Part shown: in pieces, positions 1 to 64,000 of the stretch | Layout: each line of letters opens with the position of its first letter | Position numbering within the stretch: position 1 is the stretch's first letter | Assembly (NCBI RefSeq): GCF_014196635.1 | Contig: NZ_JACIEB010000002.1 | Span: 1 to 64,000, forward strand | Source of the DNA: Sphingobium fontiphilum | GTDB taxonomy: Bacteria; Pseudomonadota; Alphaproteobacteria; Sphingomonadales; Sphingomonadaceae | Reading direction: 5' to 3' | DNA length: 64,000 nucleotides | The notes under the pieces: model-generated | Seen by the model: only the letters and a program-made list of their open reading frames with translations | Told to the model about the DNA's origin: nothing | Databases searched by the model: none | Program-made: the position numbers and the translations under genes

Positions 1-84
1 TTCGATGCCTTCATGCCGCGCCTCCTTGCCCAGCCAAGGAAATCTGAGGCTGAAAACTCTAGCTCAAAGCGATCCAGTTTTCAG
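1..84 (-). mobile_element. Probable left end of an insertion sequence, transposase start running off the edge
   Basis: On the minus strand an ATG at 14-12 follows a perfect AAGGAGG with six-base spacing, and the frame (Met-Lys-Ala-Ser) runs off the window. This opening is typical of IS3-family OrfA proteins, but four codons prove little. Upstream lies a perfect 9-bp inverted repeat (50-58 and 76-84, CTGAAAACT/AGTTTTCAG), as expected near an IS end. The exact end and any target duplication cannot be fixed because the other end is outside the window. Confidence 0.4.
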
Positions 85-161
85 GTGGCAGAGCACCAGC
101 CCTGATAATCGTCGATCTGGGCCATGGCCCGCTTCAGGCTGGCGAAGTCATTCTTGTCCAT
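81..161 (-). pseudogene. Truncated 26-codon remnant of a small gene, possibly an HTH/antitoxin-type regulator
   Basis: The ATG at 161 has a good ribosome binding site (GGAAAGGAAAG). The first 19 or so residues (MDKNDFASLKRAMAQIDDY) look like the N-terminus of small XRE/HigA-type antitoxins, which often open with an acidic helix before the DNA-binding domain. The frame then stops at 81-83, inside the inverted repeat assigned to the IS end. I infer that the gene was cut by the insertion. With so few residues the family is a guess. Confidence 0.35.
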
Positions 162-310
162 ATTCACTTTCCTTTCCGAAGTTCATTTTTCTGGCCTTCC
201 GTCAGGGATGAGGTTTAGCCCTGATTACCAAGCGCCGGGCGCAGCCAGGATCGAACAATGCGAGATTATTTCGAATTTTCGGAAGCCCTAAAAGCGCCTG
301 AACTATGTGC

Positions 311-326
311 GTCACTATATGGTGAC
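311..326. promoter_or_regulatory. Inverted repeat GTCAC-N6-GTGAC
   Basis: GTCACTATATGGTGAC has perfect 5-bp arms around an AT-rich centre, the form of a dimeric repressor site. It lies 150 bp upstream of the truncated HTH-like gene on the minus strand. Function is unknown. Confidence 0.3.
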
Positions 327-359
327 AACTGAAACGCTCGCCACTTTCAGCCAGCTTGC

Positions 360-375
360 GTAGCGATATCGCTAC
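360..375. promoter_or_regulatory. Perfect 16-bp palindrome GTAGCGATATCGCTAC
   Basis: A perfect palindrome with an AT centre in otherwise gene-free DNA, 34 bp from the preceding inverted repeat. It resembles an operator for a dimeric regulator rather than a terminator, because it has no loop or T-run. The regulator is unknown; it may lie on the element beyond the left edge. Confidence 0.35.
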
Positions 376-481
376 ACGCGCCTCATGAACTGCCGGCGAA
401 TTTTTGATGTGGTGTATTTGGTGGGGATGATTTCAGGCCGCTTAGAAAAGCGCAGGAAAATCATGGCACTAGTCTAAGTTC

Positions 482-573
482 TGGCGGAGACGCCGGGATT
501 CGAACCCGGGGTGCCCCATTCAGGGCACGACGGTTTAGCAAACCGCTGGTTTCAGCCACTCACCCACGTCTCC
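482..573 (-). tRNA. tRNA-Ser (anticodon GCU)
   Basis: The minus strand folds as a class II tRNA. The acceptor GGAGACG pairs with CGTCTCC and is followed by G and an encoded CCA (484-482). The anticodon stem is GCGGT/ACCGT around the loop TTGCTAA with anticodon GCT. There is a long variable arm (GTGCCC/GGGCAC), and the T arm contains GGTTCGAATCC. The 89-nt body plus CCA fits serine tRNA reading AGC/AGU. Confidence 0.97.
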
Positions 574-805
574 GCACGCCGTGCACCCACCGCGCAGGGC
601 GGGCAATGGCTGTGTGGAGAGCGCCTATAACGAGCGGCTGGGCACATGGCAACGGCCATATTTGCCTTTGCGCACTGACAGGCCGCCATAATGCCGATTC
701 AGTCTGCCGCGAAATCGACTCGGGTCGCCGTTCGTTCATTGTCGTTTCAGCTTCAGGACGGTTAACTGCGCCGATCAAACGCCAAAATGGCCGGGGAGCA
801 CAAAT

Positions 806-1588
806 ATGTCGGGCAACGCAATGCAATGGGTCAGCCGCATCGGCCCGGCGGGCATGATGATCGTCGCGCTGGCGGCCATGGCGATCGCGCCCGCAAGGGC
901 GCAGGTGCGCACCATCGACCCCAACAGCGCGATCGACGCCGACCTGGCGCCGCCGCCCCCCGCCAATGCGATGCCGACCGAACCGGGGGTCAGCACCGAC
1001 AGCAGCATCTATGACAGCAATGCCGACACCGGTGCTTCAGCCGGGAGCACGGCGACCGGCGCGCCTGTCACAGCCAATTCCCCGCCATCAGCGCCAGACG
1101 CCGCCATATCCTATCAGGAAGACGATCTGATCGGCGCGGCCGAGGGCGTGTTCGGCAAGGGCGCCGAAGGGCTGGCCGGGCTGATCGAAAAGGTTCTGAA
1201 GGATCAGGGGCGACCCAACGCCTATATCGCCGGGCGTGAGGCGTCGGGAGCCTTCGTCGTCGGGCTTCGCTACGGCTCGGGCACGCTCAATCACAAGGTC
1301 GAGGGCAAGCGCGAGGTTTACTGGACCGGCCCGTCCATCGGCTTTGATGTCGGCGGCAATGCCTCCAACACCTTCGTCCTCGTCTATAATCTGTATGACA
1401 CGCAGGATCTCTTCCACCGCTTCCCGGCTGCGGAGGGCACGGCCTATCTAGTCGGCGGCTTCACCGCCACCTATCTGCGCTGGGGCAATGTAGTGCTTAT
1501 CCCGATCCGGCTGGGTGTGGGATACCGGCTGGGCGTCAATGCGGGTTACATGAAATTCACCGAAAAGCGGACCTGGCTGCCCTTCTGA
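806..1588 (+). CDS. eipA: EipA-family periplasmic envelope integrity protein (DUF1134)
   Basis: This 260-residue protein has a signal peptide (about residues 1-32, ending ARA-Q) and a Pro/Ala-rich low-complexity linker up to about residue 100. The conserved DUF1134 domain follows to the C-terminus, with its glycine-rich strands ([20 protein letters not shown]) and the [12 protein letters not shown] ending. In Brucella the homologue EipA is a periplasmic protein needed for cell-envelope integrity. The start at 806 was chosen because GGGGAG precedes it and the signal peptide follows; an in-frame ATG at 824 is a weaker alternative. rluE follows 10 bp downstream, so the two may be co-transcribed. 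Confidence 0.88.
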
Positions 1589-1598
1589 TCCGCGCCCG

Positions 1599-2153
1599 AT
1601 GCGCCTTATCCTGTTCAACAAGCCCTATGGGGTGCTGAGCCAGTTCACCGACAAGGGGACGGCGGGGTCGCCCCGCCCCACCCTTTCGGCCTTCATTGAC
1701 GCGCCCGGCGTCTACCCCGCCGGGCGACTGGACCGCGACAGCGAGGGGCTGTTGCTGCTGACCGACGATGGCGGCTTGCAGGCGCGGATCGCAGAACCCC
1801 GGTTCAAGATGCCCAAGACCTATCTGGCGCAGGTCGAAGGCGATGTCACCGACGAGGCGCTGGCGCAGTTGCGAAGCGGCGTGCAATTGAACGATGGCAT
1901 GACCCGCCCGGCCGAGGCCGAACGCATCGACGACCCGGCTTTGTGGCCTCGCGATCCGCCGGTGCGATTTCGCAAGAGCGTCCCCGACGGCTGGTTGCAA
2001 CTCACGATCCGCGAGGGCCGCAACCGGCAGGTGCGACGGATGACGGCGGCCGTCGGCCACCCGACGCTGCGACTGGTGCGGTGGCGCATCGGCGACTGGT
2101 CGCTGGACGATCTGGAGCCCGGAACATGGCGGGACGCCGACCCGCGCCTGTAA
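1599..2153 (+). CDS. rluE: 23S rRNA pseudouridine synthase, RluE type
   Basis: The 184-residue protein is the short RluE/RsuA-type pseudouridine synthase without an N-terminal S4 domain. It opens with [11 protein letters not shown] and carries the catalytic motif [17 protein letters not shown] with the catalytic Asp at residue 45. It also has the family motifs KTYLAQVEG and [12 protein letters not shown]. coli RluE modifies U2457 of 23S rRNA; the same site is inferred here. It ends 3 bp before the convergent dinB stop, with no room for a terminator between them. Confidence 0.93.
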
Positions 2154-2156
2154 CCA

Positions 2157-3266
2157 TCAGATGGCGAGCGCCAGTTGGCCGCCCGCCCCGTCCTCGTCGC
2201 CATCATCCTCCAGATTGTGGATGCCAAGGCCCAGCAGACGGGCACCCATGCGCAGCGGCAATTGCGCCAGCAGCAAATCGCGCCCGATCTGCGCCAGCAG
2301 GTCGGATGACGCCACCGCCGCGTGCAGGCTGTGCGAACGGGTGATGATCCGAAAATCCGCGAACTTGATTTTCAGCACCACGGTTCGCCCGCGCGCCCGC
2401 GCCCTCTCCGCCCGGCCCCATAAATTGGCGGCGATCCGGTCGATCTCGGCCACCAGCCTGTCCCGGTCCGTCACATCGTCGAAAAACGTATCCTCGACAC
2501 TGATCGACTTGCGCCCCTGGCGCTCGTGCACCGGTCGATCGTCCTGTCCCCGCGCCGCGCGATAGTAGAAAGGCGCGGCGCTGCCGAAATGCGCCTGAAG
2601 GAATGGCAGGTCGCGCGCGCGCAGGTCGGCGCCCGTCTCTATGCCCAATTGCTGCATCCTTGCCGCAGTCACCGGGCCGACGCCATGGATGCGCCGCACG
2701 GGCATGGCGGCCATGAAATCGGCGCCTTGATCCGGTCGCACGACACAGATGCCGTCGGGCTTGTTCTGGTCCGACGCCAGCTTGGCGATCAGCTTGTTAT
2801 AGGACACGCCCGCCGATGCTGTAAGACCCGTTTCCTCGCGGATCATGCGGCGAATTTCCTCAGCGATGCGGGTGGCCGACGCGATGCCGGGCTTGTTTTC
2901 CGTCACGTCCAGATAGGCTTCGTCGAGCGACAGGGGCTGGATGATGTCGGTGAAGCGGGCGAAGATGGCGCGCACCTGCGCCGACACCGCCCGATAGGCT
3001 TCGAACCGGGGCGGGACGAAGATCAGCGAAGGGCATAACCGCCGCGCCCGCGCGCCCGGCATGGCGGATCGGACGCCAAAGGCGCGCGCTTCATAGCTTG
3101 CCGTGGCCACCACGCCGCGCGGCCCGCCGCCGCCCACCGCAATGGGTTGCCCGCGAAGGTCGGGATTATCCCGCTGCTCCACCGAAGCATAAAAGGCGTC
3201 CATGTCGATATGGATGATCTTGCGCGGCGGGGATGGCGGCGAGTCCATGATCTGGTTCCATGCCAT
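2157..3266 (-). CDS. dinB: DNA polymerase IV (Y-family translesion polymerase)
   Basis: The 369-residue product starts at MAWNQIMD; a second start at 3248 would give 363 residues. The palm carries the two catalytic acidic motifs [15 protein letters not shown] and [12 protein letters not shown], followed by [20 protein letters not shown], a helix-hairpin-helix ([15 protein letters not shown]) and the little-finger domain. Length matches DinB. The open frame continues far upstream through the antisense of exaC, but nothing upstream resembles a polymerase, so the extension is not coding. It is divergent from exaC, sharing a 130-bp promoter region. Confidence 0.95.
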
Positions 3267-3322
3267 AGCCGGAACGAAAAAGGAACATTGACGTCGCGCA
3301 ATCCGGGATCGCCAACCACATT

Positions 3323-3340
3323 GACCGAAGGTCCAATTGC
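3323..3340 (+). promoter_or_regulatory. Island regulon motif, copy 1 (upstream of exaC)
   Basis: GACCGAAGGTCCAATTGC lies 56 bp before the exaC start. It aligns without gaps to six other copies in the alcohol-oxidation island. The core reads as a direct repeat of two CCAA-like half sites seven bases apart. Confidence 0.6.
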
Positions 3341-3395
3341 CTCCCTGGCCCGCAATGCCATTTTCAACGCCAATTCCAATCAACCTGGGAGTAGG

Positions 3396-4919
3396 ATGAT
3401 GTTGCAACAGGCCATGGAGCGGTTTGCCGGCAAGACGCTGATCCGCGACACATATGAAAATTACATCGGCGGCCAGTGGGTCGCCCCGGCAGGCGGCGAA
3501 TATTTCGACAATATCTCGCCGGTGACCGGTCAGGTGGTGTGCAAGATCGCGCGTGGCGGCGCTGCCGATATCGAACTGGCGCTGGACGCCGCGCACAAGG
3601 CGAAGGACGCTTGGGCGAAGGCATCGCCGACCGAACGGTCGAACATCCTGCTGAAGATGGCCGACCGCATGGAGGCCAATCTCGACCTGATCGCGATGGC
3701 CGAAACCATCGACAACGGCAAGCCGATCCGCGAAACCACCCATGCCGACATTCCGTTGGCCATCGACCATTTCCGCTACTTCGCCGGCTGCGCCCGCGCG
3801 CAGGAAGGGTCGATCTGCGAAATCGACCATGACACCATCGCCTATCACTTCCATGAACCGCTGGGCGTCGTGGGTCAGATCATCCCCTGGAACTTCCCGC
3901 TGCTGATGGCCGTGTGGAAGCTGGCCCCGGCTCTGGCCGCTGGCAACTGCATCGTGCTCAAGCCCGCCGAACAGACGCCGATGTCGATCATGGTGCTGAT
4001 GGAAATCATCGGCGACCTGCTGCCGCCGGGCGTGCTGAACGTCGTCAACGGCTTTGGCGTCGAAGCGGGCAAGCCGCTCGCCAGCAACAAGCGCATCAGC
4101 AAGATCGCCTTTACAGGCGAAACCACCACCGGCCGGCTGATCATGCAATATGCGTCGGAAAACCTGACCCCGGTCACGCTGGAACTGGGTGGCAAGTCGC
4201 CCAACATCTTCTTCGAAGACGTGATGGACGCCGACGACGATTATTTCGACAAGTGCCTGGAAGGTTTTGCGATGTTCGCCCTTAACCAGGGTGAGGTCTG
4301 CACCTGTCCCAGCCGCGCGCTGATCCAGGAGTCGATCTTCGAAAAGTTCATCGACCGCGCCATTGCCCGCGTGAAGGCGATCAGGCAGGGCAGCCCGCTC
4401 GATCCGTCGACCATGATCGGCGCGCAGGCGTCGAACGATCAGCTCGAAAAGATCCTGTCCTATATCAGGATCGGCCTCGATGAAGGCGCAGAACTGCTGA
4501 CGGGCGGCGAACGCGCGAGCCTCGATGGCGAACTGGCCGAAGGCTATTATGTGACCCCGACCGTGCTGAAGGGCCACAACAAGATGCGGATTTTCCAGGA
4601 GGAGATCTTTGGCCCCGTCCTGTCGGTCACGACCTTCAAGGATGAAGCCGAAGCACTCGCCATCGCCAACGACACGCTCTATGGCCTGGGCGCGGGCGTG
4701 TGGACCCGCGATGGCAGCCGCGCCTATCGCATGGGCCGCGCGATCCAGGCGGGCCGCGTGTGGACCAACTGCTACCACGCTTACCCCGCCCATGCGGCGT
4801 TCGGCGGCTACAAACAGTCGGGCATCGGCCGCGAAAACCACAAGATGATGATGGATCATTATCAGCAGACCAAGAATCTGCTGGTCAGCTACAGCCCCAA
4901 GGCGCTGGGCTTTTTCTGA
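3396..4919 (+). CDS. exaC: NAD-dependent acetaldehyde/aldehyde dehydrogenase (ExaC/AcoD type)
   Basis: The 507-residue cytoplasmic enzyme oxidises aldehyde, probably acetaldehyde made by the PQQ alcohol dehydrogenase, to acid. Visible are the cofactor region ([23 protein letters not shown]), FTGETTTGR, the general base in LELGGKSPN (Glu263), and the catalytic Cys302 in [11 protein letters not shown]. This last motif is typical of the ExaC/AcoD subgroup, and the length is right for it. The start is the ATG at 3396 after GGGAGTAGG; an ATG at 3399 is equivalent. The longer frame from 3147 would overlap dinB and has no homologous N-terminus. It is followed by the DUF779 gene that often accompanies this enzyme. 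Confidence 0.93.
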
Positions 4920-5085
4920 TCGCGTCCTCCCCGTCGCCGGGCGTTTCCGCCCGACGGCCGGGAAACGCTATGGCTGTCCGGGTCGAAGGCTCTCTACTCC
5001 CTCTCCATCCTTCGACCGACGGCGGGCATCTTCCCGATGCCCGCCGTCTGGCATTTCACCGTCCCCATATTGCAAGGAGGTCGGC

Positions 5086-5481
5086 ATGACGGACGACATT
5101 CCCCCGCGCATTTTGGCTACGGCGCAAGCGGAGGCGCTGATAGCGCGGCTGACGACGCGCCACGGCCCGTTGATGTTTCACCAGTCCGGCGGCTGCTGCG
5201 ACGGCTCCGCGCCGATGTGCTTTGCGCGCGGCGAGTTCAGGGTCGGCGCGCAGGACGTGCTGCTCGGCCATGTCGCAGGCGATGTACCGGTTTGGATCGG
5301 CGCGGCGCAATTCGAATATTGGCGTCACACGCAAGTGACGATCGACGTCGTTCCGGGGCGGGGCGCGGGCATGTCGCTCGAAAGTCCCGAGGGGCAACGC
5401 TTCATCGTGCGGTCGCGCCTCTTTTCCGATGCGGAGAATCGCGCGCTGACGGCGGCGGGCGAACCGCCCCGTGGGGGCTGA
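5086..5481 (+). CDS. DUF779 protein, aldehyde dehydrogenase-associated
   Basis: This 131-residue protein of the DUF779 family has no known reaction. It has a conserved cysteine cluster (SGGCCDGSAPMCF, about residues 36-47) that could bind a metal or react with an electrophile, followed by a small beta-rich domain. Genes of this family are commonly found beside AcoD/ExaC aldehyde dehydrogenases, as here. A strong AAGGAGG precedes the ATG. There is no signal peptide, so it is cytoplasmic like ExaC. A role as an aldehyde-binding or accessory factor is inference only. Confidence 0.85.
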   Translation: MTDDIPPRILATAQAEALIARLTTRHGPLMFHQSGGCCDGSAPMCFARGEFRVGAQDVLLGHVAGDVPVWIGAAQFEYWRHTQVTIDVVPGRGAGMSLESPEGQRFIVRSRLFSDAENRALTAAGEPPRGG

Positions 5482-5488
5482 GGCCGCC

Positions 5489-6784
5489 ATGCGCTTCGTC
5501 GAACATCCCCAAAGGCGGCAGGTGGTCGGCGAGATGCATCTGCGCCGCTTTCCCCTGCTCACCCTGCCCGCGCAGGCTTTGCAAATCGTCCATATGCTCG
5601 AGGAAGGGGAACGCGCGCGGGAGATGGAAGCCCTTGCCACCCTCACCTGCCCCTGCCGGTCGGACGGCGCCCGCCATCTGGAGGCGCGCTGGTCGGACGA
5701 TGCCCGGATCACATGGGAAGGGCATAGCGAGGCGGGCACCGCCACCCTGACGTTGACCGGGCCGGACGCCCTGCCCCTCGACTGGCGGCTGCCCGATGAA
5801 GGCCCGGCGGCGCAGGCGCTGCGCTGGATCGAACAATTGCCCGGCCAGGCAATCCGCGCAACCCATGTCATCATGGTGGATGACGAGGCCACGGCGCAGG
5901 CCATCGTCGACGCGGCGGCGTTCAGCCCGTCCCATCTCGTGTCCTGCCATGTCAGCGGCGGGGCAAGGATATGGAGCGACTTTCGCATTCATGCCGACGG
6001 CTATGGCCGACTGGTGATCGCCGCCAACGGCCTGTCCTCCGGCGATCTTGCCCGCTGCGTCCAGAAACTTCAGGAACTGGGCAATTATCGCAACATGGCG
6101 CTCACTGGCCTGCCGGTGGCGCAAAATGGCTGGTCGCAGCTTGCGAGCATCGGCGAGGCTCTGGAACGTACGGGCCGCGCCCTTCGCGATGGACGGGAGC
6201 GCGACGACGATCTGCTGGACGCGCTGACCATGCAGAGCGCCACCCTCCTGTCGATCGCCAGCGCCTGCGATTTCCGGATGAGCGCGACCGCCGCCTATGC
6301 CCGCATCGTCGCCGATCGCCTGGCGGAACTGGACGTGCGCCCCATTGCGGGCTTCCAGTCGCTCAGCGATTTCACCGGCCGCCGCTTCAACCCGGCGATG
6401 CGCACCTGTTCCGCCTTTGCCGAGCGGCTGGCGCTGCTCGGCGGGCGGGCGGCGCAATTCACCGGGCTGCTGCGCACGCGGATCGAGACGCATATCGAAA
6501 ATCAGAACGCCCGCCTGCTGACATCCATGGACGCCAGCGCCCGGATGCAGTTGCGGCTGCAACATCTGGTCGAGGGCCTGTCGGTCGTCGCGATCAGCTA
6601 TTATGCGCTGGGCCTGCTGTCCTATCCCCTGAAAGCGGTCGAAAAGATCGCGCCCGCACTGTCGTCCACCCTGGCGCTGGGCCTGGCCGCCCCCATCGTT
6701 GTTCTGACCATTTCCGCGCTGATGGGACGAATGCGTCGCAAGCTGATTTCAACCGGTGACAATCGCCCGCAAGAAGGTTCATAA
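5489..6784 (+). CDS. DUF3422 family membrane-anchored protein
   Basis: The 431-residue protein matches the DUF3422 family of unknown function. It has the typical opening EHPQRRQVVGEMHLRRFP, a large soluble region, a helical stretch rich in charged residues, and two C-terminal hydrophobic helices (VVAISYYALGLLSYPL and LALGLAAPIVVLTISAL). A GTG start at 5471 would overlap the DUF779 gene; I prefer the ATG at 5489, which places the family motif at the N-terminus. It sits between the exaC-DUF779 pair and the FIST-kinase pair and probably belongs to the same transcript. Confidence 0.8.
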   Translation: MRFVEHPQRRQVVGEMHLRRFPLLTLPAQALQIVHMLEEGERAREMEALATLTCPCRSDGARHLEARWSDDARITWEGHSEAGTATLTLTGPDALPLDWRLPDEGPAAQALRWIEQLPGQAIRATHVIMVDDEATAQAIVDAAAFSPSHLVSCHVSGGARIWSDFRIHADGYGRLVIAANGLSSGDLARCVQKLQELGNYRNMALTGLPVAQNGWSQLASIGEALERTGRALRDGRERDDDLLDALTMQSATLLSIASACDFRMSATAAYARIVADRLAELDVRPIAGFQSLSDFTGRRFNPAMRTCSAFAERLALLGGRAAQFTGLLRTRIETHIENQNARLLTSMDASARMQLRLQHLVEGLSVVAISYYALGLLSYPLKAVEKIAPALSSTLALGLAAPIVVLTISALMGRMRRKLISTGDNRPQEGS

Positions 6785-6812
6785 AAGGCCATAAAGATGA
6801 GGGGATGAGGGG

Positions 6813-7955
6813 ATGACCTTATTGGCTCGCGGCATTGGATTCGCCTCCAGTCACGCCGCCGATCCGGTTCAGGCGATGGACGATGTCATGGCGCAGCTTG
6901 GCGATGAACCGCTGGCGGGCATGTTGATGTTCTGTTCCCACCGTTTTGATCGGGGCGATCTGGCCCGGGCCATCAACCTGCGCAGCGAAGGCGTGGTGAC
7001 CATCGGTTGCACCAGTTCGGGCGAACTGACGAACCATGGCTATGATCAGGACAGCCTGAGCGTCATCGGCTTCCCCGCGGATGGTTTCCGTTTGCTGTCC
7101 CAGCATTTCGACGATGTCGACAATTTCGATCCTGTTGCCGCGCGCGACGCGATCCGGACGCTTGTGGCGGTCGCCGAACGCGACAGCCGTCATCTGGGCG
7201 ACAAGGTCAATCATGTCGCCCTGTTCCTGGTCGATGGCCTGTCGCACAGCGAAGAATTGCTGACCATGACCATACAGGATGCGCTGGGAGACATTCCTTT
7301 GATCGGCGGGTCGTCGGGCGATGGCCTCATGTTCCGGGAAACCGCGATATTCGAAGGCGGCCGGTTTCAGACCCATGCCGGCGTCGTCGCCATCCTGTCA
7401 ACGCCGCGCCCGGTGCATGTGTTCAAGGCGCAGCATTACCGTCCGAGCGCGGAAAAGATGGTGGTGACCGGCGCCCTGCCGCATGATCGGATCGTCACCG
7501 AAATCAACGCTGAACCGGCCGCGCAGGAATATCTGCGCCTGGCCGGCCATGCAGGCGAGGAACTGGGCATAGAATTTTACGCCGCCCATCCGCCTATGGT
7601 CCGCGCGGGCGGCGAATATCATGTGCGCTCCATCCAGAGCGCCAATGCCGACGGCAGCCTGACATTCTATTGCGCCATAGATGAAGGCATCGTGCTGGCC
7701 GTGGGCGAACCGGTCGACCGGATCGATGGCATGAAAAAGCTGTTCACTGACATCGAAAGGCGCGTGGGCAAGGTCGACCGGATCATCGCCTTTGACTGCG
7801 TGCTCAACCGCATCGACGCCGAACAGCGCCAGATCGGCCGCTTGGTCTCCGAACTCTACGGCCGGCATCGGGTCATCGGCTTCAACACCTATGGCGAACA
7901 ATATCACGCCCTGCATGTGAACCAGACGTTCAGCGGGCTGGCCATCGGGCGATGA
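6813..7955 (+). CDS. FIST-domain sensory protein, NosP-like
   Basis: The 380-residue cytoplasmic protein has FIST_N (about residues 25-215; GCTSSGELTNHGYDQDSLSVIGF) and FIST_C (about 220-360; EQRQIGRLVSELYGRHRVIGFNTYGEQ). In Pseudomonas aeruginosa the FIST protein NosP binds haem and nitric oxide and controls the kinase NahK encoded next to it. Here the stop overlaps the kinase start by 4 bp (ATGA), so translational coupling and the same partnership are likely. Haem binding cannot be judged from sequence alone; small amino acids are another FIST ligand class. The start at 6813 follows a purine-rich GAGGGGATGAGGGG. Confidence 0.85.
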   Translation: MTLLARGIGFASSHAADPVQAMDDVMAQLGDEPLAGMLMFCSHRFDRGDLARAINLRSEGVVTIGCTSSGELTNHGYDQDSLSVIGFPADGFRLLSQHFDDVDNFDPVAARDAIRTLVAVAERDSRHLGDKVNHVALFLVDGLSHSEELLTMTIQDALGDIPLIGGSSGDGLMFRETAIFEGGRFQTHAGVVAILSTPRPVHVFKAQHYRPSAEKMVVTGALPHDRIVTEINAEPAAQEYLRLAGHAGEELGIEFYAAHPPMVRAGGEYHVRSIQSANADGSLTFYCAIDEGIVLAVGEPVDRIDGMKKLFTDIERRVGKVDRIIAFDCVLNRIDAEQRQIGRLVSELYGRHRVIGFNTYGEQYHALHVNQTFSGLAIGR

Positions 7956-10207
7956 GCGGCAAAGCCCGGCTTGCGCCGGAAGACCTTGACCCGGAAAAGG
8001 AAAGCCTGCGCGAGGAAGTGCGCAAGCTGCGCAAGATCAACGCGGCGCTGATGGACCGGGTCGAACGGTCGAGCGATATGGCCGGCAACGCCTTTGCGAT
8101 GTTCGAAACCGCGATCTCGCTGGAATCCAAGGTCCGCAAACGCACCGTCGAACTGGAGGACGCCCTGTCCCGGCTGGCGACGGCCAATGCCGATCTGGCG
8201 AAGGCCCATGCCGCCGCCGACGCCATGCGGATGCGCCTGCGCGACGCGATTGATTCCATCAACGAAGGCTTCGTGCTGTTCGATGCAGAGGACAAGCTTG
8301 TCCTGTTCAACGAGGCATATCTCGGCTTCTGGCCGGAAATCGCCGATCAGGTGGAGGAAGGCATGGCGTTCGACGCCATCGCCAAGCTGGCGGCGGCGCA
8401 GCACCGCCCCCCTGGCTCGATCGTCGGCCCTGATCGCTGGGTCTCCGATCGCCTCGCCCGCCACAGCGTCGCCAGCGGCGGCCATGTGCAGGCGCTGGCT
8501 GATGGCCGCTGGGTCCAGGTCAACGAGTTGCGGACCAGCGAGGGCGGCATTGTCGGCATCTATACCGACATTACCGAGGTCAAGGCGGAGGACGCTCGCA
8601 ACCGCGCTCGCGAACTGGCGGAACGCAACATCGTGTTGCAGGCGACGCTCGACAATCTGTCTGAGGGCGTGTGCCTGTTTGATGCCGAAGGGCGGCTGGC
8701 GGCCTGGAACGACGCATTGCAACGCTTGCTTGGCCTGCCCGCGGACTGGGGCCAGGGCGTTAGCACCCATGCCGATCTGATCGCATGGTGCCGCGGCGAA
8801 CTGGGTATGCAGGATGACGGCTGCCTCGACTGGCGCGGCGACCGTCGCCTGGGCGAACGAATCCAGCGTCGGGTGAACATCGATTCCCGCTGTTTCGAAG
8901 TGCGCAGCAACGCCATGGAACGGGGCGGTCAGGTGATCGGCTTTACCGACATCACCGACATGCTGCGCGCGCAGGCCAGTTTGCAGGAAACGGCCGAAAC
9001 GCTCGAGCGCCGCGTCGCGGAGCGGACAGCCGAACTGGTCGAGGTCAATTCCCGACTGGAAGGCGAAGTTGCCGAGCGGCGGCAGGTGGAGGCACAGTTG
9101 CTGGAAGCCAAGACCGTCGCGGAACGCGCCAATCTGTCGAAAACCAGCTTTCTGGCCGCCGCCAGCCACGACCTGTTGCAGCCGCTGAACGCCGCCCGCC
9201 TGTTCGTCGCCGCGCTGGCCGACCGTCGCCTCGCCCTGCCCACCCGGGCGCTCGTCAACCAGACGTCGACGGCGCTGGATTCGGTCGAGGACTTGCTGGA
9301 GGCGTTGCTCGAAATCAGCCGCCTCGACGCAGGGGCGATCCAGCCTGAAATATCCAATTTCCTGCTCGATCAGTTGATTGAAACATTGCGCGTCGAATTC
9401 GCACCGATGGCGCGATCAGCGGGCCTTGAACTGGTGGTGGAAAGCGGCCCCGCTTGGGTGCGGTCCGACATCCGCCTGTTGCGCCGCATCCTCCAGAATT
9501 TCGTTTCCAATGCGGTCCGCTATACCCAGCGCGGATCGGTGCGGGTGCGCTGCGCTGTGGGGTCGAGCCATGTCCGGGTCAGCGTGTCGGATACCGGCCC
9601 CGGCATCGCACCCGACAACCAGTTACTGATTTTCGAGGAATTCCGCCGGTTCGACACCCGTCAGGGCGGCAAAGGGCTGGGTCTGGCCATCGTCAAGCGC
9701 GCCAGCGACATGCTGCGCCATCCGATCCTGCTCGAATCCATGCCGGGGCGCGGATCGACCTTTTCCATCGACGTGCCGCGTGGCGAGCCCGTGCAGCAGG
9801 ACGGCGGACCGACCGATAGCGCCGGGCGCGACCGTTCCATGCGCGGCCTGTCGGTGCTGGTCATCGACAATGAACGCTCGATCCAGAGCGGAATGCGCAC
9901 ATTGCTGGAGGGTTGGGGCTGCCGCGTCACGGTCACCGCCAGCTATGACGAGGCCACGGCCAACTTCCCGCGCGAGAAAGCGCCCGATGTGGTGCTGGTC
10001 GACTATCATCTGAACAATGGCGAGACGGGCGACGAAACGATTGATCGACTGGCAGTCCATTTCGGCATGGCCGTGCGCGCAATCATGATTTCGGCGGACC
10101 GCGGCGAAGAATTGAAGGCCAGGCTCGACGAACGCGGCATCCCCCTTCTCAACAAGCCGGTAAAGCCGGCCCAGTTGCGCGCCCTGCTGCGCACCATGAC
10201 GGATTAG
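7952..10207 (+). CDS. Hybrid sensor histidine kinase/response regulator, NahK/ErcS'-like
   Basis: The 751-residue soluble kinase has a coiled coil (about 12-95) and two PAS domains with the motifs SINEGFVLFDAEDKLVLFN and NLSEGVCLFDAEGRLAAWN. A second coiled coil (about 345-395) leads to the HisKA motif ASHDLLQPLNAARLF with phospho-His406. The ATPase domain has NFVSNAVRYT, DTGPGI and GGKGLGLAIVKR. A C-terminal receiver has Asp684 in VVLVDYHLNNG and a lysine in NKPVKP. No membrane segment is present, so the signal is cytoplasmic, presumably delivered by the overlapping FIST protein. The convergent NarL-type regulator is the obvious output, possibly through a phosphotransfer protein not in the window. 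Confidence 0.9.
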   Translation: MSGKARLAPEDLDPEKESLREEVRKLRKINAALMDRVERSSDMAGNAFAMFETAISLESKVRKRTVELEDALSRLATANADLAKAHAAADAMRMRLRDAIDSINEGFVLFDAEDKLVLFNEAYLGFWPEIADQVEEGMAFDAIAKLAAAQHRPPGSIVGPDRWVSDRLARHSVASGGHVQALADGRWVQVNELRTSEGGIVGIYTDITEVKAEDARNRARELAERNIVLQATLDNLSEGVCLFDAEGRLAAWNDALQRLLGLPADWGQGVSTHADLIAWCRGELGMQDDGCLDWRGDRRLGERIQRRVNIDSRCFEVRSNAMERGGQVIGFTDITDMLRAQASLQETAETLERRVAERTAELVEVNSRLEGEVAERRQVEAQLLEAKTVAERANLSKTSFLAAASHDLLQPLNAARLFVAALADRRLALPTRALVNQTSTALDSVEDLLEALLEISRLDAGAIQPEISNFLLDQLIETLRVEFAPMARSAGLELVVESGPAWVRSDIRLLRRILQNFVSNAVRYTQRGSVRVRCAVGSSHVRVSVSDTGPGIAPDNQLLIFEEFRRFDTRQGGKGLGLAIVKRASDMLRHPILLESMPGRGSTFSIDVPRGEPVQQDGGPTDSAGRDRSMRGLSVLVIDNERSIQSGMRTLLEGWGCRVTVTASYDEATANFPREKAPDVVLVDYHLNNGETGDETIDRLAVHFGMAVRAIMISADRGEELKARLDERGIPLLNKPVKPAQLRALLRTMTD

Positions 10208-10215
10208 GGCCAGGG

Positions 10216-10231
10216 CCGCGCGGCCGCGCGG
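10216..10231. repeat. Perfect GC palindrome between convergent genes
   Basis: CCGCGCGGCCGCGCGG is a perfect 16-bp palindrome 9 bp after the kinase stop. Lacking a loop and T-tract it is not a standard terminator, but its position between convergent genes suggests a role in ending transcription. Confidence 0.3.
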
Positions 10232-10295
10232 TCACGTCGTTAATCAGGGCGACACTGGCGGACGCACTTTATCCCGTGCGCCCAGGCAGACGGGA

Positions 10296-10943
10296 TCAGT
10301 CGTTGCCTTCAGCGATGAAATGGACGCGGTTGGCCTTGATGACCGCCTGGGTGCGGCTCAGCACGCCCAGCTTCTGCAAAATGGCCGACACATGCGCCTT
10401 TATCGTGGTCATCGACACGCCAAGGTCATGCGCGATCTGCTTGTTCAGGCGACCACGAACCAGATGGGCGAGCACGGTGCGCTGCTGCGGCGTCAGCGTT
10501 TCGATGCGGCGGTTGATGTCTTCCTCGTCAGGCGAAGGCGCAGCGGCCTCTCCCGTGGTTTCAGGCAGATAGATTTCGCCCGCAACGATGCGGTGCAGCG
10601 CTTGGACGATGCCGCTGCGCTTCATGGATTTGGGAATGAAGCCCGCCGCGCCGGCCGCCAGCGCCTCCTGAACGATGGCGCGATCGAAGGCGCCGGACAC
10701 CATGACAACGGGCAGGATCGGGAAGCGGGAGCGGAGCAGCCGCAATCCGTCGAGCCGACGGACATCGGGAATGTTGAGATCGAGCAGGACAAGGTCGAAA
10801 CTGTCCTGCTTTTCCAGCAAGGACACCGCTTCATCCAGGCTGGCGGCCTCCAGCACTTCGCAGGAATCGAAACTGATGGCGATCACACTGCGAAGGCCAT
10901 CGCGCACCAGTGGATGATCGTCGACGATCAAAACCCGTTCCAT
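10296..10943 (-). CDS. NarL/LuxR-type response regulator of the alcohol-oxidation island
   Basis: The 215-residue regulator has an N-terminal receiver (MERVLIVDDHPLVRDGL; phospho-acceptor Asp in LVLLDLNIPD; Lys in FIPKSMKRS) and a C-terminal LuxR helix-turn-helix (LTPQQRTVLAHLVRGRLNKQIAHDLGVSMTTIKAHVSAIL). It resembles the AgmR/ErbR/EraR regulators that switch on quinoprotein ethanol oxidation in pseudomonads. I chose the ATG at 10943 because the receiver begins there; starts at 10961 or 10973 would add 6 or 10 residues. It lies directly downstream of the PQQ dehydrogenase on the same strand. It is my candidate for binding the repeated promoter motif. Confidence 0.88.
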   Translation of the reverse strand: MERVLIVDDHPLVRDGLRSVIAISFDSCEVLEAASLDEAVSLLEKQDSFDLVLLDLNIPDVRRLDGLRLLRSRFPILPVVMVSGAFDRAIVQEALAAGAAGFIPKSMKRSGIVQALHRIVAGEIYLPETTGEAAAPSPDEEDINRRIETLTPQQRTVLAHLVRGRLNKQIAHDLGVSMTTIKAHVSAILQKLGVLSRTQAVIKANRVHFIAEGND

Positions 10944-11103
10944 GATCGCAGCGGCGCCCATTTCGTCGATCATCTCCCCTGCCCTATCCCGATCATCGAT
11001 CAAAGCACGGGGCGTGGCAAGGCGCATCGCGACCGGGGCGATGCCCGCCGCCGCCTGTTGTCCCTGATGTCCACGCCCCATGATGATCATGCCGACCGCC
11101 TCC

Positions 11104-12852
11104 TTATTTCGGCAGCTTGAACACCCAGAGCGAACCGCCCTGGTTGATGTCCTTGAACGACTTGGCGACTTCGCCGCCCCACAGCGGCACCGCGCCGCCC
11201 CAGCCGGACATCACCGCCACATATTGTTCGCCATCCTGTTCCCAGGTGACGGGCGATCCGACCACACCCGAACCCGTCTGGAACTTCCACAGTTCCTGCC
11301 CGGTTTTCGCGTCAAAGGCCTTCAGATAGCCTTCGGGCGTGCCCGTGAAGACCAGATTGCCGCCGGTCGTCAGCACCCCGCCCCACAGCGGCGCCTTGTT
11401 TTTATATTCCCAAACGATCTTGCCGGTCCTGGGGTCCATGGCGCGCAGGGCGCCGATATGGTCGTCCGCAATCGACTTGATGGTGAAGCCCGCGCCCAGA
11501 TAGGCCGCGCCCTTCTTGTAGGCGATGCCCTCGTTCCAGATGTCCATGCCCCAGTCGTTCGACGGGATGTAGAACAGGCCGGTATCCTGGCTATAGGCCA
11601 TCGGCATCCAGTTCTTGCCGCCCAGGAAGGACGGGCTGGCGAAGACCGAACCGCCCTTTTCGCCCGCCGCGCCCGGAGCGCCGGGACGGTTGGCGGCGAT
11701 ATAGTTGGGACGGCCGGTCTTGGCATTGAAGCCATCGGCCCAGGTCGTCTGCATGACGAACTTGTGCGCCCCGATGAACTTGCCGTTGGTGCGGTCGAGC
11801 ACAAAGAAATAGCCGTTACGGTCGGCCTTAGCGCCCAGCTTCATCGGCTTGCCGTTGATCGTCGCGTCGAACGGAATGAATTCGTTCACGCCGTCAAAGT
11901 CCCAGCCGTCGTGCGGCGTGGTCTGGTAATGCCATTTGATGACGCCCGTGTCCGGGTCGATCGCCAGCGTCGAACTGGTGTAGAGATTGTCGCCGGGCCG
12001 CAAGTGGCTGTTCCACGGCGACGGGTTGCCGGTGCCGAAGAAGAGCAGGTTGGTTTCCGGGTCATAGGTGCCGCCCAGCCAGGTCGCGCCGCCCCCGGTC
12101 TTCCAAAGGTCGCCGGCCCAGGTGGCGTTGGTCTTGCCGGTGATGCCGTTATCCTTGCCGTTCAGGGCACCCATATGCCCCTCAATCGTCGGACGACGCC
12201 ACACCAGTTCGCCGGTGTTGACGTCGCGCGCTTCGACAGCGCCGACGACACCGAATTCACCGCCCGAATTGCCATAAATGACCTTGCCCTTGACGATGAT
12301 CGGCGCAGCGGTGGCCGAATAGCCGGCCTGATAATCGGCGGTCTGCTTGTTCCAGATGACCTTGCCGGTGTGGCGGTTCAGCGCCACGAGCCGCGCGTCA
12401 AGCGTGGCGAAGATGATCTTGTCGCCATAAATGGCGGCGCCGCGGTTGACGACGTCGCAGCAGGGCATGATGCCGTCGGGCAGGCGGGCGTCATATTGCC
12501 ATTTTTCCTCACCGGTGCGGGCGTCGAAGGCGAACAGGCGGGAATAGGAGCCGGTGACGTAGATCATGCCATCATAAACGATCGGCTGCGCTTCCTGACC
12601 ACGCTGCTTTTCGCCGCCCAGCGAAGCGGCGAAGGCGGGAACCAGCCTGGCGACATTGCCGGCGTTGATGGCGCTCAGCGCGCTGAAGCGATGCGCCTGC
12701 GGACCCATGCCATAGGTGAGAACGTCGCCGGTCGAAGCCGCGTCGTTCATCAGATCGGCGTCGGTCGGCCCTTCGGCCAGCAGCGGCGCGGCGCTCAGCG
12801 TCAGCGCCAGCGCGGCAACGCCGGACAGCCTCCGCAAGATTTGTCCCTTCAT
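11104..12852 (-). CDS. PQQ-dependent alcohol dehydrogenase with lanthanide-type active site
   Basis: The 582-residue periplasmic quinoprotein has a signal peptide (about 1-26) and an eight-bladed propeller with repeated W motifs. It oxidises a primary alcohol, probably ethanol, and passes electrons to cytochrome c. The vicinal cysteines 131-132 ([10 protein letters not shown]) form the ring disulfide above PQQ. The catalytic motif DGWDFDGVN has Asp318 and a second Asp at 320. That second Asp marks lanthanide-using enzymes (XoxF, ExaF/PedH), whereas MxaF has Ala there. [16 protein letters not shown] and SNDWGMDIW are also typical. The ATG at 12852 has AAGGGAGG six bases upstream; the ATG at 12858 abuts it. 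A regulon motif lies upstream. Confidence 0.93.
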
Positions 12853-12927
12853 AACCATCCTCCCTTGTTGCAGAAGCGCGAACCAGCGCCCCCTGTTGCC
12901 GTCAGACTATGATGTAAGGCGCGGGCG

Positions 12928-12945
12928 GCAATTGAACCTTGGGTC
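12928..12945 (-). promoter_or_regulatory. Island regulon motif, copy 2 (upstream of the PQQ dehydrogenase)
   Basis: On the minus strand GACCCAAGGTTCAATTGC lies about 75 bp before the dehydrogenase start, in the 111-bp gap after the binding-protein gene. It is the closest copy to the consensus. Confidence 0.65.
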
Positions 12946-12963
12946 GCCGCCGTCGCCTCTTTT

Positions 12964-13824
12964 TCAGCCCATCGCGAGCGCAGGCGCCCAGCTGACGCCG
13001 CGCGCGGCGAACAGCGCCTTCATCTGGCCGCTGGCCGCCATGGCGGTGATGATGTCCTCGACAGCGTCGCCCAGCGTGCGGCTGTTTTCCTTGACCGCCA
13101 TGCCGATGTCCCAGCCCGGCGAGGTGAAAGCGGGCAACGGCCCCCTGCGCACCGCGACGCGATCAGCGCCGCCGTGACTGAGCGCCTCCTCGATCTGGGC
13201 GCGGCTGGCGAGCACGGCGTCGGCCTTTCCGTCCTTCACCGCTGCAACGGCTTCGGAACCGCTCATATAATGGGCGACATCCCTTGCCAGCAGGCCGCCG
13301 AAGGAGCCGAGCAGGTAGAAATCGGGGATGCTGTCGAGTTCCGCCGCAAGCTTCCGTCCGCGCCACTGGGGCGGCATTCCCTCCAGATCGAGCTGACTCT
13401 TGATCCCGGCGAACTGGAAGCTTTCGCGATAATAGGGCGCGATGATCGCGACCTGATCGTTGCGCGAAGCAAAAACGCGGTCGAACGGCACATGCAGCAT
13501 CAGGTCGCCGGGCACGAAGCCGAGCAGGCCCCCTTTCCACACGCCGTTGCGCAGATCGTCGTCGACGCTTTCGTCAGCCGCGATCTGCGCCACATCGGCG
13601 CGGACGCCGAGCTTTTCGGCGATCGCATGGGCGATATCGACGTCAAGGCCGACCAGTTTGCCGCCCTCTTCCCACGACCATGGCCGGTTATCCTTGTAAA
13701 CGACGACCCGAAGGACACCCAGCGCCTTGACCTTTGCCAATGGCGCCGCCCGAGCCATGCCCGGCAACAGGCCCAGCGCAAGCGCCGCGCCCATGCCGCC
13801 GATCAATCCGCGCCGGTCGATCAT
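12964..13824 (-). CDS. Quinoprotein dehydrogenase-associated periplasmic binding protein (MoxJ/XoxJ-like)
   Basis: The 286-residue protein has a signal peptide with an Arg pair (MIDRRGLIGGMGAALALGLLPGMARA) and a type 3 solute-binding fold. It begins KALGVLRVVVYKDNRPWSWEEGGKLVGLDVDIAHAIAEKLG and has the DLMLHVPFDRVF segment typical of the binding proteins encoded beside PQQ dehydrogenases. No ABC permease or ATPase gene accompanies it, in line with the view that XoxJ/MoxJ proteins act on the dehydrogenase rather than in transport. The ATG at 13824 lies 4 bp after the cytochrome stop, so the two are one transcript. Longer upstream frames run antiparallel to nothing conserved and were rejected. 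Confidence 0.88.
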   Translation of the reverse strand: MIDRRGLIGGMGAALALGLLPGMARAAPLAKVKALGVLRVVVYKDNRPWSWEEGGKLVGLDVDIAHAIAEKLGVRADVAQIAADESVDDDLRNGVWKGGLLGFVPGDLMLHVPFDRVFASRNDQVAIIAPYYRESFQFAGIKSQLDLEGMPPQWRGRKLAAELDSIPDFYLLGSFGGLLARDVAHYMSGSEAVAAVKDGKADAVLASRAQIEEALSHGGADRVAVRRGPLPAFTSPGWDIGMAVKENSRTLGDAVEDIITAMAASGQMKALFAARGVSWAPALAMG

Positions 13825-13828
13825 GGCG

Positions 13829-14257
13829 TCATTCCTGATGCTTGGTTTCAAGCCAGGCGCGAATGGCCCAGCCCGCTTTCTGACCCAGCACGTCGCCGAA
13901 CGGCGGCATGTAGACCTTCCCGTCATGGCTGGAACCATGGCGGAACCGCTCCAGGAACCACTGGTCGCCCGACTCGCCCAGCTCCAGATAGCGCAGATCA
14001 GGCGCAATGCCGCCGCTCTCCGCGTCCAGACCATGGCAACGGGCGCAGTTCTGCCCATAGGCCGACTGGCCGATCTCGATCGCCTTGGCGTTGCCGGTAT
14101 AGGGGTTGGCGGCCAGCCATTCCTGACCGATGTCGGGCAGGGCCGACGTATCAACCGCCTGCGGCGTCACATCGCCATGGGCCATCAACGCGCTCGCGCT
14201 CGCCGTAACGCCCAGAATTGCGGCAGCGCCCAGCAGGGCCGCTTTCCCGAATTGCAT
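13829..14257 (-). CDS. pedF: PedF-type cytochrome c, electron acceptor of the PQQ dehydrogenase
   Basis: The 142-residue periplasmic cytochrome has a signal peptide (about 1-27) and one haem site CARCH at residues 71-75. It continues as GLDAESGGIAPDLRYLE, and the probable axial Met is in KVYMPPFGD (residue 117). It closely resembles the cytochrome c-550 PedF encoded beside quinoprotein ethanol dehydrogenases and should accept their electrons. I placed the start at 14257 because AGAGGA lies eight bases upstream; the ATGs at 14263 and 14266 are too close to that site. It is the first gene of the minus-strand cytochrome/binding-protein unit. Confidence 0.9.
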   Translation of the reverse strand: MQFGKAALLGAAAILGVTASASALMAHGDVTPQAVDTSALPDIGQEWLAANPYTGNAKAIEIGQSAYGQNCARCHGLDAESGGIAPDLRYLELGESGDQWFLERFRHGSSHDGKVYMPPFGDVLGQKAGWAIRAWLETKHQE

Positions 14258-14335
14258 CTCCATCATCCTCTACCCAGAAAAACTGAACGTCCCTGTTGGG
14301 GATGATGTTAGGCGAAGCGGGCGGGCGACCCCATT

Positions 14336-14353
14336 GACCATTGGTACAATGCC
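14336..14353 (+). promoter_or_regulatory. Island regulon motif, copy 3 (between pedF and the propeller gene)
   Basis: GACCATTGGTACAATGCC lies in the 168-bp divergent promoter region. It matches the other copies at GACC, GGT and CAAT but differs in the AA core. It is the most symmetrical copy (CATTG...CAATG) and could serve both directions. Confidence 0.45.
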
Positions 14354-14425
14354 GTCGCGGGCAAGCGCCCTGTAGACCGCGAATAATCCCAAGGGATGAA
14401 AAGCCGATCTGGAGAGGATTGCCCG

Positions 14426-15394
14426 ATGAACCGCCTTGCCTTTGCCGGTATCTGCGCCGGTCTGATGTTCTTGCCGGGCGCGCTCCAGGCCGAGACGCTC
14501 TATGTCTCCAACGAACGGGGCGACAGCATCACCGTTATCGACGCGGCGTCCAGGGCAGTCGTTGCGACCTGGCCGGTCGGCGGTCGGCCGCGCGGCATCA
14601 CGGTGTCGAAGGACGGACGTTACATCTATGTCTGCGCCAGCGCCGACCATGCGGTGCAGGTGATCGACCGGGCGACGGGCAAGGTTGTCGCCGACCTGCC
14701 ATCGGGACAGGATCCCGAACAATTCTTCCTGTCGCGGGACGGCGCGATGCTGTTCATCGCCAATGAAGACAATGCGGCCTTGACCGCCGTCGATCTGAAA
14801 ACCCGCACCGTCGCATTTCAGGTCGATGTCGGCGGCGAACCCGAGGGCGTGGCGCAAAGCCCGGACTCGCGATGGATCGCGGTGACGTCCGAAGAGGATA
14901 ATGTCGTCAACTGGATCGACAGCCGATCGCACGAAATGATCGGCGAAACGCCGACCGACCTGCGCCCCCGCCACGTTGAATTTACCGGCGACGGCAAGGA
15001 ATTGTGGATCGCGGCGGAAGTGGGCGGCACAGTGCAGATCGCAGACCCGGCGACCCGGAAAATCGTCGCAACGCTCCACTTCGCGATCCCCGGCATTCCC
15101 GAACATCGCATCCTGCCCTGCGGCATCCGCTTCACGCCCGATGGCAAGACGGCCATCGTTGCGCTGGGCCGGGCCGACCATGTCGCGCTGGTCGATGTCG
15201 CGACACGCAAGGTGCGCGCCTATGTACCGGTCGGCCGTCGCATATGGCACTTGGCGGTCAGCGCAGACGGCGCCTTCGCCTATACGGCCGACGGCCTGTC
15301 CGATCAGGTGTCGGTGATCGACCTCGCCAACGCAAGGGCTGTCGCCACGGTGCCAACCGGCGCAGCCCCCTGGGGCATCGCGATTGCGCCGTGA
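14426..15394 (+). CDS. PQQ-dependent catabolism-associated beta-propeller protein
   Basis: The 322-residue secreted protein has a signal peptide (MNRLAFAGICAGLMFLPGALQA) and seven or so YVTN-type repeats, for example YVSNERGDSITVIDAASRAV and YVCASADHAVQVIDRATGKV. This family is found beside quinoprotein dehydrogenases and the CXXCW protein, which also occurs in this window. Its job is unknown; a periplasmic scaffold for the dehydrogenase-cytochrome complex is possible. The start at 14426 follows GGAGAGG and begins the signal peptide; an in-frame start at 14396 lacks one. A regulon motif lies upstream. Confidence 0.85.
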   Translation: MNRLAFAGICAGLMFLPGALQAETLYVSNERGDSITVIDAASRAVVATWPVGGRPRGITVSKDGRYIYVCASADHAVQVIDRATGKVVADLPSGQDPEQFFLSRDGAMLFIANEDNAALTAVDLKTRTVAFQVDVGGEPEGVAQSPDSRWIAVTSEEDNVVNWIDSRSHEMIGETPTDLRPRHVEFTGDGKELWIAAEVGGTVQIADPATRKIVATLHFAIPGIPEHRILPCGIRFTPDGKTAIVALGRADHVALVDVATRKVRAYVPVGRRIWHLAVSADGAFAYTADGLSDQVSVIDLANARAVATVPTGAAPWGIAIAP

Positions 15395-15421
15395 CAAAGG
15401 CGGCATGATCCCAAGGAACGA

Positions 15422-15439
15422 GAACCAAAGTTCAATTTA
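15422..15439 (+). promoter_or_regulatory. Island regulon motif, copy 4 (upstream of the porin gene)
   Basis: GAACCAAAGTTCAATTTA matches the copy upstream of the PQQ dehydrogenase at 14 of 18 positions and lies about 97 bp before the porin start. A further CCAAGG half site sits just upstream (around 15410). Confidence 0.55.
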
Positions 15440-15536
15440 GCGTCCCCGCAACCGGGCCCATCCTCCCACGCAGGCCGAAACGGCCGAAGACGAAACGGCC
15501 AGCATTCAGACGGCCGACAATTTGAGGGAGGATATT

Positions 15537-16919
15537 ATGAAGAAGGCAAGGCTCTTCCATGGAGCGGCGATGGCGTTGATGCTGGCCGCAAGCGCAACGC
15601 CGGCAATGGCGGGCACGACCGCCGACCTTCTCAAGCGACTGCACGAAAAGGGCATCCTCACCGACGAGGAATATCAGGAATTGCTGAAGGGCGAGGCCGC
15701 GGAAACGGCGCAGGCCCCGGCCGTAACCCCGGACGCTTCGGGCGGCAAGCCGCTGGTCCGCATGGCCGATAGCGGCATCGGTCTTGAAATGGGCGACGTC
15801 ACGCTCAAATTTTCGGGTTCGGTCAACGGCTTCTATGTCCATGACAATGGCGAGGCGCCCAACGCTACCAATACCGTGGTCGGCGGCGTCGCAACGGTGG
15901 GCGGCAACACGTCGGCCATCCGCAACGGTCTGCTGCCTGGTTTCCTGAAGGTGGAAGCGACCACCAATCAGGGCGGCTGGGATGTCGGCGCGCATTTCGG
16001 CATGTATCCCGGCATCAACTCGGTCAGCTATGTCGGCGGCGGCGCCAACAGCGGCGGCAACCCCCGCGCGTTGCAAACGGCTGGGATCGATTTCCGTCAG
16101 ACATACCTGACCTTCGGCCGGGCAGGCTTTGGCGAGGTGAAGATCGGTCGCGACATCGGCCTGTTCGGTTCGGAAGCGATCCTCAACGACATCACCCTGC
16201 TGTCGTCGGGCACGCCGGCGGGCAATGTCGCGCCGTCCAACACGACGCTGGGTCGCATCGGCGTGGGCTATATCTACACCGACTTCCAGCCGCAGATCAC
16301 TTACACGACGCCCCATTTCGGCGGCTTCACCGCCAGCGTCGGCATCTTTGAACCGCTGTCCTCGCTGACCGGTCCGGCCGAATCGAACAAGCAGCCCGGT
16401 TTCCAGGCCAAGTTCGTCTATGATGGCCAGTTCGGCGACGTCGCGACACGCCTGTGGCTGTCGGGCATCACCCAGAAGCATAATGTGATTGTCGGCCCCG
16501 ACTATACCGGCTGGGGCTGGGACGCGGGCGCCAAGGTCACCTTTGGTCCGGTGACCTTCGTCGGCACCTATTATGACGCTTCGGGGCTGGGTACGACCGC
16601 CCTCAACCTGTTCGACACCGATGGCGCTGGCGACAAGCGCGACAGCCATGGCTTCTACCTCCAGAGCCTTGCCAGCTTCGGCAAATTCTCGGTTGGCGGC
16701 AGCTATGGCGAGAGCAATCTCGACCATGCCAATGTCGCCGACGCGCTGGCCAATCCCGCCCTGGTGTCGAAGAACAGCAGTTGGGTCGGTCAGGTCCGCT
16801 ATGGCCTGAACAGTTGGGTCACGCTGCTGGGCGAATATATCAGCACCACGTCGAAGGCGCATAACGGCAACAAGGCGTCGTCCGACGCCATTGCAGCCGG
16901 AGCCATCCTCTTCTTCTGA
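15537..16919 (+). CDS. Outer-membrane porin
   Basis: The 460-residue protein has a signal peptide (about 1-25, ending AMA-G). A short helical segment with LLKRLHEKGILTDEEYQELL is followed by a beta-barrel made of alternating aromatic strands (VTLKFSGSVNGFYVHDN, IGVGYIYTDFQPQITYTTP). It ends in ILFF with the terminal Phe needed for barrel assembly. It resembles proteobacterial porins with an N-terminal coiled segment. GAGGGAGG precedes the ATG at 15537; an upstream GTG/ATG frame only lengthens the signal peptide. Its place between the propeller and TonB genes and the upstream motif suggest uptake of substrate for the island. Confidence 0.83.
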   Translation: MKKARLFHGAAMALMLAASATPAMAGTTADLLKRLHEKGILTDEEYQELLKGEAAETAQAPAVTPDASGGKPLVRMADSGIGLEMGDVTLKFSGSVNGFYVHDNGEAPNATNTVVGGVATVGGNTSAIRNGLLPGFLKVEATTNQGGWDVGAHFGMYPGINSVSYVGGGANSGGNPRALQTAGIDFRQTYLTFGRAGFGEVKIGRDIGLFGSEAILNDITLLSSGTPAGNVAPSNTTLGRIGVGYIYTDFQPQITYTTPHFGGFTASVGIFEPLSSLTGPAESNKQPGFQAKFVYDGQFGDVATRLWLSGITQKHNVIVGPDYTGWGWDAGAKVTFGPVTFVGTYYDASGLGTTALNLFDTDGAGDKRDSHGFYLQSLASFGKFSVGGSYGESNLDHANVADALANPALVSKNSSWVGQVRYGLNSWVTLLGEYISTTSKAHNGNKASSDAIAAGAILFF

Positions 16920-16922
16920 TCC

Positions 16923-16940
16923 GACCCAAGGACCAATGTC
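16923..16940 (+). promoter_or_regulatory. Island regulon motif, copy 5 (upstream of the first TonB receptor)
   Basis: GACCCAAGGACCAATGTC lies 3 bp after the porin stop and 97 bp before the receptor start. It shows two clear CCAA half sites seven bases apart. It is upstream of the hairpin listed next. Confidence 0.55.
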
Positions 16941-16949
16941 ACGGGGGAC

Positions 16950-16982
16950 GGGCCGCATCCTAAAAAGGGGTGCGGCCCTTTC
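16950..16982 (+). terminator. Intrinsic terminator after the porin gene
   Basis: An 11-12 bp GC stem (GGGCCGCATCC with GGGTGCGGCCC, one wobble) around a TAAAAAG loop is followed by TTTCCGTTT. It ends porin transcription. Because the regulon motif for the next gene is upstream of it, it may also lie in that gene's leader. Confidence 0.75.
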
Positions 16983-17036
16983 CGTTTGCAAAGCCCATGA
17001 AAAATCGGAAAGGGAGGGCCGCCTGAGGGGATCGCC

Positions 17037-19049
17037 ATGAAGACCATCATTTTGCCTGCCATGTTGTTGACCGCACCCGCCGCTGCTTGGGCGCAGGCGC
17101 CAGCGGATGACGGTTCAGACACGCCCATCATCGTTACGGGCGCAGGCCTGCCGCTGCCGCCGGGGACGCCCGCCTACGGGTCCGTGGTGATCGCGCGCGA
17201 GCGGCTGGAAAACAGCGCGTCGGGCCGTATCGAGACAGTTCTGGGCGACGTCGCCGGATTCCAGCAGTTCCGCCGCTCCGACAGCCGGTCAGCCAATCCG
17301 TCGGCGCAAGGGGCGACACTTCGCGCGCTGGGCGGCAATGCGTCCAGCCGGACGCTGGTGCTGCTCGACGGCGTGCCGATGGCGGACCCGTTTTTCGGTT
17401 ATATTCCCTTTTCCGCGCTGGTGCCCGACCGCCTGTCGGTGGTGCGGGTGACGCGCGGCGGCGGCATTGGCGCTTTCGGCGCTGGCGCGGTCGCCGGGTC
17501 GATCGAACTGGCCAGCGCCACGCGCGACCAGTTGCCCAATTTCGCCGCCAGCGCCTTTTACGGCAGCCGCGACGCGACCGAAATGTCGGGCGCGCTGACC
17601 GCCGATCTGGGCGGCGGCTATGCGACGCTGTCGGGGCGGTGGGACCGTGGCGACGGCTTCCAGACAACGCCAGGCGACCAGCGCACCGCCGCGACCGTTC
17701 CGGCCGCCTATGACGGCTGGTCGACCAATTTGCGCGCGGTCGCGTCCATTTCGGCCCATTCCGAACTGCAATTCCGCGCCACCCTGTTCCGCGACGAACG
17801 CACGCTGCGCTTTTCAGGCGCGGACAGCAGCAGCGAAGGCCAGGACGCCAGCATCCACTATATCCATCGCGGCGCATGGCAGGTCGATGCCCTCGCCTAT
17901 ATTCAATCGCGCAATTTCTCCAACATCGTTATTTCCTCCTCGTCCTTCCGCAAATCGCTGGATCAGCGCAACACGCCGTCGACCGGCGTCGGCGGCAAGA
18001 TCGAGCTGCGCCCGCCGGTGGGTGAGGATCATGTGCTGCGGCTGGGCGCGGACACCCGCTTCGCCACGGGCGATATGTTCGAAAACGCCTATAATGCGGG
18101 CGATCCAGCCAATCCGCTCACCTCGCTGCGCCATGCGGGGGGCGACCAGATCACCACCGGCGTCTTTGCCGAGGATGACTGGACCATTGGCAACCTCGTC
18201 CTAACGGGTGGCGTCCGCGCCGACCATTGGTCGATCAGCAACGGCTTCTATCAGCAGGTGACGCCAGCGGGCGCGATCACACGGAACGACCGCTATGCCG
18301 ACCGGTCCGACTGGCAGTTTTCGGGCCGGGCGGGCGCGCTCTATCGCTTCAGCGACGCGGTCGCCGTCCGCGCGGCGGGCTATACCGGCTTCCGCCTGCC
18401 GACGCTCAATGAGCTGTATCGGCCCTTCACCGTTTTCCCCATCACAACGCGCGCCAACGCCGCGCTCACGCCCGAAAAGCTGAAAGGCGCGGAAGCCGGA
18501 ATTGACCTGACCCCCCTGCCCGGCCTGACCCTGTCCGCCACCGGTTTCTACAACCGGCTGGACGACGCCATCGCCAATGTGACCATCGACGCCGTCACGC
18601 GCGAGCGGCGCAATGTCGACGCCATCGTCGCCAAGGGCGTGGAACTGACCGCCAGCGGCCGGATGGGCGCGATGTTGTTGTCGGCATCCTATGCCTATAG
18701 CCATTCGACGGTGAAGGCGCCGGGTGAGCCCTTCGACGGGCTGACCCCCAACCAAAGCCCGCGCCACGCCGCCAGTGCGACGCTGGCCTGGGAGCCGACC
18801 CACGGCCCCGCCCTGTCGGCGACGCTGCGTTATGTTTCGAAGCAATATGAGGACGACCTGCAAAGCGATGTCCTGCCCGACGCGCTAACGCTGGACGCGG
18901 TGGCGCGGATGCCCGTCGGCCATGGCGTCACGCTGGTCGCGCGCGGCGAAAACCTGTTCGACGAAACCGTTGTAACGCGCAATGCGGGCGGCTCCATGGA
19001 CCTGGGCACGCCGCGCACCTTGTGGATCGGCGTGCGCTTCGCCCGCTGA
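17037..19049 (+). CDS. TonB-dependent outer-membrane receptor (BtuB-like)
   Basis: The 670-residue receptor has a signal peptide (MKTIILPAMLLTAPAAAWAQA), a TonB-box-like DTPIIVTGAG, and a plug domain (about 50-160). The plug includes ATLRALGGNASSRTLVLLDGVPMADPF and GAFGAGAVAGSIEL. A 22-strand barrel follows, ending GTPRTLWIGVRFAR. Substrate is not evident. Its location in a quinoprotein island with a lanthanide-type dehydrogenase makes a metal chelate, a lanthanophore or PQQ candidate cargo, by inference only. GAGGGGATCGCC precedes the ATG. Confidence 0.85.
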   Translation: MKTIILPAMLLTAPAAAWAQAPADDGSDTPIIVTGAGLPLPPGTPAYGSVVIARERLENSASGRIETVLGDVAGFQQFRRSDSRSANPSAQGATLRALGGNASSRTLVLLDGVPMADPFFGYIPFSALVPDRLSVVRVTRGGGIGAFGAGAVAGSIELASATRDQLPNFAASAFYGSRDATEMSGALTADLGGGYATLSGRWDRGDGFQTTPGDQRTAATVPAAYDGWSTNLRAVASISAHSELQFRATLFRDERTLRFSGADSSSEGQDASIHYIHRGAWQVDALAYIQSRNFSNIVISSSSFRKSLDQRNTPSTGVGGKIELRPPVGEDHVLRLGADTRFATGDMFENAYNAGDPANPLTSLRHAGGDQITTGVFAEDDWTIGNLVLTGGVRADHWSISNGFYQQVTPAGAITRNDRYADRSDWQFSGRAGALYRFSDAVAVRAAGYTGFRLPTLNELYRPFTVFPITTRANAALTPEKLKGAEAGIDLTPLPGLTLSATGFYNRLDDAIANVTIDAVTRERRNVDAIVAKGVELTASGRMGAMLLSASYAYSHSTVKAPGEPFDGLTPNQSPRHAASATLAWEPTHGPALSATLRYVSKQYEDDLQSDVLPDALTLDAVARMPVGHGVTLVARGENLFDETVVTRNAGGSMDLGTPRTLWIGVRFAR

Positions 19050-19054
19050 CCGCC

Positions 19055-19072
19055 GACCCAAAGTAGCATGGA
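19055..19072 (+). promoter_or_regulatory. Island regulon motif, copy 6 (upstream of the second TonB receptor)
   Basis: GACCCAAAGTAGCATGGA lies in the 82-bp gap between the two receptor genes, 59 bp before the second start. The left half fits the consensus; the right half is degenerate. It is the weakest copy together with copy 3. Confidence 0.4.
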
Positions 19073-19131
19073 GGCAGCCCCGCCCCCTTCCTAGCATCCC
19101 GAAAATCGAGAACGATAATCGGAGGATGCGC

Positions 19132-21447
19132 ATGAACGGGATTGCCGCCCTGCTGGCCGGAACGGCCGGTTTGTTATTGGCGGGGCAAGCGGCGGCGCAA
19201 AAGCAGGACAACGTCGCCAATGCCCAGACGATCATCGTGACCGCGCCGGGCGGCGCCATCGACGTCGACGATGCGCTGGCCGTTTCCGCCGACGACATCG
19301 GCCGGGCGGGCGCACCCGATCTGCTGGCCGCTCTGACCCGCACCATGGCGGGCGTGACCCTTCAGGACGCGCAGGGCAATCCATGGCAACCCAATCTCGT
19401 CTATCGCGGCTTCACAGCCTCCCCGCTTCAGGGGCAGGCGCAGGGGCTGGCCGTCTACCTCGACGGCGCCCGCTTCAACCAGCCCTTTGGCGATACGGTG
19501 GGCTTCGACCTGTTGCCGCAAGCCGCGATCCGCAAGGCTTCGATCCTCGACGCCAGCCCGGTCTATGGCCTCAACGCGCTGGGCGGGTCGATGCTGGTCG
19601 AAACCCGCAACGGCCGAAGCGATCCGGGGCTGGAGGCGAGCCTGACCGGCGGGCGCTTTGATGCGCGGCAGGCCAGCATCGCGGGCGGCTTCGCCAGCGG
19701 CGCGTTCAGCGCCTTTGGCGCGTTCGAATATCGGCATGAGGATGGCTGGCGCGATTATTCGCCCTCCACGCTTTACAACGGCTATCTGGACCTGGGCTTC
19801 GACACCGCGACTGGCGGCCTGCACATGAAGGTCATTGCGGCAGACACCGACCTGACCGGTAATGGCGTCGCCCCGGTCGAATTGCTGGCGGCCGACCGGC
19901 GCGCTGTCTTCACCTGGCCCGACAACAGCCGCGCTCGCTATGAAAGGATCAGCCTCCATCCGTGGGTCGCGCTGTCCGACCGCACCCGAATCGAGGGTAC
20001 GCTCTATGCCCAACGCCTGAAGCTGCGGTCGCTGAACGGCGACGCCGCCGACATCGAAGGGTGCGAGGACGAGGATGCACAGGGCTATCTTTGCCTCGAA
20101 ACCGTCGGCGCGAGCGACGATGAGGAGGACCAGGCGGTGCTGACCAACGCGGCCGGCAATCCCATAGCCGACATGCTGGATGGCGAGGATTATGGCGTGC
20201 TCAATCGCGGCCGCACCGTGACAAAGGCGATGGGCGCATTGTTCCAGATCATCGACGAACGCCCGATGCTGGCGGGCGACAACCATTTCGCTCTGGGCGT
20301 CAGCTATGATGGCGGCCGGACGCGCTTTGATACATCGGTTGAACTGGGCGCAATGACCGAGGACCGCAGCGTCGAGGGGCTGGCCGCGATGATCGTGCAG
20401 GCCGATGGCGCCATCGCACCGGTCGGTCTTGTCGCCCATACTGACTATTGGGGCGTGTTCGCGCAGGATCGCCTGCCCATCGCGCCCGGCCTGTCGGCGG
20501 AACTGGGCCTGCGCTACAATCATGCGCGCATTGAACTCAAGGACCAGATCGGCGCCGCGCTCAACGGCCTGCACCATTTCCGTCGCCTCAACCCCGGCGT
20601 CGAACTGGATTATGCGGTTAGTGAAGGATTGAACCTGCGCGCGGGCTATGCCGAAAGCAACCGCGCGCCGACCCCGGCGGAACTGTCCTGCGCCGACGAA
20701 AATGCGCCTTGCAGCCTCGCCAATTTCTTCATCGCCGATCCGCCGCTGAGGCAGGTGGTGGCAAAGAGCTGGGAAGCGGGCGCGCGCGGCCATGCCAGGC
20801 TGGGCGGCTTTCGCATCGACTGGCTGGCCTCGGCCTATCGCACGCGCAACCGCAACGATATTCAGTTCGTCGCCTCAAACATTCGCGGCCGCGCCTATTT
20901 TCGCAATATCGGCGCGACCCGGCGACAAGGGGTCGAACTGGGCCTGAAGGCGTTGCGCGGCGGCCTTTCCGCCGGGCTGAGCTATGCCTTCACCGATGCG
21001 CGTTATCTGGACGACCTGAAGCTTTCGAGTCCCGCCAATCCAGCGGCGGACGACGATGGCGCAATTGGGGTGGCAAAGGGCGACCATCTGCCCGGCATCC
21101 CGCACCACAGCGCGACGCTCAGCCTCGACTATGCGGCCAGGGGGTGGTCGGTCGGCGGCGAGCTGATCGCCCGGTCCGGCCAGTATCTTGTCGGTGACGA
21201 GGGCAACGACAATCCCAAAATCCCCGGCTACGTCATCGTCAATCTGCGCGGTAGCATCACCCTCCTGCCCGGCGTCAGCCTGTTCGGCGAAGTCCGCAAC
21301 GCCTTCAACCGGCGCTATGCGACCTTCGGCACATTCAGCGAAGTGGACGAGGTCGACCTGGCCGAGGCGCCGGGCGCATCCGATCCGCGCGCCTATGGCC
21401 CCGGCGCGCCGCGCCGCTGGTATGGAGGGGTGAGGGCCAGATTCTGA
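19132..21447 (+). CDS. TonB-dependent outer-membrane receptor with acidic Cys-flanked loop
   Basis: The 771-residue receptor has a signal peptide (ending AAA-Q), a TonB-box-like QTIIVTAPGG, and a plug containing PNLVYRGFTASPLQGQAQGLAVYLDGARFNQ split over two strands. A barrel follows, ending RWYGGVRARF. A predicted outer loop near residues 311-335 is very acidic and bracketed by Cys311 and Cys321 (CEDEDAQGYLC, then SDDEEDQ). Such a loop could bind a hard metal ion, which is speculative. The ATG at 19132 has GGAGG six bases upstream; the ATG at 19126 abuts it. DUF1330 follows 28 bp downstream. Confidence 0.87.
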   Translation: MNGIAALLAGTAGLLLAGQAAAQKQDNVANAQTIIVTAPGGAIDVDDALAVSADDIGRAGAPDLLAALTRTMAGVTLQDAQGNPWQPNLVYRGFTASPLQGQAQGLAVYLDGARFNQPFGDTVGFDLLPQAAIRKASILDASPVYGLNALGGSMLVETRNGRSDPGLEASLTGGRFDARQASIAGGFASGAFSAFGAFEYRHEDGWRDYSPSTLYNGYLDLGFDTATGGLHMKVIAADTDLTGNGVAPVELLAADRRAVFTWPDNSRARYERISLHPWVALSDRTRIEGTLYAQRLKLRSLNGDAADIEGCEDEDAQGYLCLETVGASDDEEDQAVLTNAAGNPIADMLDGEDYGVLNRGRTVTKAMGALFQIIDERPMLAGDNHFALGVSYDGGRTRFDTSVELGAMTEDRSVEGLAAMIVQADGAIAPVGLVAHTDYWGVFAQDRLPIAPGLSAELGLRYNHARIELKDQIGAALNGLHHFRRLNPGVELDYAVSEGLNLRAGYAESNRAPTPAELSCADENAPCSLANFFIADPPLRQVVAKSWEAGARGHARLGGFRIDWLASAYRTRNRNDIQFVASNIRGRAYFRNIGATRRQGVELGLKALRGGLSAGLSYAFTDARYLDDLKLSSPANPAADDDGAIGVAKGDHLPGIPHHSATLSLDYAARGWSVGGELIARSGQYLVGDEGNDNPKIPGYVIVNLRGSITLLPGVSLFGEVRNAFNRRYATFGTFSEVDEVDLAEAPGASDPRAYGPGAPRRWYGGVRARF

Positions 21448-21475
21448 AAAGAGCGAAAGAAGAGGAGAGATACTG

Positions 21476-21766
21476 ATGACTGCCTATTTCGTGGCCGTTC
21501 GCACGGCGATTAAGGACGCTGACGCCATGCAGACCTATGGCGAAATGGTGCCGCCCACCATGGCGGGCCACGCGATCACGCCGCTGGCCGTCTATGGCAA
21601 GGTCCGTGCGACCGACGGGCCGGCCACCGACGGCGCCGTCATCATCGCTTTTCCCAGCTTTGCGGAAGCCGAAGCATGGTATGACAGCCCTGCCTATCAG
21701 GAGGCGCTCGCCTATCGCCTGAAGGGCGCGGACTATCAGACGTTCATCATAGAGGGCGTCGACTGA
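21476..21766 (+). CDS. DUF1330 family protein
   Basis: This 96-residue protein is a small ferredoxin-like-fold DUF1330 member (MTAYFVAVRTAIKDADAMQTYGEMVPPTM, AVIIAFPSFAEAEAWYDSPAYQEAL written here as separate motifs). The family resembles EthD and antibiotic-biosynthesis monooxygenase folds, but its function is unknown. GAAGAGGAGAGA gives a strong ribosome binding site. It is the last gene of the TonB-receptor transcript and is followed by a terminator. Confidence 0.85.
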   Translation: MTAYFVAVRTAIKDADAMQTYGEMVPPTMAGHAITPLAVYGKVRATDGPATDGAVIIAFPSFAEAEAWYDSPAYQEALAYRLKGADYQTFIIEGVD

Positions 21767-21779
21767 GACAAGAACAAAT

Positions 21780-21804
21780 GGGCGGGGTCATCCCGCCCTC
21801 TTTC
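21780..21804 (+). terminator. Terminator between DUF1330 and the metallohydrolase gene
   Basis: A perfect 7-bp stem GGGCGGG/CCCGCCC around GTCAT is followed by CTCTTTCTC, between two convergent genes. It probably serves the plus strand mainly. Confidence 0.65.
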
Positions 21805-22767
21805 TCAGTTGGAGGGAAGATCGACGCGCGGCAACAGCCGGCCCTCCAGCGCGGGATAAAGGTGCGACACGCTGCGCTGCAATTCATAGCGCGCCAGCTT
21901 CAACGAAGCGAAGCGATCGGGAATGGCGATCATCCCCGCCTCCACCATGTCGAGCCCGGATTGCACCGCCGCGCTCAACGCCGGTTCCAGCCAGTCGATC
22001 CAGTCGCGGGTCTGGTCGATGGCGGTAACGCCTTCGGGGTCGAGCGGACCATGGCCGGGCAGCATCCCGCCATGTTTCTCGCTCTTCAGCCGGTCCAGAC
22101 TGGCGCGCCATAAGGCAAGGTCCGCATTGGGCGTGCTGGGCGCGCGATCATGGAACACCAGGTCGCCGCCGATCATCAGGCCCGTCGTCTCGTCGACCAG
22201 CGCCAGATCCGCGTCGCTATGGCCCGAAAGGCTCAGCAGGCGCAGGCCCCGCCCGCCAAATTCCTCATGCGCCGTCGTAATCGCCAACCCCGGCACGGCA
22301 ATATCAGTGCCCCGCATCCAGTCGCCCAAAATGCGATACATGGAATCGGAATAACCGCCGCCATCCCGCCGCATCGCCGTAATCGTGCCGGGCAGAGCCG
22401 CAACGATGGCGGGATCGAACGCCGCAATGCCCATGCCATGATCGGGGTGGATGTGCGTCACATAAACGCGGATCACCGGCTTGCCCGTCAATTGTTCGGC
22501 AACGGATTTCAGCTTCGCCGCATAGCGGATGGAAGGCCCGCAATCGCACAGAACCGCGCCTGCCGGTGTTGCGATGATGGCGATGTTGGCGATCGCCCCG
22601 CCATTGTCGAAAGCGATGGGTTCGTCAGCGCCGCGCACCATCCATATGCCATCCGCGACGGCGACAGGGTTGATGGCGTAATCGTGGCCCGCGCGGCCGA
22701 CGCCGGCAGTGAAGGTTGCGGCGGCGCCCATCATCATAGCGCGGCGGGACAGCCATATGCGCGCCAT
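21805..22767 (-). CDS. Quinoprotein relay system zinc metallohydrolase (SoxH-like)
   Basis: The 320-residue metallo-beta-lactamase-fold hydrolase has a twin-Arg-like leader (MARIWLSRRAMMMGAAATF). The metal motif THIHPDHG places His105, His107, Asp109 and His110, with further ligands in SGHSDADLAL and LPGHGPL. It belongs to the SoxH-related hydrolases encoded next to PQQ dehydrogenases. The frame also opens at TTG 22773, overlapping the soxYZ-like stop; I prefer the ATG at 22767. By analogy to glyoxalase II it may cleave a thioester on the neighbouring thiol carrier, but the substrate is unproven. Confidence 0.87.
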   Translation of the reverse strand: MARIWLSRRAMMMGAAATFTAGVGRAGHDYAINPVAVADGIWMVRGADEPIAFDNGGAIANIAIIATPAGAVLCDCGPSIRYAAKLKSVAEQLTGKPVIRVYVTHIHPDHGMGIAAFDPAIVAALPGTITAMRRDGGGYSDSMYRILGDWMRGTDIAVPGLAITTAHEEFGGRGLRLLSLSGHSDADLALVDETTGLMIGGDLVFHDRAPSTPNADLALWRASLDRLKSEKHGGMLPGHGPLDPEGVTAIDQTRDWIDWLEPALSAAVQSGLDMVEAGMIAIPDRFASLKLARYELQRSVSHLYPALEGRLLPRVDLPSN

Positions 22768-22769
22768 CG

Positions 22770-23585
22770 TCAAGGCGCCGACGCCAGCGGGTGGGGAGAT
22801 TGTTTCGCCACGGCCACTCGCGCGCGATAGTCGCGACCGTTGGTATCGCGCGCCTCGACGGTCAGCATCTCGCCGGGTTGCGCGGCGGGCATCAGCGTGA
22901 TGGCCGGATCCTCCGCCACGCTGGCCCAGATTTCCATCGTCCCCAGGGGCTCGCGGCCGACGCCCTTCACGCTCAACGCCTCAAGATGATAGGTCGCGAT
23001 ATTTTCGACCAGGCCCGTGTCCATGGGATGACGGAAACTGAGCCGCAACCGGGCGTTGCCGTCAGCCACAGGCCATGCCTCCCCGCGTATCTCGCCCAGA
23101 TGCTCGGCCCAGTCGCCCTTCACCCGGCTGACCGGCGGGGCCGAACAGCCGCCGCCAGCCGCATCGACCCATTCGCCCGAAACCAGCCATTCCCCGCTCG
23201 CCAACTGCACCGCACCGCGCACCGGCGTTCGTTGGTCCAGCTTGATGCGGGTGGCGATATAGGGTTCCGCTCCCTCCGGCCGATAATCGATGGCGACGGG
23301 TATGGGATTGAGATCGGCGAACAGGATGATCCGCTTCACCCCTTCGATGCCGCGCGCGTCGATCGCGACCGGAAAGGCGCGCTGGTTCTCCGCGATCATC
23401 GGGTGCTGCACCTTGACGCGCGGATCGAAGCGCACCGGATCGGCGCCGAACAATGTCGCCGCATGAGCATTCCACATGGGCGACCCCAGGGGATCGACCG
23501 GAGCCGTGCGCGCATGAGCGGCCGATTGCGCTGCGGCCATGAGGGTCAGCGCAAGCATGATGGAACGGCGGTCGCCTCGTTTCAC
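22770..23585 (-). CDS. Quinoprotein dehydrogenase-associated SoxYZ-like carrier protein
   Basis: The 271-residue periplasmic protein has a signal peptide (about 1-25, ending AHA-R). It fuses a SoxY-like domain (about 40-155) with a SoxZ-like domain (about 165-265; RLSFRHPMDTGL, VEARDTNGRDYRARVAV). The SoxY-type carrier cysteine is Cys147 in AAGGGCSAP. Sox carriers hold intermediates on this cysteine. This fused type is known only from gene neighbourhoods with quinoproteins, and its cargo is undefined. The metallohydrolase gene overlaps or abuts its stop. A near-consensus regulon motif lies 45 bp upstream. Confidence 0.87.
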   Translation of the reverse strand: MKRGDRRSIMLALTLMAAAQSAAHARTAPVDPLGSPMWNAHAATLFGADPVRFDPRVKVQHPMIAENQRAFPVAIDARGIEGVKRIILFADLNPIPVAIDYRPEGAEPYIATRIKLDQRTPVRGAVQLASGEWLVSGEWVDAAGGGCSAPPVSRVKGDWAEHLGEIRGEAWPVADGNARLRLSFRHPMDTGLVENIATYHLEALSVKGVGREPLGTMEIWASVAEDPAITLMPAAQPGEMLTVEARDTNGRDYRARVAVAKQSPHPLASAP

Positions 23586-23629
23586 ATCCTTGTCCCTTGG
23601 TGCTGGTCTAAAGCCTTGGGTCTTGCGCT

Positions 23630-23647
23630 ACCATTGGACCTTGGAGT
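23630..23647 (-). promoter_or_regulatory. Island regulon motif, copy 7 (between soxYZ-like and CX3CW genes)
   Basis: On the minus strand ACTCCAAGGTCCAATGGT carries the full core CCAAGGTCCAATGG. It is 45 bp upstream of the soxYZ-like start and 26 bp upstream of the divergent CX3CW gene, so it may control both. Confidence 0.6.
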
Positions 23648-23672
23648 GATGTCAGTCAGGGATGGGAGCGGC

Positions 23673-24242
23673 ATGGTGGCTTCAAGGCGCATGGGCGCGA
23701 TCGCCTTGCTAATGCTGGGGTTCGGGGCGACCGTTGGCGCAACTGTTGCTCAGGAGCGGCTGTTCGATCAGCAGGGCTATCGCATCGCCCGCTATCGCGC
23801 GCCTGCACGCAACGCTCCGCCCCGCGTCGGCCGCATCGCCCCGGCGGCGGCGGCCCAGCTTCGCCCCGACGTCGATGCCCTGTTCATCGACGTGCTGCCG
23901 GCCGAAGGCGCAGCGCACGACGGTGCGGGCGGATGGCGCCTTGCCCGCCCGCATGACGGCATCGCCGGATCGCATTGGTTCCCCGAAGCAGGTCGGGGGG
24001 CGCCCGACCCGGCGATAACCGACTGGTTCAGGCGCGGCGTCGACCGGCTGACCCATGGCCGGCGGGATCGCATGATCATCACCTACTGCCTGTCGGACTG
24101 CTGGATGGGCTGGAACGCGGCGATGCGCCTGCGCGATTGGGGGTACGGCAATGTCTGGTGGATGGCGGAGGGAACCGATGGCTGGCGCGGCCTGGGACTG
24201 CCCCTTGTCGATGTGCGTCCCGCCGCCGAACCGGCGCACTAA
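23673..24242 (+). CDS. PQQ-dependent catabolism-associated CXXCW-motif protein (rhodanese-like)
   Basis: The 189-residue exported protein has a signal peptide (MGAIALLMLGFGATVGATVAQ) and a rhodanese-like domain. The conserved motif is TYCLSDCWMGWNAAMRL, with Cys139, Cys143 and Trp144, followed by GYGNVWWMAEGTDGWRG. The spacing is Cys-X3-Cys-Trp. The family occurs in quinoprotein catabolic clusters and probably handles thiol or disulfide chemistry in the periplasm, perhaps with the divergent SoxYZ-like carrier. I chose the ATG at 23673 because GGGAG lies upstream; an ATG at 23649 would add eight residues. The longer open frame upstream is antisense to soxYZ. Confidence 0.85.
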   Translation: MVASRRMGAIALLMLGFGATVGATVAQERLFDQQGYRIARYRAPARNAPPRVGRIAPAAAAQLRPDVDALFIDVLPAEGAAHDGAGGWRLARPHDGIAGSHWFPEAGRGAPDPAITDWFRRGVDRLTHGRRDRMIITYCLSDCWMGWNAAMRLRDWGYGNVWWMAEGTDGWRGLGLPLVDVRPAAEPAH

Positions 24243-24817
24243 CACCAAAGGCCTATTGCAAAGCTGCGCCTTCGATCCGATGACCGGACGCCAGCCGGGT
24301 CTGGATGGCGTCAAGGGCATGCCCCATTACTCGGTGGGAATGGTCGCTATGGGGCAGGTGGGCAAGCTAAGCTCAGCCCTGCCGACATCAGCGCGACCAA
24401 AGCGGGAAAAGCTGCCGCGCTTTGCCGACAAACCAATGACGGCGCTTCTGGCCAGGATAAAAAAAGCGAGAGATGCAGGCGATTTGAGTCGATCGGCGCA
24501 AGAGCGCTGATCTTTTGCCCCGTATTAAAGGGGCAAGGCACAGGTTAAGTCAGACGAGCAGCGCCCAGGTCAGACCAGCGATCACCAATGCGACCAGATT
24601 GAACAGCAACAGGGATCGGTCGTCACATTCAACCAATCCCGGGCCGACTTCGTCCATCAATCCTCTCCATATCATCATAGCCATGCCGTTGGCGCATGAT
24701 CTAACTAATCGTTGGTAACAGATTCGCGCCGTCACGCCAATTATTTTGAATGCAGGGGCCTTCGCTCTCATAGCCCCGATTTGCTATTGCTCCTCCAGCG
24801 TGAGGGAGAAGAGGCGG
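24243..24817. other. Gene-poor stretch with a hairpin and one possible small membrane protein
   Basis: No conserved gene is visible on the plus strand. A 76-codon frame at 24280-24510 lacks a ribosome binding site and any recognisable motif. A 7-bp hairpin (24515-24536, TTGCCCC/GGGGCAA, AT-rich loop) lies in the middle without a T-tract. A small minus-strand ORF is listed separately. The last 30 bases carry the ribosome binding site of the Zn alcohol dehydrogenase. Confidence 0.5.
24550..24657 (-). CDS. Possible small single-span membrane protein (35 residues)
   Basis: The ATG at 24657 follows AGAGGA with short spacing and encodes an acidic N-terminus (MDEVGPGLVECDDRS) and one hydrophobic span (LLLFNLVALVIAGLTWALLV) to the end. 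The arrangement is that of a real small inner-membrane protein, but I recognise no family. The frame is open further upstream to 24684 and beyond, so the start is uncertain. Confidence 0.4.
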   Translation of the reverse strand: MDEVGPGLVECDDRSLLLFNLVALVIAGLTWALLV

Positions 24818-25819
24818 ATGTCCGTAACATTCCAGGTGATGCAGGTCGACCGGCCGGGCGAGCCGCTGCACGCGGCCGAACGCGCTCTTCCCCATCCCGA
24901 CGCAAACCAGATGCTGGTCGCCATATCCGCCTGTGGCGTCTGCCGCACCGACCTGCATGTCGTGGATGGCGAGATCATGGCGCATTATCCGATCGTTCCA
25001 GGCCACGAAATTGTCGGGCGCGTGATCGCCATGGGCGGCGCCGTCAAAGACTTTGCCATCGGGCAACGGGTCGGCATCCCATGGCTGGGTCATAGCTGCG
25101 GCCAGTGCCGTTATTGCCGGGAAGGCCAGGAAAATCTTTGCGATCACCCCGAATTCACCGGAGCGACCCGCGATGGCGGCTATGCCAGCCATGTCGTCGC
25201 CGACGCCCATTATTGTTTCGCGCTACCCGACCGTTACAGCGATGTGGAGGCGGCGCCGCTGCTTTGTGCGGGGCTGATCGGCTGGCGATCGCTGCGGATG
25301 GCGGGGGACGCGCCGGTGATCGGCCTCTATGGCTTTGGCGCGGCTGCACATATATTGGCCCAGATTGCGGTTTGGCAGGGGCGCACGGTTTATGCCTTCA
25401 CCCGCGACGGCGATGATCGCGCTCAGGCGCTCGCCCTGTCGCTCGGTTGCGCCTGGGCAGGCGCATCGACCGACATGCCGCCGCAGCAACTGGACGCCGC
25501 GCTGATCTTCGCGCCGGTGGGCGCATTGGTGCCGCTGGCGCTGAAGGCGGTGCGCAAGGGTGGACGCGTGATATGCGGCGGCATCCATATGAGCGACATC
25601 CCCGCCTTCCCCTATGCCGACCTTTGGGGCGAACGCCAAATCGTCTCCGTCGCCAATCTGACGCGGGAGGATGGCGTATCCTTCTTCGCCATGGCGGGGC
25701 AGGCCCCGCTGCATGTGCTGACGAAAACCTATCCGCTGGCGCAGGCGAACCAAGCGTTGGCCGACCTGCGGTCTGGCGCGCTCAGCGGTGCGGCGGTTCT
25801 GGTGCCGCCCGCGTCCTGA
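24818..25819 (+). CDS. Zinc-dependent alcohol dehydrogenase (MDR family)
   Basis: The 333-residue cytoplasmic MDR dehydrogenase has catalytic-zinc ligands in ACGVCRTDLHVVDGEI and GHEIVGRV. The structural-zinc cysteines are in GHSCGQCRYCREGQENLC, and a Rossmann segment reads IGLYGFGAAAHILAQIA. It interconverts alcohol and aldehyde with NAD(P). The start at 24818 follows GGGAGAAGAGGCGG; the longer frame from 24746 has no family support. It lies just outside the quinoprotein island and shares a convergent end with ackA. It could act in alcohol oxidation or aldehyde reduction. Confidence 0.9.
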   Translation: MSVTFQVMQVDRPGEPLHAAERALPHPDANQMLVAISACGVCRTDLHVVDGEIMAHYPIVPGHEIVGRVIAMGGAVKDFAIGQRVGIPWLGHSCGQCRYCREGQENLCDHPEFTGATRDGGYASHVVADAHYCFALPDRYSDVEAAPLLCAGLIGWRSLRMAGDAPVIGLYGFGAAAHILAQIAVWQGRTVYAFTRDGDDRAQALALSLGCAWAGASTDMPPQQLDAALIFAPVGALVPLALKAVRKGGRVICGGIHMSDIPAFPYADLWGERQIVSVANLTREDGVSFFAMAGQAPLHVLTKTYPLAQANQALADLRSGALSGAAVLVPPAS

Positions 25820-25822
25820 TCC

Positions 25823-27010
25823 TCAGGCCGCTTCGCCCAGCAACCGGGCAGTATGGCGGGCGATCATCCGTTCTTCATCCGTGGGGACGACGCGCACGGC
25901 GACAGCGCTGTGGGGCGCGCTGATAACGGGTTCGTTCGCCTCGTTGGCGGCATCGTCGATGCGAATCCCGGTCCACGCAAGCCGCGCGCAGATCATCCGC
26001 CGGATGACCGGATCATTCTCCCCGATCCCGGCGGTAAAGACGATGCCGTCCAGCCCCTCCAGCCCCGCCATCAGCGCGGCGGTATGGCGGGCGGCGCGCC
26101 ACACGAACAGCTCGATGGCCTCTGCGGCGCGGGGATCATTGCTGGCGTGGAGTGCGCGCATGTCGCTCGACACGCCCGATACGCCCAGCAGGCCCGACTG
26201 GCGATAGAGCAGGTCTTCGATCGCCTTGCCGCTCAACCCCTCCTGCTCCATCAGGTGGACGACGACGCCGGGGTCGAGCGATCCGGTTCGCGTGCCCATC
26301 ATCAGCCCATCGAGCGCGGTAAAACCCATGGTGGTATCAATGCTGCGCAGGCCGCGCATGGCGCACATGCTGGCGCCATTGCCCAGATGAGCAACGATCA
26401 CCCGACCGGCGGCTAGGGCAGGATCGACCGCACCCAGGCGGTCGGCGATATATTCATAGGACAGGCCATGAAAGCCATAGCGGCGATAACCCCGGTCGGC
26501 ATAGGCGCGGGGCAGCGCCATGCGCGCGGCGACGGCCGGCATGTCATGATGAAAGGCGGTGTCGAAACAGGCGATCTGGGGCAGGTCCGGCGCCATGGCT
26601 GCAATCGCCCGGATTGCCGCCAGATTATGCGGCTGGTGCAGCGGCGCGAGCGGACTGAGCGCCTCCAGCGCCTCCAGCGCGGCGGCGTCGATGCGGACAG
26701 GCGCGGCAAAATGCGTGCCGCCATGGACAACGCGGTGACCGACCGCCACGATCCGGTGATGGGGCAGATGCGCGTCGGCCCAATGATAAAGATCGTCGAG
26801 CAGGCCCTCATGCGTCATCGCCCCGCCATCGGGCCAATTGCGCTGCGCCAGCACAACACCATCCTGATCGCGCACGATAAGGCGGGGGGCCGTGCCGATC
26901 CCCTCCAGCTTGCCGCCCGCCGCATGGACCGGCCCCTCCGCCGTCAGCAGGAACAGGCCGAATTTGATGCTGGACGACCCGGCGTTCAGGCTAATGATCG
27001 CGCGGCTCAT
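25823..27010 (-). CDS. ackA: Acetate kinase
   Basis: The 395-residue enzyme interconverts acetate plus ATP and acetyl phosphate plus ADP. It shows the ASKHA motifs LNAGSSSIKFGLF, VGHRVVHGG, CFDTAFHHDMP and YGFHGLSYEYIA, then VIVAHLGNGASMCAM, GTRTGSLDPG and FTAGIGEND. Length is normal. Its start overlaps the stop of the maoC-pta gene by 4 bp (ATGA), so the two are translationally coupled, giving both enzymes of the acetate to acetyl-CoA route in one operon. In this setting it may recover acetate formed by ExaC. Confidence 0.95.
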   Translation of the reverse strand: MSRAIISLNAGSSSIKFGLFLLTAEGPVHAAGGKLEGIGTAPRLIVRDQDGVVLAQRNWPDGGAMTHEGLLDDLYHWADAHLPHHRIVAVGHRVVHGGTHFAAPVRIDAAALEALEALSPLAPLHQPHNLAAIRAIAAMAPDLPQIACFDTAFHHDMPAVAARMALPRAYADRGYRRYGFHGLSYEYIADRLGAVDPALAAGRVIVAHLGNGASMCAMRGLRSIDTTMGFTALDGLMMGTRTGSLDPGVVVHLMEQEGLSGKAIEDLLYRQSGLLGVSGVSSDMRALHASNDPRAAEAIELFVWRAARHTAALMAGLEGLDGIVFTAGIGENDPVIRRMICARLAWTGIRIDDAANEANEPVISAPHSAVAVRVVPTDEERMIARHTARLLGEAA

Positions 27011-28449
27011 GCGCCCGCCGCGTCCGTGGGAAGTCCCGGCGCCGCCTTGGTCGCTGCACGCGCCAGCAGCACCGCCACCGCGCAGGAGGCGAGCCGCGTG
27101 CGCAGACTGTCCGCCCGGCTGGTCAGGATGATCGGCGCCCGCGCGCCCAGCACGATGCCCGCCGCATCCGCCCCGCCCAGAAAGGTCAGTTGCTTGGCCA
27201 GCATGTTGCCCGATTCCAGATTGGGCACGACCAATATCTCCGCCTGCCCCGCGACTGGCGACACGATACCCTTCTCCTTCGCCGCAGCCGCGCTGATCGC
27301 ATTGTCGAAGGCGAGCGGCCCGTCGAGCAGACCGCCCGTAATCTGCCCGCGATCAGCCATCTTGCAAAGCGCCGCCGCATCCAGCGTCGACGGGATGGCC
27401 GGATTTACCGTCTCGACCGCCGACAATATCGCGACGCGTGGGCATTCGATGCCGATCACATGGGCGAGGTCAATCGCGTTGCGGATGATGTCAGCCTTTT
27501 CCTCCAGCGTGGGCGCGATGTTGATGGCGGCATCGGTAATCAGGATGGGCTTGGCATGGCCCGGCACGTCCATCAGATAGGCATGACTGATCCGCCGTTC
27601 GGTCCGCAGGCCCGTGGCGCGATTGACGACCGCACCCATCAGCTCGTCGGTGTGCAGCGATCCCTTCATCAACTGTTTCGCCTCGCCCGAGCGAATCAGA
27701 TCGACCGCCTGCTGTGCGGCGGCATGGCTGTGGGGAGCGTCGACGATGCGATAGGAGCCGACATCCAGCCCCGCGTCCTGCGCCGCCGCCAATATCCGCG
27801 CGCGCGGCCCGACCAGTATCGGTTCGATCAATCCGGCCTCCGCCGCCTCGACTGCGGCGGTAATAGCTGCGGCGCTGCAAGGGTGGGCGACGGCCGTCGT
27901 CACTGCCTGCCCGCCGCGCGCCGCCTGCATCAACCGGCGATAGCCGTCATGGTCGGACAGGCGTATGTCGGGCAGCGCGACGCGGGGGCGGCGCACTTTC
28001 TCCAGCGGCGCCTTGACGACGGCTTCGCCGCTGATGACCTCCTCGCCATTCTGGTTGGCGCAGCGGCAATCGAAGGTGACGATATGATGTTCGACCTGTT
28101 TGGCGGTCACCGTCACGCTGGCGGTAATGGTGTCGCCCAGCCCGACCGGCCGCCTGAACGCCAGAGTCTGGTTGAGGTAGATTGCGCCCGGCCCCGGCAA
28201 TTCCGTTCCCAGCACCGCCGAAATCAGGCCCCCGCCCCACAGCCCATGGGCGATGACGCGGTGGAACATGTCGGTCGCCGCATAGTCCGGGTCCAGATGA
28301 GCCGGGTTGGTGTCGCCAGAGGCCAGTGCAAAGAGCTGGATGTCCTCCAGCCCCAGCGTGCGGGAGAGGCAGGCGCTGTCGCCCACGGCGATTTCGTCGA
28401 AGGTGCGGTTTTCGATCAAGTCGTCGCCAGTCATGTCAGGCGTGTTCAT
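27007..28449 (-). CDS. Bifunctional (R)-enoyl-CoA hydratase (MaoC) / phosphate acetyltransferase
   Basis: The 480-residue fusion has an N-terminal MaoC hot-dog domain (about 15-155), including LASGDTNPAHLDPDYA and IAHGLWGGGLISAVLGTELPG over two motifs. A C-terminal phosphate acyltransferase domain (about 175-470) has PILVGPRARI, GSLHTDELMGAVV and FLGGADAAGIVLGARAPI. The first half can supply (R)-3-hydroxyacyl-CoA and the second makes acetyl-CoA from acetyl phosphate. The fused form is known in alphaproteobacteria. It lies 3 bp after the phaC-like stop and overlaps ackA, forming a three-gene operon. Confidence 0.92.
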   Translation of the reverse strand: MNTPDMTGDDLIENRTFDEIAVGDSACLSRTLGLEDIQLFALASGDTNPAHLDPDYAATDMFHRVIAHGLWGGGLISAVLGTELPGPGAIYLNQTLAFRRPVGLGDTITASVTVTAKQVEHHIVTFDCRCANQNGEEVISGEAVVKAPLEKVRRPRVALPDIRLSDHDGYRRLMQAARGGQAVTTAVAHPCSAAAITAAVEAAEAGLIEPILVGPRARILAAAQDAGLDVGSYRIVDAPHSHAAAQQAVDLIRSGEAKQLMKGSLHTDELMGAVVNRATGLRTERRISHAYLMDVPGHAKPILITDAAINIAPTLEEKADIIRNAIDLAHVIGIECPRVAILSAVETVNPAIPSTLDAAALCKMADRGQITGGLLDGPLAFDNAISAAAAKEKGIVSPVAGQAEILVVPNLESGNMLAKQLTFLGGADAAGIVLGARAPIILTSRADSLRTRLASCAVAVLLARAATKAAPGLPTDAAGA

Positions 28450-28452
28450 CGC

Positions 28453-30198
28453 TCAATGCTCCAGCACATAGTTTCCGGGCGCATCCATGATCGCATTGCC
28501 CATGGGCGGCGGCGGCACGGGCGCGCCCGAATGGGCGCCCAGCCACTCACCCCAGGCGATCCACCACGACCCGTCATGCGCCTCCGCCCGCGCCAGCCAT
28601 TCGTCCGGGCCGATGGCGGGCGCGCCGGCCGGACGGTCCATCATCCGGTAGTGGCGGTGGGGGTGGCCCGGTTCGGACACGATGCCGGCATTGTGCCCGC
28701 CGCTGGTCAGAACGAAGCGGATCGGCGCGTCCGTCAACCAGTGGATCTTATGCACGGAGCGCCACGGCGCGACATGGTCTGTCTCCGTCCCGACGACGAA
28801 CATCGGCTGTTTGATCGCCGACAGGCTGATCGGCCGACCATCGACAAGGTATCGCCCCTCGGCCAGATCGTCGTTCAGAAACAATTGCCGCAGATACTGG
28901 CTGTGCATGGCATAGGGCATACGGGTGCCGTCCGCATTCCACGCCATCAGGTCGCTGGGCTGATCCCGCTCTCCCATCAGATAGGTTTTGAGGATGCGCG
29001 ACCAGACCAGGTCGTTGGAACGCAGCATCTGGAATGCGCCCCCCATCTGCGCGCTGTCGAGATAGCCCCGGCTCCACATCATGCTGTCGAGAAGGTTGAG
29101 TTGCGCCTCGTCGATGAAGAGACCCAGTTCCCCCGGCTCGCTGAATTCGGTCTGCGCGGCGAGCAGAGTCAGGCTGGCCAGCCGATCATCGCCATCGCGC
29201 GCCATCGCCGCCGCCGCGATCGACAGCAATGTGCCGCCCAGGCAGTAGCCCAGCGCATGGATGCCCCGCGCGCCCGTGGTCGCGGCGATGGCGTCCATCG
29301 CGGCTATCACGCCCATGCGACGATAGTCGTCCATGTCCCTGTCACGATCGGCGCTGTCCGGATTGTGCCAGGAGATCGCAAAGACGGTATAGCCCTGCCC
29401 CACCAGCCAGCGGATCAGCGAATGGTCGGGGGCGAGGTCCAAAATATAATATTTCATGATCCAGGCAGGCACGATCAGCACCGGCTCAGGCCGGACCTGA
29501 TCGGTCGTCGGCGCATATTGGATCAGTTCCATCAGGGCATTGCGATAGACGACCTTGCCGGGCGTGATCGCGACCTCCTGCCCCGGCCGGAACGCACTGT
29601 TCTCCGCGCTGCCGTCGCCGCGCAACAGATGCTTCACATCCTCGAGCCACAGCTTGCCGCCTTCGATCAGGCACCGACCCTTGGTGTCGATGATCTTCTG
29701 TTGGAGCACCGGGTTGGTGGCGACGAAGTTGGTGGGCGCCAGCGTGTCGAGCATCTGGCGCATGGCAAAGGACACGACCGCTTCATGGTGCTTCGTCACG
29801 CCCATGACGCCGGTGGTCGCCGCATGCCACCATTGCTGGTTCAACAGGAATGACTGGCTGAACAGATTATAAGGCCAATGCTTCCACGCGGGATCGTCGA
29901 ACCGGTGGTCCTGCGGCAGCGGCTCAATGGCGGGGCGCCCGTCCTGCGGGTCGCCCATATGGGTCAGATAATCGGCAAGCCGCACCATCTTGCGTCCCGC
30001 CTTGGCGGCCAGTTGCGCCTGTTTACCCGGCGACACCGCCAGATGCATCGCCCAGTCGGCGAAGGACTGCGTCATCGTGGCGGGAGAAAGACCATGGGTC
30101 GCCTGGGCAATCGCGGCGAAGGCGGCGCGATCCATGGTCTCCGCCACGCCGTCCAGCGGATCGGGCGCTGGCGGCTGGGCTGTCGGCTTCAGGGTCAA
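28453..30198 (-). CDS. phaC: Polyhydroxyalkanoate synthase family protein (PhaC-like)
   Basis: The protein is about 581 residues. It has the PHA synthase N-terminal region (SFADWAMHLAVSPGKQAQL, WKHWPYNLFSQSFLLNQQWW) and an alpha/beta-hydrolase core with the lipase-like box ALGYCLGGT, whose nucleophile is Cys319. The Asp of VVGTETDHVAPW and the His of SGGHNAGIV complete the triad. It polymerises (R)-3-hydroxyacyl-CoA. I favour a TTG start at 30198, seven bases after a perfect AAGGAGG; the ATG at 30216 lies just before that sequence and is the alternative. It is the first gene of the phaC/maoC-pta/ackA operon. Confidence 0.85.
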   Translation of the reverse strand: MTLKPTAQPPAPDPLDGVAETMDRAAFAAIAQATHGLSPATMTQSFADWAMHLAVSPGKQAQLAAKAGRKMVRLADYLTHMGDPQDGRPAIEPLPQDHRFDDPAWKHWPYNLFSQSFLLNQQWWHAATTGVMGVTKHHEAVVSFAMRQMLDTLAPTNFVATNPVLQQKIIDTKGRCLIEGGKLWLEDVKHLLRGDGSAENSAFRPGQEVAITPGKVVYRNALMELIQYAPTTDQVRPEPVLIVPAWIMKYYILDLAPDHSLIRWLVGQGYTVFAISWHNPDSADRDRDMDDYRRMGVIAAMDAIAATTGARGIHALGYCLGGTLLSIAAAAMARDGDDRLASLTLLAAQTEFSEPGELGLFIDEAQLNLLDSMMWSRGYLDSAQMGGAFQMLRSNDLVWSRILKTYLMGERDQPSDLMAWNADGTRMPYAMHSQYLRQLFLNDDLAEGRYLVDGRPISLSAIKQPMFVVGTETDHVAPWRSVHKIHWLTDAPIRFVLTSGGHNAGIVSEPGHPHRHYRMMDRPAGAPAIGPDEWLARAEAHDGSWWIAWGEWLGAHSGAPVPPPPMGNAIMDAPGNYVLEH

Positions 30199-30298
30199 CG
30201 GAGGGCCTCCTTCCATGCATTTCCGACCTAATGCCGCGACGCGGTGAAGGCACTCCGTAGAAACCGCATTGCGCCGCGCCTTTCCGCTTTGGCGGGGC

Positions 30299-31762
30299 CT
30301 ATTGCTGCGGGGACGCCTCAAGCCCCTTGCCGTGTTGTATCCAACCCCCGCCCAGCGCCTTCCCCAGCGCGGCATGGGCCTGCAACGCCTGCATCCGCGC
30401 CTGCGCGGCGGCGCGTTCAGCGGCATTGTCGCGCACGGTGACCTGCGCCATCTGCACCAGCGAATCCTCGCCCGCGCGATAGCGTTGTCCGGCCAGATCC
30501 CTCGCCACGGCGCTTTGCGCCCGCGCCTGCGCGATCATCCGGGCCGTGTTGATGGCGGCATTATAACGGTTCAGCGCCGTCTCACTGTCGGTCAGCGCGC
30601 CCAGAACCGCCTGTTCATAGGCGGCGGCGGCTCCATCTGCGCGGGCCTTGGCGGCCCTGATCTGCGCACGTACGCGACCGCCCGAAAAGATCGGCCAACT
30701 GAGCGACGGGCCGACCTGAAACATCGTGCTGGCGCCCGATCCCAGATCGCTGACAGAACGGCCCTGTTGCCCGATGCCGCCCATCAACGAAAATTGCGGG
30801 AACAGCCGCGCCGTTTCCACGCCGACGTCGGCTGTGGCGGCGGCCAGTTGCGCTTCGGCGGCGATTATGTCCGGGCGGCGGCGCAAAATGTCGGACCGCA
30901 GGCCCACCGCCACTTGCGCGGGCGGTTCGGGCACGGGCGCGGGCGCCGACAGCCGCTCCAGCCAGGCCTCGGGTGGCCGCCCGGTCAGCAGCGCCAGCCC
31001 GAACATCGCCGCCCTGATCCGCGCCTGCGCGCCTGGCAGAGCCGCCTGCGCCCGCTGTGCGGCGGCGATGGCGTCTGCGTCGTCGGACCGCGCGATTTCG
31101 CCCGCCTCATGGCTTTGTCGCATCAGGGCGGCGATCTGGCGATAGGCCTGCGCATCGGACTGCAGCGTCGCTTCCTCCGCCTGTGCGCCGCGCAATTCGG
31201 CATAGCTGCGCTGCACCTCGGCGACGATGCGCAGCTTCGCCTCGCGCGCCATCGCCTCCGCCGCGCGACCACGGGCGGCCGCAGCCTCGACTGCGCGGCG
31301 CGCGCCGCCCCACAGATCGATTTCCCAGGACGCATCGAACCCTGCGTCAAACAGCGAAAATTGCCGGTCGACACCGGGAATCTGGCCAATGGGCAACTGG
31401 CCATTTTCCGACAATTGCTGACGCGTGGCCGACGCCCCGGCGCGCAATTGCGGCAATCGCGCGCCCGCCGCCGCATCCATGCCAGCGCGCGCTTCGCGCA
31501 GGCGCGCATCGGCCTGCCTGATGTCCAGATTGGCGGCTATCGCGGCTTCGACCAGGTCAGTGAGGACCGGATCCCCCAAGGCGCGCCACGGTTCGGCATC
31601 GACCGGTCCCGGCGCGTCCGGCCCCACCCCTTCCGGCCCCTCCCCTCCCGGCTCGGTCCAGCCGCCATCGGCGCCTGTGACGGCCGGGCGTTCGAAATCC
31701 GGCCCGACCGTGCAAGCGGTCAATGTGGGCAGAGCAAGGGCGAACAGACAAATGATGCGCAA
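30299..31762 (-). CDS. Outer-membrane efflux lipoprotein (NodT/OprM family)
   Basis: The 487-residue TolC-like factor has a lipoprotein signal peptide (lipobox LTAC at residues 14-17) and CTVGPDFERPAV, typical of NodT proteins. Two duplicated helical-hairpin repeats follow, with long Ala/Arg/Gln-rich coiled coils and conserved RPDIIAAEAQLAAATADVGVETARLFPQFSL split across the second repeat. It forms the outer-membrane channel for the efflux system encoded upstream. It follows the second permease by 5 bp and is the last gene of that operon. Confidence 0.9.
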   Translation of the reverse strand: MRIICLFALALPTLTACTVGPDFERPAVTGADGGWTEPGGEGPEGVGPDAPGPVDAEPWRALGDPVLTDLVEAAIAANLDIRQADARLREARAGMDAAAGARLPQLRAGASATRQQLSENGQLPIGQIPGVDRQFSLFDAGFDASWEIDLWGGARRAVEAAAARGRAAEAMAREAKLRIVAEVQRSYAELRGAQAEEATLQSDAQAYRQIAALMRQSHEAGEIARSDDADAIAAAQRAQAALPGAQARIRAAMFGLALLTGRPPEAWLERLSAPAPVPEPPAQVAVGLRSDILRRRPDIIAAEAQLAAATADVGVETARLFPQFSLMGGIGQQGRSVSDLGSGASTMFQVGPSLSWPIFSGGRVRAQIRAAKARADGAAAAYEQAVLGALTDSETALNRYNAAINTARMIAQARAQSAVARDLAGQRYRAGEDSLVQMAQVTVRDNAAERAAAQARMQALQAHAALGKALGGGWIQHGKGLEASPQQ

Positions 31763-31767
31763 GGGGT

Positions 31768-32877
31768 CTACTCCATCCGCGATCGAAAAAGGGCGGACGC
31801 CGCCAGCGTCGAACCGGCGGCGATCAGCGCCAGCGGCCAGATATTGGCCAGCATCTGGCCTGGCGGCATGGCTTTAAGGAACGTCCCTTCCGATATGGTC
31901 AGGAACCAGGCGGTTGGATTGATCCAGGTCACGACCTGCAACCAACCGGGCATGTTGTCGATCGGGCTGGCATAGCCCGACAGGATGATCATCGGCACCA
32001 CCACGGCGAACATGCCCAGAAAGGCCTGCTGCTGGGTGGCGGACAGGGTGGAAATCAACATGCCTAGGCCTGTCAGCGCCAGAAGGTAGAAGAGCAGCGC
32101 CAGATAGAAGAGCGGCAGCGAGCCCGTCAGCGGCACGCGGAAGACCGACGGCAACAGGATGACGAACAGGGTGACGTTGACCAGCCCGACCAGCATCGGC
32201 GGCAGCATCTTGCCCACCAATATCTCGTGCACGCGCAGCGGCGACACCATCAACTGGTCGAACGTGCCCAACTCCCGCTCGCGCGCGACCGACTGGACCA
32301 CCACGGCCAGCGCTGACACGGCGGCGATCACCGCGACCAGAGCAGGCATGACGAACAGCATATATTCCAGATTGGGGTTGAACCAGTGGCTGGCTAAGGA
32401 TCGCCCGCCCCGCCCCGCCATCATGCGCGGGACCGCGCTCGCGCCCACCTCACCCACGATGCGTTCGACATAGCCCGACACGATCTGCGCCGCGTTGGAT
32501 CGGCGCCCGTCATAGACGGCGCCGACCATCGCGCCACGCCGCGCCGCGACATCGGCCGAGAAATGCGGGTCGAACCGCAGGGCGGCGATCACCCGTTGCC
32601 GGTCGATGGCAGCGCGCAGTTCATCGTCGGAGCGCAGCGCCACGACCTGGCGGACATTGGGACTGGCCGCCAGTCGCTCGATGATCTCGCGGCTCCATTG
32701 CCCGCCGTCGAGATCCAGCACGCCCACGCGGATATTGTTCACCTCCATGGTCGAGGCGAAGCCGAAGAGGAAAAACTGGATCAGCGGCGGCGCGATGAGG
32801 ATCAGGCGCGCGCGCGGATCGCGCAGCACCGCCAGTATTTCCTTGAGGATGATGGCGCGAAGGCGCGGCCCGATCAT
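31768..32877 (-). CDS. ABC-2 type exporter permease (YhhJ/YbhR-like), second subunit
   Basis: The 369-residue membrane protein has one N-terminal span (LILIAPPLIQFFLFGFA), a periplasmic domain of about 150 residues and five C-terminal spans, the normal ABC-2 layout. The conserved ARERELGTFDQLMVSPL elbow is present. The start at 32877 overlaps the preceding permease stop by 4 bp; an upstream start would add ten unconserved residues. It pairs with the other permease and the double ATPase. Confidence 0.9.
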   Translation of the reverse strand: MIGPRLRAIILKEILAVLRDPRARLILIAPPLIQFFLFGFASTMEVNNIRVGVLDLDGGQWSREIIERLAASPNVRQVVALRSDDELRAAIDRQRVIAALRFDPHFSADVAARRGAMVGAVYDGRRSNAAQIVSGYVERIVGEVGASAVPRMMAGRGGRSLASHWFNPNLEYMLFVMPALVAVIAAVSALAVVVQSVARERELGTFDQLMVSPLRVHEILVGKMLPPMLVGLVNVTLFVILLPSVFRVPLTGSLPLFYLALLFYLLALTGLGMLISTLSATQQQAFLGMFAVVVPMIILSGYASPIDNMPGWLQVVTWINPTAWFLTISEGTFLKAMPPGQMLANIWPLALIAAGSTLAASALFRSRME

Positions 32878-33989
32878 GCGATCCTCCGCCGCGTCGCGCG
32901 AACGCAAAGCAGGAAGAACAGCAGGCCAAAGCCGAGCAACACCGCCATATTGGGCAGAAACAAGCGCCAGTCGTCACCGGCGATGAACACCGTCTGCAAT
33001 TGCGGGATCAGGTAACGGGCGGGCACAATATAGGTCAGCCCCTGAATGATCCGGGGCATGGAGGAGATTTCGAACACGAAGCCCGACAACAGCATCGTCG
33101 GCATGAAAGATGTGAGCAACGCCACCTGGCTGGCGACGAACTGGTTCTTGAACACCGCCGAAATCAGCAGCCCCTGGCCGAGCGCGGGGATCAGATAGAC
33201 GGAGGAAATGGCGACCAGCCCGAAGATCGACCCGCGAAACGGCACATGGAACAGGGTGACCGCCAATATCGTGCAAAGCGCCATCGACATCAGCCCCAAC
33301 GCAAAATAGGGGATGACCTTGGTCAGCAGGAACTCGCCCATGCCGATGGGCGTCGCCATCAACGCCTCTAACGTGCCGCGCTCCCATTCCCGCGCGATGA
33401 CGAGCGCGGTCAGCAGGCAACCGATCATTGTCATCACCACAGCAATCGAACCGGGGACCAGGAAATTGCGGCTGGCCAGTTCCGGGTTGAACCAGAAACG
33501 GCTGGACACGGCGATGGGCGGGGTCATGGCCGCGCCGCCATCCGCCGCGCGGGCCGCAGCCCAATGCGCGCGCACCCCTTCGGCATAGGCGGCGATGAAA
33601 CTGGCGGTGTTGGGCAGCGATCCGTCAGTGATGATCTGTATGTCGCCCCCGCCCTTGGCCACCTGTCGCCCGAAATCCTGAGGGATGACGATGATCGCGC
33701 GAATGTGGCCCGCGATCAGCGCATCGGTCATCCGCGACGCCGTGCCGACCATCCGCACGTCGAAATAGCGCGAGTTCTGAAAGCTGGTGGCCAATGATCG
33801 GGCCGCCGCGCCATCATCCTGAATCGACAGGCCGATATGGGTGCGCGAGGCGTCCAGATTGACGCCGAAGCCCATGAGGAACAGCAACATCACCGGCAAA
33901 AGGAAGGCGATGATGAAGGTCGAAGGATCGCGCAATATCTGCCGCGCCTCTTTCATCAGCATGGCGGCGAACCGGCGGCCGCGCATCAT
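32874..33989 (-). CDS. ABC-2 type exporter permease (YhhJ/YbhS-like), first subunit
   Basis: The 371-residue permease has the same layout as its neighbour: an N-terminal span (FIIAFLLPVMLLFLMGFGV), a periplasmic domain and five C-terminal spans, with AREWERGTLEALMATPIGMGE as the conserved motif (the loop before the second span). Its start overlaps the ATPase stop by 4 bp. The two permeases are paralogous and probably form a heterodimer. The exported compound is unknown; drug, solvent or stress metabolites are typical for this family. Confidence 0.9.
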   Translation of the reverse strand: MMRGRRFAAMLMKEARQILRDPSTFIIAFLLPVMLLFLMGFGVNLDASRTHIGLSIQDDGAAARSLATSFQNSRYFDVRMVGTASRMTDALIAGHIRAIIVIPQDFGRQVAKGGGDIQIITDGSLPNTASFIAAYAEGVRAHWAAARAADGGAAMTPPIAVSSRFWFNPELASRNFLVPGSIAVVMTMIGCLLTALVIAREWERGTLEALMATPIGMGEFLLTKVIPYFALGLMSMALCTILAVTLFHVPFRGSIFGLVAISSVYLIPALGQGLLISAVFKNQFVASQVALLTSFMPTMLLSGFVFEISSMPRIIQGLTYIVPARYLIPQLQTVFIAGDDWRLFLPNMAVLLGFGLLFFLLCVRATRRRIA

Positions 33990-35713
33990 GCCGCCTGCCT
34001 CCGTGCATCGGAGGCCTCGATCAGCGCGATGAAGGCGTCCTCCATCGTCGCGTCGGGCCGCCCGACCTGCGCTTTCAATTCATCGGGCGTTCCGGTCGCG
34101 ATCTGCTCAGCGCGGTAGATGAGGGCGATGCGGTCGCAATATTCGGCCTCTTCCATGAAATGAGTTGTTACCAGAACCGACACGCCCCTTTCGACCAGCC
34201 CGTTGATATGGGACCAGAATTCGCGTCGTACTATCGGGTCGACCCCCGAGGTCGGCTCGTCGAGAAACAGGACGGGCGGCTGGTGCATCACCGCGCAGGC
34301 CAGCGCCAGCCGCTGACGAAACCCCAGCGGCAGGCCGCCGCTATTGACGTCGACCTGTCCTTCCAGATGGAAGATCGCGATCATCCGGTCGATGGCGTCA
34401 GCCGCCGCCCGCCCCGAGAGGCCATAGGCGCCCGCGAAGAAGCGCAGATTCTGCCGCACCGACAAATCGCCATAGAGCGAGAATTTCTGCGCCATATAGC
34501 CGAGCGACTGGCGGGCGTCGGCGCGCGCGTGGCGCAGGTCTTTGCCGGCGACCGATCCGGTGCCTTCGGTCGGGGTCAGCAGGCCGCACAACATCTTGAA
34601 CGTGGTCGATTTGCCCGCGCCATTGGGGCCGAGCAGCCCGAATACCTGCCCGCGGGGGACGGAAAAACATATGTCGCTGGCGGCGGTGAAATCACCGAAA
34701 CGCTTGGTCAGGCCGACCGCCTCTATCGCTGCGCCGCCATCGTCAGCTATGGTGCGATAGTCACGCGCCAGCGCCGATGTGCCCCCCGGCCCGCCTCCCA
34801 GCAGGTCGATGAAGGCGTCTTCGAACCGGGGCGTCGCCGGGGTCAGCGGCCCGCCCGCAACTTGCTCCAGCATCGCCACATCGTCCCGCCCGGCGCCATC
34901 GGCCAGCATCAGGCGGATCGCATCGCCCTTCACCGCCCCGTCGATAACGGACGCAAGGTCCAGCGCCTCGCGCAGCATCGCCCGCCGCCGCGCCTGTTCG
35001 ACCGGCGCCTGCCAGATGCGACCGGCCGCCCGCCCGGTAAGGTCTTCGGGCAGGCCGCTGTGCAGCACCCGCCCTTCGCTCAGCAGGAAAACGGTGTCGC
35101 ATTGTTCGGCTTCATCCAGATAGGCGGTCGACCACAACACGCCGATGCCATCGCCCACCAGCCCACGCACCAGCGCCCATAATTCGCGCCGCGACACAGG
35201 ATCGACGCCGACTCCCGGCTCGTCCAGCAGCAGCAACGCCGGATCGCGCACCAAAGCGCAGGCGAGGCCCAGCTTCTGCTTCATGCCGCCCGACAATTTG
35301 CCCGCCAGCCGGTTCCGGAACCGGGCGAGGTCGGTAAATTCCAGCAGCCTGGCGAAGCGATCTGCGCGCTCCTCCAGCGGCAGCGCGCGCAAATCGGCAT
35401 AAAGGCGCAGATTTTCGATGACGGTCAGGTCTTCATACAGGCCGAAGCGTTGCGGCATATAGCCGATCAGGCTGCGGTCCACCCGGTCGACGGGGACGCC
35501 GGTCACGGTCACATCGCCGCTGTCGGGCGCGATCAGGCCTGCGAGCATCCGGATCAATGTCGTCTTGCCCGCCCCATCCGGCCCGACCAATCCCGTCATC
35601 CGGCCGGGCAGTATTGCAATGTCGACGGCATCGAGCGCCATCGGCGCGTCAGGCGCGAAACGCTTGGACACACCCCGGCCGATGGCGACCGCCGCGGTGC
35701 GGTCGTCATCCAT
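33986..35713 (-). CDS. ABC transporter ATPase with two tandem nucleotide-binding domains
   Basis: The 575-residue protein carries two complete ATPases. The first has Walker A GPDGAGKTTLIRML, signature LSGGMKQKLGLACAL and Walker B LLLLDEPGVGVDP. The second has GPNGAGKSTTFKML, a divergent signature GLPLGFRQRLALACAV and Walker B VLFLDEPTSGVDP. The missing LSGG in the second half suggests unequal ATP sites. The tandem form is typical of the YbhF/YhiH type operons with HlyD and two permeases. It follows hlyD by 1 bp and overlaps the permease. Confidence 0.93.
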   Translation of the reverse strand: MDDDRTAAVAIGRGVSKRFAPDAPMALDAVDIAILPGRMTGLVGPDGAGKTTLIRMLAGLIAPDSGDVTVTGVPVDRVDRSLIGYMPQRFGLYEDLTVIENLRLYADLRALPLEERADRFARLLEFTDLARFRNRLAGKLSGGMKQKLGLACALVRDPALLLLDEPGVGVDPVSRRELWALVRGLVGDGIGVLWSTAYLDEAEQCDTVFLLSEGRVLHSGLPEDLTGRAAGRIWQAPVEQARRRAMLREALDLASVIDGAVKGDAIRLMLADGAGRDDVAMLEQVAGGPLTPATPRFEDAFIDLLGGGPGGTSALARDYRTIADDGGAAIEAVGLTKRFGDFTAASDICFSVPRGQVFGLLGPNGAGKSTTFKMLCGLLTPTEGTGSVAGKDLRHARADARQSLGYMAQKFSLYGDLSVRQNLRFFAGAYGLSGRAAADAIDRMIAIFHLEGQVDVNSGGLPLGFRQRLALACAVMHQPPVLFLDEPTSGVDPIVRREFWSHINGLVERGVSVLVTTHFMEEAEYCDRIALIYRAEQIATGTPDELKAQVGRPDATMEDAFIALIEASDARRQAA

Positions 35714-35714
35714 G

Positions 35715-36719
35715 TCAGTCTCCTGCGCGGGGGCGCGCGCCAGGCACGTCGATGGTCACCGGCTGACCCTGCCGCAATCCGTCATCAGGATCGTCGATCA
35801 GCACGCGGACACGATAGACCAGTTCGGTGCGCAAATCCTGCGTCTGCACCGTCTTGGGGGTGAATTCGGCGGTCGGTGAAATCTGTGCGATGGCGCCGTG
35901 ATAGGTGCGCGGATTGCCGTCCGTGCTGACGGTCACCTTCATTCCCGGCGCGATCCGCGACAGGTCGCGCGCGCCGACATAGGCGCGCAGGCGTATCGGC
36001 CGGTCGATGGTCAGCGTCAACACGGTTTCGCCCGGCTGAACAATCGCGCCCGGTTCGCGCGCGCGGGTCAATATGGCGCCGCCATGGGGGGCGCGCAGCG
36101 TCGCGTCGGACAGGCTGGTTTGCGCCCCGTCGCGCTGGGCCCGGGCGGCGGCGGCCTGCGCGGCGGCGGCGGCCTTGTCCTCTTCCCTTGCCCCGGCAAG
36201 CGCCAGCGACAAGGCCTGCGTCGCCACCTGAACCTGCGCCTGCGCCGCGCGATATTGGGCGGCGGTCGCGTCATAGGCCTGCTGACTGACCGCGCCGGTC
36301 TTCACCAGTTCGCTGCGCCGGGCCATATCTTCGGACGCACGGGCAAGGCCCGCCTGCGCTTCGGCCAGCCGGGCCTGCGCCTGCTCGATTTCCTGGGGAC
36401 GGCTGCCCGCCTGCGCCTTGGCCAGTTCAGCCTGGGCCACATCCAGCCGAGCCTGCGCCGCTGACAACGCATCGCCGAGCGGCCGGGCATCGAGCGTGGC
36501 AAGCATGTCGCCCGCCCTGACCTTCGCGCCTTCCTCCGGTCCGATGGTCGCAATCCGACCGCCTACGCGGAAAGCGAGGTCAACCTGTCGCACATCGACA
36601 TTGCCATAGAGCGCGAGTCGATGGTCGTCACCGCCGAAAAGCCCCATGCTCCAGCCCGCCAAAGCCGCCAATGCCGTAACGGCAATGATAACGCCGCCGA
36701 CGACTACGCGACGCTGCAT
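35715..36719 (-). CDS. HlyD-family periplasmic adaptor (membrane fusion protein)
   Basis: The 334-residue protein has one N-terminal membrane anchor (VVVGGVIIAVTALAALAGW). A split lipoyl domain (VDVRQVDLAFRVGGRIATI and ATLRAPHGGAILTRAREPGAIV) flanks a long coiled-coil hairpin rich in Ala, Gln and Glu, and a beta-barrel domain follows. It bridges the inner-membrane ABC exporter and the NodT channel. The ATG at 36719 has GGGGGAG seven bases upstream; the longer frame to 36776 lacks family support. It is the first gene of the five-gene efflux operon. Confidence 0.92.
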   Translation of the reverse strand: MQRRVVVGGVIIAVTALAALAGWSMGLFGGDDHRLALYGNVDVRQVDLAFRVGGRIATIGPEEGAKVRAGDMLATLDARPLGDALSAAQARLDVAQAELAKAQAGSRPQEIEQAQARLAEAQAGLARASEDMARRSELVKTGAVSQQAYDATAAQYRAAQAQVQVATQALSLALAGAREEDKAAAAAQAAAARAQRDGAQTSLSDATLRAPHGGAILTRAREPGAIVQPGETVLTLTIDRPIRLRAYVGARDLSRIAPGMKVTVSTDGNPRTYHGAIAQISPTAEFTPKTVQTQDLRTELVYRVRVLIDDPDDGLRQGQPVTIDVPGARPRAGD

Positions 36720-36794
36720 ATGAAAACTCCCCCGCCAAGAGCCATGGTCATCGCACCCAAGCGACCGCAGATGCAACCCGGTTTATTCCGCATC

Positions 36795-36829
36795 GCCACA
36801 TGCGCCGACACTGTGCCGGCGCATGTGGC
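36795..36829 (-). terminator. Strong hairpin after the acyl-CoA dehydrogenase gene
   Basis: A perfect 13-bp stem (GCCACATGCGCCG/CGGCGCATGTGGC) with a 9-nt loop begins 5 bp after the dehydrogenase stop. No T-tract follows on the minus strand, so it is either a non-canonical terminator or an mRNA 3'-end stabiliser. Confidence 0.5.
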
Positions 36830-36833
36830 AGAA

Positions 36834-38582
36834 TCAGAATGCGTCGGTCGACAGCGCCATCAGCGGCGCGGCGCCCGCCTTGATCTGGACGGCGAGTCCC
36901 TGCGCCTGGGGCAGGACGCGCTCGGCAAAATAGGTCGCGACCTTGACCTTCGCATCGTGGAACGGCGTATCGCCCTGCGCTGCGGCTGCCGCCATGCGCG
37001 CCCACATCCAGCCGAAGGAAACGAGCGCGAACAGGCGCAGATAATCGACCGCAGCAGCGCCGAGGCTGTCGATGTTGCCGCCCTGGACCCCCGCCGTCAC
37101 GTCGCGCAGCAGGTCGAGCGCGGCCAGCGTGCGCTGCGCCACCAGCGTCGCGGCATCCACCCTGGCCGCATCGGCCAGATCGGCAGCGACTATGTCGAAA
37201 AAGCCCTGCGCCACCGCGCCGCCCGCCATCGACAATTTGCGGCCGACAAGGTCCATCGCCTGCACGCCATTGGTGCCTTCATAGATCATGGCGATGCGGG
37301 CATCGCGGACATATTGCTCCATGCCCCATTCGCGGATGTAGCCATGGCCGCCGAATACCTGCTGCGCCTGAACCGCGCTTTCAAAGCCGAAATCGGTGAA
37401 GGCCGCCTTCACCACCGGGGTCAGCAGCGCAACGAGTGCGTCGGCCTTCGCCCGTTCCCCCGCATCGGCATGGCCATGGGCGCGGTCATGCTGAAGCGCG
37501 GTCCACCCCGCGAGCGCGCGGCCCGCCTCCACAAAGGCGCGGACATTGAGCAGCATCCGGCGCACATCGGCATGTTCGATGATCGGCACCGGCCCACGCG
37601 CGCCATCGGCGCTGCGGCCCTGCAACCGATCCTTCGCATAGGCGACGGCCTGCTGATAAGCGGCCCCGGCGATGCCCAGCCCCTGAATGCCGACCATTAG
37701 CCGTTCAGCGTTCATCATCGTGAACATGGCGGCAAGGCCCCGGTGCGGTTCGCCCACCAGCCAGCCGGTGGCGCCATCATAATTCATCACGCAGGTCGGC
37801 TGGGCATGGATGCCCATCTTCTTTTCCAGCGCGCCCGCCGACATGGCGTTGCGCACGGTGAAGCCGCCGCTGTCATCGGGTAGATATTTGGGCACGAGAA
37901 ACAGGCTGATCCCCTTCACGCCCGCAGGCGCGTCTGGCAGGCGGGCGAGCACCAGATGCACGATATTCGGCGTCATTTCATGGTCGCCCGACGAGATGAA
38001 GATCTTCTGCCCGGTGACCGCGTAGCTGCCGTCGCCATTGGGCTGGGCGCGGGTCTTGAGCAGGGCAAGGTCGGTGCCCGCCCCGCCTTCGGTCAGCGCC
38101 ATGGCCCCCATCCACTCGCCGCTGACCAGCGGCGGCAACCAGATCGCCTTGAGTTCGTCGCTGGCATGGGCGGTGATCGCTTCGGTCGCGCCGCGCGTCA
38201 GGCCGGGGAACAGGCCGAAGGACAGGTTGGCCGCCGACATCATCTCGTCCAGCCAGAGTTGCAGGATGAAGGGCAATCCCTGCCCGCCATGTTCAGGTGC
38301 GGCCGACAGCGCAGCCCAGCCGCCCTCGGCAAAGGTGCGATAGGCTTCGGTGAAGCCGGCCGGCACATGGACGACGCCGTCAACCAGCCGGCTCCCCTCT
38401 TCATCGCCGCTGCGGTTGATGGGGTGCAGGGTCTGCGAGCAGAGTTTGCCCGCTTCCTGCAGAACCGCCGTCGCCAGATCGCTGTCAACGTCCTTGCCCA
38501 GGTCCGCCATCGCCGCGTCAAAGCCCAGAACCTCGCGCAGGAGGAACTGATAGTCCGCAATCGGCGCAACATAATCCTGCAT
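36834..38582 (-). CDS. Acyl-CoA dehydrogenase, DmdC-like long form
   Basis: The 582-residue flavoenzyme has the N-terminal extension of the DmdC group (MQDYVAPIADYQFLLREVLGF, NRSGDEEG). The core FAD-binding motifs are WMGAMALTEGGAGTDLALL and GQKIFISSGDHEM, with YEGTNGVQAMDL nearer the C-terminus and an extra C-terminal domain. It oxidises an acyl-CoA to enoyl-CoA and gives electrons to ETF, whose genes are also in this window. The start at 38582 matches the family N-terminus. A well-formed promoter is visible upstream and a TetR gene precedes it. Confidence 0.92.
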   Translation of the reverse strand: MQDYVAPIADYQFLLREVLGFDAAMADLGKDVDSDLATAVLQEAGKLCSQTLHPINRSGDEEGSRLVDGVVHVPAGFTEAYRTFAEGGWAALSAAPEHGGQGLPFILQLWLDEMMSAANLSFGLFPGLTRGATEAITAHASDELKAIWLPPLVSGEWMGAMALTEGGAGTDLALLKTRAQPNGDGSYAVTGQKIFISSGDHEMTPNIVHLVLARLPDAPAGVKGISLFLVPKYLPDDSGGFTVRNAMSAGALEKKMGIHAQPTCVMNYDGATGWLVGEPHRGLAAMFTMMNAERLMVGIQGLGIAGAAYQQAVAYAKDRLQGRSADGARGPVPIIEHADVRRMLLNVRAFVEAGRALAGWTALQHDRAHGHADAGERAKADALVALLTPVVKAAFTDFGFESAVQAQQVFGGHGYIREWGMEQYVRDARIAMIYEGTNGVQAMDLVGRKLSMAGGAVAQGFFDIVAADLADAARVDAATLVAQRTLAALDLLRDVTAGVQGGNIDSLGAAAVDYLRLFALVSFGWMWARMAAAAAQGDTPFHDAKVKVATYFAERVLPQAQGLAVQIKAGAAPLMALSTDAF

Positions 38583-38623
38583 GATGAACCTCTCTGTCTT
38601 CTTCCACGGCCTTTGTCCGTACA

Positions 38624-38652
38624 CTTATACCAAACACTTGTTACAGTATCAA
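38624..38652 (-). promoter_or_regulatory. Sigma70-type promoter of the acyl-CoA dehydrogenase gene
   Basis: On the minus strand TTGATA (38652-38647) and TATAAG (38629-38624) are separated by exactly 17 bases, placing transcription start about 35 bases before the ATG. AAGTGT occurs twice in the spacer and -10 region (13 bases apart), a possible binding site for the adjacent TetR regulator. Confidence 0.6.
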
Positions 38653-38695
38653 CTGCACCTTGGTCGGGTCGGTCCCAACCGCTCTCCCGGCGGTT

Positions 38696-39271
38696 TCAGC
38701 CGTGACGGAAAATGCGGTTGATCTGCGCGGCGATCTCAGACGGGGTCATACGCCCGAGCCTATACCAGTCGCCAGCGGAGTTGATGAGCGAGAGGAGCAG
38801 GTTGCGATAGATGGAACGGTCAATGTCGGCGGGCAGCGGCAGCGCGTCGACCAGCCCCCGGAACAAGTCCTCGAAGGCGTCTCGCCGGGTGCTCAACTGC
38901 CGCTGCACATCTTCGGGCACGTCACGAAAATCGTTCATCAGCGGCAGGGTGATGGAGTCCGGGTCAAGCTGAATGTCGACCAATGTGCTGACCGCCGCCG
39001 CCAGCCTGTCCCATGGCGCAACATGGCGGTTGGCCGCGTCCGCGATCCGCCGTTCCGCCGCATCGAGCGCGGCATTGTGCAGTTCGACGAACAGCGCGTC
39101 CTTCGACTTGATATGATGGTAGAGCGAACCGCCCAGCACCCCGGCCTGTTCGCCAATGTCGCGGATGGATGTGCCGCGATAGCCGTTGCGCGCGAACAGG
39201 CGCGCAGCGATTTCCAATATCTGGCGGCGGCGCGGGCTGGCGGCGTCGGGAAATTCGGTCAGCTTCATCAT
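38696..39271 (-). CDS. TetR/AcrR-family transcriptional regulator
   Basis: The 191-residue regulator has an N-terminal TetR helix-turn-helix (RRQILEIAARLFARNGYRGTSIRDIGEQAGVLGGSLYHHIKSKDAL over consecutive helices) and a ligand-binding C-terminal half. It lies directly upstream of the acyl-CoA dehydrogenase on the same strand, separated by the promoter region, so it probably represses that gene in response to an acyl-CoA. A GTG at 39280 is an alternative start; neither has a convincing ribosome binding site. Confidence 0.88.
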   Translation of the reverse strand: MMKLTEFPDAASPRRRQILEIAARLFARNGYRGTSIRDIGEQAGVLGGSLYHHIKSKDALFVELHNAALDAAERRIADAANRHVAPWDRLAAAVSTLVDIQLDPDSITLPLMNDFRDVPEDVQRQLSTRRDAFEDLFRGLVDALPLPADIDRSIYRNLLLSLINSAGDWYRLGRMTPSEIAAQINRIFRHG

Positions 39272-39311
39272 CGTCGCCACGCTACACAGGGCGGGCGGGC
39301 TACGCCAGTCT

Positions 39312-39935
39312 TCAACCCTGGGGCGGGGCCGTCCCGCCGATTTCGTCGCTGTCCAGCTTCTCGCCGATATTCAGGCCATGGCGCATCAGCATGGGCACAT
39401 TGGCGGCGGCGAACAGCATCGACACGATGGTCACGCCCCACACCTTGACCGCCAGCCATGTGTCGAAGCTGAGCAAGGCGCGCATCGCTTCATTGGCTAC
39501 CGCCATGCCGACGAAGAAAAACGCCCAGTTGCGCGACAGCTTGCGCCACCCTTCCTCCGACAGCCCGTCATAGGCGGCCTGAAGCAGATATTTGAGCAGC
39601 GGCTTGCCACGCATCAGCCCGGCGAACAGCATCGCCGCGAAGAAGGTGTAGATGATCGTCGGCTTGATCTGGATGAATTTCTCGTCATGAAAATAGATCG
39701 TGAGGCTGCCGAAAAACAGCACCAGCAGCGCCGAAAGCCACAGCATCGGCGACACGCGGCCCAGTTTCCATTTCGACACCAGCACCGCAATAACGATGGC
39801 CGCCATGAAGACCGCCGTGCCCGTGATTGCGCCTGCGAACTTGTAACCCAGGAAAAAGACCAGCAGCGGCCCGAAATCGAGCGCAAGGCTAAGCGTTCCG
39901 CCATGGGCGGGCCTGGCGGGGGCGTCAGCGGGCAT
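39312..39935 (-). CDS. yciB: Inner-membrane septation protein A (YciB/IspZ)
   Basis: The 207-residue polytopic protein has five or so membrane spans, including LDFGPLLVFFLGYKFAGAITGTAVFM and VSPMLWLSALLVLFFGSLTIYFHDEKFIQIKPTIIYTFFAAMLF read over consecutive helices. The conserved WRKLSRNWAFFFVGMAVANE is present. The family affects septation and envelope synthesis. It overlaps the 3' end of ftsY by 11 bp and ends the dapF-mtaB-ftsY-yciB operon. Confidence 0.9.
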   Translation of the reverse strand: MPADAPARPAHGGTLSLALDFGPLLVFFLGYKFAGAITGTAVFMAAIVIAVLVSKWKLGRVSPMLWLSALLVLFFGSLTIYFHDEKFIQIKPTIIYTFFAAMLFAGLMRGKPLLKYLLQAAYDGLSEEGWRKLSRNWAFFFVGMAVANEAMRALLSFDTWLAVKVWGVTIVSMLFAAANVPMLMRHGLNIGEKLDSDEIGGTAPPQG

Positions 39936-40860
39936 AGGCTGTCCCCGCTATCGCCCGGGCCATGTCGCGCGCGTCGAAGGGGCGCAGATCCTCGATCTTC
40001 TCGCCCACGCCGATGGCATGAATAGGCAGCTTGTACTTCTCCGCCGCCGCGACCAGCACGCCGCCACGCGCGGTGCCGTCCAGCTTGGTCATCACCAGCC
40101 CCGTGACCTGCGCGGTTTCCTTGAACACTTCGATCTGGTTCAACGCATTCTGTCCTGTCGTGGCGTCCAGCACCAATATAACGTCATGGGGCGCCGCCGG
40201 GTTCAACCGGCCCAGCACCCGGCGAACCTTGGCCAATTCGTCCATCAATTCGGTCTTGTTCTGAAGCCGCCCGGCGGTGTCGACGATCAGCACGTCGATG
40301 CCAGTAGCCGTCGCCTGCCTCACCGCGTCGAAAACGATCCCGGCAGCGTCGCCGCCCTCCTTGCCCGCGACGATGGGGACGCCCAGGCGGTCGGCCCAAA
40401 CTTTGAGCTGACCGATGGCGGCCGCGCGGAAGGTGTCGCCCGCCGCCAGCATCACGCCATAATCCTGTTCCAGATAGTTATGGGCAAGTTTCGCAATCGT
40501 CGTGGTCTTGCCCGATCCGTTGACACCGATCACCAATATGACCTGCGGACGCGGGAACGCCTCGATCTCCAGCGGCTGCGCCACCGGAGCCAGAACCTTC
40601 TCGATCTCCTCCGCGATGATCTCGCGCAGATATTCCTCGGTCAGTTCGCGATTATAGCGCCCCTCGGCCAGCCGGTCACGCACCCGCGCGGCCATGGCTG
40701 GACCAAGATCGCTGAGGATCAGCGCCTCCTCGATCTCGTCGAGCGTCTGGTCGTCCAGCGCGGCCTTGTTGAAAAGGCCGGTCAGATTTTCGCCCAGCTT
40801 GTCGGACGTGCGCTTCAATCCGCCGAAGAGGCGGTCGCGCCAGCTAGTCTTGTCGTTCAT
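39925..40860 (-). CDS. ftsY: Signal recognition particle receptor FtsY
   Basis: The 311-residue SRP receptor GTPase has a short N-terminal region without a long acidic A domain, the N domain, then the G domain with [48 protein letters not shown] and [13 protein letters not shown]. It docks ribosome-SRP complexes at the inner membrane. It overlaps mtaB by 4 bp. The short N-terminus is normal for this lineage. Confidence 0.96.
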
Positions 40861-42170
40861 GCGAGCGCCTCTTGCGCGATCAGCGCGCCCTTCTCAAGTC
40901 CCGTGATGGCCGCCCGCACGATGGCGCCGGGCGGTTGCGGCGCGGCAAAGCGCACCGGCGCGAAATTTTCGGCGTGGCCGTTCATGCCGCTGCGTTCGAC
41001 CAGCACCGACTGGACGGAGCCGACAAGGCCCGCCAGCCAGTGCGCGCGGCGCGCTTCGCAGGCGGCGCGCAGGCGCGCGGCGCGCTGCTTGACGGTCGCG
41101 CGGTCTACCTGCGGCATCCGCGCGGCGGGCGTGCCCTCTCGCGGCGAATAGGGGAAGACATGGCCGTGCACGATGTCGCACTGATCGACCAGCGCCAGGC
41201 TATTGGCGAACATCGCCTCATCCTCGGTCGGGAAACCGGCGATGATGTCGGCCCCGATGCCGATGTCCGGCCGGGCGGCTTTCAGCCGTTCGACCATGGC
41301 GATGGCCTGCGCGCGATTGTGGCGGCGCTTCATCCGCTTCAGGATCATGTCGTCGCCCGCCTGAAGCGACAGGTGAAGATGCGGCATAAGCCGCGGTTCA
41401 TGGGCGATCAGGTCGAACAATCGCGCGTCGATCTCCACGCTGTCCAGCGAGGACAGGCGCAGCCGGGGCAGGCCCGGCACATGCTTCAATATCCGCTCCA
41501 CCAGTTGCCCCAGCGAAGGCGAGCCCGGCAGATCGGGGCCATAGCTGGTCACGTCGACGCCGGTCAGCACGATTTCGCGATAGCCCGCATCGACCAGTTC
41601 GCGCGCCTTGTCGACCACGGCCCCCGCAGGCACCGACCGGCTGTTCCCCCGGCCATAGGGGATGATGCAGAAGGTGCAGCGATGGTCGCAGCCATTTTGC
41701 ACCTCCAGAAACGCGCGGGCATGTTCGGCAAAGGCGCTGGCCATATGCGGCGTTGTCTCGCGCACGGCCATGATGTCGGAAACCTTCACTCTTTCCGTCA
41801 CCCCAGCGAAGGCTGGGGTCTCAGGCCCAAAACTGCGCCCTATCGCCTGGGATCCCAGCCTTCGCTGGGATGACGAATAGTAGCTTGCCTCCATCTTCTC
41901 CCGATTGCCGATCACCCCATCGACCTCCGCCATCGCGGCGAAGGTTTGCGGCTCCGTCTGCGCGGCGCAGCCGGTGACGAGGATGCGGGCGTCGGGCCGA
42001 TCCCGCTTCGCGCGACGGATCGCCTGGCGCGTCTGGCGCACGGCTTCGGCCGTCACGGCACAACTGTTGACGACGATCAGGTCGTCCTGCTCCGCCGCCA
42101 ACTGGCGGATCGCCTCGCTCTCCGCGATGTTGAGGCGACACCCCATGGTGATGATGTCGGGACCAGCCAT
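40857..42170 (-). CDS. mtaB: tRNA N6-threonylcarbamoyladenosine methylthiotransferase MtaB, with repeat-derived insertion
   Basis: The 437-residue radical-SAM enzyme adds a methylthio group to t6A37 of tRNA. It has the UPF0004 domain (TMGCRLNIAESEAI, VVNSCAVTAEAVRQTRQAIR, VTGCAAQ), the radical-SAM cluster motif CDHRCTFC and a C-terminal TRAM-like region. Between the first two domains, residues about 99-125 (SSQRRLGSQAI...PAFAGVT) are translated from an 80-bp mobile palindromic element and are not part of the normal protein. The frame is kept and all cluster cysteines are intact, so the enzyme is probably active. The start at 42170 fits the family; it is 2 bp after dapF. Confidence 0.94.
   Translation of the reverse strand: MAGPDIITMGCRLNIAESEAIRQLAAEQDDLIVVNSCAVTAEAVRQTRQAIRRAKRDRPDARILVTGCAAQTEPQTFAAMAEVDGVIGNREKMEASYYSSSQRRLGSQAIGRSFGPETPAFAGVTERVKVSDIMAVRETTPHMASAFAEHARAFLEVQNGCDHRCTFCIIPYGRGNSRSVPAGAVVDKARELVDAGYREIVLTGVDVTSYGPDLPGSPSLGQLVERILKHVPGLPRLRLSSLDSVEIDARLFDLIAHEPRLMPHLHLSLQAGDDMILKRMKRRHNRAQAIAMVERLKAARPDIGIGADIIAGFPTEDEAMFANSLALVDQCDIVHGHVFPYSPREGTPAARMPQVDRATVKQRAARLRAACEARRAHWLAGLVGSVQSVLVERSGMNGHAENFAPVRFAAPQPPGAIVRAAITGLEKGALIAQEALA
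41796..41875. repeat. Sphingomonad-type palindromic repeat inserted in mtaB
   Basis: Two inverted arms, CGTCACCCCAGCGAAGGCTG(GGG) at 41796 and the near complement ending at 41875, enclose about 28 bp. About 22 of 25 arm positions match. The same left arm occurs at 63133. It lies inside mtaB and is translated. Confidence 0.85.
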
Positions 42171-42172
42171 GG

Positions 42173-42973
42173 TCAGAAGCGGGTCCAGTCGGCCTCGCCA
42201 TCGAAAACATGCGTTGCAGGGCCGGTCATGCGGATGGTTCCGCCCGGCGCCCAGTCGACGACCAGATCGCCGCCCGGCAGGCTGACCGTCACCGGCCCCG
42301 CCATCAACCGGCGGCGGATGGCGGCGACGGCGGTGGCGCAGGCGCCCGTTCCGCAGGCGCGCGTCAGGCCAGCGCCGCGCTCCCACACGATCAGGCGGAT
42401 GTGGTTGTCGCCCGTGACCTGCGCGAAATTGACGTTCACCCGCTGGGGAAACAGCGGATCATGCTCGATCAATGGCCCCAGTCGGTCAAAGTTCACACCG
42501 TCCATATCTTCGACGAAGAAGATGACATGGGGATTGCCGACATTGACGGCGGCGGGCGGGGGCAGGTCTTCCCAGCTTGCGCTCATCGCCAGCGTGTCCA
42601 TGGGAAGGCTAAGCGGAATCGCGTCCCAGTCAAAACGCGGCGCCCCCATGTCGACGCTGACGCCGCCATCGACCGCCTTCGCGTCGAGCAGCCCCGCCTT
42701 CGTGCGGATCGTCACGTCGCGGCCGACGAACAGGGGGACGCAGCGCGTGGCGTTGCCGCATGCCTCCACCTCGCTGCCATCGGCGTTGAAAATCTGCATC
42801 GACACATCGGCGTCGTCGGCGGCGCCAATGACGATCAACTGGTCGCAGCCGATGCCGGTGTGGCGATCGGCAATGGCGCGGGCGCGCGCCTGCGTCATCG
42901 CCACCGCGTCATCGCGCGCGTCGATCACGACAAAGTCGTTGCCCAGGCCATGCATCTTTGAAAAGCGTCCCAT
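42173..42973 (-). CDS. dapF: Diaminopimelate epimerase
   Basis: The 266-residue enzyme converts LL- to meso-diaminopimelate for lysine and peptidoglycan synthesis. Both active-site cysteines are visible, in VEACGNATRC and TRACGTGACATA. The N-terminus MGRFSKMHGLGNDFVVID is standard. It is the first gene of the dapF-mtaB-ftsY-yciB operon, an arrangement common in alphaproteobacteria. Confidence 0.96.
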   Translation of the reverse strand: MGRFSKMHGLGNDFVVIDARDDAVAMTQARARAIADRHTGIGCDQLIVIGAADDADVSMQIFNADGSEVEACGNATRCVPLFVGRDVTIRTKAGLLDAKAVDGGVSVDMGAPRFDWDAIPLSLPMDTLAMSASWEDLPPPAAVNVGNPHVIFFVEDMDGVNFDRLGPLIEHDPLFPQRVNVNFAQVTGDNHIRLIVWERGAGLTRACGTGACATAVAAIRRRLMAGPVTVSLPGGDLVVDWAPGGTIRMTGPATHVFDGEADWTRF

Positions 42974-43033
42974 GATGGCCGCGCATTTAGGGGATGCGGG
43001 GGCAAAAGACCAGAGGCCCTACCGGGGGCCGGA

Positions 43034-44443
43034 TCAGCCTCCTGCCTCCAGCACCGCCGTCGCGCGGGCGCGGCCATAGGCGATGTAGACGATCAGTCCG
43101 ACCGCATTCCATAGGCCGCAGGCGATGATCGTCTGCATCGGCAGGCTGACGAACAGATAGGCGCAGCCCGCCATCGCGCCGATCCCCACAAACCAGGCGG
43201 CTGGCGCGCGAAAAGGCCGTTTCATGTCGGGCGCGCGGCGGCGCAGGACGATCAGGCACAGGCCGACGGCGGCGAAGGCGATCAGCGTCCCCGCATTGGC
43301 CAGCGCGGCGATCTCGTCGATGGGCAACACCCCGGCGATGATCGCCACCAGCAGGGCGGTGACGGCGGTGATGCGCGCGGGCGTGCCCCGCCGCGAGATG
43401 CGGGCGAGCGAGCGCGGCAGGAAGCCGTCGCGCGCCATCACCAGGAAGATGCGGCTCTGGCCATAGAGAAAGCCGAGCAATACCGTTGGCAGAGCAATCA
43501 CGGCTGCAATGGCGACGATGCGCGCAACGCCCCCCTGCCCCATTTCGCGCAGGATCAGCGCCAGCGGCTCCGGGCTGTCGGCAAAGCGGGTGAAAGGCAT
43601 CGCCCCGATGGCGGCGGCGGCCACCGCGACATAGATGAGCGTGCAGACGATGAGCGACCCGACGATGCCGATGGCCAGATCGCGATCCGGATTCTTCGCC
43701 TCCTCCGCTGCGGTCGAAATGGCGTCGAAACCGTAAAAGGCGAAGAAGATGATGGCGGCGGCCGCCATCACCCCGCGCTCCACCCCGTCCGGCCCCATAT
43801 GCTTGGCAAAGCCAAAGGGCATGAAAGGCTCCAGATGCTGCGCATCGAACGCGGGCAGCGCGACCGCGACAAACAGGGTCAGCGTCGCGATTTTGACGAG
43901 CACCAGCAGGCTGTTGATCCGCGCGCTCTCATGCGTGCCGAGCATCAGCAGCCCCGCGACCACCGCGATGATGAAGATGGCGGGCAGGTTGATGAGCCCG
44001 CCCAGTTCCGGCCCCTGCGTCAATGCCTCGGGGAAACCGATGGCCGTCAGCAGCGGCGCGGCATAGCCCGACCAGCCCACAGCCACGGTGGAGACGACCA
44101 GCGAATATTCCAGGATCAGGCTCCATCCCACGATCCAGGCCACCCCCTCCCCCAGCACGGCATAGCTGTAGCTGTAGGCGCTGCCCGCCGCCGGCATCAT
44201 CGTCGACAATTCGGCATAGGCGAGCGCCGCGCAGGCGCAGATTGCCCCGGCGATGGCGAAGGACAACAGCACCGCTGGCCCGGCGCGGTCCGCGCCCACC
44301 CCGATCAGCGTCAATATGCCCGTGCCGACAATCGCGCCGACGCCCAGCGCCAGCAGGTGCGGCCATGACAAGGTGCGGGCCAGCCGGCGCCCTTCATGCG
44401 CCGGCGTCATCGTCTCCATCGGCTTGCGGCGCGTCCAGCTCAT
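43034..44443 (-). CDS. Amino-acid permease, cationic amino acid transporter type (APC superfamily)
   Basis: The 469-residue transporter has about twelve membrane spans and the APC signature near the N-terminus (LGVGAIVGTGILTLIGVGADRAGPAV read across span 1), followed by CAALAYAELSTMMPAAGSAYSYSY. The proline- and glycine-rich FYGFDAISTAAEEAKNPDRD is typical of the CAT/YfnA group. The start at 44443 has GGGAAGG upstream; the longer frame has no family support. The substrate is unknown. Confidence 0.9.
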   Translation of the reverse strand: MSWTRRKPMETMTPAHEGRRLARTLSWPHLLALGVGAIVGTGILTLIGVGADRAGPAVLLSFAIAGAICACAALAYAELSTMMPAAGSAYSYSYAVLGEGVAWIVGWSLILEYSLVVSTVAVGWSGYAAPLLTAIGFPEALTQGPELGGLINLPAIFIIAVVAGLLMLGTHESARINSLLVLVKIATLTLFVAVALPAFDAQHLEPFMPFGFAKHMGPDGVERGVMAAAAIIFFAFYGFDAISTAAEEAKNPDRDLAIGIVGSLIVCTLIYVAVAAAAIGAMPFTRFADSPEPLALILREMGQGGVARIVAIAAVIALPTVLLGFLYGQSRIFLVMARDGFLPRSLARISRRGTPARITAVTALLVAIIAGVLPIDEIAALANAGTLIAFAAVGLCLIVLRRRAPDMKRPFRAPAAWFVGIGAMAGCAYLFVSLPMQTIIACGLWNAVGLIVYIAYGRARATAVLEAGG

Positions 44444-44693
44444 GGCGTCTGCCTTCCCTTTTATGGCGGGGCCGACAGTTGCGCGAAGCCGGGCCAAGCG
44501 CAAGCCTACAAAGCGTGATGGCGGGCTCCGCAAGCGACTCGCGTCACGGCGACACCGCCCTGCCGCAGCGCCAGCGCGCAAGGCAAAACAACCATGGCAT
44601 GTTCCCGCCATTCATGTTAACAGAATCTCATCACGCAGGCTGAAGGCCCGCGTGACCGCACAATCCAGTGTCAAGCAGCAATGGAGGCGGTTC

Positions 44694-44876
44694 ATGGAGA
44701 AGAATGCCGAGTTCGACATTAATTACCTGCTGCACCGGCAGCAGATGTCGCTGATCCACGCCAATGCCGCCCGCTCCGCACAGGGCCGGGCCGCCTATGA
44801 AGACATGGCGCGCAACTACGCCGACCGCGTCCATGCCTACAAAATGCGGAATTGTGCGGCGCTGCAGGCGGCATAA
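44694..44876 (+). CDS. Small hypothetical protein (60 residues)
   Basis: The ATG has GGAGG six bases upstream. The product is a soluble, mostly helical, charged protein (MEKNAEFDINYLLHRQQMSL, ARSAQGRAAYEDMARNYADR) with His and Met residues. I do not recognise a family. Good codon use and ribosome binding site argue that it is real. It stands between the amino-acid permease (divergent) and the small lipoprotein gene. Confidence 0.65.
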   Translation: MEKNAEFDINYLLHRQQMSLIHANAARSAQGRAAYEDMARNYADRVHAYKMRNCAALQAA

Positions 44877-44901
44877 AGCCCGCGTTCATGCGATCGGAGC
44901 G

Positions 44902-45246
44902 ATGAGAGCGCCCATGCGTCTCTCATCCTCCTTCGCCGCTCGAGCCGCGACCATATTCATTCTGGCCGCTCTGACCACCGCCTGCGCGACTGTTTCGCCC
45001 GAATCGCGTTTGCGCAACGGGCTGATGGAGGCGGGGCTGTCGCCGCGCATGTCCGCCTGCATGGCGTCCGACATGGTCGACAGGCTCAGCATTTTGCAAT
45101 TGCGCAGGCTGTCTTCGCTGGCCTCGCTCCGCAACTCCGACATGGGCAAGATGAGCGTCGACCGCTTTCTATACAAGATCCGCGCGCTTGAAGATCCGGA
45201 GATTTTTGCGGTCGCAAGCAAAGCTGCAATGCGCTGTGCAATGTGA
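44902..45246 (+). CDS. Small putative lipoprotein
   Basis: The 114-residue product has a hydrophobic signal with lipobox LTTAC and mature Cys near residue 29, then CATVSPESRLRNGLMEAGLS and a helical region with two further cysteines (SACMAS, AAMRCAM). I do not recognise a family. GGAG lies two bases before the ATG at 44902; an ATG at 44914 is possible. It starts 25 bp after the preceding small gene, so the two may be co-transcribed. Confidence 0.65.
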   Translation: MRAPMRLSSSFAARAATIFILAALTTACATVSPESRLRNGLMEAGLSPRMSACMASDMVDRLSILQLRRLSSLASLRNSDMGKMSVDRFLYKIRALEDPEIFAVASKAAMRCAM

Positions 45247-45293
45247 CGCGCCCCTCATAAAGCGCGTCATTGCCCATCTTGCCCCCAAATCGG

Positions 45294-45324
45294 TTTTGCA
45301 ATTTTGCAAAGTCTTTTTGCGAAA
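45294..45324 (+). promoter_or_regulatory. TTTGCAAA-like tandem repeats upstream of sucC
   Basis: Three copies of a TTTTGCAA-type word (45294-45301, 45302-45310, and TTTTTGCGAAA at 45314-45324) lie about 80 bp before sucC in an AT-rich island. They resemble sites of ScfR/PccR/RamB-type acyl-CoA regulators, which bind tandem TTTGCAAA. Assignment is tentative. Confidence 0.4.
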
Positions 45325-45400
45325 TTATTCTGGCCATGACCGCAGCCCTATGCTCTAGCCGCGGCACGCAAACATGTCTCGGAAAGGACGAGCTGGGCCC

Positions 45401-46600
45401 ATGAATATCCATGAATATCAGGCGAAGGAATTGCTGGCGAAATTTGGCGCGCCGATCGCTGCGGGCTACGCCGCCTTCTCCGTCGACGAGGCGGTGGAAG
45501 CCGCCAAGAAGCTGCCCGGGCCGCTCTATGTCGTGAAGTCGCAGATCCACGCCGGCGGCCGCGGCAAGGGCAAGTTCAAGGAACTTAGCCCCGAAGCCAA
45601 GGGCGGTGTCCGCCTGGCCTTCAACCTGGATGAAGTGAAGGCGCACGCGACCGACATGCTGGGCAACACGCTGGTCACCATCCAGACCGGCGAAGCGGGC
45701 AAGCAGGTCAACCGCCTGTACATCACCGACGGCGCCGACATCGCCAAGGAATTCTACCTGGCGCTGCTGGTTGATCGCACCACCAGCCGCATCGCTTTCG
45801 TCGTGTCGACCGAAGGCGGCATGGATATTGAGGAAGTCGCCCACTCGACCCCCGAAAAGATCCACACCTTCTCCGTCGACCCGGCCACCGGCTTCCAGCC
45901 GCATCATGGCCGCACCGTCGCGGCGGCGCTGGGCCTATCGGGCGATCAGGCGAAGCAGGCCGCCAAGGTTGCCGGCGCGCTTTACAAGGCATTCGAGGCC
46001 ACTGACGCCTCGCAGATCGAAATCAACCCGCTGGCGCTGACCGAGCAGGGCAACCTGCTGGTTCTGGACGCCAAGGTCGGCTTCGACGGCAACGCCATGT
46101 TCCGTCACAAGGACATCGCCGAACTGCGCGACCTGACCGAAGAAGACCCGGCCGAGGTCGAAGCGAGCGAATATGACCTCGCCTACATCAAGCTGGACGG
46201 CAATATCGGCTGTATGGTGAACGGCGCGGGTCTCGCCATGGCGACGATGGACATCATCAAGCTGAACGGCGAATTCCCCGCCAACTTCCTGGACGTCGGC
46301 GGCGGCGCCAACAAGGAAAAGGTGACGGCGGCCTTCAAGATCATTCTGAAGGATCCGGCGGTCAAGGGCATCCTGGTCAATATCTTCGGCGGCATCATGA
46401 AGTGCGACATTATCGCGGAGGGCATCGTCGCCGCCGCGAAGGACGTGAACCTGTCGGTTCCGCTGGTCGTGCGCCTGGAAGGCACCAATGTTGAAAAGGG
46501 TAAGGAAATCCTGGCTTCGTCCGGCCTGGCCATCGTCCCTGCGGACGATCTGGGCGACGCAGCCAAGAAGATCGTGGCGGAAGTGAGGAAGGCGGCCTGA
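45401..46600 (+). CDS. sucC: Succinyl-CoA synthetase (ADP-forming) beta subunit
   Basis: The 399-residue ATP-grasp subunit forms succinyl-CoA synthetase of the TCA cycle with SucD. It starts [16 protein letters not shown] and has [50 protein letters not shown] and [16 protein letters not shown]. The alpha-subunit gene is not next to it; etfBA follows instead. The start at 45401 matches the family; the upstream frame does not. Confidence 0.96.
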
Positions 46601-46633
46601 TACAGAGCGTAGCCTGAAAAAATATCTGAGGGT

Positions 46634-46661
46634 GCGGGTGGTCCGGAAACGGACCGCCCGC
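46634..46661 (+). terminator. GC-rich hairpin between sucC and etfB
   Basis: A 12-bp stem (GCGGGTGGTCCG/CGGACCGCCCGC, one wobble) with a GAAA tetraloop lies 34 bp after sucC. There is no T-tract, so it may be an RNA stabiliser or a weak terminator before etfB. Confidence 0.5.
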
Positions 46662-46696
46662 GCCCGCGCTGGCATTGAAAACGGAGGATGTTAAAG

Positions 46697-47446
46697 ATGA
46701 AGATCCTTGTGCCCGTGAAGCGGGTGATCGACTATAATGTGAAGCCTCGTGTGAAGGCGGACGGGACGGGCGTTGATCTCGCCAACGTCAAGATGAGCAT
46801 GAACCCGTTCGACGAGATCGCGGTCGAGGAAGCCATTCGGTTGAAGGAAAAGGGCGTGGCGACCGAGGTCGTGGCCGTTTCCATCGGCGTTGCGAAGGCG
46901 CAGGAAACGCTGCGCACGGCGCTGGCCATGGGCGCGGACCGTGCGATCCTGATCCAGACCGATGACGAGGTCGAACCGCTGGGCGTCGCCAAGCTGCTGG
47001 CCAAGGTGCAGGAAGAAGAAGGCGCGGGCCTCATCATCCTGGGCAAGCAGGCGATTGACGACGACAGCAACCAGACCGGGCAGATGCTGGCGGCGCTGCT
47101 GGGCCTGGCGCAGGGCACTTTCGCATCGAAGATCGAGGTTGAGGGCGACAGCGTCAGCGTGACCCGCGAAGTCGACGGCGGCCTGGAGACGGTCAAGCTC
47201 AGCACCCCCGCGATCATCACCACCGACCTGCGCCTGAATGAGCCGCGCTATGCCTCGCTGCCCAACATCATGAAAGCCAAGAGCAAGCCGCTCGCGACCA
47301 AGGCGCCTGCCGATTACGGCGTCGACATCACCCCGCGCCTGACGACGCTGAAGGTCGCCGAGCCGCCCAAGCGGTCGGCTGGCGTCAAGGTTGCCGATGT
47401 CGATGAACTGGTTGCGAAGCTGAAGGCCATGGGCGTCGCCGCCTGA
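46697..47446 (+). CDS. etfB: Electron transfer flavoprotein beta subunit
   Basis: The 249-residue subunit begins [19 protein letters not shown] and contains [18 protein letters not shown] and the ETF-beta signature [35 protein letters not shown] (read as consecutive motifs). It binds AMP and accepts electrons from acyl-CoA dehydrogenases, such as the one at 36.8-38.6 kb. GGAGG lies nine bases before the ATG at 46697; an ATG at 46688 abuts it. etfA follows 26 bp on. Confidence 0.96.
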
Positions 47447-47472
47447 CCCGGCCCGATAAAGGATATAAGGAT

Positions 47473-48402
47473 ATGAAAACTCTCGTTTGGGTTGAACATG
47501 AGGGCGGCGCCGTCAAGGACGCGACCCTCTCCGCCGTCACCGCCGCATCGAAGCTGGGCGAAGTCCATCTTCTGGTCGCGGGCGAAGGCGTGTCGGGCGT
47601 GGCGGAAGCCGCCGCGAAGATCGCCGGCGTGGGCAAGGTCCATGTCGCCGACGACTCGGCTTTCGGCCATGCGCTGGCGGAAAATGTCGCGCCGCTGATC
47701 GTGGAGCTGATGGGGCATCATGACGCCTTCGTCGCGCCCGCCACCTCCAACGGCAAGAATATCGCGCCGCGCGTCGCCGCGCTGCTCGACGTGATGCAGT
47801 TGTCCGACATCCTGTCGGTCGAAAGCGCCGACACCTTCACCCGCCCCATCTATGCGGGCAACGCCATCGCCACCGTCCAGAGCAAGGACGCCAAGCTGGT
47901 GATGACCGTGCGCGGCACCGCCTTTGAAAAGGCGGCGAGCGAGGGCGGCGCGGGCGCGGTGGAAGCGGTGGCGTCGACCGGCGACAAGGGGATCAGCAGC
48001 TTCGTGAGCGCGGAAATCGCCAAGCTGGAGCGTCCCGAACTGACGTCCGCCAAGATCATCGTGTCGGGCGGCCGGGCTTTGAAGGACAGCGAGACGTTCG
48101 AGGCGACCATCTTCCCGCTGGCCGACAAGCTGGGCGCGGCCGTGGGCGCTTCGCGCGCGGCGGTCGACGCGGGCTATGTCCCCAACGATTATCAGGTGGG
48201 CCAGACCGGCAAGATCGTCGCCCCGGAAGTCTATGTCGCCATCGGCATTTCCGGCGCGATTCAGCATCTGGCCGGCATGAAGGACAGCAAGACCATCATC
48301 GCCATCAACAAGGACGAGGACGCCCCGATCTTCCAGGTCGCCGACATCGGCCTCGTCGGCGACCTCTTCAAGGTTGTGCCGGAACTCACTGAAAAGCTCT
48401 GA
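47473..48402 (+). CDS. etfA: Electron transfer flavoprotein alpha subunit
   Basis: The 309-residue FAD-binding subunit starts [20 protein letters not shown]. The C-terminal FAD domain shows [49 protein letters not shown] and the family signature [20 protein letters not shown]. Together with EtfB it passes electrons from acyl-CoA dehydrogenases to ETF-quinone oxidoreductase. A good terminator follows. Confidence 0.97.
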
Positions 48403-48423
48403 CGCGATCGAGCAAGGATAAGG

Positions 48424-48455
48424 AAGGCCCCGGTGGAAACATCGGGGCCTTTTTT
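48424..48455 (+). terminator. Intrinsic terminator after etfA
   Basis: AAGGCCCCG pairs with CGGGGCCTT around a ten-base loop and is followed by a run of T. It closes the etfBA transcript just before the convergent metallopeptidase-like gene. Confidence 0.9.
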
Positions 48456-48460
48456 GATGG

Positions 48461-48949
48461 TCAGGCCATGGGCCGCGCGCAATCTCCGCCCTCGCCAAAG
48501 GGCAACAACGCCTCATAGACCGCCAGCGACGGCTTGCCCGCCACCGCATGCCCCCGCCGCAGCATGAAGGCGTGGCGGACGATTTCCGCCTGCTGTTCTA
48601 TGCCATAGCGTTCGAAGGGCCTGCCCGGTTCAATGTCATAGGCATAGCGGCAAAAGGGGTGGCGCATCAGCGGCAGATACCATCGCCCCTTGCTCTGCGC
48701 CTGCCACACATGGGTCATTTCGTGGATGAAAAGCCCCTGCATCTGGCCAGGCGCGGCGCAGAAATCGTCGCAGAACAGGTCGCCTTGCGGATGAAACCAT
48801 AAATGGCCGTCGGGCGCCATGGCGACGCGGCGCGGGTGGAGCGGCCACCATTTGCGCTGGTGGACGCGCACCCGGCCATAGTCGATCGCCGCGCCGAATA
48901 TGGAGCGCGCCAACGCCACTTCGGCGCCAGTCAGCGCCCGGGCGGTCAA
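48461..48949 (-). CDS. Putative zinc-metallopeptidase-like protein (HExxH)
   Basis: The 162-residue protein has the motif [17 protein letters not shown], an HExxH zinc site, and the segment [21 protein letters not shown] upstream of it. It lacks a signal peptide. Similar short proteins in sphingomonads are annotated as vgr-related or DUF4157-like; none has a known substrate that I can name. Its start overlaps the PCuAC gene stop by 4 bp, so the two are co-translated. Confidence 0.7.
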
Positions 48950-49464
48950 TGGCCCCTATGCCCGGCCATGTTCCCGCTCATGTTCATGGCTTCGTGACCG
49001 CTCATGGCCTTGGCCGCCCCTTCGTCCGCTATGGCGTCTTTGGGCTTTTGCACCACGGCGTCGACGATAATCCGGTCGCCGTTGGAAAAGAGGAAGGTCA
49101 GCGGCATCTTGCCCTGCTCGACCGCCGCCGGGTTGATCCCCCACAACATGATATGCTTGCCGCCCGGCGCGAAGGTCACGGTGCCCTTGGCGGGCACATC
49201 CACGCTGTCGACGGCCTGCATCTTCATCATGCCCCCATCATTGATCGTTTCGTGCATCTCCACCCGCTGCGCCCGGTCGGTCAGCACGCCGCGCAGCGTA
49301 ACCGGCGCGTCACCGCCATGCACCGTGAAATAACCCGCCGACGGGCTGTCGGCATTGGGGCTGACGCGGATCCACGCCTGGTCGACATAGGTGGGGGCGG
49401 GATCGCCGCAGGCAGCCAGCGAAGCAAGGCTGAACAACGCCAGAGCGGGGAAGATTGCGCGCAT
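48946..49464 (-). CDS. PCuAC-type periplasmic copper chaperone
   Basis: The 172-residue protein has a lipoprotein-like signal (lipobox LAAC) and a cupredoxin-like PCuAC domain. The copper ligands fit the His-Met-His-Met pattern: VEMHETINDGGMMKM and APGGKHIMLWG. A Met/His-rich tail ([18 protein letters not shown]) could bind more copper. Such proteins deliver Cu(I) to cytochrome oxidase. The ATG at 49464 has GGAG nine bases upstream, which itself lies in the frame of an alternative start at 49479. Confidence 0.9.
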   Translation of the reverse strand: MRAIFPALALFSLASLAACGDPAPTYVDQAWIRVSPNADSPSAGYFTVHGGDAPVTLRGVLTDRAQRVEMHETINDGGMMKMQAVDSVDVPAKGTVTFAPGGKHIMLWGINPAAVEQGKMPLTFLFSNGDRIIVDAVVQKPKDAIADEGAAKAMSGHEAMNMSGNMAGHRGH

Positions 49465-49524
49465 CGAAGGGGACTCCATCCACTGTCTCAATTCCGGTCG
49501 ATGTCTAGGTAATGACCGCAGCGT

Positions 49525-49552
49525 CTTGTGCCAAGGAAAAGCGCGCCTATAT
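49525..49552 (+). promoter_or_regulatory. Sigma32 (heat-shock) promoter of dnaK
   Basis: CTTG (49525-49528), exactly 17 bases, then CCTATAT (49546-49552). This fits the alphaproteobacterial RpoH consensus CTTG-N17-CYTATNT. It lies about 80 bp before dnaK. Confidence 0.75.
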
Positions 49553-49640
49553 CCCTCCTGCAAACCGGCCTTGCCTTGGCGCTTTCGTGAGGTATGGGGC
49601 CGCTAACCGCTGAATATGATTTGGGGTTGAAGAGGAAGAA

Positions 49641-51539
<1,899 letters not shown>

Positions 51540-51549
51540 GGACTTCCCT

Positions 51550-51668
51550 CCCTCTCCCCTGCAGGGGAGAGGGCCGGGGAGAGGGGGAAGAGCAGGGCCA
51601 TGTCTATGACTGAATTGACGGTCGCGATGGCCCCCTCTCCCAAACCCTCTCCCCTGAAGGGGAGAGGG
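51550..51668. repeat. Pair of CCCTCTCCCC palindromes between dnaK and dnaJ
   Basis: A perfect 24-bp palindrome at 51550-51573 (arms CCCTCTCCCCTG) and a near-perfect copy at 51645-51668 are separated by about 70 bp. GGGGAGAGGGGG and CCCCCTCTCCC between them can also pair. The pattern is that of a REP-type mobile repeat. The second copy ends 8 bp before the dnaJ ATG and supplies its GGGGAGAGGG ribosome binding site. Confidence 0.8.
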
Positions 51669-51676
51669 CTTCTGGC

Positions 51677-52825
51677 ATGACGATCGAAATCGACTATTAT
51701 TCGCTGCTTGAGGTGGAAAAGACGGCCGACGCCGCCGCCATCAAGAGCGCCTATCGCAAAATGGCGATGAAATATCACCCGGATCGCACCGGGGGCTGCA
51801 CTGACAGCGAGGCGAAGTTCAAGGCTGTATCCGAAGCCTATGAATGCCTGAAAGACCCGCAGAAGCGCGCGGCCTATGACCGTTATGGCCATGCCGCCTA
51901 CACCAATGCCCAGTCGGGCGGCGGTGGCGGCGGCGGCTTTCGCGGCGGCCAGGGCGGCTTTTCCGATCTGGGCGACATTTTCGAGACGATATTCGGCCAG
52001 TCCGGCTTTGGCGGTGGCGGCGGGCGTCAGGCCCAGCGGCGCGGCGCGGACCTGCGCTACGACCTCGAAATCACGCTCGACGACGCCTATCATGGCAAGC
52101 AGACGCAGATCGACATCGAAGTGTCGGCCGCCTGCGACGATTGCGACGGTTCGGGCGCGCAGCCGGGCACCGGGGTCAAGACCTGCGGCACATGCGGCGG
52201 CCATGGCCAGGTGCGCGCGCAGCAGGGCTTCTTCGTCGTCGAACGGACTTGCCCGTCCTGCCATGGCGCGGGCCAGGTGATCGAAAGCCCCTGCAAGTCC
52301 TGCCGGGGCGAAGGCCGGGTCGACAAGCCCAAGTCATTGTCCGTCACCATTCCGCCGGGCGTGGACGAAGGGACGCGCATCCGCCTGTCGGGCGAGGGCG
52401 AATGCGGCGCGCGCGGCGCGCCTGCCGGCGACCTCTACATATTCCTGCATGTGAAGCGCCACACGATCTTCGAACGTGACGGCACCACTTTGTTCTGCCG
52501 CGCGCCGATCAGCTTCACGACGGCGGCGCTGGGCGGGATGATCGATGTGCCGGGGCTTGACGGCAAGCGGCATGAGATCCGGATTCCGGCCGGCATCCAG
52601 TCGGGCAAGCAGATCCGTCAGCGCGGCATCGGCATGCCGGTGCTCAATGGCCGCGGCCATGGCGACCTGGTCGTGCAGATCGATGTTGAAACGCCGTCGC
52701 GCCTGACGGCCAAGCAGCGCGAACTGCTCGAAGCCTTCCGCGAAACCGAAACCGGCGAGGAGTGCCCGCAGTCCAGCGGCTTCTTCAGCAAGATCCGCGA
52801 GATGTGGGACGACTTCAAGGATTGA
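51677..52825 (+). CDS. dnaJ: Chaperone DnaJ (Hsp40)
   Basis: The 382-residue co-chaperone has the J domain with KYHPDRTGG (HPD), a Gly/Phe-rich linker (about 75-115) and four zinc-finger repeats: [24 protein letters not shown] and CKSCRGEG. C-terminal substrate-binding domains follow. It stimulates DnaK ATP hydrolysis. Its ribosome binding site is part of the palindromic repeat immediately upstream. Confidence 0.97.
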
Positions 52826-52828
52826 GGC

Positions 52829-52896
52829 GTCGGGGGCGGCGCGCCGTCCCCCTCCCCGCCAAGCCCCCCCCTTGACGGAGAGGACGGCGCCCCCGA
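52829..52896. repeat. Long GC-rich inverted repeat after dnaJ
   Basis: GTCGGGGGCG(GCGC)GCCGTCC at 52829 pairs with GGACGGCGCCCCCGAC ending at 52896, with a 4-base bulge. It follows the dnaJ stop by 3 bp. No T-tract, so perhaps a structural 3'-end rather than a classic terminator. Confidence 0.5.
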
Positions 52897-52933
52897 CATC
52901 GACGGTCCGACCTTTTCACCGGCGCGAGTGACC

Positions 52934-54970
52934 ATGACCGACATCAATCCCCTGCTCGAAGACAGCGACCTGCCCGATTTCGCGGCCATCCGCCCCGACC
53001 ATGTCGTCCCGGCGGTCGAACAGGCCATTGCCGACCACAAGCGCGCCATCGACGCGATGACGGCTTCGGGGGCGGACAGTTTCGACGCGGTGATGCTGGC
53101 CGCCGAACGCGCCGATTTCGCCCTGTCGCGCACATGGTCGCCGGTCGGCCATCTCGCCTCCGTCGCGGATACGCCCGAACTGCGCGCCGCCCATGCCGAT
53201 GCCCAGGCGAAGCTGACCGCCTATATGATGGAGGCGGGGCAGAATCGCGACCAGCAGCAGGCGGTGGCGCGGGTCGCCGCGCGACCCGATTTTGCGAGCC
53301 TGCCCGTGGCGCAGCGGCGCGCGGTCGACCTTGCCTTGCGCGGGTTCCATCTGGCCGGCGTCGCGCTGGAGGGCGAGGCGCGGCAGCGTTTTCTGGAGAT
53401 CGGCGTCGAACTGGGCCAGCTTTCCACCGCCTTTGGCAACGCCGTGATGGACGCGACCGAGGCGTGGAGCGAACATATCACCGACGAAGCCCTGCTCGAC
53501 GGCGTGCCGGAGAGCGACCGCGCGATCCTCGCCGCCTATGCCGCTGAAAAGGGGCTGGATGGCTGGCTCGTCGCCCTGCGTCAGCCCAGCGTGCTCGCCA
53601 TCCTCTACCATGCCCGCAACCGCGACCTGCGCGCGCGCGTCTATCGCGCCAACGCCACCCGCGCATCCGATCAGGCGGACGACATGAGCTTCGACAATAG
53701 CGACCGGATCGAAGCGATCATGCGCCTGCGGCATGAGGCGGCGGGCATATTGGGCTTTGCCGACGCCGCCGCCCATTCGCTGGAAACCAAGATGGCGGAG
53801 GATGCGGACGAAGCGCTCGCCTTCCTCGCCGACCTGGCGAAGCGGGCGCGGCCGGTGGCCGAGCGCGAACTGGCGGAATCGCGCGCCTTTGCGGCCGACA
53901 GGCTTGGCCTAGACGACCTGCAACCCTGGGACGTCAATTTCGTCGGCGAAGCGATGCGGCGCACGCTGCACGGCGTCGACCAGCAGCAAATCAGGCCCTA
54001 TTTCCCGCTACCGCGCGTGCTGGCGGGGACACAGGCGCTGATCCACAATCTGTTTGGCGTCACCCTGCGCGAACGGACGGGCGTGTCGACATGGCACAGA
54101 GACGCGATCTTTTATGACCTGGTCGATGCCGATGGCGCGGTCGTCGCGGGCGTCTATTGCGACCTTTTCGCCCGCGCGGGCAAGCGCGGCGGGGCATGGA
54201 TGGACGTGTGCCGATCCCGCTTTCGCGATGCAGACCGGCTGCATCGCCCGATCGCTTATCTCACCACCAATTTCGCGCCGCCTGCGGGCGACCAGCCGTC
54301 GCTGCTGACGCATGACGATGTCGTCACCCTGTTCCACGAATTCGGCCATGTGCTGCATCATTTGCTGACGCAGGTCGACATTCCCTCCATCGGCGGGATT
54401 TCCGGCGTGGAGTGGGACGCGGTGGAACTGCCCAGCCAGTTCATGGAAAATTTCGCCTGGGATCGCGACACGCTGGTGGCGCTGTCGGGCCATGTGGAAC
54501 ATGGCGGCCCCCTGCCCGACGCCCTGTTCGACGCGATGCTGGCCGCGCGGCAGTTCCAGTCGGGCCTTGCCATATTGCGCCAGATCGAGTTCGCCACCTT
54601 CGACCTGCGCCTGCACCGCGATTATGACCCGGTCGAAGGCGCGCGGGTCAACCAGATGCTGGCGGAGGTGCGCGCCGCCGTCGCCGTCATCCAGCCGCCC
54701 GAATGGAACCGCTTTGCCCATGGTTTCGGCCATATCTTCGCGGGCGGCTATGCGGCGGGCTATTACAGCTATTTGTGGGCGGAACTGCTCTCGGCCGATG
54801 CGTTCGAATTGTTCGCCCATGGCGACCTGCCCGGTGGCGGGGCCAGCGCCTTCCGCCGGGAGATTTTGGCGGCGGGCGCGAGCCGCAGCGCGGCCGAGAA
54901 TTTCGAGGCCTTCGCCGGACGCCCGCCACAGATCGACGCGCTGTTGCGCCTGCGGGGCCTGGCCGCCTGA
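52934..54970 (+). CDS. M3-family metallopeptidase (oligopeptidase A / Dcp type)
   Basis: The 678-residue zinc peptidase has the M3 motif TLFHEFGHVLHHLLTQ and the downstream GVEWDAVELPSQFMENFAWD with the third ligand Glu. N-terminal NPLLEDSDLPDFAAIRPDHV is typical of oligopeptidase A and Dcp. There is no signal peptide, so it degrades short peptides in the cytoplasm. I prefer the ATG at 52934 to a GTG at 52928. Confidence 0.94.
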   Translation: MTDINPLLEDSDLPDFAAIRPDHVVPAVEQAIADHKRAIDAMTASGADSFDAVMLAAERADFALSRTWSPVGHLASVADTPELRAAHADAQAKLTAYMMEAGQNRDQQQAVARVAARPDFASLPVAQRRAVDLALRGFHLAGVALEGEARQRFLEIGVELGQLSTAFGNAVMDATEAWSEHITDEALLDGVPESDRAILAAYAAEKGLDGWLVALRQPSVLAILYHARNRDLRARVYRANATRASDQADDMSFDNSDRIEAIMRLRHEAAGILGFADAAAHSLETKMAEDADEALAFLADLAKRARPVAERELAESRAFAADRLGLDDLQPWDVNFVGEAMRRTLHGVDQQQIRPYFPLPRVLAGTQALIHNLFGVTLRERTGVSTWHRDAIFYDLVDADGAVVAGVYCDLFARAGKRGGAWMDVCRSRFRDADRLHRPIAYLTTNFAPPAGDQPSLLTHDDVVTLFHEFGHVLHHLLTQVDIPSIGGISGVEWDAVELPSQFMENFAWDRDTLVALSGHVEHGGPLPDALFDAMLAARQFQSGLAILRQIEFATFDLRLHRDYDPVEGARVNQMLAEVRAAVAVIQPPEWNRFAHGFGHIFAGGYAAGYYSYLWAELLSADAFELFAHGDLPGGGASAFRREILAAGASRSAAENFEAFAGRPPQIDALLRLRGLAA

Positions 54971-54979
54971 CATGGAAAA

Positions 54980-55006
54980 GGACCGGTCCCCTATTGGAAC
55001 CGGCCC
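54980..55006 (-). terminator. Terminator of the glycine-zipper gene
   Basis: On the minus strand an 11-bp stem (GGGCCGGTTCC with GGGACCGGTCC, two wobbles) and a short loop are followed by TTTT. It lies between the two convergent genes. Confidence 0.6.
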
Positions 55007-55033
55007 TCCCCACGCCCGACGCGATCGGGCTGT

Positions 55034-55456
55034 TCAGCAGTTGCGGTCGATGGCGCGACCCGCCAGAGCGCCGACGCCCGCGCCGATGATGGCGCCAGCG
55101 GTGCCGTCGCCGCGATCATAGCGGCCGCCGCCCTTGGCGATTTCATTGCCCAGCAGGCCGCCGGCGATCGCGCCGATGATGGTGCCGCCTGTGCCATTGT
55201 CCCGGCAGCGATAACCGCCGCGATAGCCGCGATAATAGTTGTTGCTGTAGTAACGACCGCCGCCGCGATAATAGCGGTCGCCCCGGTAAACATCGCCGCG
55301 ATAGCCGCGATAACCCCGGTCGCTCCGATAATAGTCGCCCGCGCGATAATCGCGGTGATAGCCGTCCCGCGCCATGGCAGGGGTGGCGGTTGCGGCCAGC
55401 GACGCAACGCCCATGGCCAGCGCCGCGCTCATGTTGATCAGCATCTTCGTCTTCAT
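55034..55456 (-). CDS. Glycine-zipper 2TM-domain protein with Tyr/Arg/Gly-rich repeat
   Basis: The 140-residue exported protein has a signal peptide (ending AMA-R) and a low-complexity region rich in Tyr, Arg, Gly and Asp (DYRAGDYYRSDRGYRGYRGD and similar). A glycine zipper follows (GGTIIGAIAGGLLGNEIAKG, GTAGAIIGAGVGALAGRAID) and a terminal Cys. Such proteins sit in or at the outer membrane; the function is unknown. GAGGAG seven bases upstream supports the ATG at 55456. Confidence 0.82.
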   Translation of the reverse strand: MKTKMLINMSAALAMGVASLAATATPAMARDGYHRDYRAGDYYRSDRGYRGYRGDVYRGDRYYRGGGRYYSNNYYRGYRGGYRCRDNGTGGTIIGAIAGGLLGNEIAKGGGRYDRGDGTAGAIIGAGVGALAGRAIDRNC

Positions 55457-55639
55457 GGCGTTGCTCCTCACAACTGAAAAAAATCGAAACCCAACTCGAC
55501 GGACCCTCCATCGATTGATGCCCTTATGATCGATTCGCTTTGAGCCGATGCTGAATGGGGGTGACAGCCGTGGTTCAGTTATCCTGCATTCATCCTTCCG
55601 GGCTGTGCTCTCGCCGCAAATGCCCTATCGCGATGACCG

Positions 55640-56632
55640 ATGCGCCGAATCCTCATCATCCTGGCCCTGGCCGTCGCGCTGCTGCCCGCACCCGACAAGC
55701 ATAAGCCGGCGCCGCTGCGCGCGGGCACATTGCTGGTCGCCATGCGGCCCCTGCCGCTTCATGCGGGCGACCCGGGCCGGACGATGGCGGGCGCCCTGCC
55801 CTTTCTGGGCGCGTGGGAACTGACCAGCGATAACCCGGCCTTTGGCGGCCTGTCGGCGTTGCTGGTCGAACCGGGCGACCGGGTGCTGGCATTGAGCGAT
55901 TCCGGCACGCTGATGGGCTTCAACATGCGCGCCGACGATCAGCGCCGCCCCTTCATCGCCCCCCTGCCGATCAGCCCGGCCGAACGGGACAAGCCATGGT
56001 GGTGGTGGGATTCGGAAAGCCTGACCCACGATCCCCAAAGCGGCCGATACTGGGTCGGTTTTGAATTGCAGAACCGTATCTGCCGCTATTCCCCCGGCTT
56101 CGCGCGGGTCGAATCCTGCCGCGGCTGGCCGCAAATGGCCGATTGGCCCAAGACCGGGTCGATCGAAAGCCTCGCCCGGCTGTCCGATGGCCGTTTCCTC
56201 GCCATCGGTGAAATGGCGATGACGCGCGAAGGCGCGCATCAGGCGCTGCTGTTTCCCGGCGATCCGGCCGATCCGGCGACGGCCGACCCGATCCCGCTCG
56301 GCCTTGTTCCGCCACAGGGGTTCCGCCCGACCGATGCGGTGGCGCTGGATGAGCGGCGGCTCCTGATTCTGGGCCGCCGGTTGACGCTGGCGGAGCTGTT
56401 CACCGGGGCGGTGGCCATTGTCACCCTGCCCGACCATCCGCGCGCCGGCGACCGCATCGTCGGGCGCACGCTGGCGCGGCTCGCCCCGCCCCTGCTGGCC
56501 GACAATTATGAAGGGATCGCCCTGTCGCGCGACCATGCGGGAAGACGCAATCTGTGGATCGTGTCGGACGACAACCATGAATTTTTCCAGCGCACCCTGT
56601 TGCTGCGCTTCGCCCTGCCCGACGATCTGTAG
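55640..56632 (+). CDS. Esterase-like/phytase-like beta-propeller protein
   Basis: The 330-residue secreted protein has a signal peptide (MRRILIILALAVALLPAP) and the phytase-like domain seen in proteins annotated as esterase-like activity of phytase family. Motifs include GGLSALLVEPGDRVLALSDSG, WWDSESLTHDP, SIESLARLSDGRFLAIGE and LADNYEGIALSRD. Its real substrate is unknown. hemB follows 45 bp downstream. Confidence 0.82.
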   Translation: MRRILIILALAVALLPAPDKHKPAPLRAGTLLVAMRPLPLHAGDPGRTMAGALPFLGAWELTSDNPAFGGLSALLVEPGDRVLALSDSGTLMGFNMRADDQRRPFIAPLPISPAERDKPWWWWDSESLTHDPQSGRYWVGFELQNRICRYSPGFARVESCRGWPQMADWPKTGSIESLARLSDGRFLAIGEMAMTREGAHQALLFPGDPADPATADPIPLGLVPPQGFRPTDAVALDERRLLILGRRLTLAELFTGAVAIVTLPDHPRAGDRIVGRTLARLAPPLLADNYEGIALSRDHAGRRNLWIVSDDNHEFFQRTLLLRFALPDDL

Positions 56633-56668
56633 ACGGGCGCGCTTGATCCTCGCCGGACCGGGGCCTAA

Positions 56669-57673
<1,005 letters not shown>

Positions 57674-57677
57674 CGCC

Positions 57678-58244
57678 ATGGCGCGATTTCCCGATGTTTC
57701 CATCATCCCGTTCAAGGGCAAGACCCCGGTCATCCACGAAACCGCCTTCGTCGCGCCCGGATGCCGCCTGATCGGCGACGTGGAGATCGGACCAGGCGCC
57801 AGCATCTGGTATAATTGCGTGATCCGCGCCGACGTGAACCAGATCCGCATCGGCGCGCGCAGCAATGTGCAGGACGGCACGGTCATTCATTGCGACAGCC
57901 CGGACGAGGAAAATCCCGGCGGCTTCCCGACCCTGATCGGAGAGGATGTGCTGATCGGCCATATGGCGATGATCCATGGCTGCACGCTCAAGGACCGCGC
58001 CTTTGTAGGCCTCGGCGCCATCGTGATGGACGGTTGCATGGTGGAGAGCGATGCGATGATCGCGGCGGGCGCGCTGCTGTCCCCCGGCAAGACCGTGCCC
58101 GCCCGCCAGCTATGGGCGGGACGTCCGGCAAAGTTTATGCGTGAACTGAGCGACGCCGCCGTCGCCCGGCTGCGCGGCGGCGCTGAACGCTATGTCGGCT
58201 ATGCCGCCCAGCACAAGGCGGCGGTGGAGGCGGAACTGGGCTGA
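57678..58244 (+). CDS. Gamma carbonic anhydrase family protein
   Basis: The 188-residue protein has left-handed beta-helix hexapeptide repeats (GCRLIGDVEIGPGASIWYN, IGEDVLIGHMAMIHGCTL). The three metal-ligand histidines fit the gamma-CA pattern (TVIHCD, IGHMAMIHG). It forms trimers. Activity as carbonic anhydrase or acyl carrier is unproven. It starts 4 bp after hemB and is probably co-transcribed. Confidence 0.92.
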   Translation: MARFPDVSIIPFKGKTPVIHETAFVAPGCRLIGDVEIGPGASIWYNCVIRADVNQIRIGARSNVQDGTVIHCDSPDEENPGGFPTLIGEDVLIGHMAMIHGCTLKDRAFVGLGAIVMDGCMVESDAMIAAGALLSPGKTVPARQLWAGRPAKFMRELSDAAVARLRGGAERYVGYAAQHKAAVEAELG

Positions 58245-58254
58245 TAACGCCCCG

Positions 58255-58767
58255 TCAGGGTTGAGCGAGGCGGGCCTTCAGCGCGTCGATCCGGTCATTC
58301 TGGCTATCGACGATGGCAAGGGCGGCGGCCCGCGCGCTGTCTATCTCCGCCGCGCCGCCCGAAGCCCTGCCTTCTGCAATGGCGGACAGGCGATCGACAT
58401 AGAGGACGTCCAGGCTGGCGAGCGCCGACACGCTGTCGTTGCGGGCGGATTCGAGCGCGCTGACCGCCTGTTGCGCGCTGACCCACGCTTCGCTGGATAT
58501 GACCGAACCCGACGCCGCGCGGGCCAGCCTTTCCGCCCCGGCATAGCGGCCGTCAAAGGCATCGCGGCCAGACTGCGCCTGCGCGGTCAACCGGGCCAGT
58601 TCCGCCGCCAATGCGCTGTCGGCAGGAGCCGGAACGGCGGGCGCGGATGGGCTGGCCGTCGGCGCGCCTTCCACCGCGCGCTTGGCGAGCGAGGGATAAT
58701 TGCCGGGCGCACCCGCGCAACCGGACAGCAACAGGGCGAGCGAAGGCAGGATGCGCGAACGGATCAT
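58255..58767 (-). CDS. Putative lipoprotein, Ala-rich helical
   Basis: The 170-residue product has a lipoprotein signal (MIRSRILPSLALLLSGCAG, lipobox LSGC). A Pro/Ala-rich linker leads to a helical, Ala/Ser-rich region with coiled-coil character (ELARLTAQAQSGRDAFDGRY, DSQNDRIDALKARLAQP). I recognise no family. It is convergent with the gamma-CA gene. The start at 58767 begins the signal peptide; the longer frame has none. Confidence 0.7.
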   Translation of the reverse strand: MIRSRILPSLALLLSGCAGAPGNYPSLAKRAVEGAPTASPSAPAVPAPADSALAAELARLTAQAQSGRDAFDGRYAGAERLARAASGSVISSEAWVSAQQAVSALESARNDSVSALASLDVLYVDRLSAIAEGRASGGAAEIDSARAAALAIVDSQNDRIDALKARLAQP

Positions 58768-58895
58768 AACGATCCTGCATCTAGGGCGGCGCGGCGAGCG
58801 GCGCAATGGCGCGCGCGCAACTTCGCCGGCAAACATCCCGCACGCCATGCAAAGGGGGTGACATGCCGGGCGCGGTCGTGTAAAGGCGCGCCACC

Positions 58896-59148
58896 GGACC
58901 CATGACGGGTCCACCGTCCGAGACAGTTGGTGAAGGGTATATGCCCTTCTTAATGCCCAGCCTAGACGGGGAAAAGTTCTTTGCCGGCAGGGCTTTGGCC
59001 CATTGCCGGGTCTGCCCTTCCTCTTTGGAACGGGCCAGTCGACCGCCTTCCCCTTCGGACCAATGCCCCGTGGCGCGGCAGCAATGCCGATTCGCGGGTT
59101 TCAGTCGCATGGCGGGATTGTCTCGCCATGCTTGTATGGGAGTATGGC
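58896..59148 (+). ncRNA. Structured 5' leader of rplJL (probable L10-binding autoregulatory leader)
   Basis: The 250 bases before rplJ hold no gene but several stems: GGACCC/GGGTCC (58896-58912), GAAGGG/CCCTTC around TATATG, and CCGGCA/TGCCGG enclosing GGGC/GCCC. GTCCGA near 58915 can pair with TCGGAC about 150 bases on. In many bacteria L10-L12 binds its own leader to repress translation; this structure fits that role. A GTGACA-N17-TAAAGG promoter-like pair lies just upstream. Confidence 0.5.
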
Positions 59149-59664
59149 ATGGATCGTAATCAGAAAGCTGAGGTCGTTTCCGCGCTGAACGCAGAGCTGG
59201 GCCAGGTCGGCGTCGTCGTTGTGACGCGCAACCTGGGCATGACCGTCGCACAGTCGACCGTCCTGCGCCAGAAGATGCGGGAAGCGGGCGCGTCCTACAA
59301 GGTTACGAAGAACCGCCTCGCCAAGATCGCCCTGGATGGCACCGACTATACCGGCCTCAGCGACCTGCTGACCGGCCCCGTCGGCCTCGCCACTTCGGTC
59401 GATCCGGTCGCCGCCGCCAAGGTTGCGATCGATTTCGCGAAGACCAACGACAAGATCGAGATCGTTGGCGGCGCGATGGGCACCATGCTGCTCGACGCGG
59501 AGGGCGTGAAGGCCCTGGCGTCGATGCCGTCGCTGGATGAACTGCGCGCAAAGCTCGTCGGCCTTATCGTGGCCCCGGCGACCAAGCTCGCAACCGTCAC
59601 CCAGGCTCCGGCTGCGCAGCTGGCGCGGGTCTTCAACGCATATGCGGAGAAGGAAGCGGCCTGA
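59149..59664 (+). CDS. rplJ: 50S ribosomal protein L10
   Basis: The 171-residue protein anchors L7/L12 dimers to the ribosome. It starts [20 protein letters not shown] and has [40 protein letters not shown] over consecutive motifs and the L12-binding C-terminal helix ([17 protein letters not shown]). GGGAG lies six bases before the ATG at 59149. rplL follows 73 bp downstream, with a long structured leader upstream. Confidence 0.97.
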
Positions 59665-59737
59665 CCGGCCCGGTTCCGACCTTAAATTTCATTGCAACAT
59701 CACGGGTCATTGAACGACCCCCGAAGGGAAAAACATC

Positions 59738-60112
59738 ATGGCAGACATCAACGCACTGGTCGACCAGCTCTCGGCCCTCACCGTCCTCGAAGCTGCTGAG
59801 CTGTCGAAGGCTCTGGAAGAAAAGTGGGGCGTTTCGGCCGCCGCCGCCGTCGCCGTCGCTGGCCCGGCCGCTGCCGCCCCCGCCGCCGCTGTTGAAGAAC
59901 AGACCGAATTCGACGTCATCCTGACCGGCGACGGCGGCAAGAAGATCAACGTCATCAAGGAAGTCCGCGCCATCACCGGCCTTGGCCTCACCGAAGCCAA
60001 GACCCTGGTGGAATCGGCTCCCAAGGCGATCAAGGAAGGCGTCAGCAAGGACGAAGCCGAGAAGGTCAAGAAGCAGCTTGAAGAAGCCGGCGCGACCGTC
60101 GAACTCAAGTAA
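59738..60112 (+). CDS. rplL: 50S ribosomal protein L7/L12
   Basis: The 124-residue stalk protein has the N-terminal dimerisation domain ([20 protein letters not shown]), an Ala/Pro hinge and the C-terminal factor-binding domain ([41 protein letters not shown]). Length is normal. AGGGAAAAA precedes the start and a terminator follows. Confidence 0.98.
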
Positions 60113-60160
60113 GGCTTTTCATGGCCTGGCCCCGGCGTCAGCCGGTGGCCGCGAAAAAGA

Positions 60161-60190
60161 GGGTGGCGTCTGCGGGCGCCGCCCTTTTTT
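60161..60190 (+). terminator. Intrinsic terminator of rplJL
   Basis: GGGTGGCG pairs with CGCCGCCC (one wobble) and is followed by six T. It is 48 bp after rplL. Confidence 0.85.
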
Positions 60191-60219
60191 GTTGCGCCGG
60201 GGGGGGCGCCAGCGATCCG

Positions 60220-60339
60220 TCAGATATTCGCCTCCAGCAGGGCGATTTCGGCGGTCAGCGCAAGGATTTCGGCGCGGATGGCGGCGATCCAGCTTTCCCG
60301 TTCATTGCGTTCCCGCAGCGGGATTTTCGCCTTAGACAA
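60220..60339 (-). CDS. Possible small coiled-coil protein with TTG start (39 residues)
   Basis: From TTG at 60339 the frame reads SKAKIPLRERNERESWIAAI and then RAEILALTAEIALLEANI, a charged helix with heptad-like hydrophobics, ending at TGA 60222-60220. The amino-acid pattern is protein-like, but the start codon is weak and the ribosome binding site poor. It may be a remnant or a real small protein. Confidence 0.35.
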   Translation of the reverse strand: MSKAKIPLRERNERESWIAAIRAEILALTAEIALLEANI

Positions 60340-60400
60340 GCGCTATGCCGCTACCCTGATGACCGCAATCTTCGATTTGCAAGCTATGAAGGCACCGACC

Positions 60401-60463
60401 GATCAGCATCCACAAGTCGGGGCTTTGGCCGCACGATGGATACTGAAACAAGTTCAGCATGAC
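60401..60463. repeat. Dispersed repeat of the tgctgaacttgtttcag type
   Basis: The minus strand reads GTCATGCTGAACTTGTTTCA followed by GTATCCATCG, with a CTGAA/TTCAG stem. This is a common intergenic repeat word in sphingomonads, usually extended by a second arm; CAGCATCCA at 60404 is a candidate. It lies in the gap between rplL and metH. Confidence 0.45.
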
Positions 60464-60522
60464 AGTGGAAGGGTGGCGGCCGGGCTGTTCGCTGGCCTCC
60501 TCCGCTGAGGGAAAGGCGCCCC

Positions 60523-63123
<2,601 letters not shown>

Positions 63124-63132
63124 TGTCTAGCT

Positions 63133-63215
63133 CGTCACCCCAGCGAAGGCTGGGGTCTCCCCGTGTTGAAGTGCGCCCCAAGAGGCGCGAGATCCCGGCC
63201 TGCGCCGGGATGACG
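63133..63215. repeat. Second copy of the mtaB-type palindromic repeat, between the metH genes
   Basis: The left arm (27 bp from 63133) is identical to the left arm of the element in mtaB. The right arm (63191-63215) reads GATCCCGGCCTGCGCCGGGA then TGACG, a variant of the same complement. It fills most of the 100-bp gap between the two metH genes. Confidence 0.85.
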
Positions 63216-63223
63216 GTGTATTC

Positions 63224-64000
63224 TTACGCCGCGATATGCATAGGTTCCAGGCCCGCGAGCCGCGTCACCACCGGCAATTCCGGCACCTGCCGCGGCTTGT
63301 GCCCGGCCAGCGCCTTCGCCACCGCGCCGATATGCGCGGGCGTCGTGCCGCAGCAGCCGCCGACCGCGTTGACCAGCCCTTCATCGACCCAGTCGCGGAT
63401 CAGCTGCGCCGTGGTTTCCGGCAACTCGTCATATTGCCCCAGTTCATTGGGCAGGCCCGCATTGGGATAGGCGAGGATCAGCGTGTCGGCGTTCTTCGAC
63501 AGGTCGGACAGATAGGGCCGCAGCAAATCCGCGCCAAAGGCGCAGTTCACCCCGATGGTCAGCGGCTTCAAATGCCGGAGCGAATACCAGAAGGCGTTGA
63601 TCGTGTGACCCGACAGGTTGCGGCCCGACATGTCGGTGATGGTGAAGCTGAGCATCAGCGGCACAGGCCGCCCCACCGCAGCTTCCGCCTCGCGCGCGGC
63701 CATGCCCGCCGCCTTGGCGTTGAGGGTATCGAAGCAGGTTTCGACCAGCAGGAAATCGACCCCGCCTTCGATCAGCGCGTCGCACTGTTCGCGATAATCG
63801 GCCTTGAGCGTGTCGTAATCGACCTCGCGATAGGCCGGGTCGTTGACGTCGGGCGAGATCGACAGCGTCTTGTTCGTCGGCCCGATCGACCCGGCGACGA
63901 AACGGCGGCGGCCATCCCTTGCCGTCGCCGCATCACAAGCCTTGCGGGCGATATGGGCGGCCGCGACGTTCAATTCCCGCACCAGATGTTCGCAGCCATA
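63224..64000 (-). CDS. Methionine synthase homocysteine-binding module (partial)
   Basis: The gene runs off the right edge; 258 C-terminal residues are visible, beginning at the edge with Tyr-Gly-Cys-Glu-His-Leu. It is the betaine-homocysteine methyltransferase-type domain: FVAGSIGPTNKTLSISPDVN, the zinc cysteines in GVNCAFGA and VGGCCGTTPAHI, and DFLLVETCFDTLNAKA. It binds homocysteine through zinc and must work with the separate MetH polypeptide. A GTG at 63982 is internal, not the true start. Confidence 0.93.
   Translation of the reverse strand, partial: YGCEHLVRELNVAAAHIARKACDAATARDGRRRFVAGSIGPTNKTLSISPDVNDPAYREVDYDTLKADYREQCDALIEGGVDFLLVETCFDTLNAKAAGMAAREAEAAVGRPVPLMLSFTITDMSGRNLSGHTINAFWYSLRHLKPLTIGVNCAFGADLLRPYLSDLSKNADTLILAYPNAGLPNELGQYDELPETTAQLIRDWVDEGLVNAVGGCCGTTPAHIGAVAKALAGHKPRQVPELPVVTRLAGLEPMHIAA

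Follow-up and report, generated by a model that had tools for sequence, protein, structure and literature searches.

A box of 18–20 bp precedes most promoters of an alcohol-oxidation island in Sphingobium fontiphilum, with little variation in its spacing to a −10-like element. We studied it in a 64,000-nt stretch of the genome, here called "the window", and in related genomes. Sequence comparison strongly supports a regulon made up of the box-bearing island genes. The sites are quite probably binding boxes of the NarL-type response regulator, similar to AgmR and PedR1, that is encoded within the island at 10296–11090. The island genes are as follows ("over cut-off" refers to the model named).

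3402–4919, plus: exaC, acetaldehyde dehydrogenase (NF050026, 941 bits, over cut-off)
6813–7955, plus: NosP-like protein (NF041558, 402 bits, below the cut-off of 450)
7952–10207, plus: NahK/ErcS-type hybrid histidine kinase (NF041832, over cut-off; NF041831, 543 of 1500 bits)
10296–11090, minus: NarL/LuxR-type response regulator, AgmR-like, the proposed binder (Response_reg and GerE domains; ErdR model 174.5 bits, cut-off 390)
11104–12858, minus: PQQ-dependent alcohol dehydrogenase, adh (TIGR03075, over cut-off)
12964–13830, minus: ABC-type substrate-binding protein (matches to amino-acid binding proteins, below cut-off)
13829–14266, minus: cytochrome c-550 PedF (TIGR04494, over cut-off)
14396–15394, plus: PQQ-associated beta-propeller protein (TIGR03866, over cut-off)
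15522–16919, plus: porin, a name from the first-pass annotation (no NCBIfam match; in Pfam only SHOCT, below cut-off)
17037–19049, plus: TonB-dependent receptor 1
19126–21447, plus: TonB-dependent receptor 2, distant PqqU relative (NF041535, 91.2 bits, cut-off 1200)
21805–22773, minus: quinoprotein relay zinc metallohydrolase (SoxH-related), downstream of soxYZ (TIGR04558, over cut-off)
22770–23585, minus: SoxYZ-like carrier (TIGR04557, over cut-off)
23673–24242, plus: CXXCW motif protein (start chosen by eye; TIGR03865 over cut-off for 23694–24242)
24280–24462, plus: pseudoazurin relic, C-terminal part only (Cys of KCMPHYS replaced by Gly)

Sequence of the box and its sites in the window

Motif discovery used 124 orthologous promoters from other sphingomonads; the window and Sphingobium were left out of the resulting matrix. 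The consensus mTnGnmCCAAGGTnCAATTG was recovered de novo with 21.9 bits, compared with 10.2 bits from shuffled promoters, and its occupancy of 0.98 is the program's ceiling. Control promoters also yield a motif, of 20.3 bits, that has no relation to the box. In the window, the matrix identifies the following sites, given as 20-nt spans (E-values are those of the box model, genome-wide).

3320–3339, plus: exaC promoter (26.9 bits; E 0.109; 62 bp to the exaC start)
12929–12948, minus: PQQ alcohol dehydrogenase promoter (21.1 bits; E 0.368; cATAGtCT then at −10 spacing)
14331–14350, minus: between the divergent pedF (cytochrome c550) and propeller genes (18.8 bits)
15419–15438, plus: porin promoter (23.8 bits; E 0.553)
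16920–16939, plus: first TonB receptor promoter (15.2 bits)
19052–19071, plus: degenerate box, second TonB receptor (8.4 bits, background level)
23631–23650, minus: between the divergent soxYZ-soxH and CXXCW genes (20.8 bits; E 1.91)
24239–24258, plus: 3' end of the CXXCW gene, before the pseudoazurin relic (18.1 bits)
38650, minus: borderline box upstream of an acyl-CoA dehydrogenase (14.4 bits)

The first-pass annotation had listed seven sites, placed 25–100 bp upstream of island genes and of no others. Their sequences are present as listed, with a shift of one base for two minus-strand sites, and the measured gaps from box to start codon are ~22 to 97 bp. The matrix supports six of them and leaves 19055 at background level; a Markov null (200 replicates) gives 0.365 matches per 64 kb at ≥14 bits and 5.6 at ≥8.4 bits. 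The site listed as 14336 on the plus strand does mark a box, one that reads better on the minus strand, since the plus-strand reading at 14333 scores 11.8 bits versus 18.8. The exclusion of other genes does not fully hold, with 24239 and the borderline 38650 as exceptions. For the weak 19055 site, the orthologues of the second TonB receptor gene in L004, L012, L013, L016 and L019 have boxes of 15.6–27.2 bits at a similar distance, while L022 has none.

The consensus printed in the same annotation, GACCNAAGGTYCAATKG, is exact at 3323 (plus) and 12929 (minus) and approximate at the other five sites, with two mismatches at 16923, three at 15422 and 23631 (minus), and four at 14336 and 19055. Because the window holds 15 matches to it at ≤4 mismatches, two of them overlapping (14331/14336), 14336 and 19055 do not stand out by GACCNAAGGTYCAATKG alone. 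Across the whole genome, its 17-mer has 39 matches at ≤3 mismatches versus 20 for the reversed pattern, which makes it too weak as a genome test, and the matrix was used instead. Nine of the 39 places have no locus; among the 25 off-island places that do, one reaches ≥15 matrix bits at the matched place (L108, 19.3).

An imperfect inverted repeat, ATTGnACC-nn-GGTnCAAT, describes the box best, a preference that falls short of a settled assignment. The dyad exceeds a column-permutation null (P = 0.007), as does a direct repeat of period 7 (P = 0.003). When only sphingomonad sites are considered, the two repeats are equally significant; in the porin sites the direct repeat scores higher, and at the adh and porin sites the dyad is not the best reading. 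By contrast, the dyad is strongest in the divergent pedF promoters (0.56 complementary) and in the Pseudomonas-type and Magnetospirillum sites, and on these grounds we set aside the direct repeat as the whole story. In place of the direct-repeat core proposed in the first-pass annotation, an inverted rather than a purely direct repeat is the preferred description.

Conservation and specificity of the box

Conservation was assessed in a held-out Sphingobium group (the window, L004–L019, L022 and L054), with a threshold of ≥14 bits. Of the 85 promoters that represent seven island genes, 74 have a box, as opposed to 0 of 60 control regions (those of nosP, nahK, the substrate-binding protein and the response regulator). 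By gene, the counts are 18/18 for adh, 18/18 for pedF, 14/14 for the porin, 6/6 for soxYZ and 8/10 for exaC; with the window counted, they are 5/7 for the second TonB receptor and 5/12 for the first. For the TonB receptors, the box is largely a feature of this group; beyond it, 2/22 relatives of the first receptor and 3/14 of the second have one at this threshold. The porin upstream region was represented by 50 loci, window included.

Genome scans with the box model scored 150 of the 203–530 candidates per genome. In the home genome, where 150 of 265 first-look candidates were scored, four matches have E ≤ 10, and all are island sites. Within the stretches fetched from that genome, two off-island sites score like island sites; one precedes a cytochrome c gene (C6:180574) and the other another TonB receptor gene (C4:122545). 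In 22 related genomes, the model has 34 matches at E ≤ 0.5. Thirty were fetched: 25 lie in island loci, three before soxYZ/CXXCW genes, one before a cytochrome c gene and one by a TonB-like frame. In Azospirillum, the adh promoter lacks the box and other promoters have it.

The matrix was also run over 1,054,403 bp from 55 related loci, giving 249 matches at ≥16 bits. Most (230) lie within 260 bp upstream of mapped genes, eight of these being inside the end of the propeller gene and one upstream of nosP; two more are inside the CXXCW gene and 17 elsewhere. Since many of these loci supplied training promoters, the informative part of the scan is the rarity of matches elsewhere. Fifteen of the 17 were translated, and all stand before pseudoazurin, class-I cytochrome c or porin genes. 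Indeed, in relatives the box precedes intact pseudoazurin genes as well as cytochrome c genes. The relic in the window, identical to the L007 pseudoazurin at 32 of 61 residues, is the only TIGR02375 match in its genome, below cut-off.

Several of the originally listed sites match the printed consensus poorly, as they would if AT-rich promoter stretches had been picked by eye and resembled one another by chance. The independent de novo recovery, the held-out conservation and the genome-wide specificity make this barely credible overall; it is refuted for six of the seven sites and may hold for 19055. Two results would have refuted the first-pass reading, a motif equally frequent before unrelated genes and a lack of conservation in orthologous promoters; within the reach of the scans described above, it withstood both. 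The claim that the porin, the TonB receptors and the thiol-relay genes belong with quinoprotein oxidation in one regulon is supported by the sequence comparisons, the second TonB receptor's own site being weak.

Placement in promoters and proposed activation

A −10-like consensus lies 19–26 bp past the box, with a spacing shared by 49 adh promoters, and the box probably overlaps the −35 element. An element that abuts and overlaps the presumed −35 element at near-constant spacing to the −10 might itself be an extended core promoter, the signature of a sigma factor rather than an activator site. This is very improbable, given that the best matches fall almost only on one functional gene set and that both orientations occur, with 12 of 37 exaC boxes reversed. 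An activator site is the preferred reading. A phosphorylated regulator dimer would occupy about −51 to −34, with its midpoint near −42.5 and an overlap with the −35 element, and may act as a class II activator. An alcohol signal from the NosP/NahK-type kinase, or from another kinase, would trigger activation. Genes for the dehydrogenase and its cytochrome would then be switched on, along with those for the aldehyde dehydrogenase, the porin, the outer-membrane receptors and the SoxYZ/SoxH/CXXCW relay; pseudoazurin and a lipoprotein cytochrome c would join them in relatives or at other places in the genome.

The likely binder

The regulator at 10296–11090 is encoded beside the NosP-like protein (402 of 450 bits), the NahK-type hybrid kinase and the PQQ dehydrogenase, the AgmR/PedR1-type arrangement, and a relative of it was mapped in 71 of 80 island loci. 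A box common to adh, pedF/exaB and exaC is found in the window, its relatives and Pseudomonas-type genomes. In the latter, ten of which entered the cluster comparison, a similar box, CTACTACC-nn-GGTAGTAG, stands upstream of adh, pedF/exaB, exaC and pqqA; it has 17.8 bits, and three low-information motifs (9.6–9.7 bits) exceed it in likelihood in that search. In Pseudomonas putida KT2440, AgmR is reported to activate both the pqq operon and the core genes of the ped cluster (PMC12997753, in part), and PedR1 is described as required by pedE, pedI and pedF (PMC13390443, in part). The related box, together with this control of ped and pqq genes, makes the NosP/NahK-linked, AgmR-like regulator the likely binder, and we infer that it binds the box. 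Synteny and the box of Pseudomonas-type ped clusters thus favor the first-pass proposal that the linked NarL-type regulator is responsible. The same portion of PMC13390443 has PedR2 acting on pedE, pedI and pedF as well, and AgmR therefore need not be the reader of each Pseudomonas-type box. In the consulted parts of PMC9927353, PMC12997753, PMC13390443, PMC8402216, PMC8041468, PMC12051241, PMC9765439 and the others cited here, we found no letters of an AgmR box in print. DAP-seq site maps exist for 55 Pseudomonas response regulators (Trouillon et al. 2021, GSE179001, according to part of PMC12051241), and the Pseudomonas-type box may therefore already be known.

The window regulator is ~40–43% identical to NahK-linked regulators. 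A tree of 46 chosen rows keeps three groups apart: the regulators of the island, the AgmR clade of NahK-linked proteins (100/100) and the CrbR clade (96/81). Its backbone is weak; the island and AgmR clades are not firmly sisters, and the alphaproteobacterial fork has 80/83.

Could the box instead be the target of the CrbR/ErdR paralogue whose gene lies next to acs (G000:C2:288548), placing alcohol oxidation in an acetate-utilization regulon with an ACTU-type box? The two proteins are of the same subfamily, with ErdR model scores of 168.8 bits for the paralogue and 174.5 for the window regulator, both below cut-off. The ACTU motif, in the portion of PMC5715377 consulted, lies in the acs promoter, where its inverted repeat spans −52 to −36, the position proposed here. 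By eye, palindromes are seen 67 to 88 bp upstream in acs promoters L170–L174; their core resembles ACCAAGGT/ACCAAAGT. What makes this reading unlikely is that acs promoters lack the box: the genome's own scores 6.7 bits, the best of 30 family loci, own included, reaches 11.1, and motif discovery on acs promoters yielded at most 11.2 bits. CrbR proteins, moreover, form their separate clade, whereas the relative mapped in most island loci is that of the window regulator. The CrbR-type neighborhood (an SLC5-type kinase and acs) is absent at the window regulator and belongs to a second regulator, L136 (the SLC5 part by eye). CrbR was accordingly set back as the binder.

Distinctly unlikely, too, is a regulator from outside the NarL/LuxR family that is encoded elsewhere and co-occurs with the island. 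Loci L063, L065, L068 and L069 would fit it, having boxes and no regulator mapped within the fetched stretch. Against it stand the related box before AgmR-controlled genes in Pseudomonas-type genomes, a dyad that suits a dimeric LuxR-type domain, and again the 71 of 80 loci. The linked AgmR-like regulator remains our preferred binder.

PQQ supply and the TonB receptors

The AgmR/PedR1-type control of PQQ biosynthesis is not seen here. A search of the home genome for PqqC came up empty, and PQQ is therefore probably imported. PqqC over cut-off was absent from 34 of the 37 island-bearing Sphingomonadales genomes searched, whose completeness is unstated. Near PqqC, the best box in five sphingomonad records has 12.0 bits, pqqA not being located there. 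Alphaproteobacterial PqqC loci gave none at ≥14 bits, a weak negative, as pqqA was recognized in two of 20 loci, neither of them alphaproteobacterial.

The only solved structures that TonB receptor 2 matched at E ≤ 0.001 are of YncD/PqqU (E ~1e-14). It was rejected as a true PqqU on its NF041535 score and its signature residue: in a weak alignment, with the position counted by eye, Tyr99 of PqqU aligns with Gln, and Arg304 and Arg365 fall between two aligned stretches. In the part consulted, a survey finds PqqU largely absent from Alphaproteobacteria, which it reads as mainly PQQ producers (PMC12124388).

Because the box that precedes pqqA in Pseudomonas-type genomes here stands before TonB receptors, one of them divergent and PqqU-like, and a porin, we tentatively entertain a further reading, somewhat less probable than its opposite. 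The AgmR-type regulon may have been kept and its PQQ-synthesis branch replaced by cofactor acquisition, such that a PQQ-auxotrophic, probably lanthanide-type oxidizer induces cofactor or metal import with the enzyme. The regulator and the box arms would have changed together (TACT to ATTG), with the ACC-nn-GGT core kept.

Implications and comparison with known systems

The box offers a sequence handle on the whole periplasmic oxidation system, tying together genes linked so far mainly by neighborhood. Off-island members are predicted from it, namely pseudoazurin in relatives and, in the home genome, a lipoprotein cytochrome c, and it singles out outer-membrane receptors as candidates for taking up PQQ or lanthanides. 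The PQQ source of island-bearing Sphingomonadales is now testable, given how many lack PqqC over cut-off, and the step from Pseudomonas-type to sphingomonad-type box is a tractable case of regulator–site co-evolution.

Among known systems, PqqU (YncD), the PQQ importer described in part of PMC12124388, is matched structurally by TonB receptor 2, in a genome that seems to need external PQQ; the receptor differs in scoring far below the curated cut-off and in having Gln where, by eye, the signature Tyr99 aligns. The CrbS/CrbR (MxtR/ErdR) system with its ACTU motif shares the LuxR/NarL subfamily and an inverted repeat, at roughly −52 to −36, before a sigma-70 promoter, but controls different genes (acetate regulon); its likeness to the box is judged here on position and symmetry (PMC5715377, in part). 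RpuS/RpuR at the mctP promoter, again an alphaproteobacterial one, likewise pairs a regulator of the LuxR type with a short repeat, although there the repeat is direct, spans −80 to −43 and serves a pyruvate transporter operon (PMC9100948, in part). The AgmR/ErbR/PedR1 regulon of Pseudomonas has the same NosP–NahK–regulator neighborhood, the same targets (PQQ alcohol dehydrogenase, PedF/ExaB cytochrome and ExaC/PedI aldehyde dehydrogenase) and an inverted-repeat box with an ACC-nn-GGT core; some Pseudomonas-type clusters also contain SoxYZ and CXXCW relatives, as the sphingomonad island does. The two differ in the arms of the box, ATTG/CAAT in sphingomonads versus TACT/AGTA in the Pseudomonas type, and in its reach, since the sphingomonad box is also found on porin, TonB receptor, pseudoazurin and lipoprotein cytochrome c genes.

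A box shared by most island promoters

Island genes were located in 80 loci related to that of Sphingobium fontiphilum, whose genome (3.41 Mb in 19 contigs) contains the window as G000:C2:1-64000 and whose PQQ dehydrogenase has its closest named relative in Sphingobium ummariense (94% identity). De novo search of 124 regions upstream of adh (the PQQ dehydrogenase gene), exaC, the propeller gene, porin and soxYZ, all from non-Sphingobium sphingomonads and with the window left out, recovered mTnGnmCCAAGGTnCAATTG at 21.9 bits, with an occupancy of 0.98, the program's ceiling. The identical procedure gave 10.2 bits on shuffled sequences. Control regions upstream of nahK, sbp, the response-regulator gene and nosP (n = 102) yielded a 20.3-bit motif, probably conserved coding sequence, so high information alone is no proof; that motif is unrelated to the box, which was absent from the control result.

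With this independent matrix, the best-scoring window sites are 3320, 15419, 12929, 23631, 14331, 24239 and 16920. A Markov null predicts, per 64 kb, 0.365 matches scoring ≥14 bits and 5.6 scoring ≥8.4 bits. The first-pass annotation had listed seven sites under a printed 17-mer. Six are among these top matches and 24239 is an addition, but the tonB2 site scores 8.4 bits and, given 5.6 such matches expected by chance, is unsupported on its own; the 17-mer fits exactly at only two of the seven sites, and the remaining five show two to four mismatches. Support for the regulon is strong, while the printed consensus and the tonB2 site require correction. There is also a borderline match:

38650-38669, minus strand: 14.4 bits, flanked by a TetR-like and an acyl-CoA dehydrogenase gene

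Specificity and conservation

The 55 sphingomonad loci among the 80 (1,054,403 bp; the other 25 are not sphingomonad) hold 249 matches at ≥16 bits, of which 230 lie ≤260 bp upstream of mapped genes, including eight that fall within the propeller gene at its end and one before nosP. Many of these loci supplied training promoters, so the informative part is how little else is matched: two sites within the CXXCW gene and 17 elsewhere. The neighbors of 15 of the 17 (all except those in L009 and L030), translated and identified by eye, are six pseudoazurins, eight class-I cytochromes c and one porin. The L007 pseudoazurin exceeds the TIGR02375 cut-off, the L011 porin is cut by the locus end, and the L033 cytochrome c is readable only in a shifted frame, as in L027. 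A 74-site model run on the home genome gave four matches at E ≤ 10, every one an island site, with 150 of 265 candidates scored. Across 22 related genomes, the box model, which contains sites from genomes like those scanned, gave 34 matches at E ≤ 0.5, with three genomes lacking any. Thirty were fetched: 25 fall in island loci, three before soxYZ/CXXCW, one before a lipoprotein cytochrome c and one beside a TonB-like frame.

Orthologous promoters bear out the proposed regulon in the Sphingobium group (the window, L004-L019, L022 and L054, with a few records that do not bear the name Sphingobium, Rhizorhabdus among them), which was kept out of training. At ≥14 bits, every promoter of adh (18/18), pedF (18/18), porin (14/14) and soxYZ (6/6) has a box, compared with 0/60 for nosP, nahK, sbp and the regulator. 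Boxes are less regular at exaC (8/10), tonB2 (5/7) and tonB1 (5/12); outside the group they precede tonB1 in 2 of 22 relatives and tonB2 in 3 of 14. Promoters without a box in these counts are true misses.

Promoter architecture

The adh promoters have a −10-like ATAGgCT 19 to 25 bp beyond the end of the box, and those of exaC and porin have a weaker CA...T one base further out; 12 of 37 exaC boxes are in reverse orientation. The terminal TTG of the box suits a −35 element, the spacer being 16-17 bp, and we infer that the box covers about −51 to −34. PMC5715377 places the ACTU motif of CrbR at −52 to −36.

The box fits both a dyad with its axis between positions 9 and 10 (0.459 complementary pairs vs 0.248 when the columns are permuted, P = 0.007) and a period-7 direct repeat (0.401 vs 0.233, P = 0.003). 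Sites at pedF show the dyad best (0.56); another axis is slightly better at adh sites (0.45 vs 0.43), and the direct repeat is better at porin sites (0.43 vs 0.37). The Magnetospirillum box is ATTGGACAAAGGTCCAAT.

Sites outside the island and a pseudoazurin relic

Matrix scores outside the island cover the fetched home-genome stretches only:

G000:C6:180574 (L135:1075-1756): 21.3 bits, ~50 bp before a lipoprotein class-I cytochrome c
G000:C4:122545 (L137:3046): box-like, 19.3 bits, immediately upstream of a further TonB receptor gene
G000:C3:136315 (L103:2828): weak, 13.1 bits, ~100 bp upstream of a cbb3 oxidase gene identified by eye as ccoN-like

The cytochrome c at the first site resembles box-bearing cytochromes of Novosphingobium and Erythrobacter. 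The cbb3 oxidase could plausibly act as terminal oxidase in this pathway; the weak site before it may be due to chance.

The additional site at 24239 is explained by the C-terminal pseudoazurin remnant behind it (box and relic, 24239-24462). The relic is identical to the L007 pseudoazurin at 32 of 61 residues and has Gly for the conserved Cys; the home genome gives no other pseudoazurin match. Its box looks intact, and several relatives retain both gene and box.

PQQ supply and the metal of the dehydrogenase

Despite the PQQ dehydrogenase island, no PqqC (TIGR02111) turned up in the home genome; the same search, as a positive control, found it in 5/5 non-sphingomonad genomes. PqqC is above cut-off in two of 45 genomes of the home family (weak in one) and in 3 of 37 island-bearing named Sphingomonadales (weak in one), leaving 34 without PqqC over cut-off; at least one genome belongs to both sets. 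The island-bearing L055 and L058 have no PqqC, and ten others all have it. Among solved structures, TonB2 matches only YncD/PqqU at E ≤ 0.001; its assignment as PqqU was rejected, with a score below the curated cut-off and the Tyr99 signature missing.

Asp-Phe-Asp in a PQQ dehydrogenase is generally taken as a sign of a lanthanide enzyme. The window dehydrogenase carries this motif (HDGWDFDG), which suggests that it, too, uses a lanthanide.

The candidate reader and known systems

Two strong members of the ErdR/AgmR subfamily are encoded in the home genome, and neither reaches the curated cut-off. One is the island regulator; the second, with its neighboring kinase, is CrbR/CrbS:

G000:C2:286522-292658 (L136): acs, CrbR-type regulator, and hybrid kinase with an SLC5-like N-terminus

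The box is not present in acs promoters. Those of L170-L174 contain palindromes with a ACCAAGGT-like core and differing arms. A tree built from 46 selected rows keeps three groups separate, namely the regulators of the island, the NahK-linked clade with AgmR and the clade of CrbR; its backbone is weak. Judging from sequence, the island regulator is the likely reader of the box, as first proposed.

Ten genomes with NahK, here termed Pseudomonas-type, were taken as a link to known systems; in eight NahK scores above the curated cut-off, and all eight belong to one family. Across 139 intergenic stretches taken from these ten loci plus L078, L079, L081 and L083, the most informative de novo motif was CTACTACCAAAGGAGTAG (17.8 bits), which is dyadic though symmetry was not forced; competing motifs reach ≤10.0 bits, and three of them exceed it in likelihood. 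A refined matrix with symmetry imposed found 33 distinct sites. For 28 of these a mapped gene lies ≤600 bp away, and most stand 95 to 130 bp upstream of adh, pedF/exaB or exaC. Sites 3′ of exaC stand before pqqA-like peptides in the five loci inspected (L200, L202, L203, L205 and L209), with those of L203 and L205 reaching no more than 9.8 bits under the sphingomonad matrix; L213 is a sixth case among Pseudomonas-type and allied genomes. Similar sites lie 3′ of exaC in L201 and L204. In Pseudomonas putida, AgmR/PedR1 controls adh, pedF/exaB, exaC and pqqA-type genes, according to PMC12997753 and PMC13390443. Because the Pseudomonas-type box stands at genes under AgmR/PedR1 control, the sphingomonad box would be its diverged counterpart.
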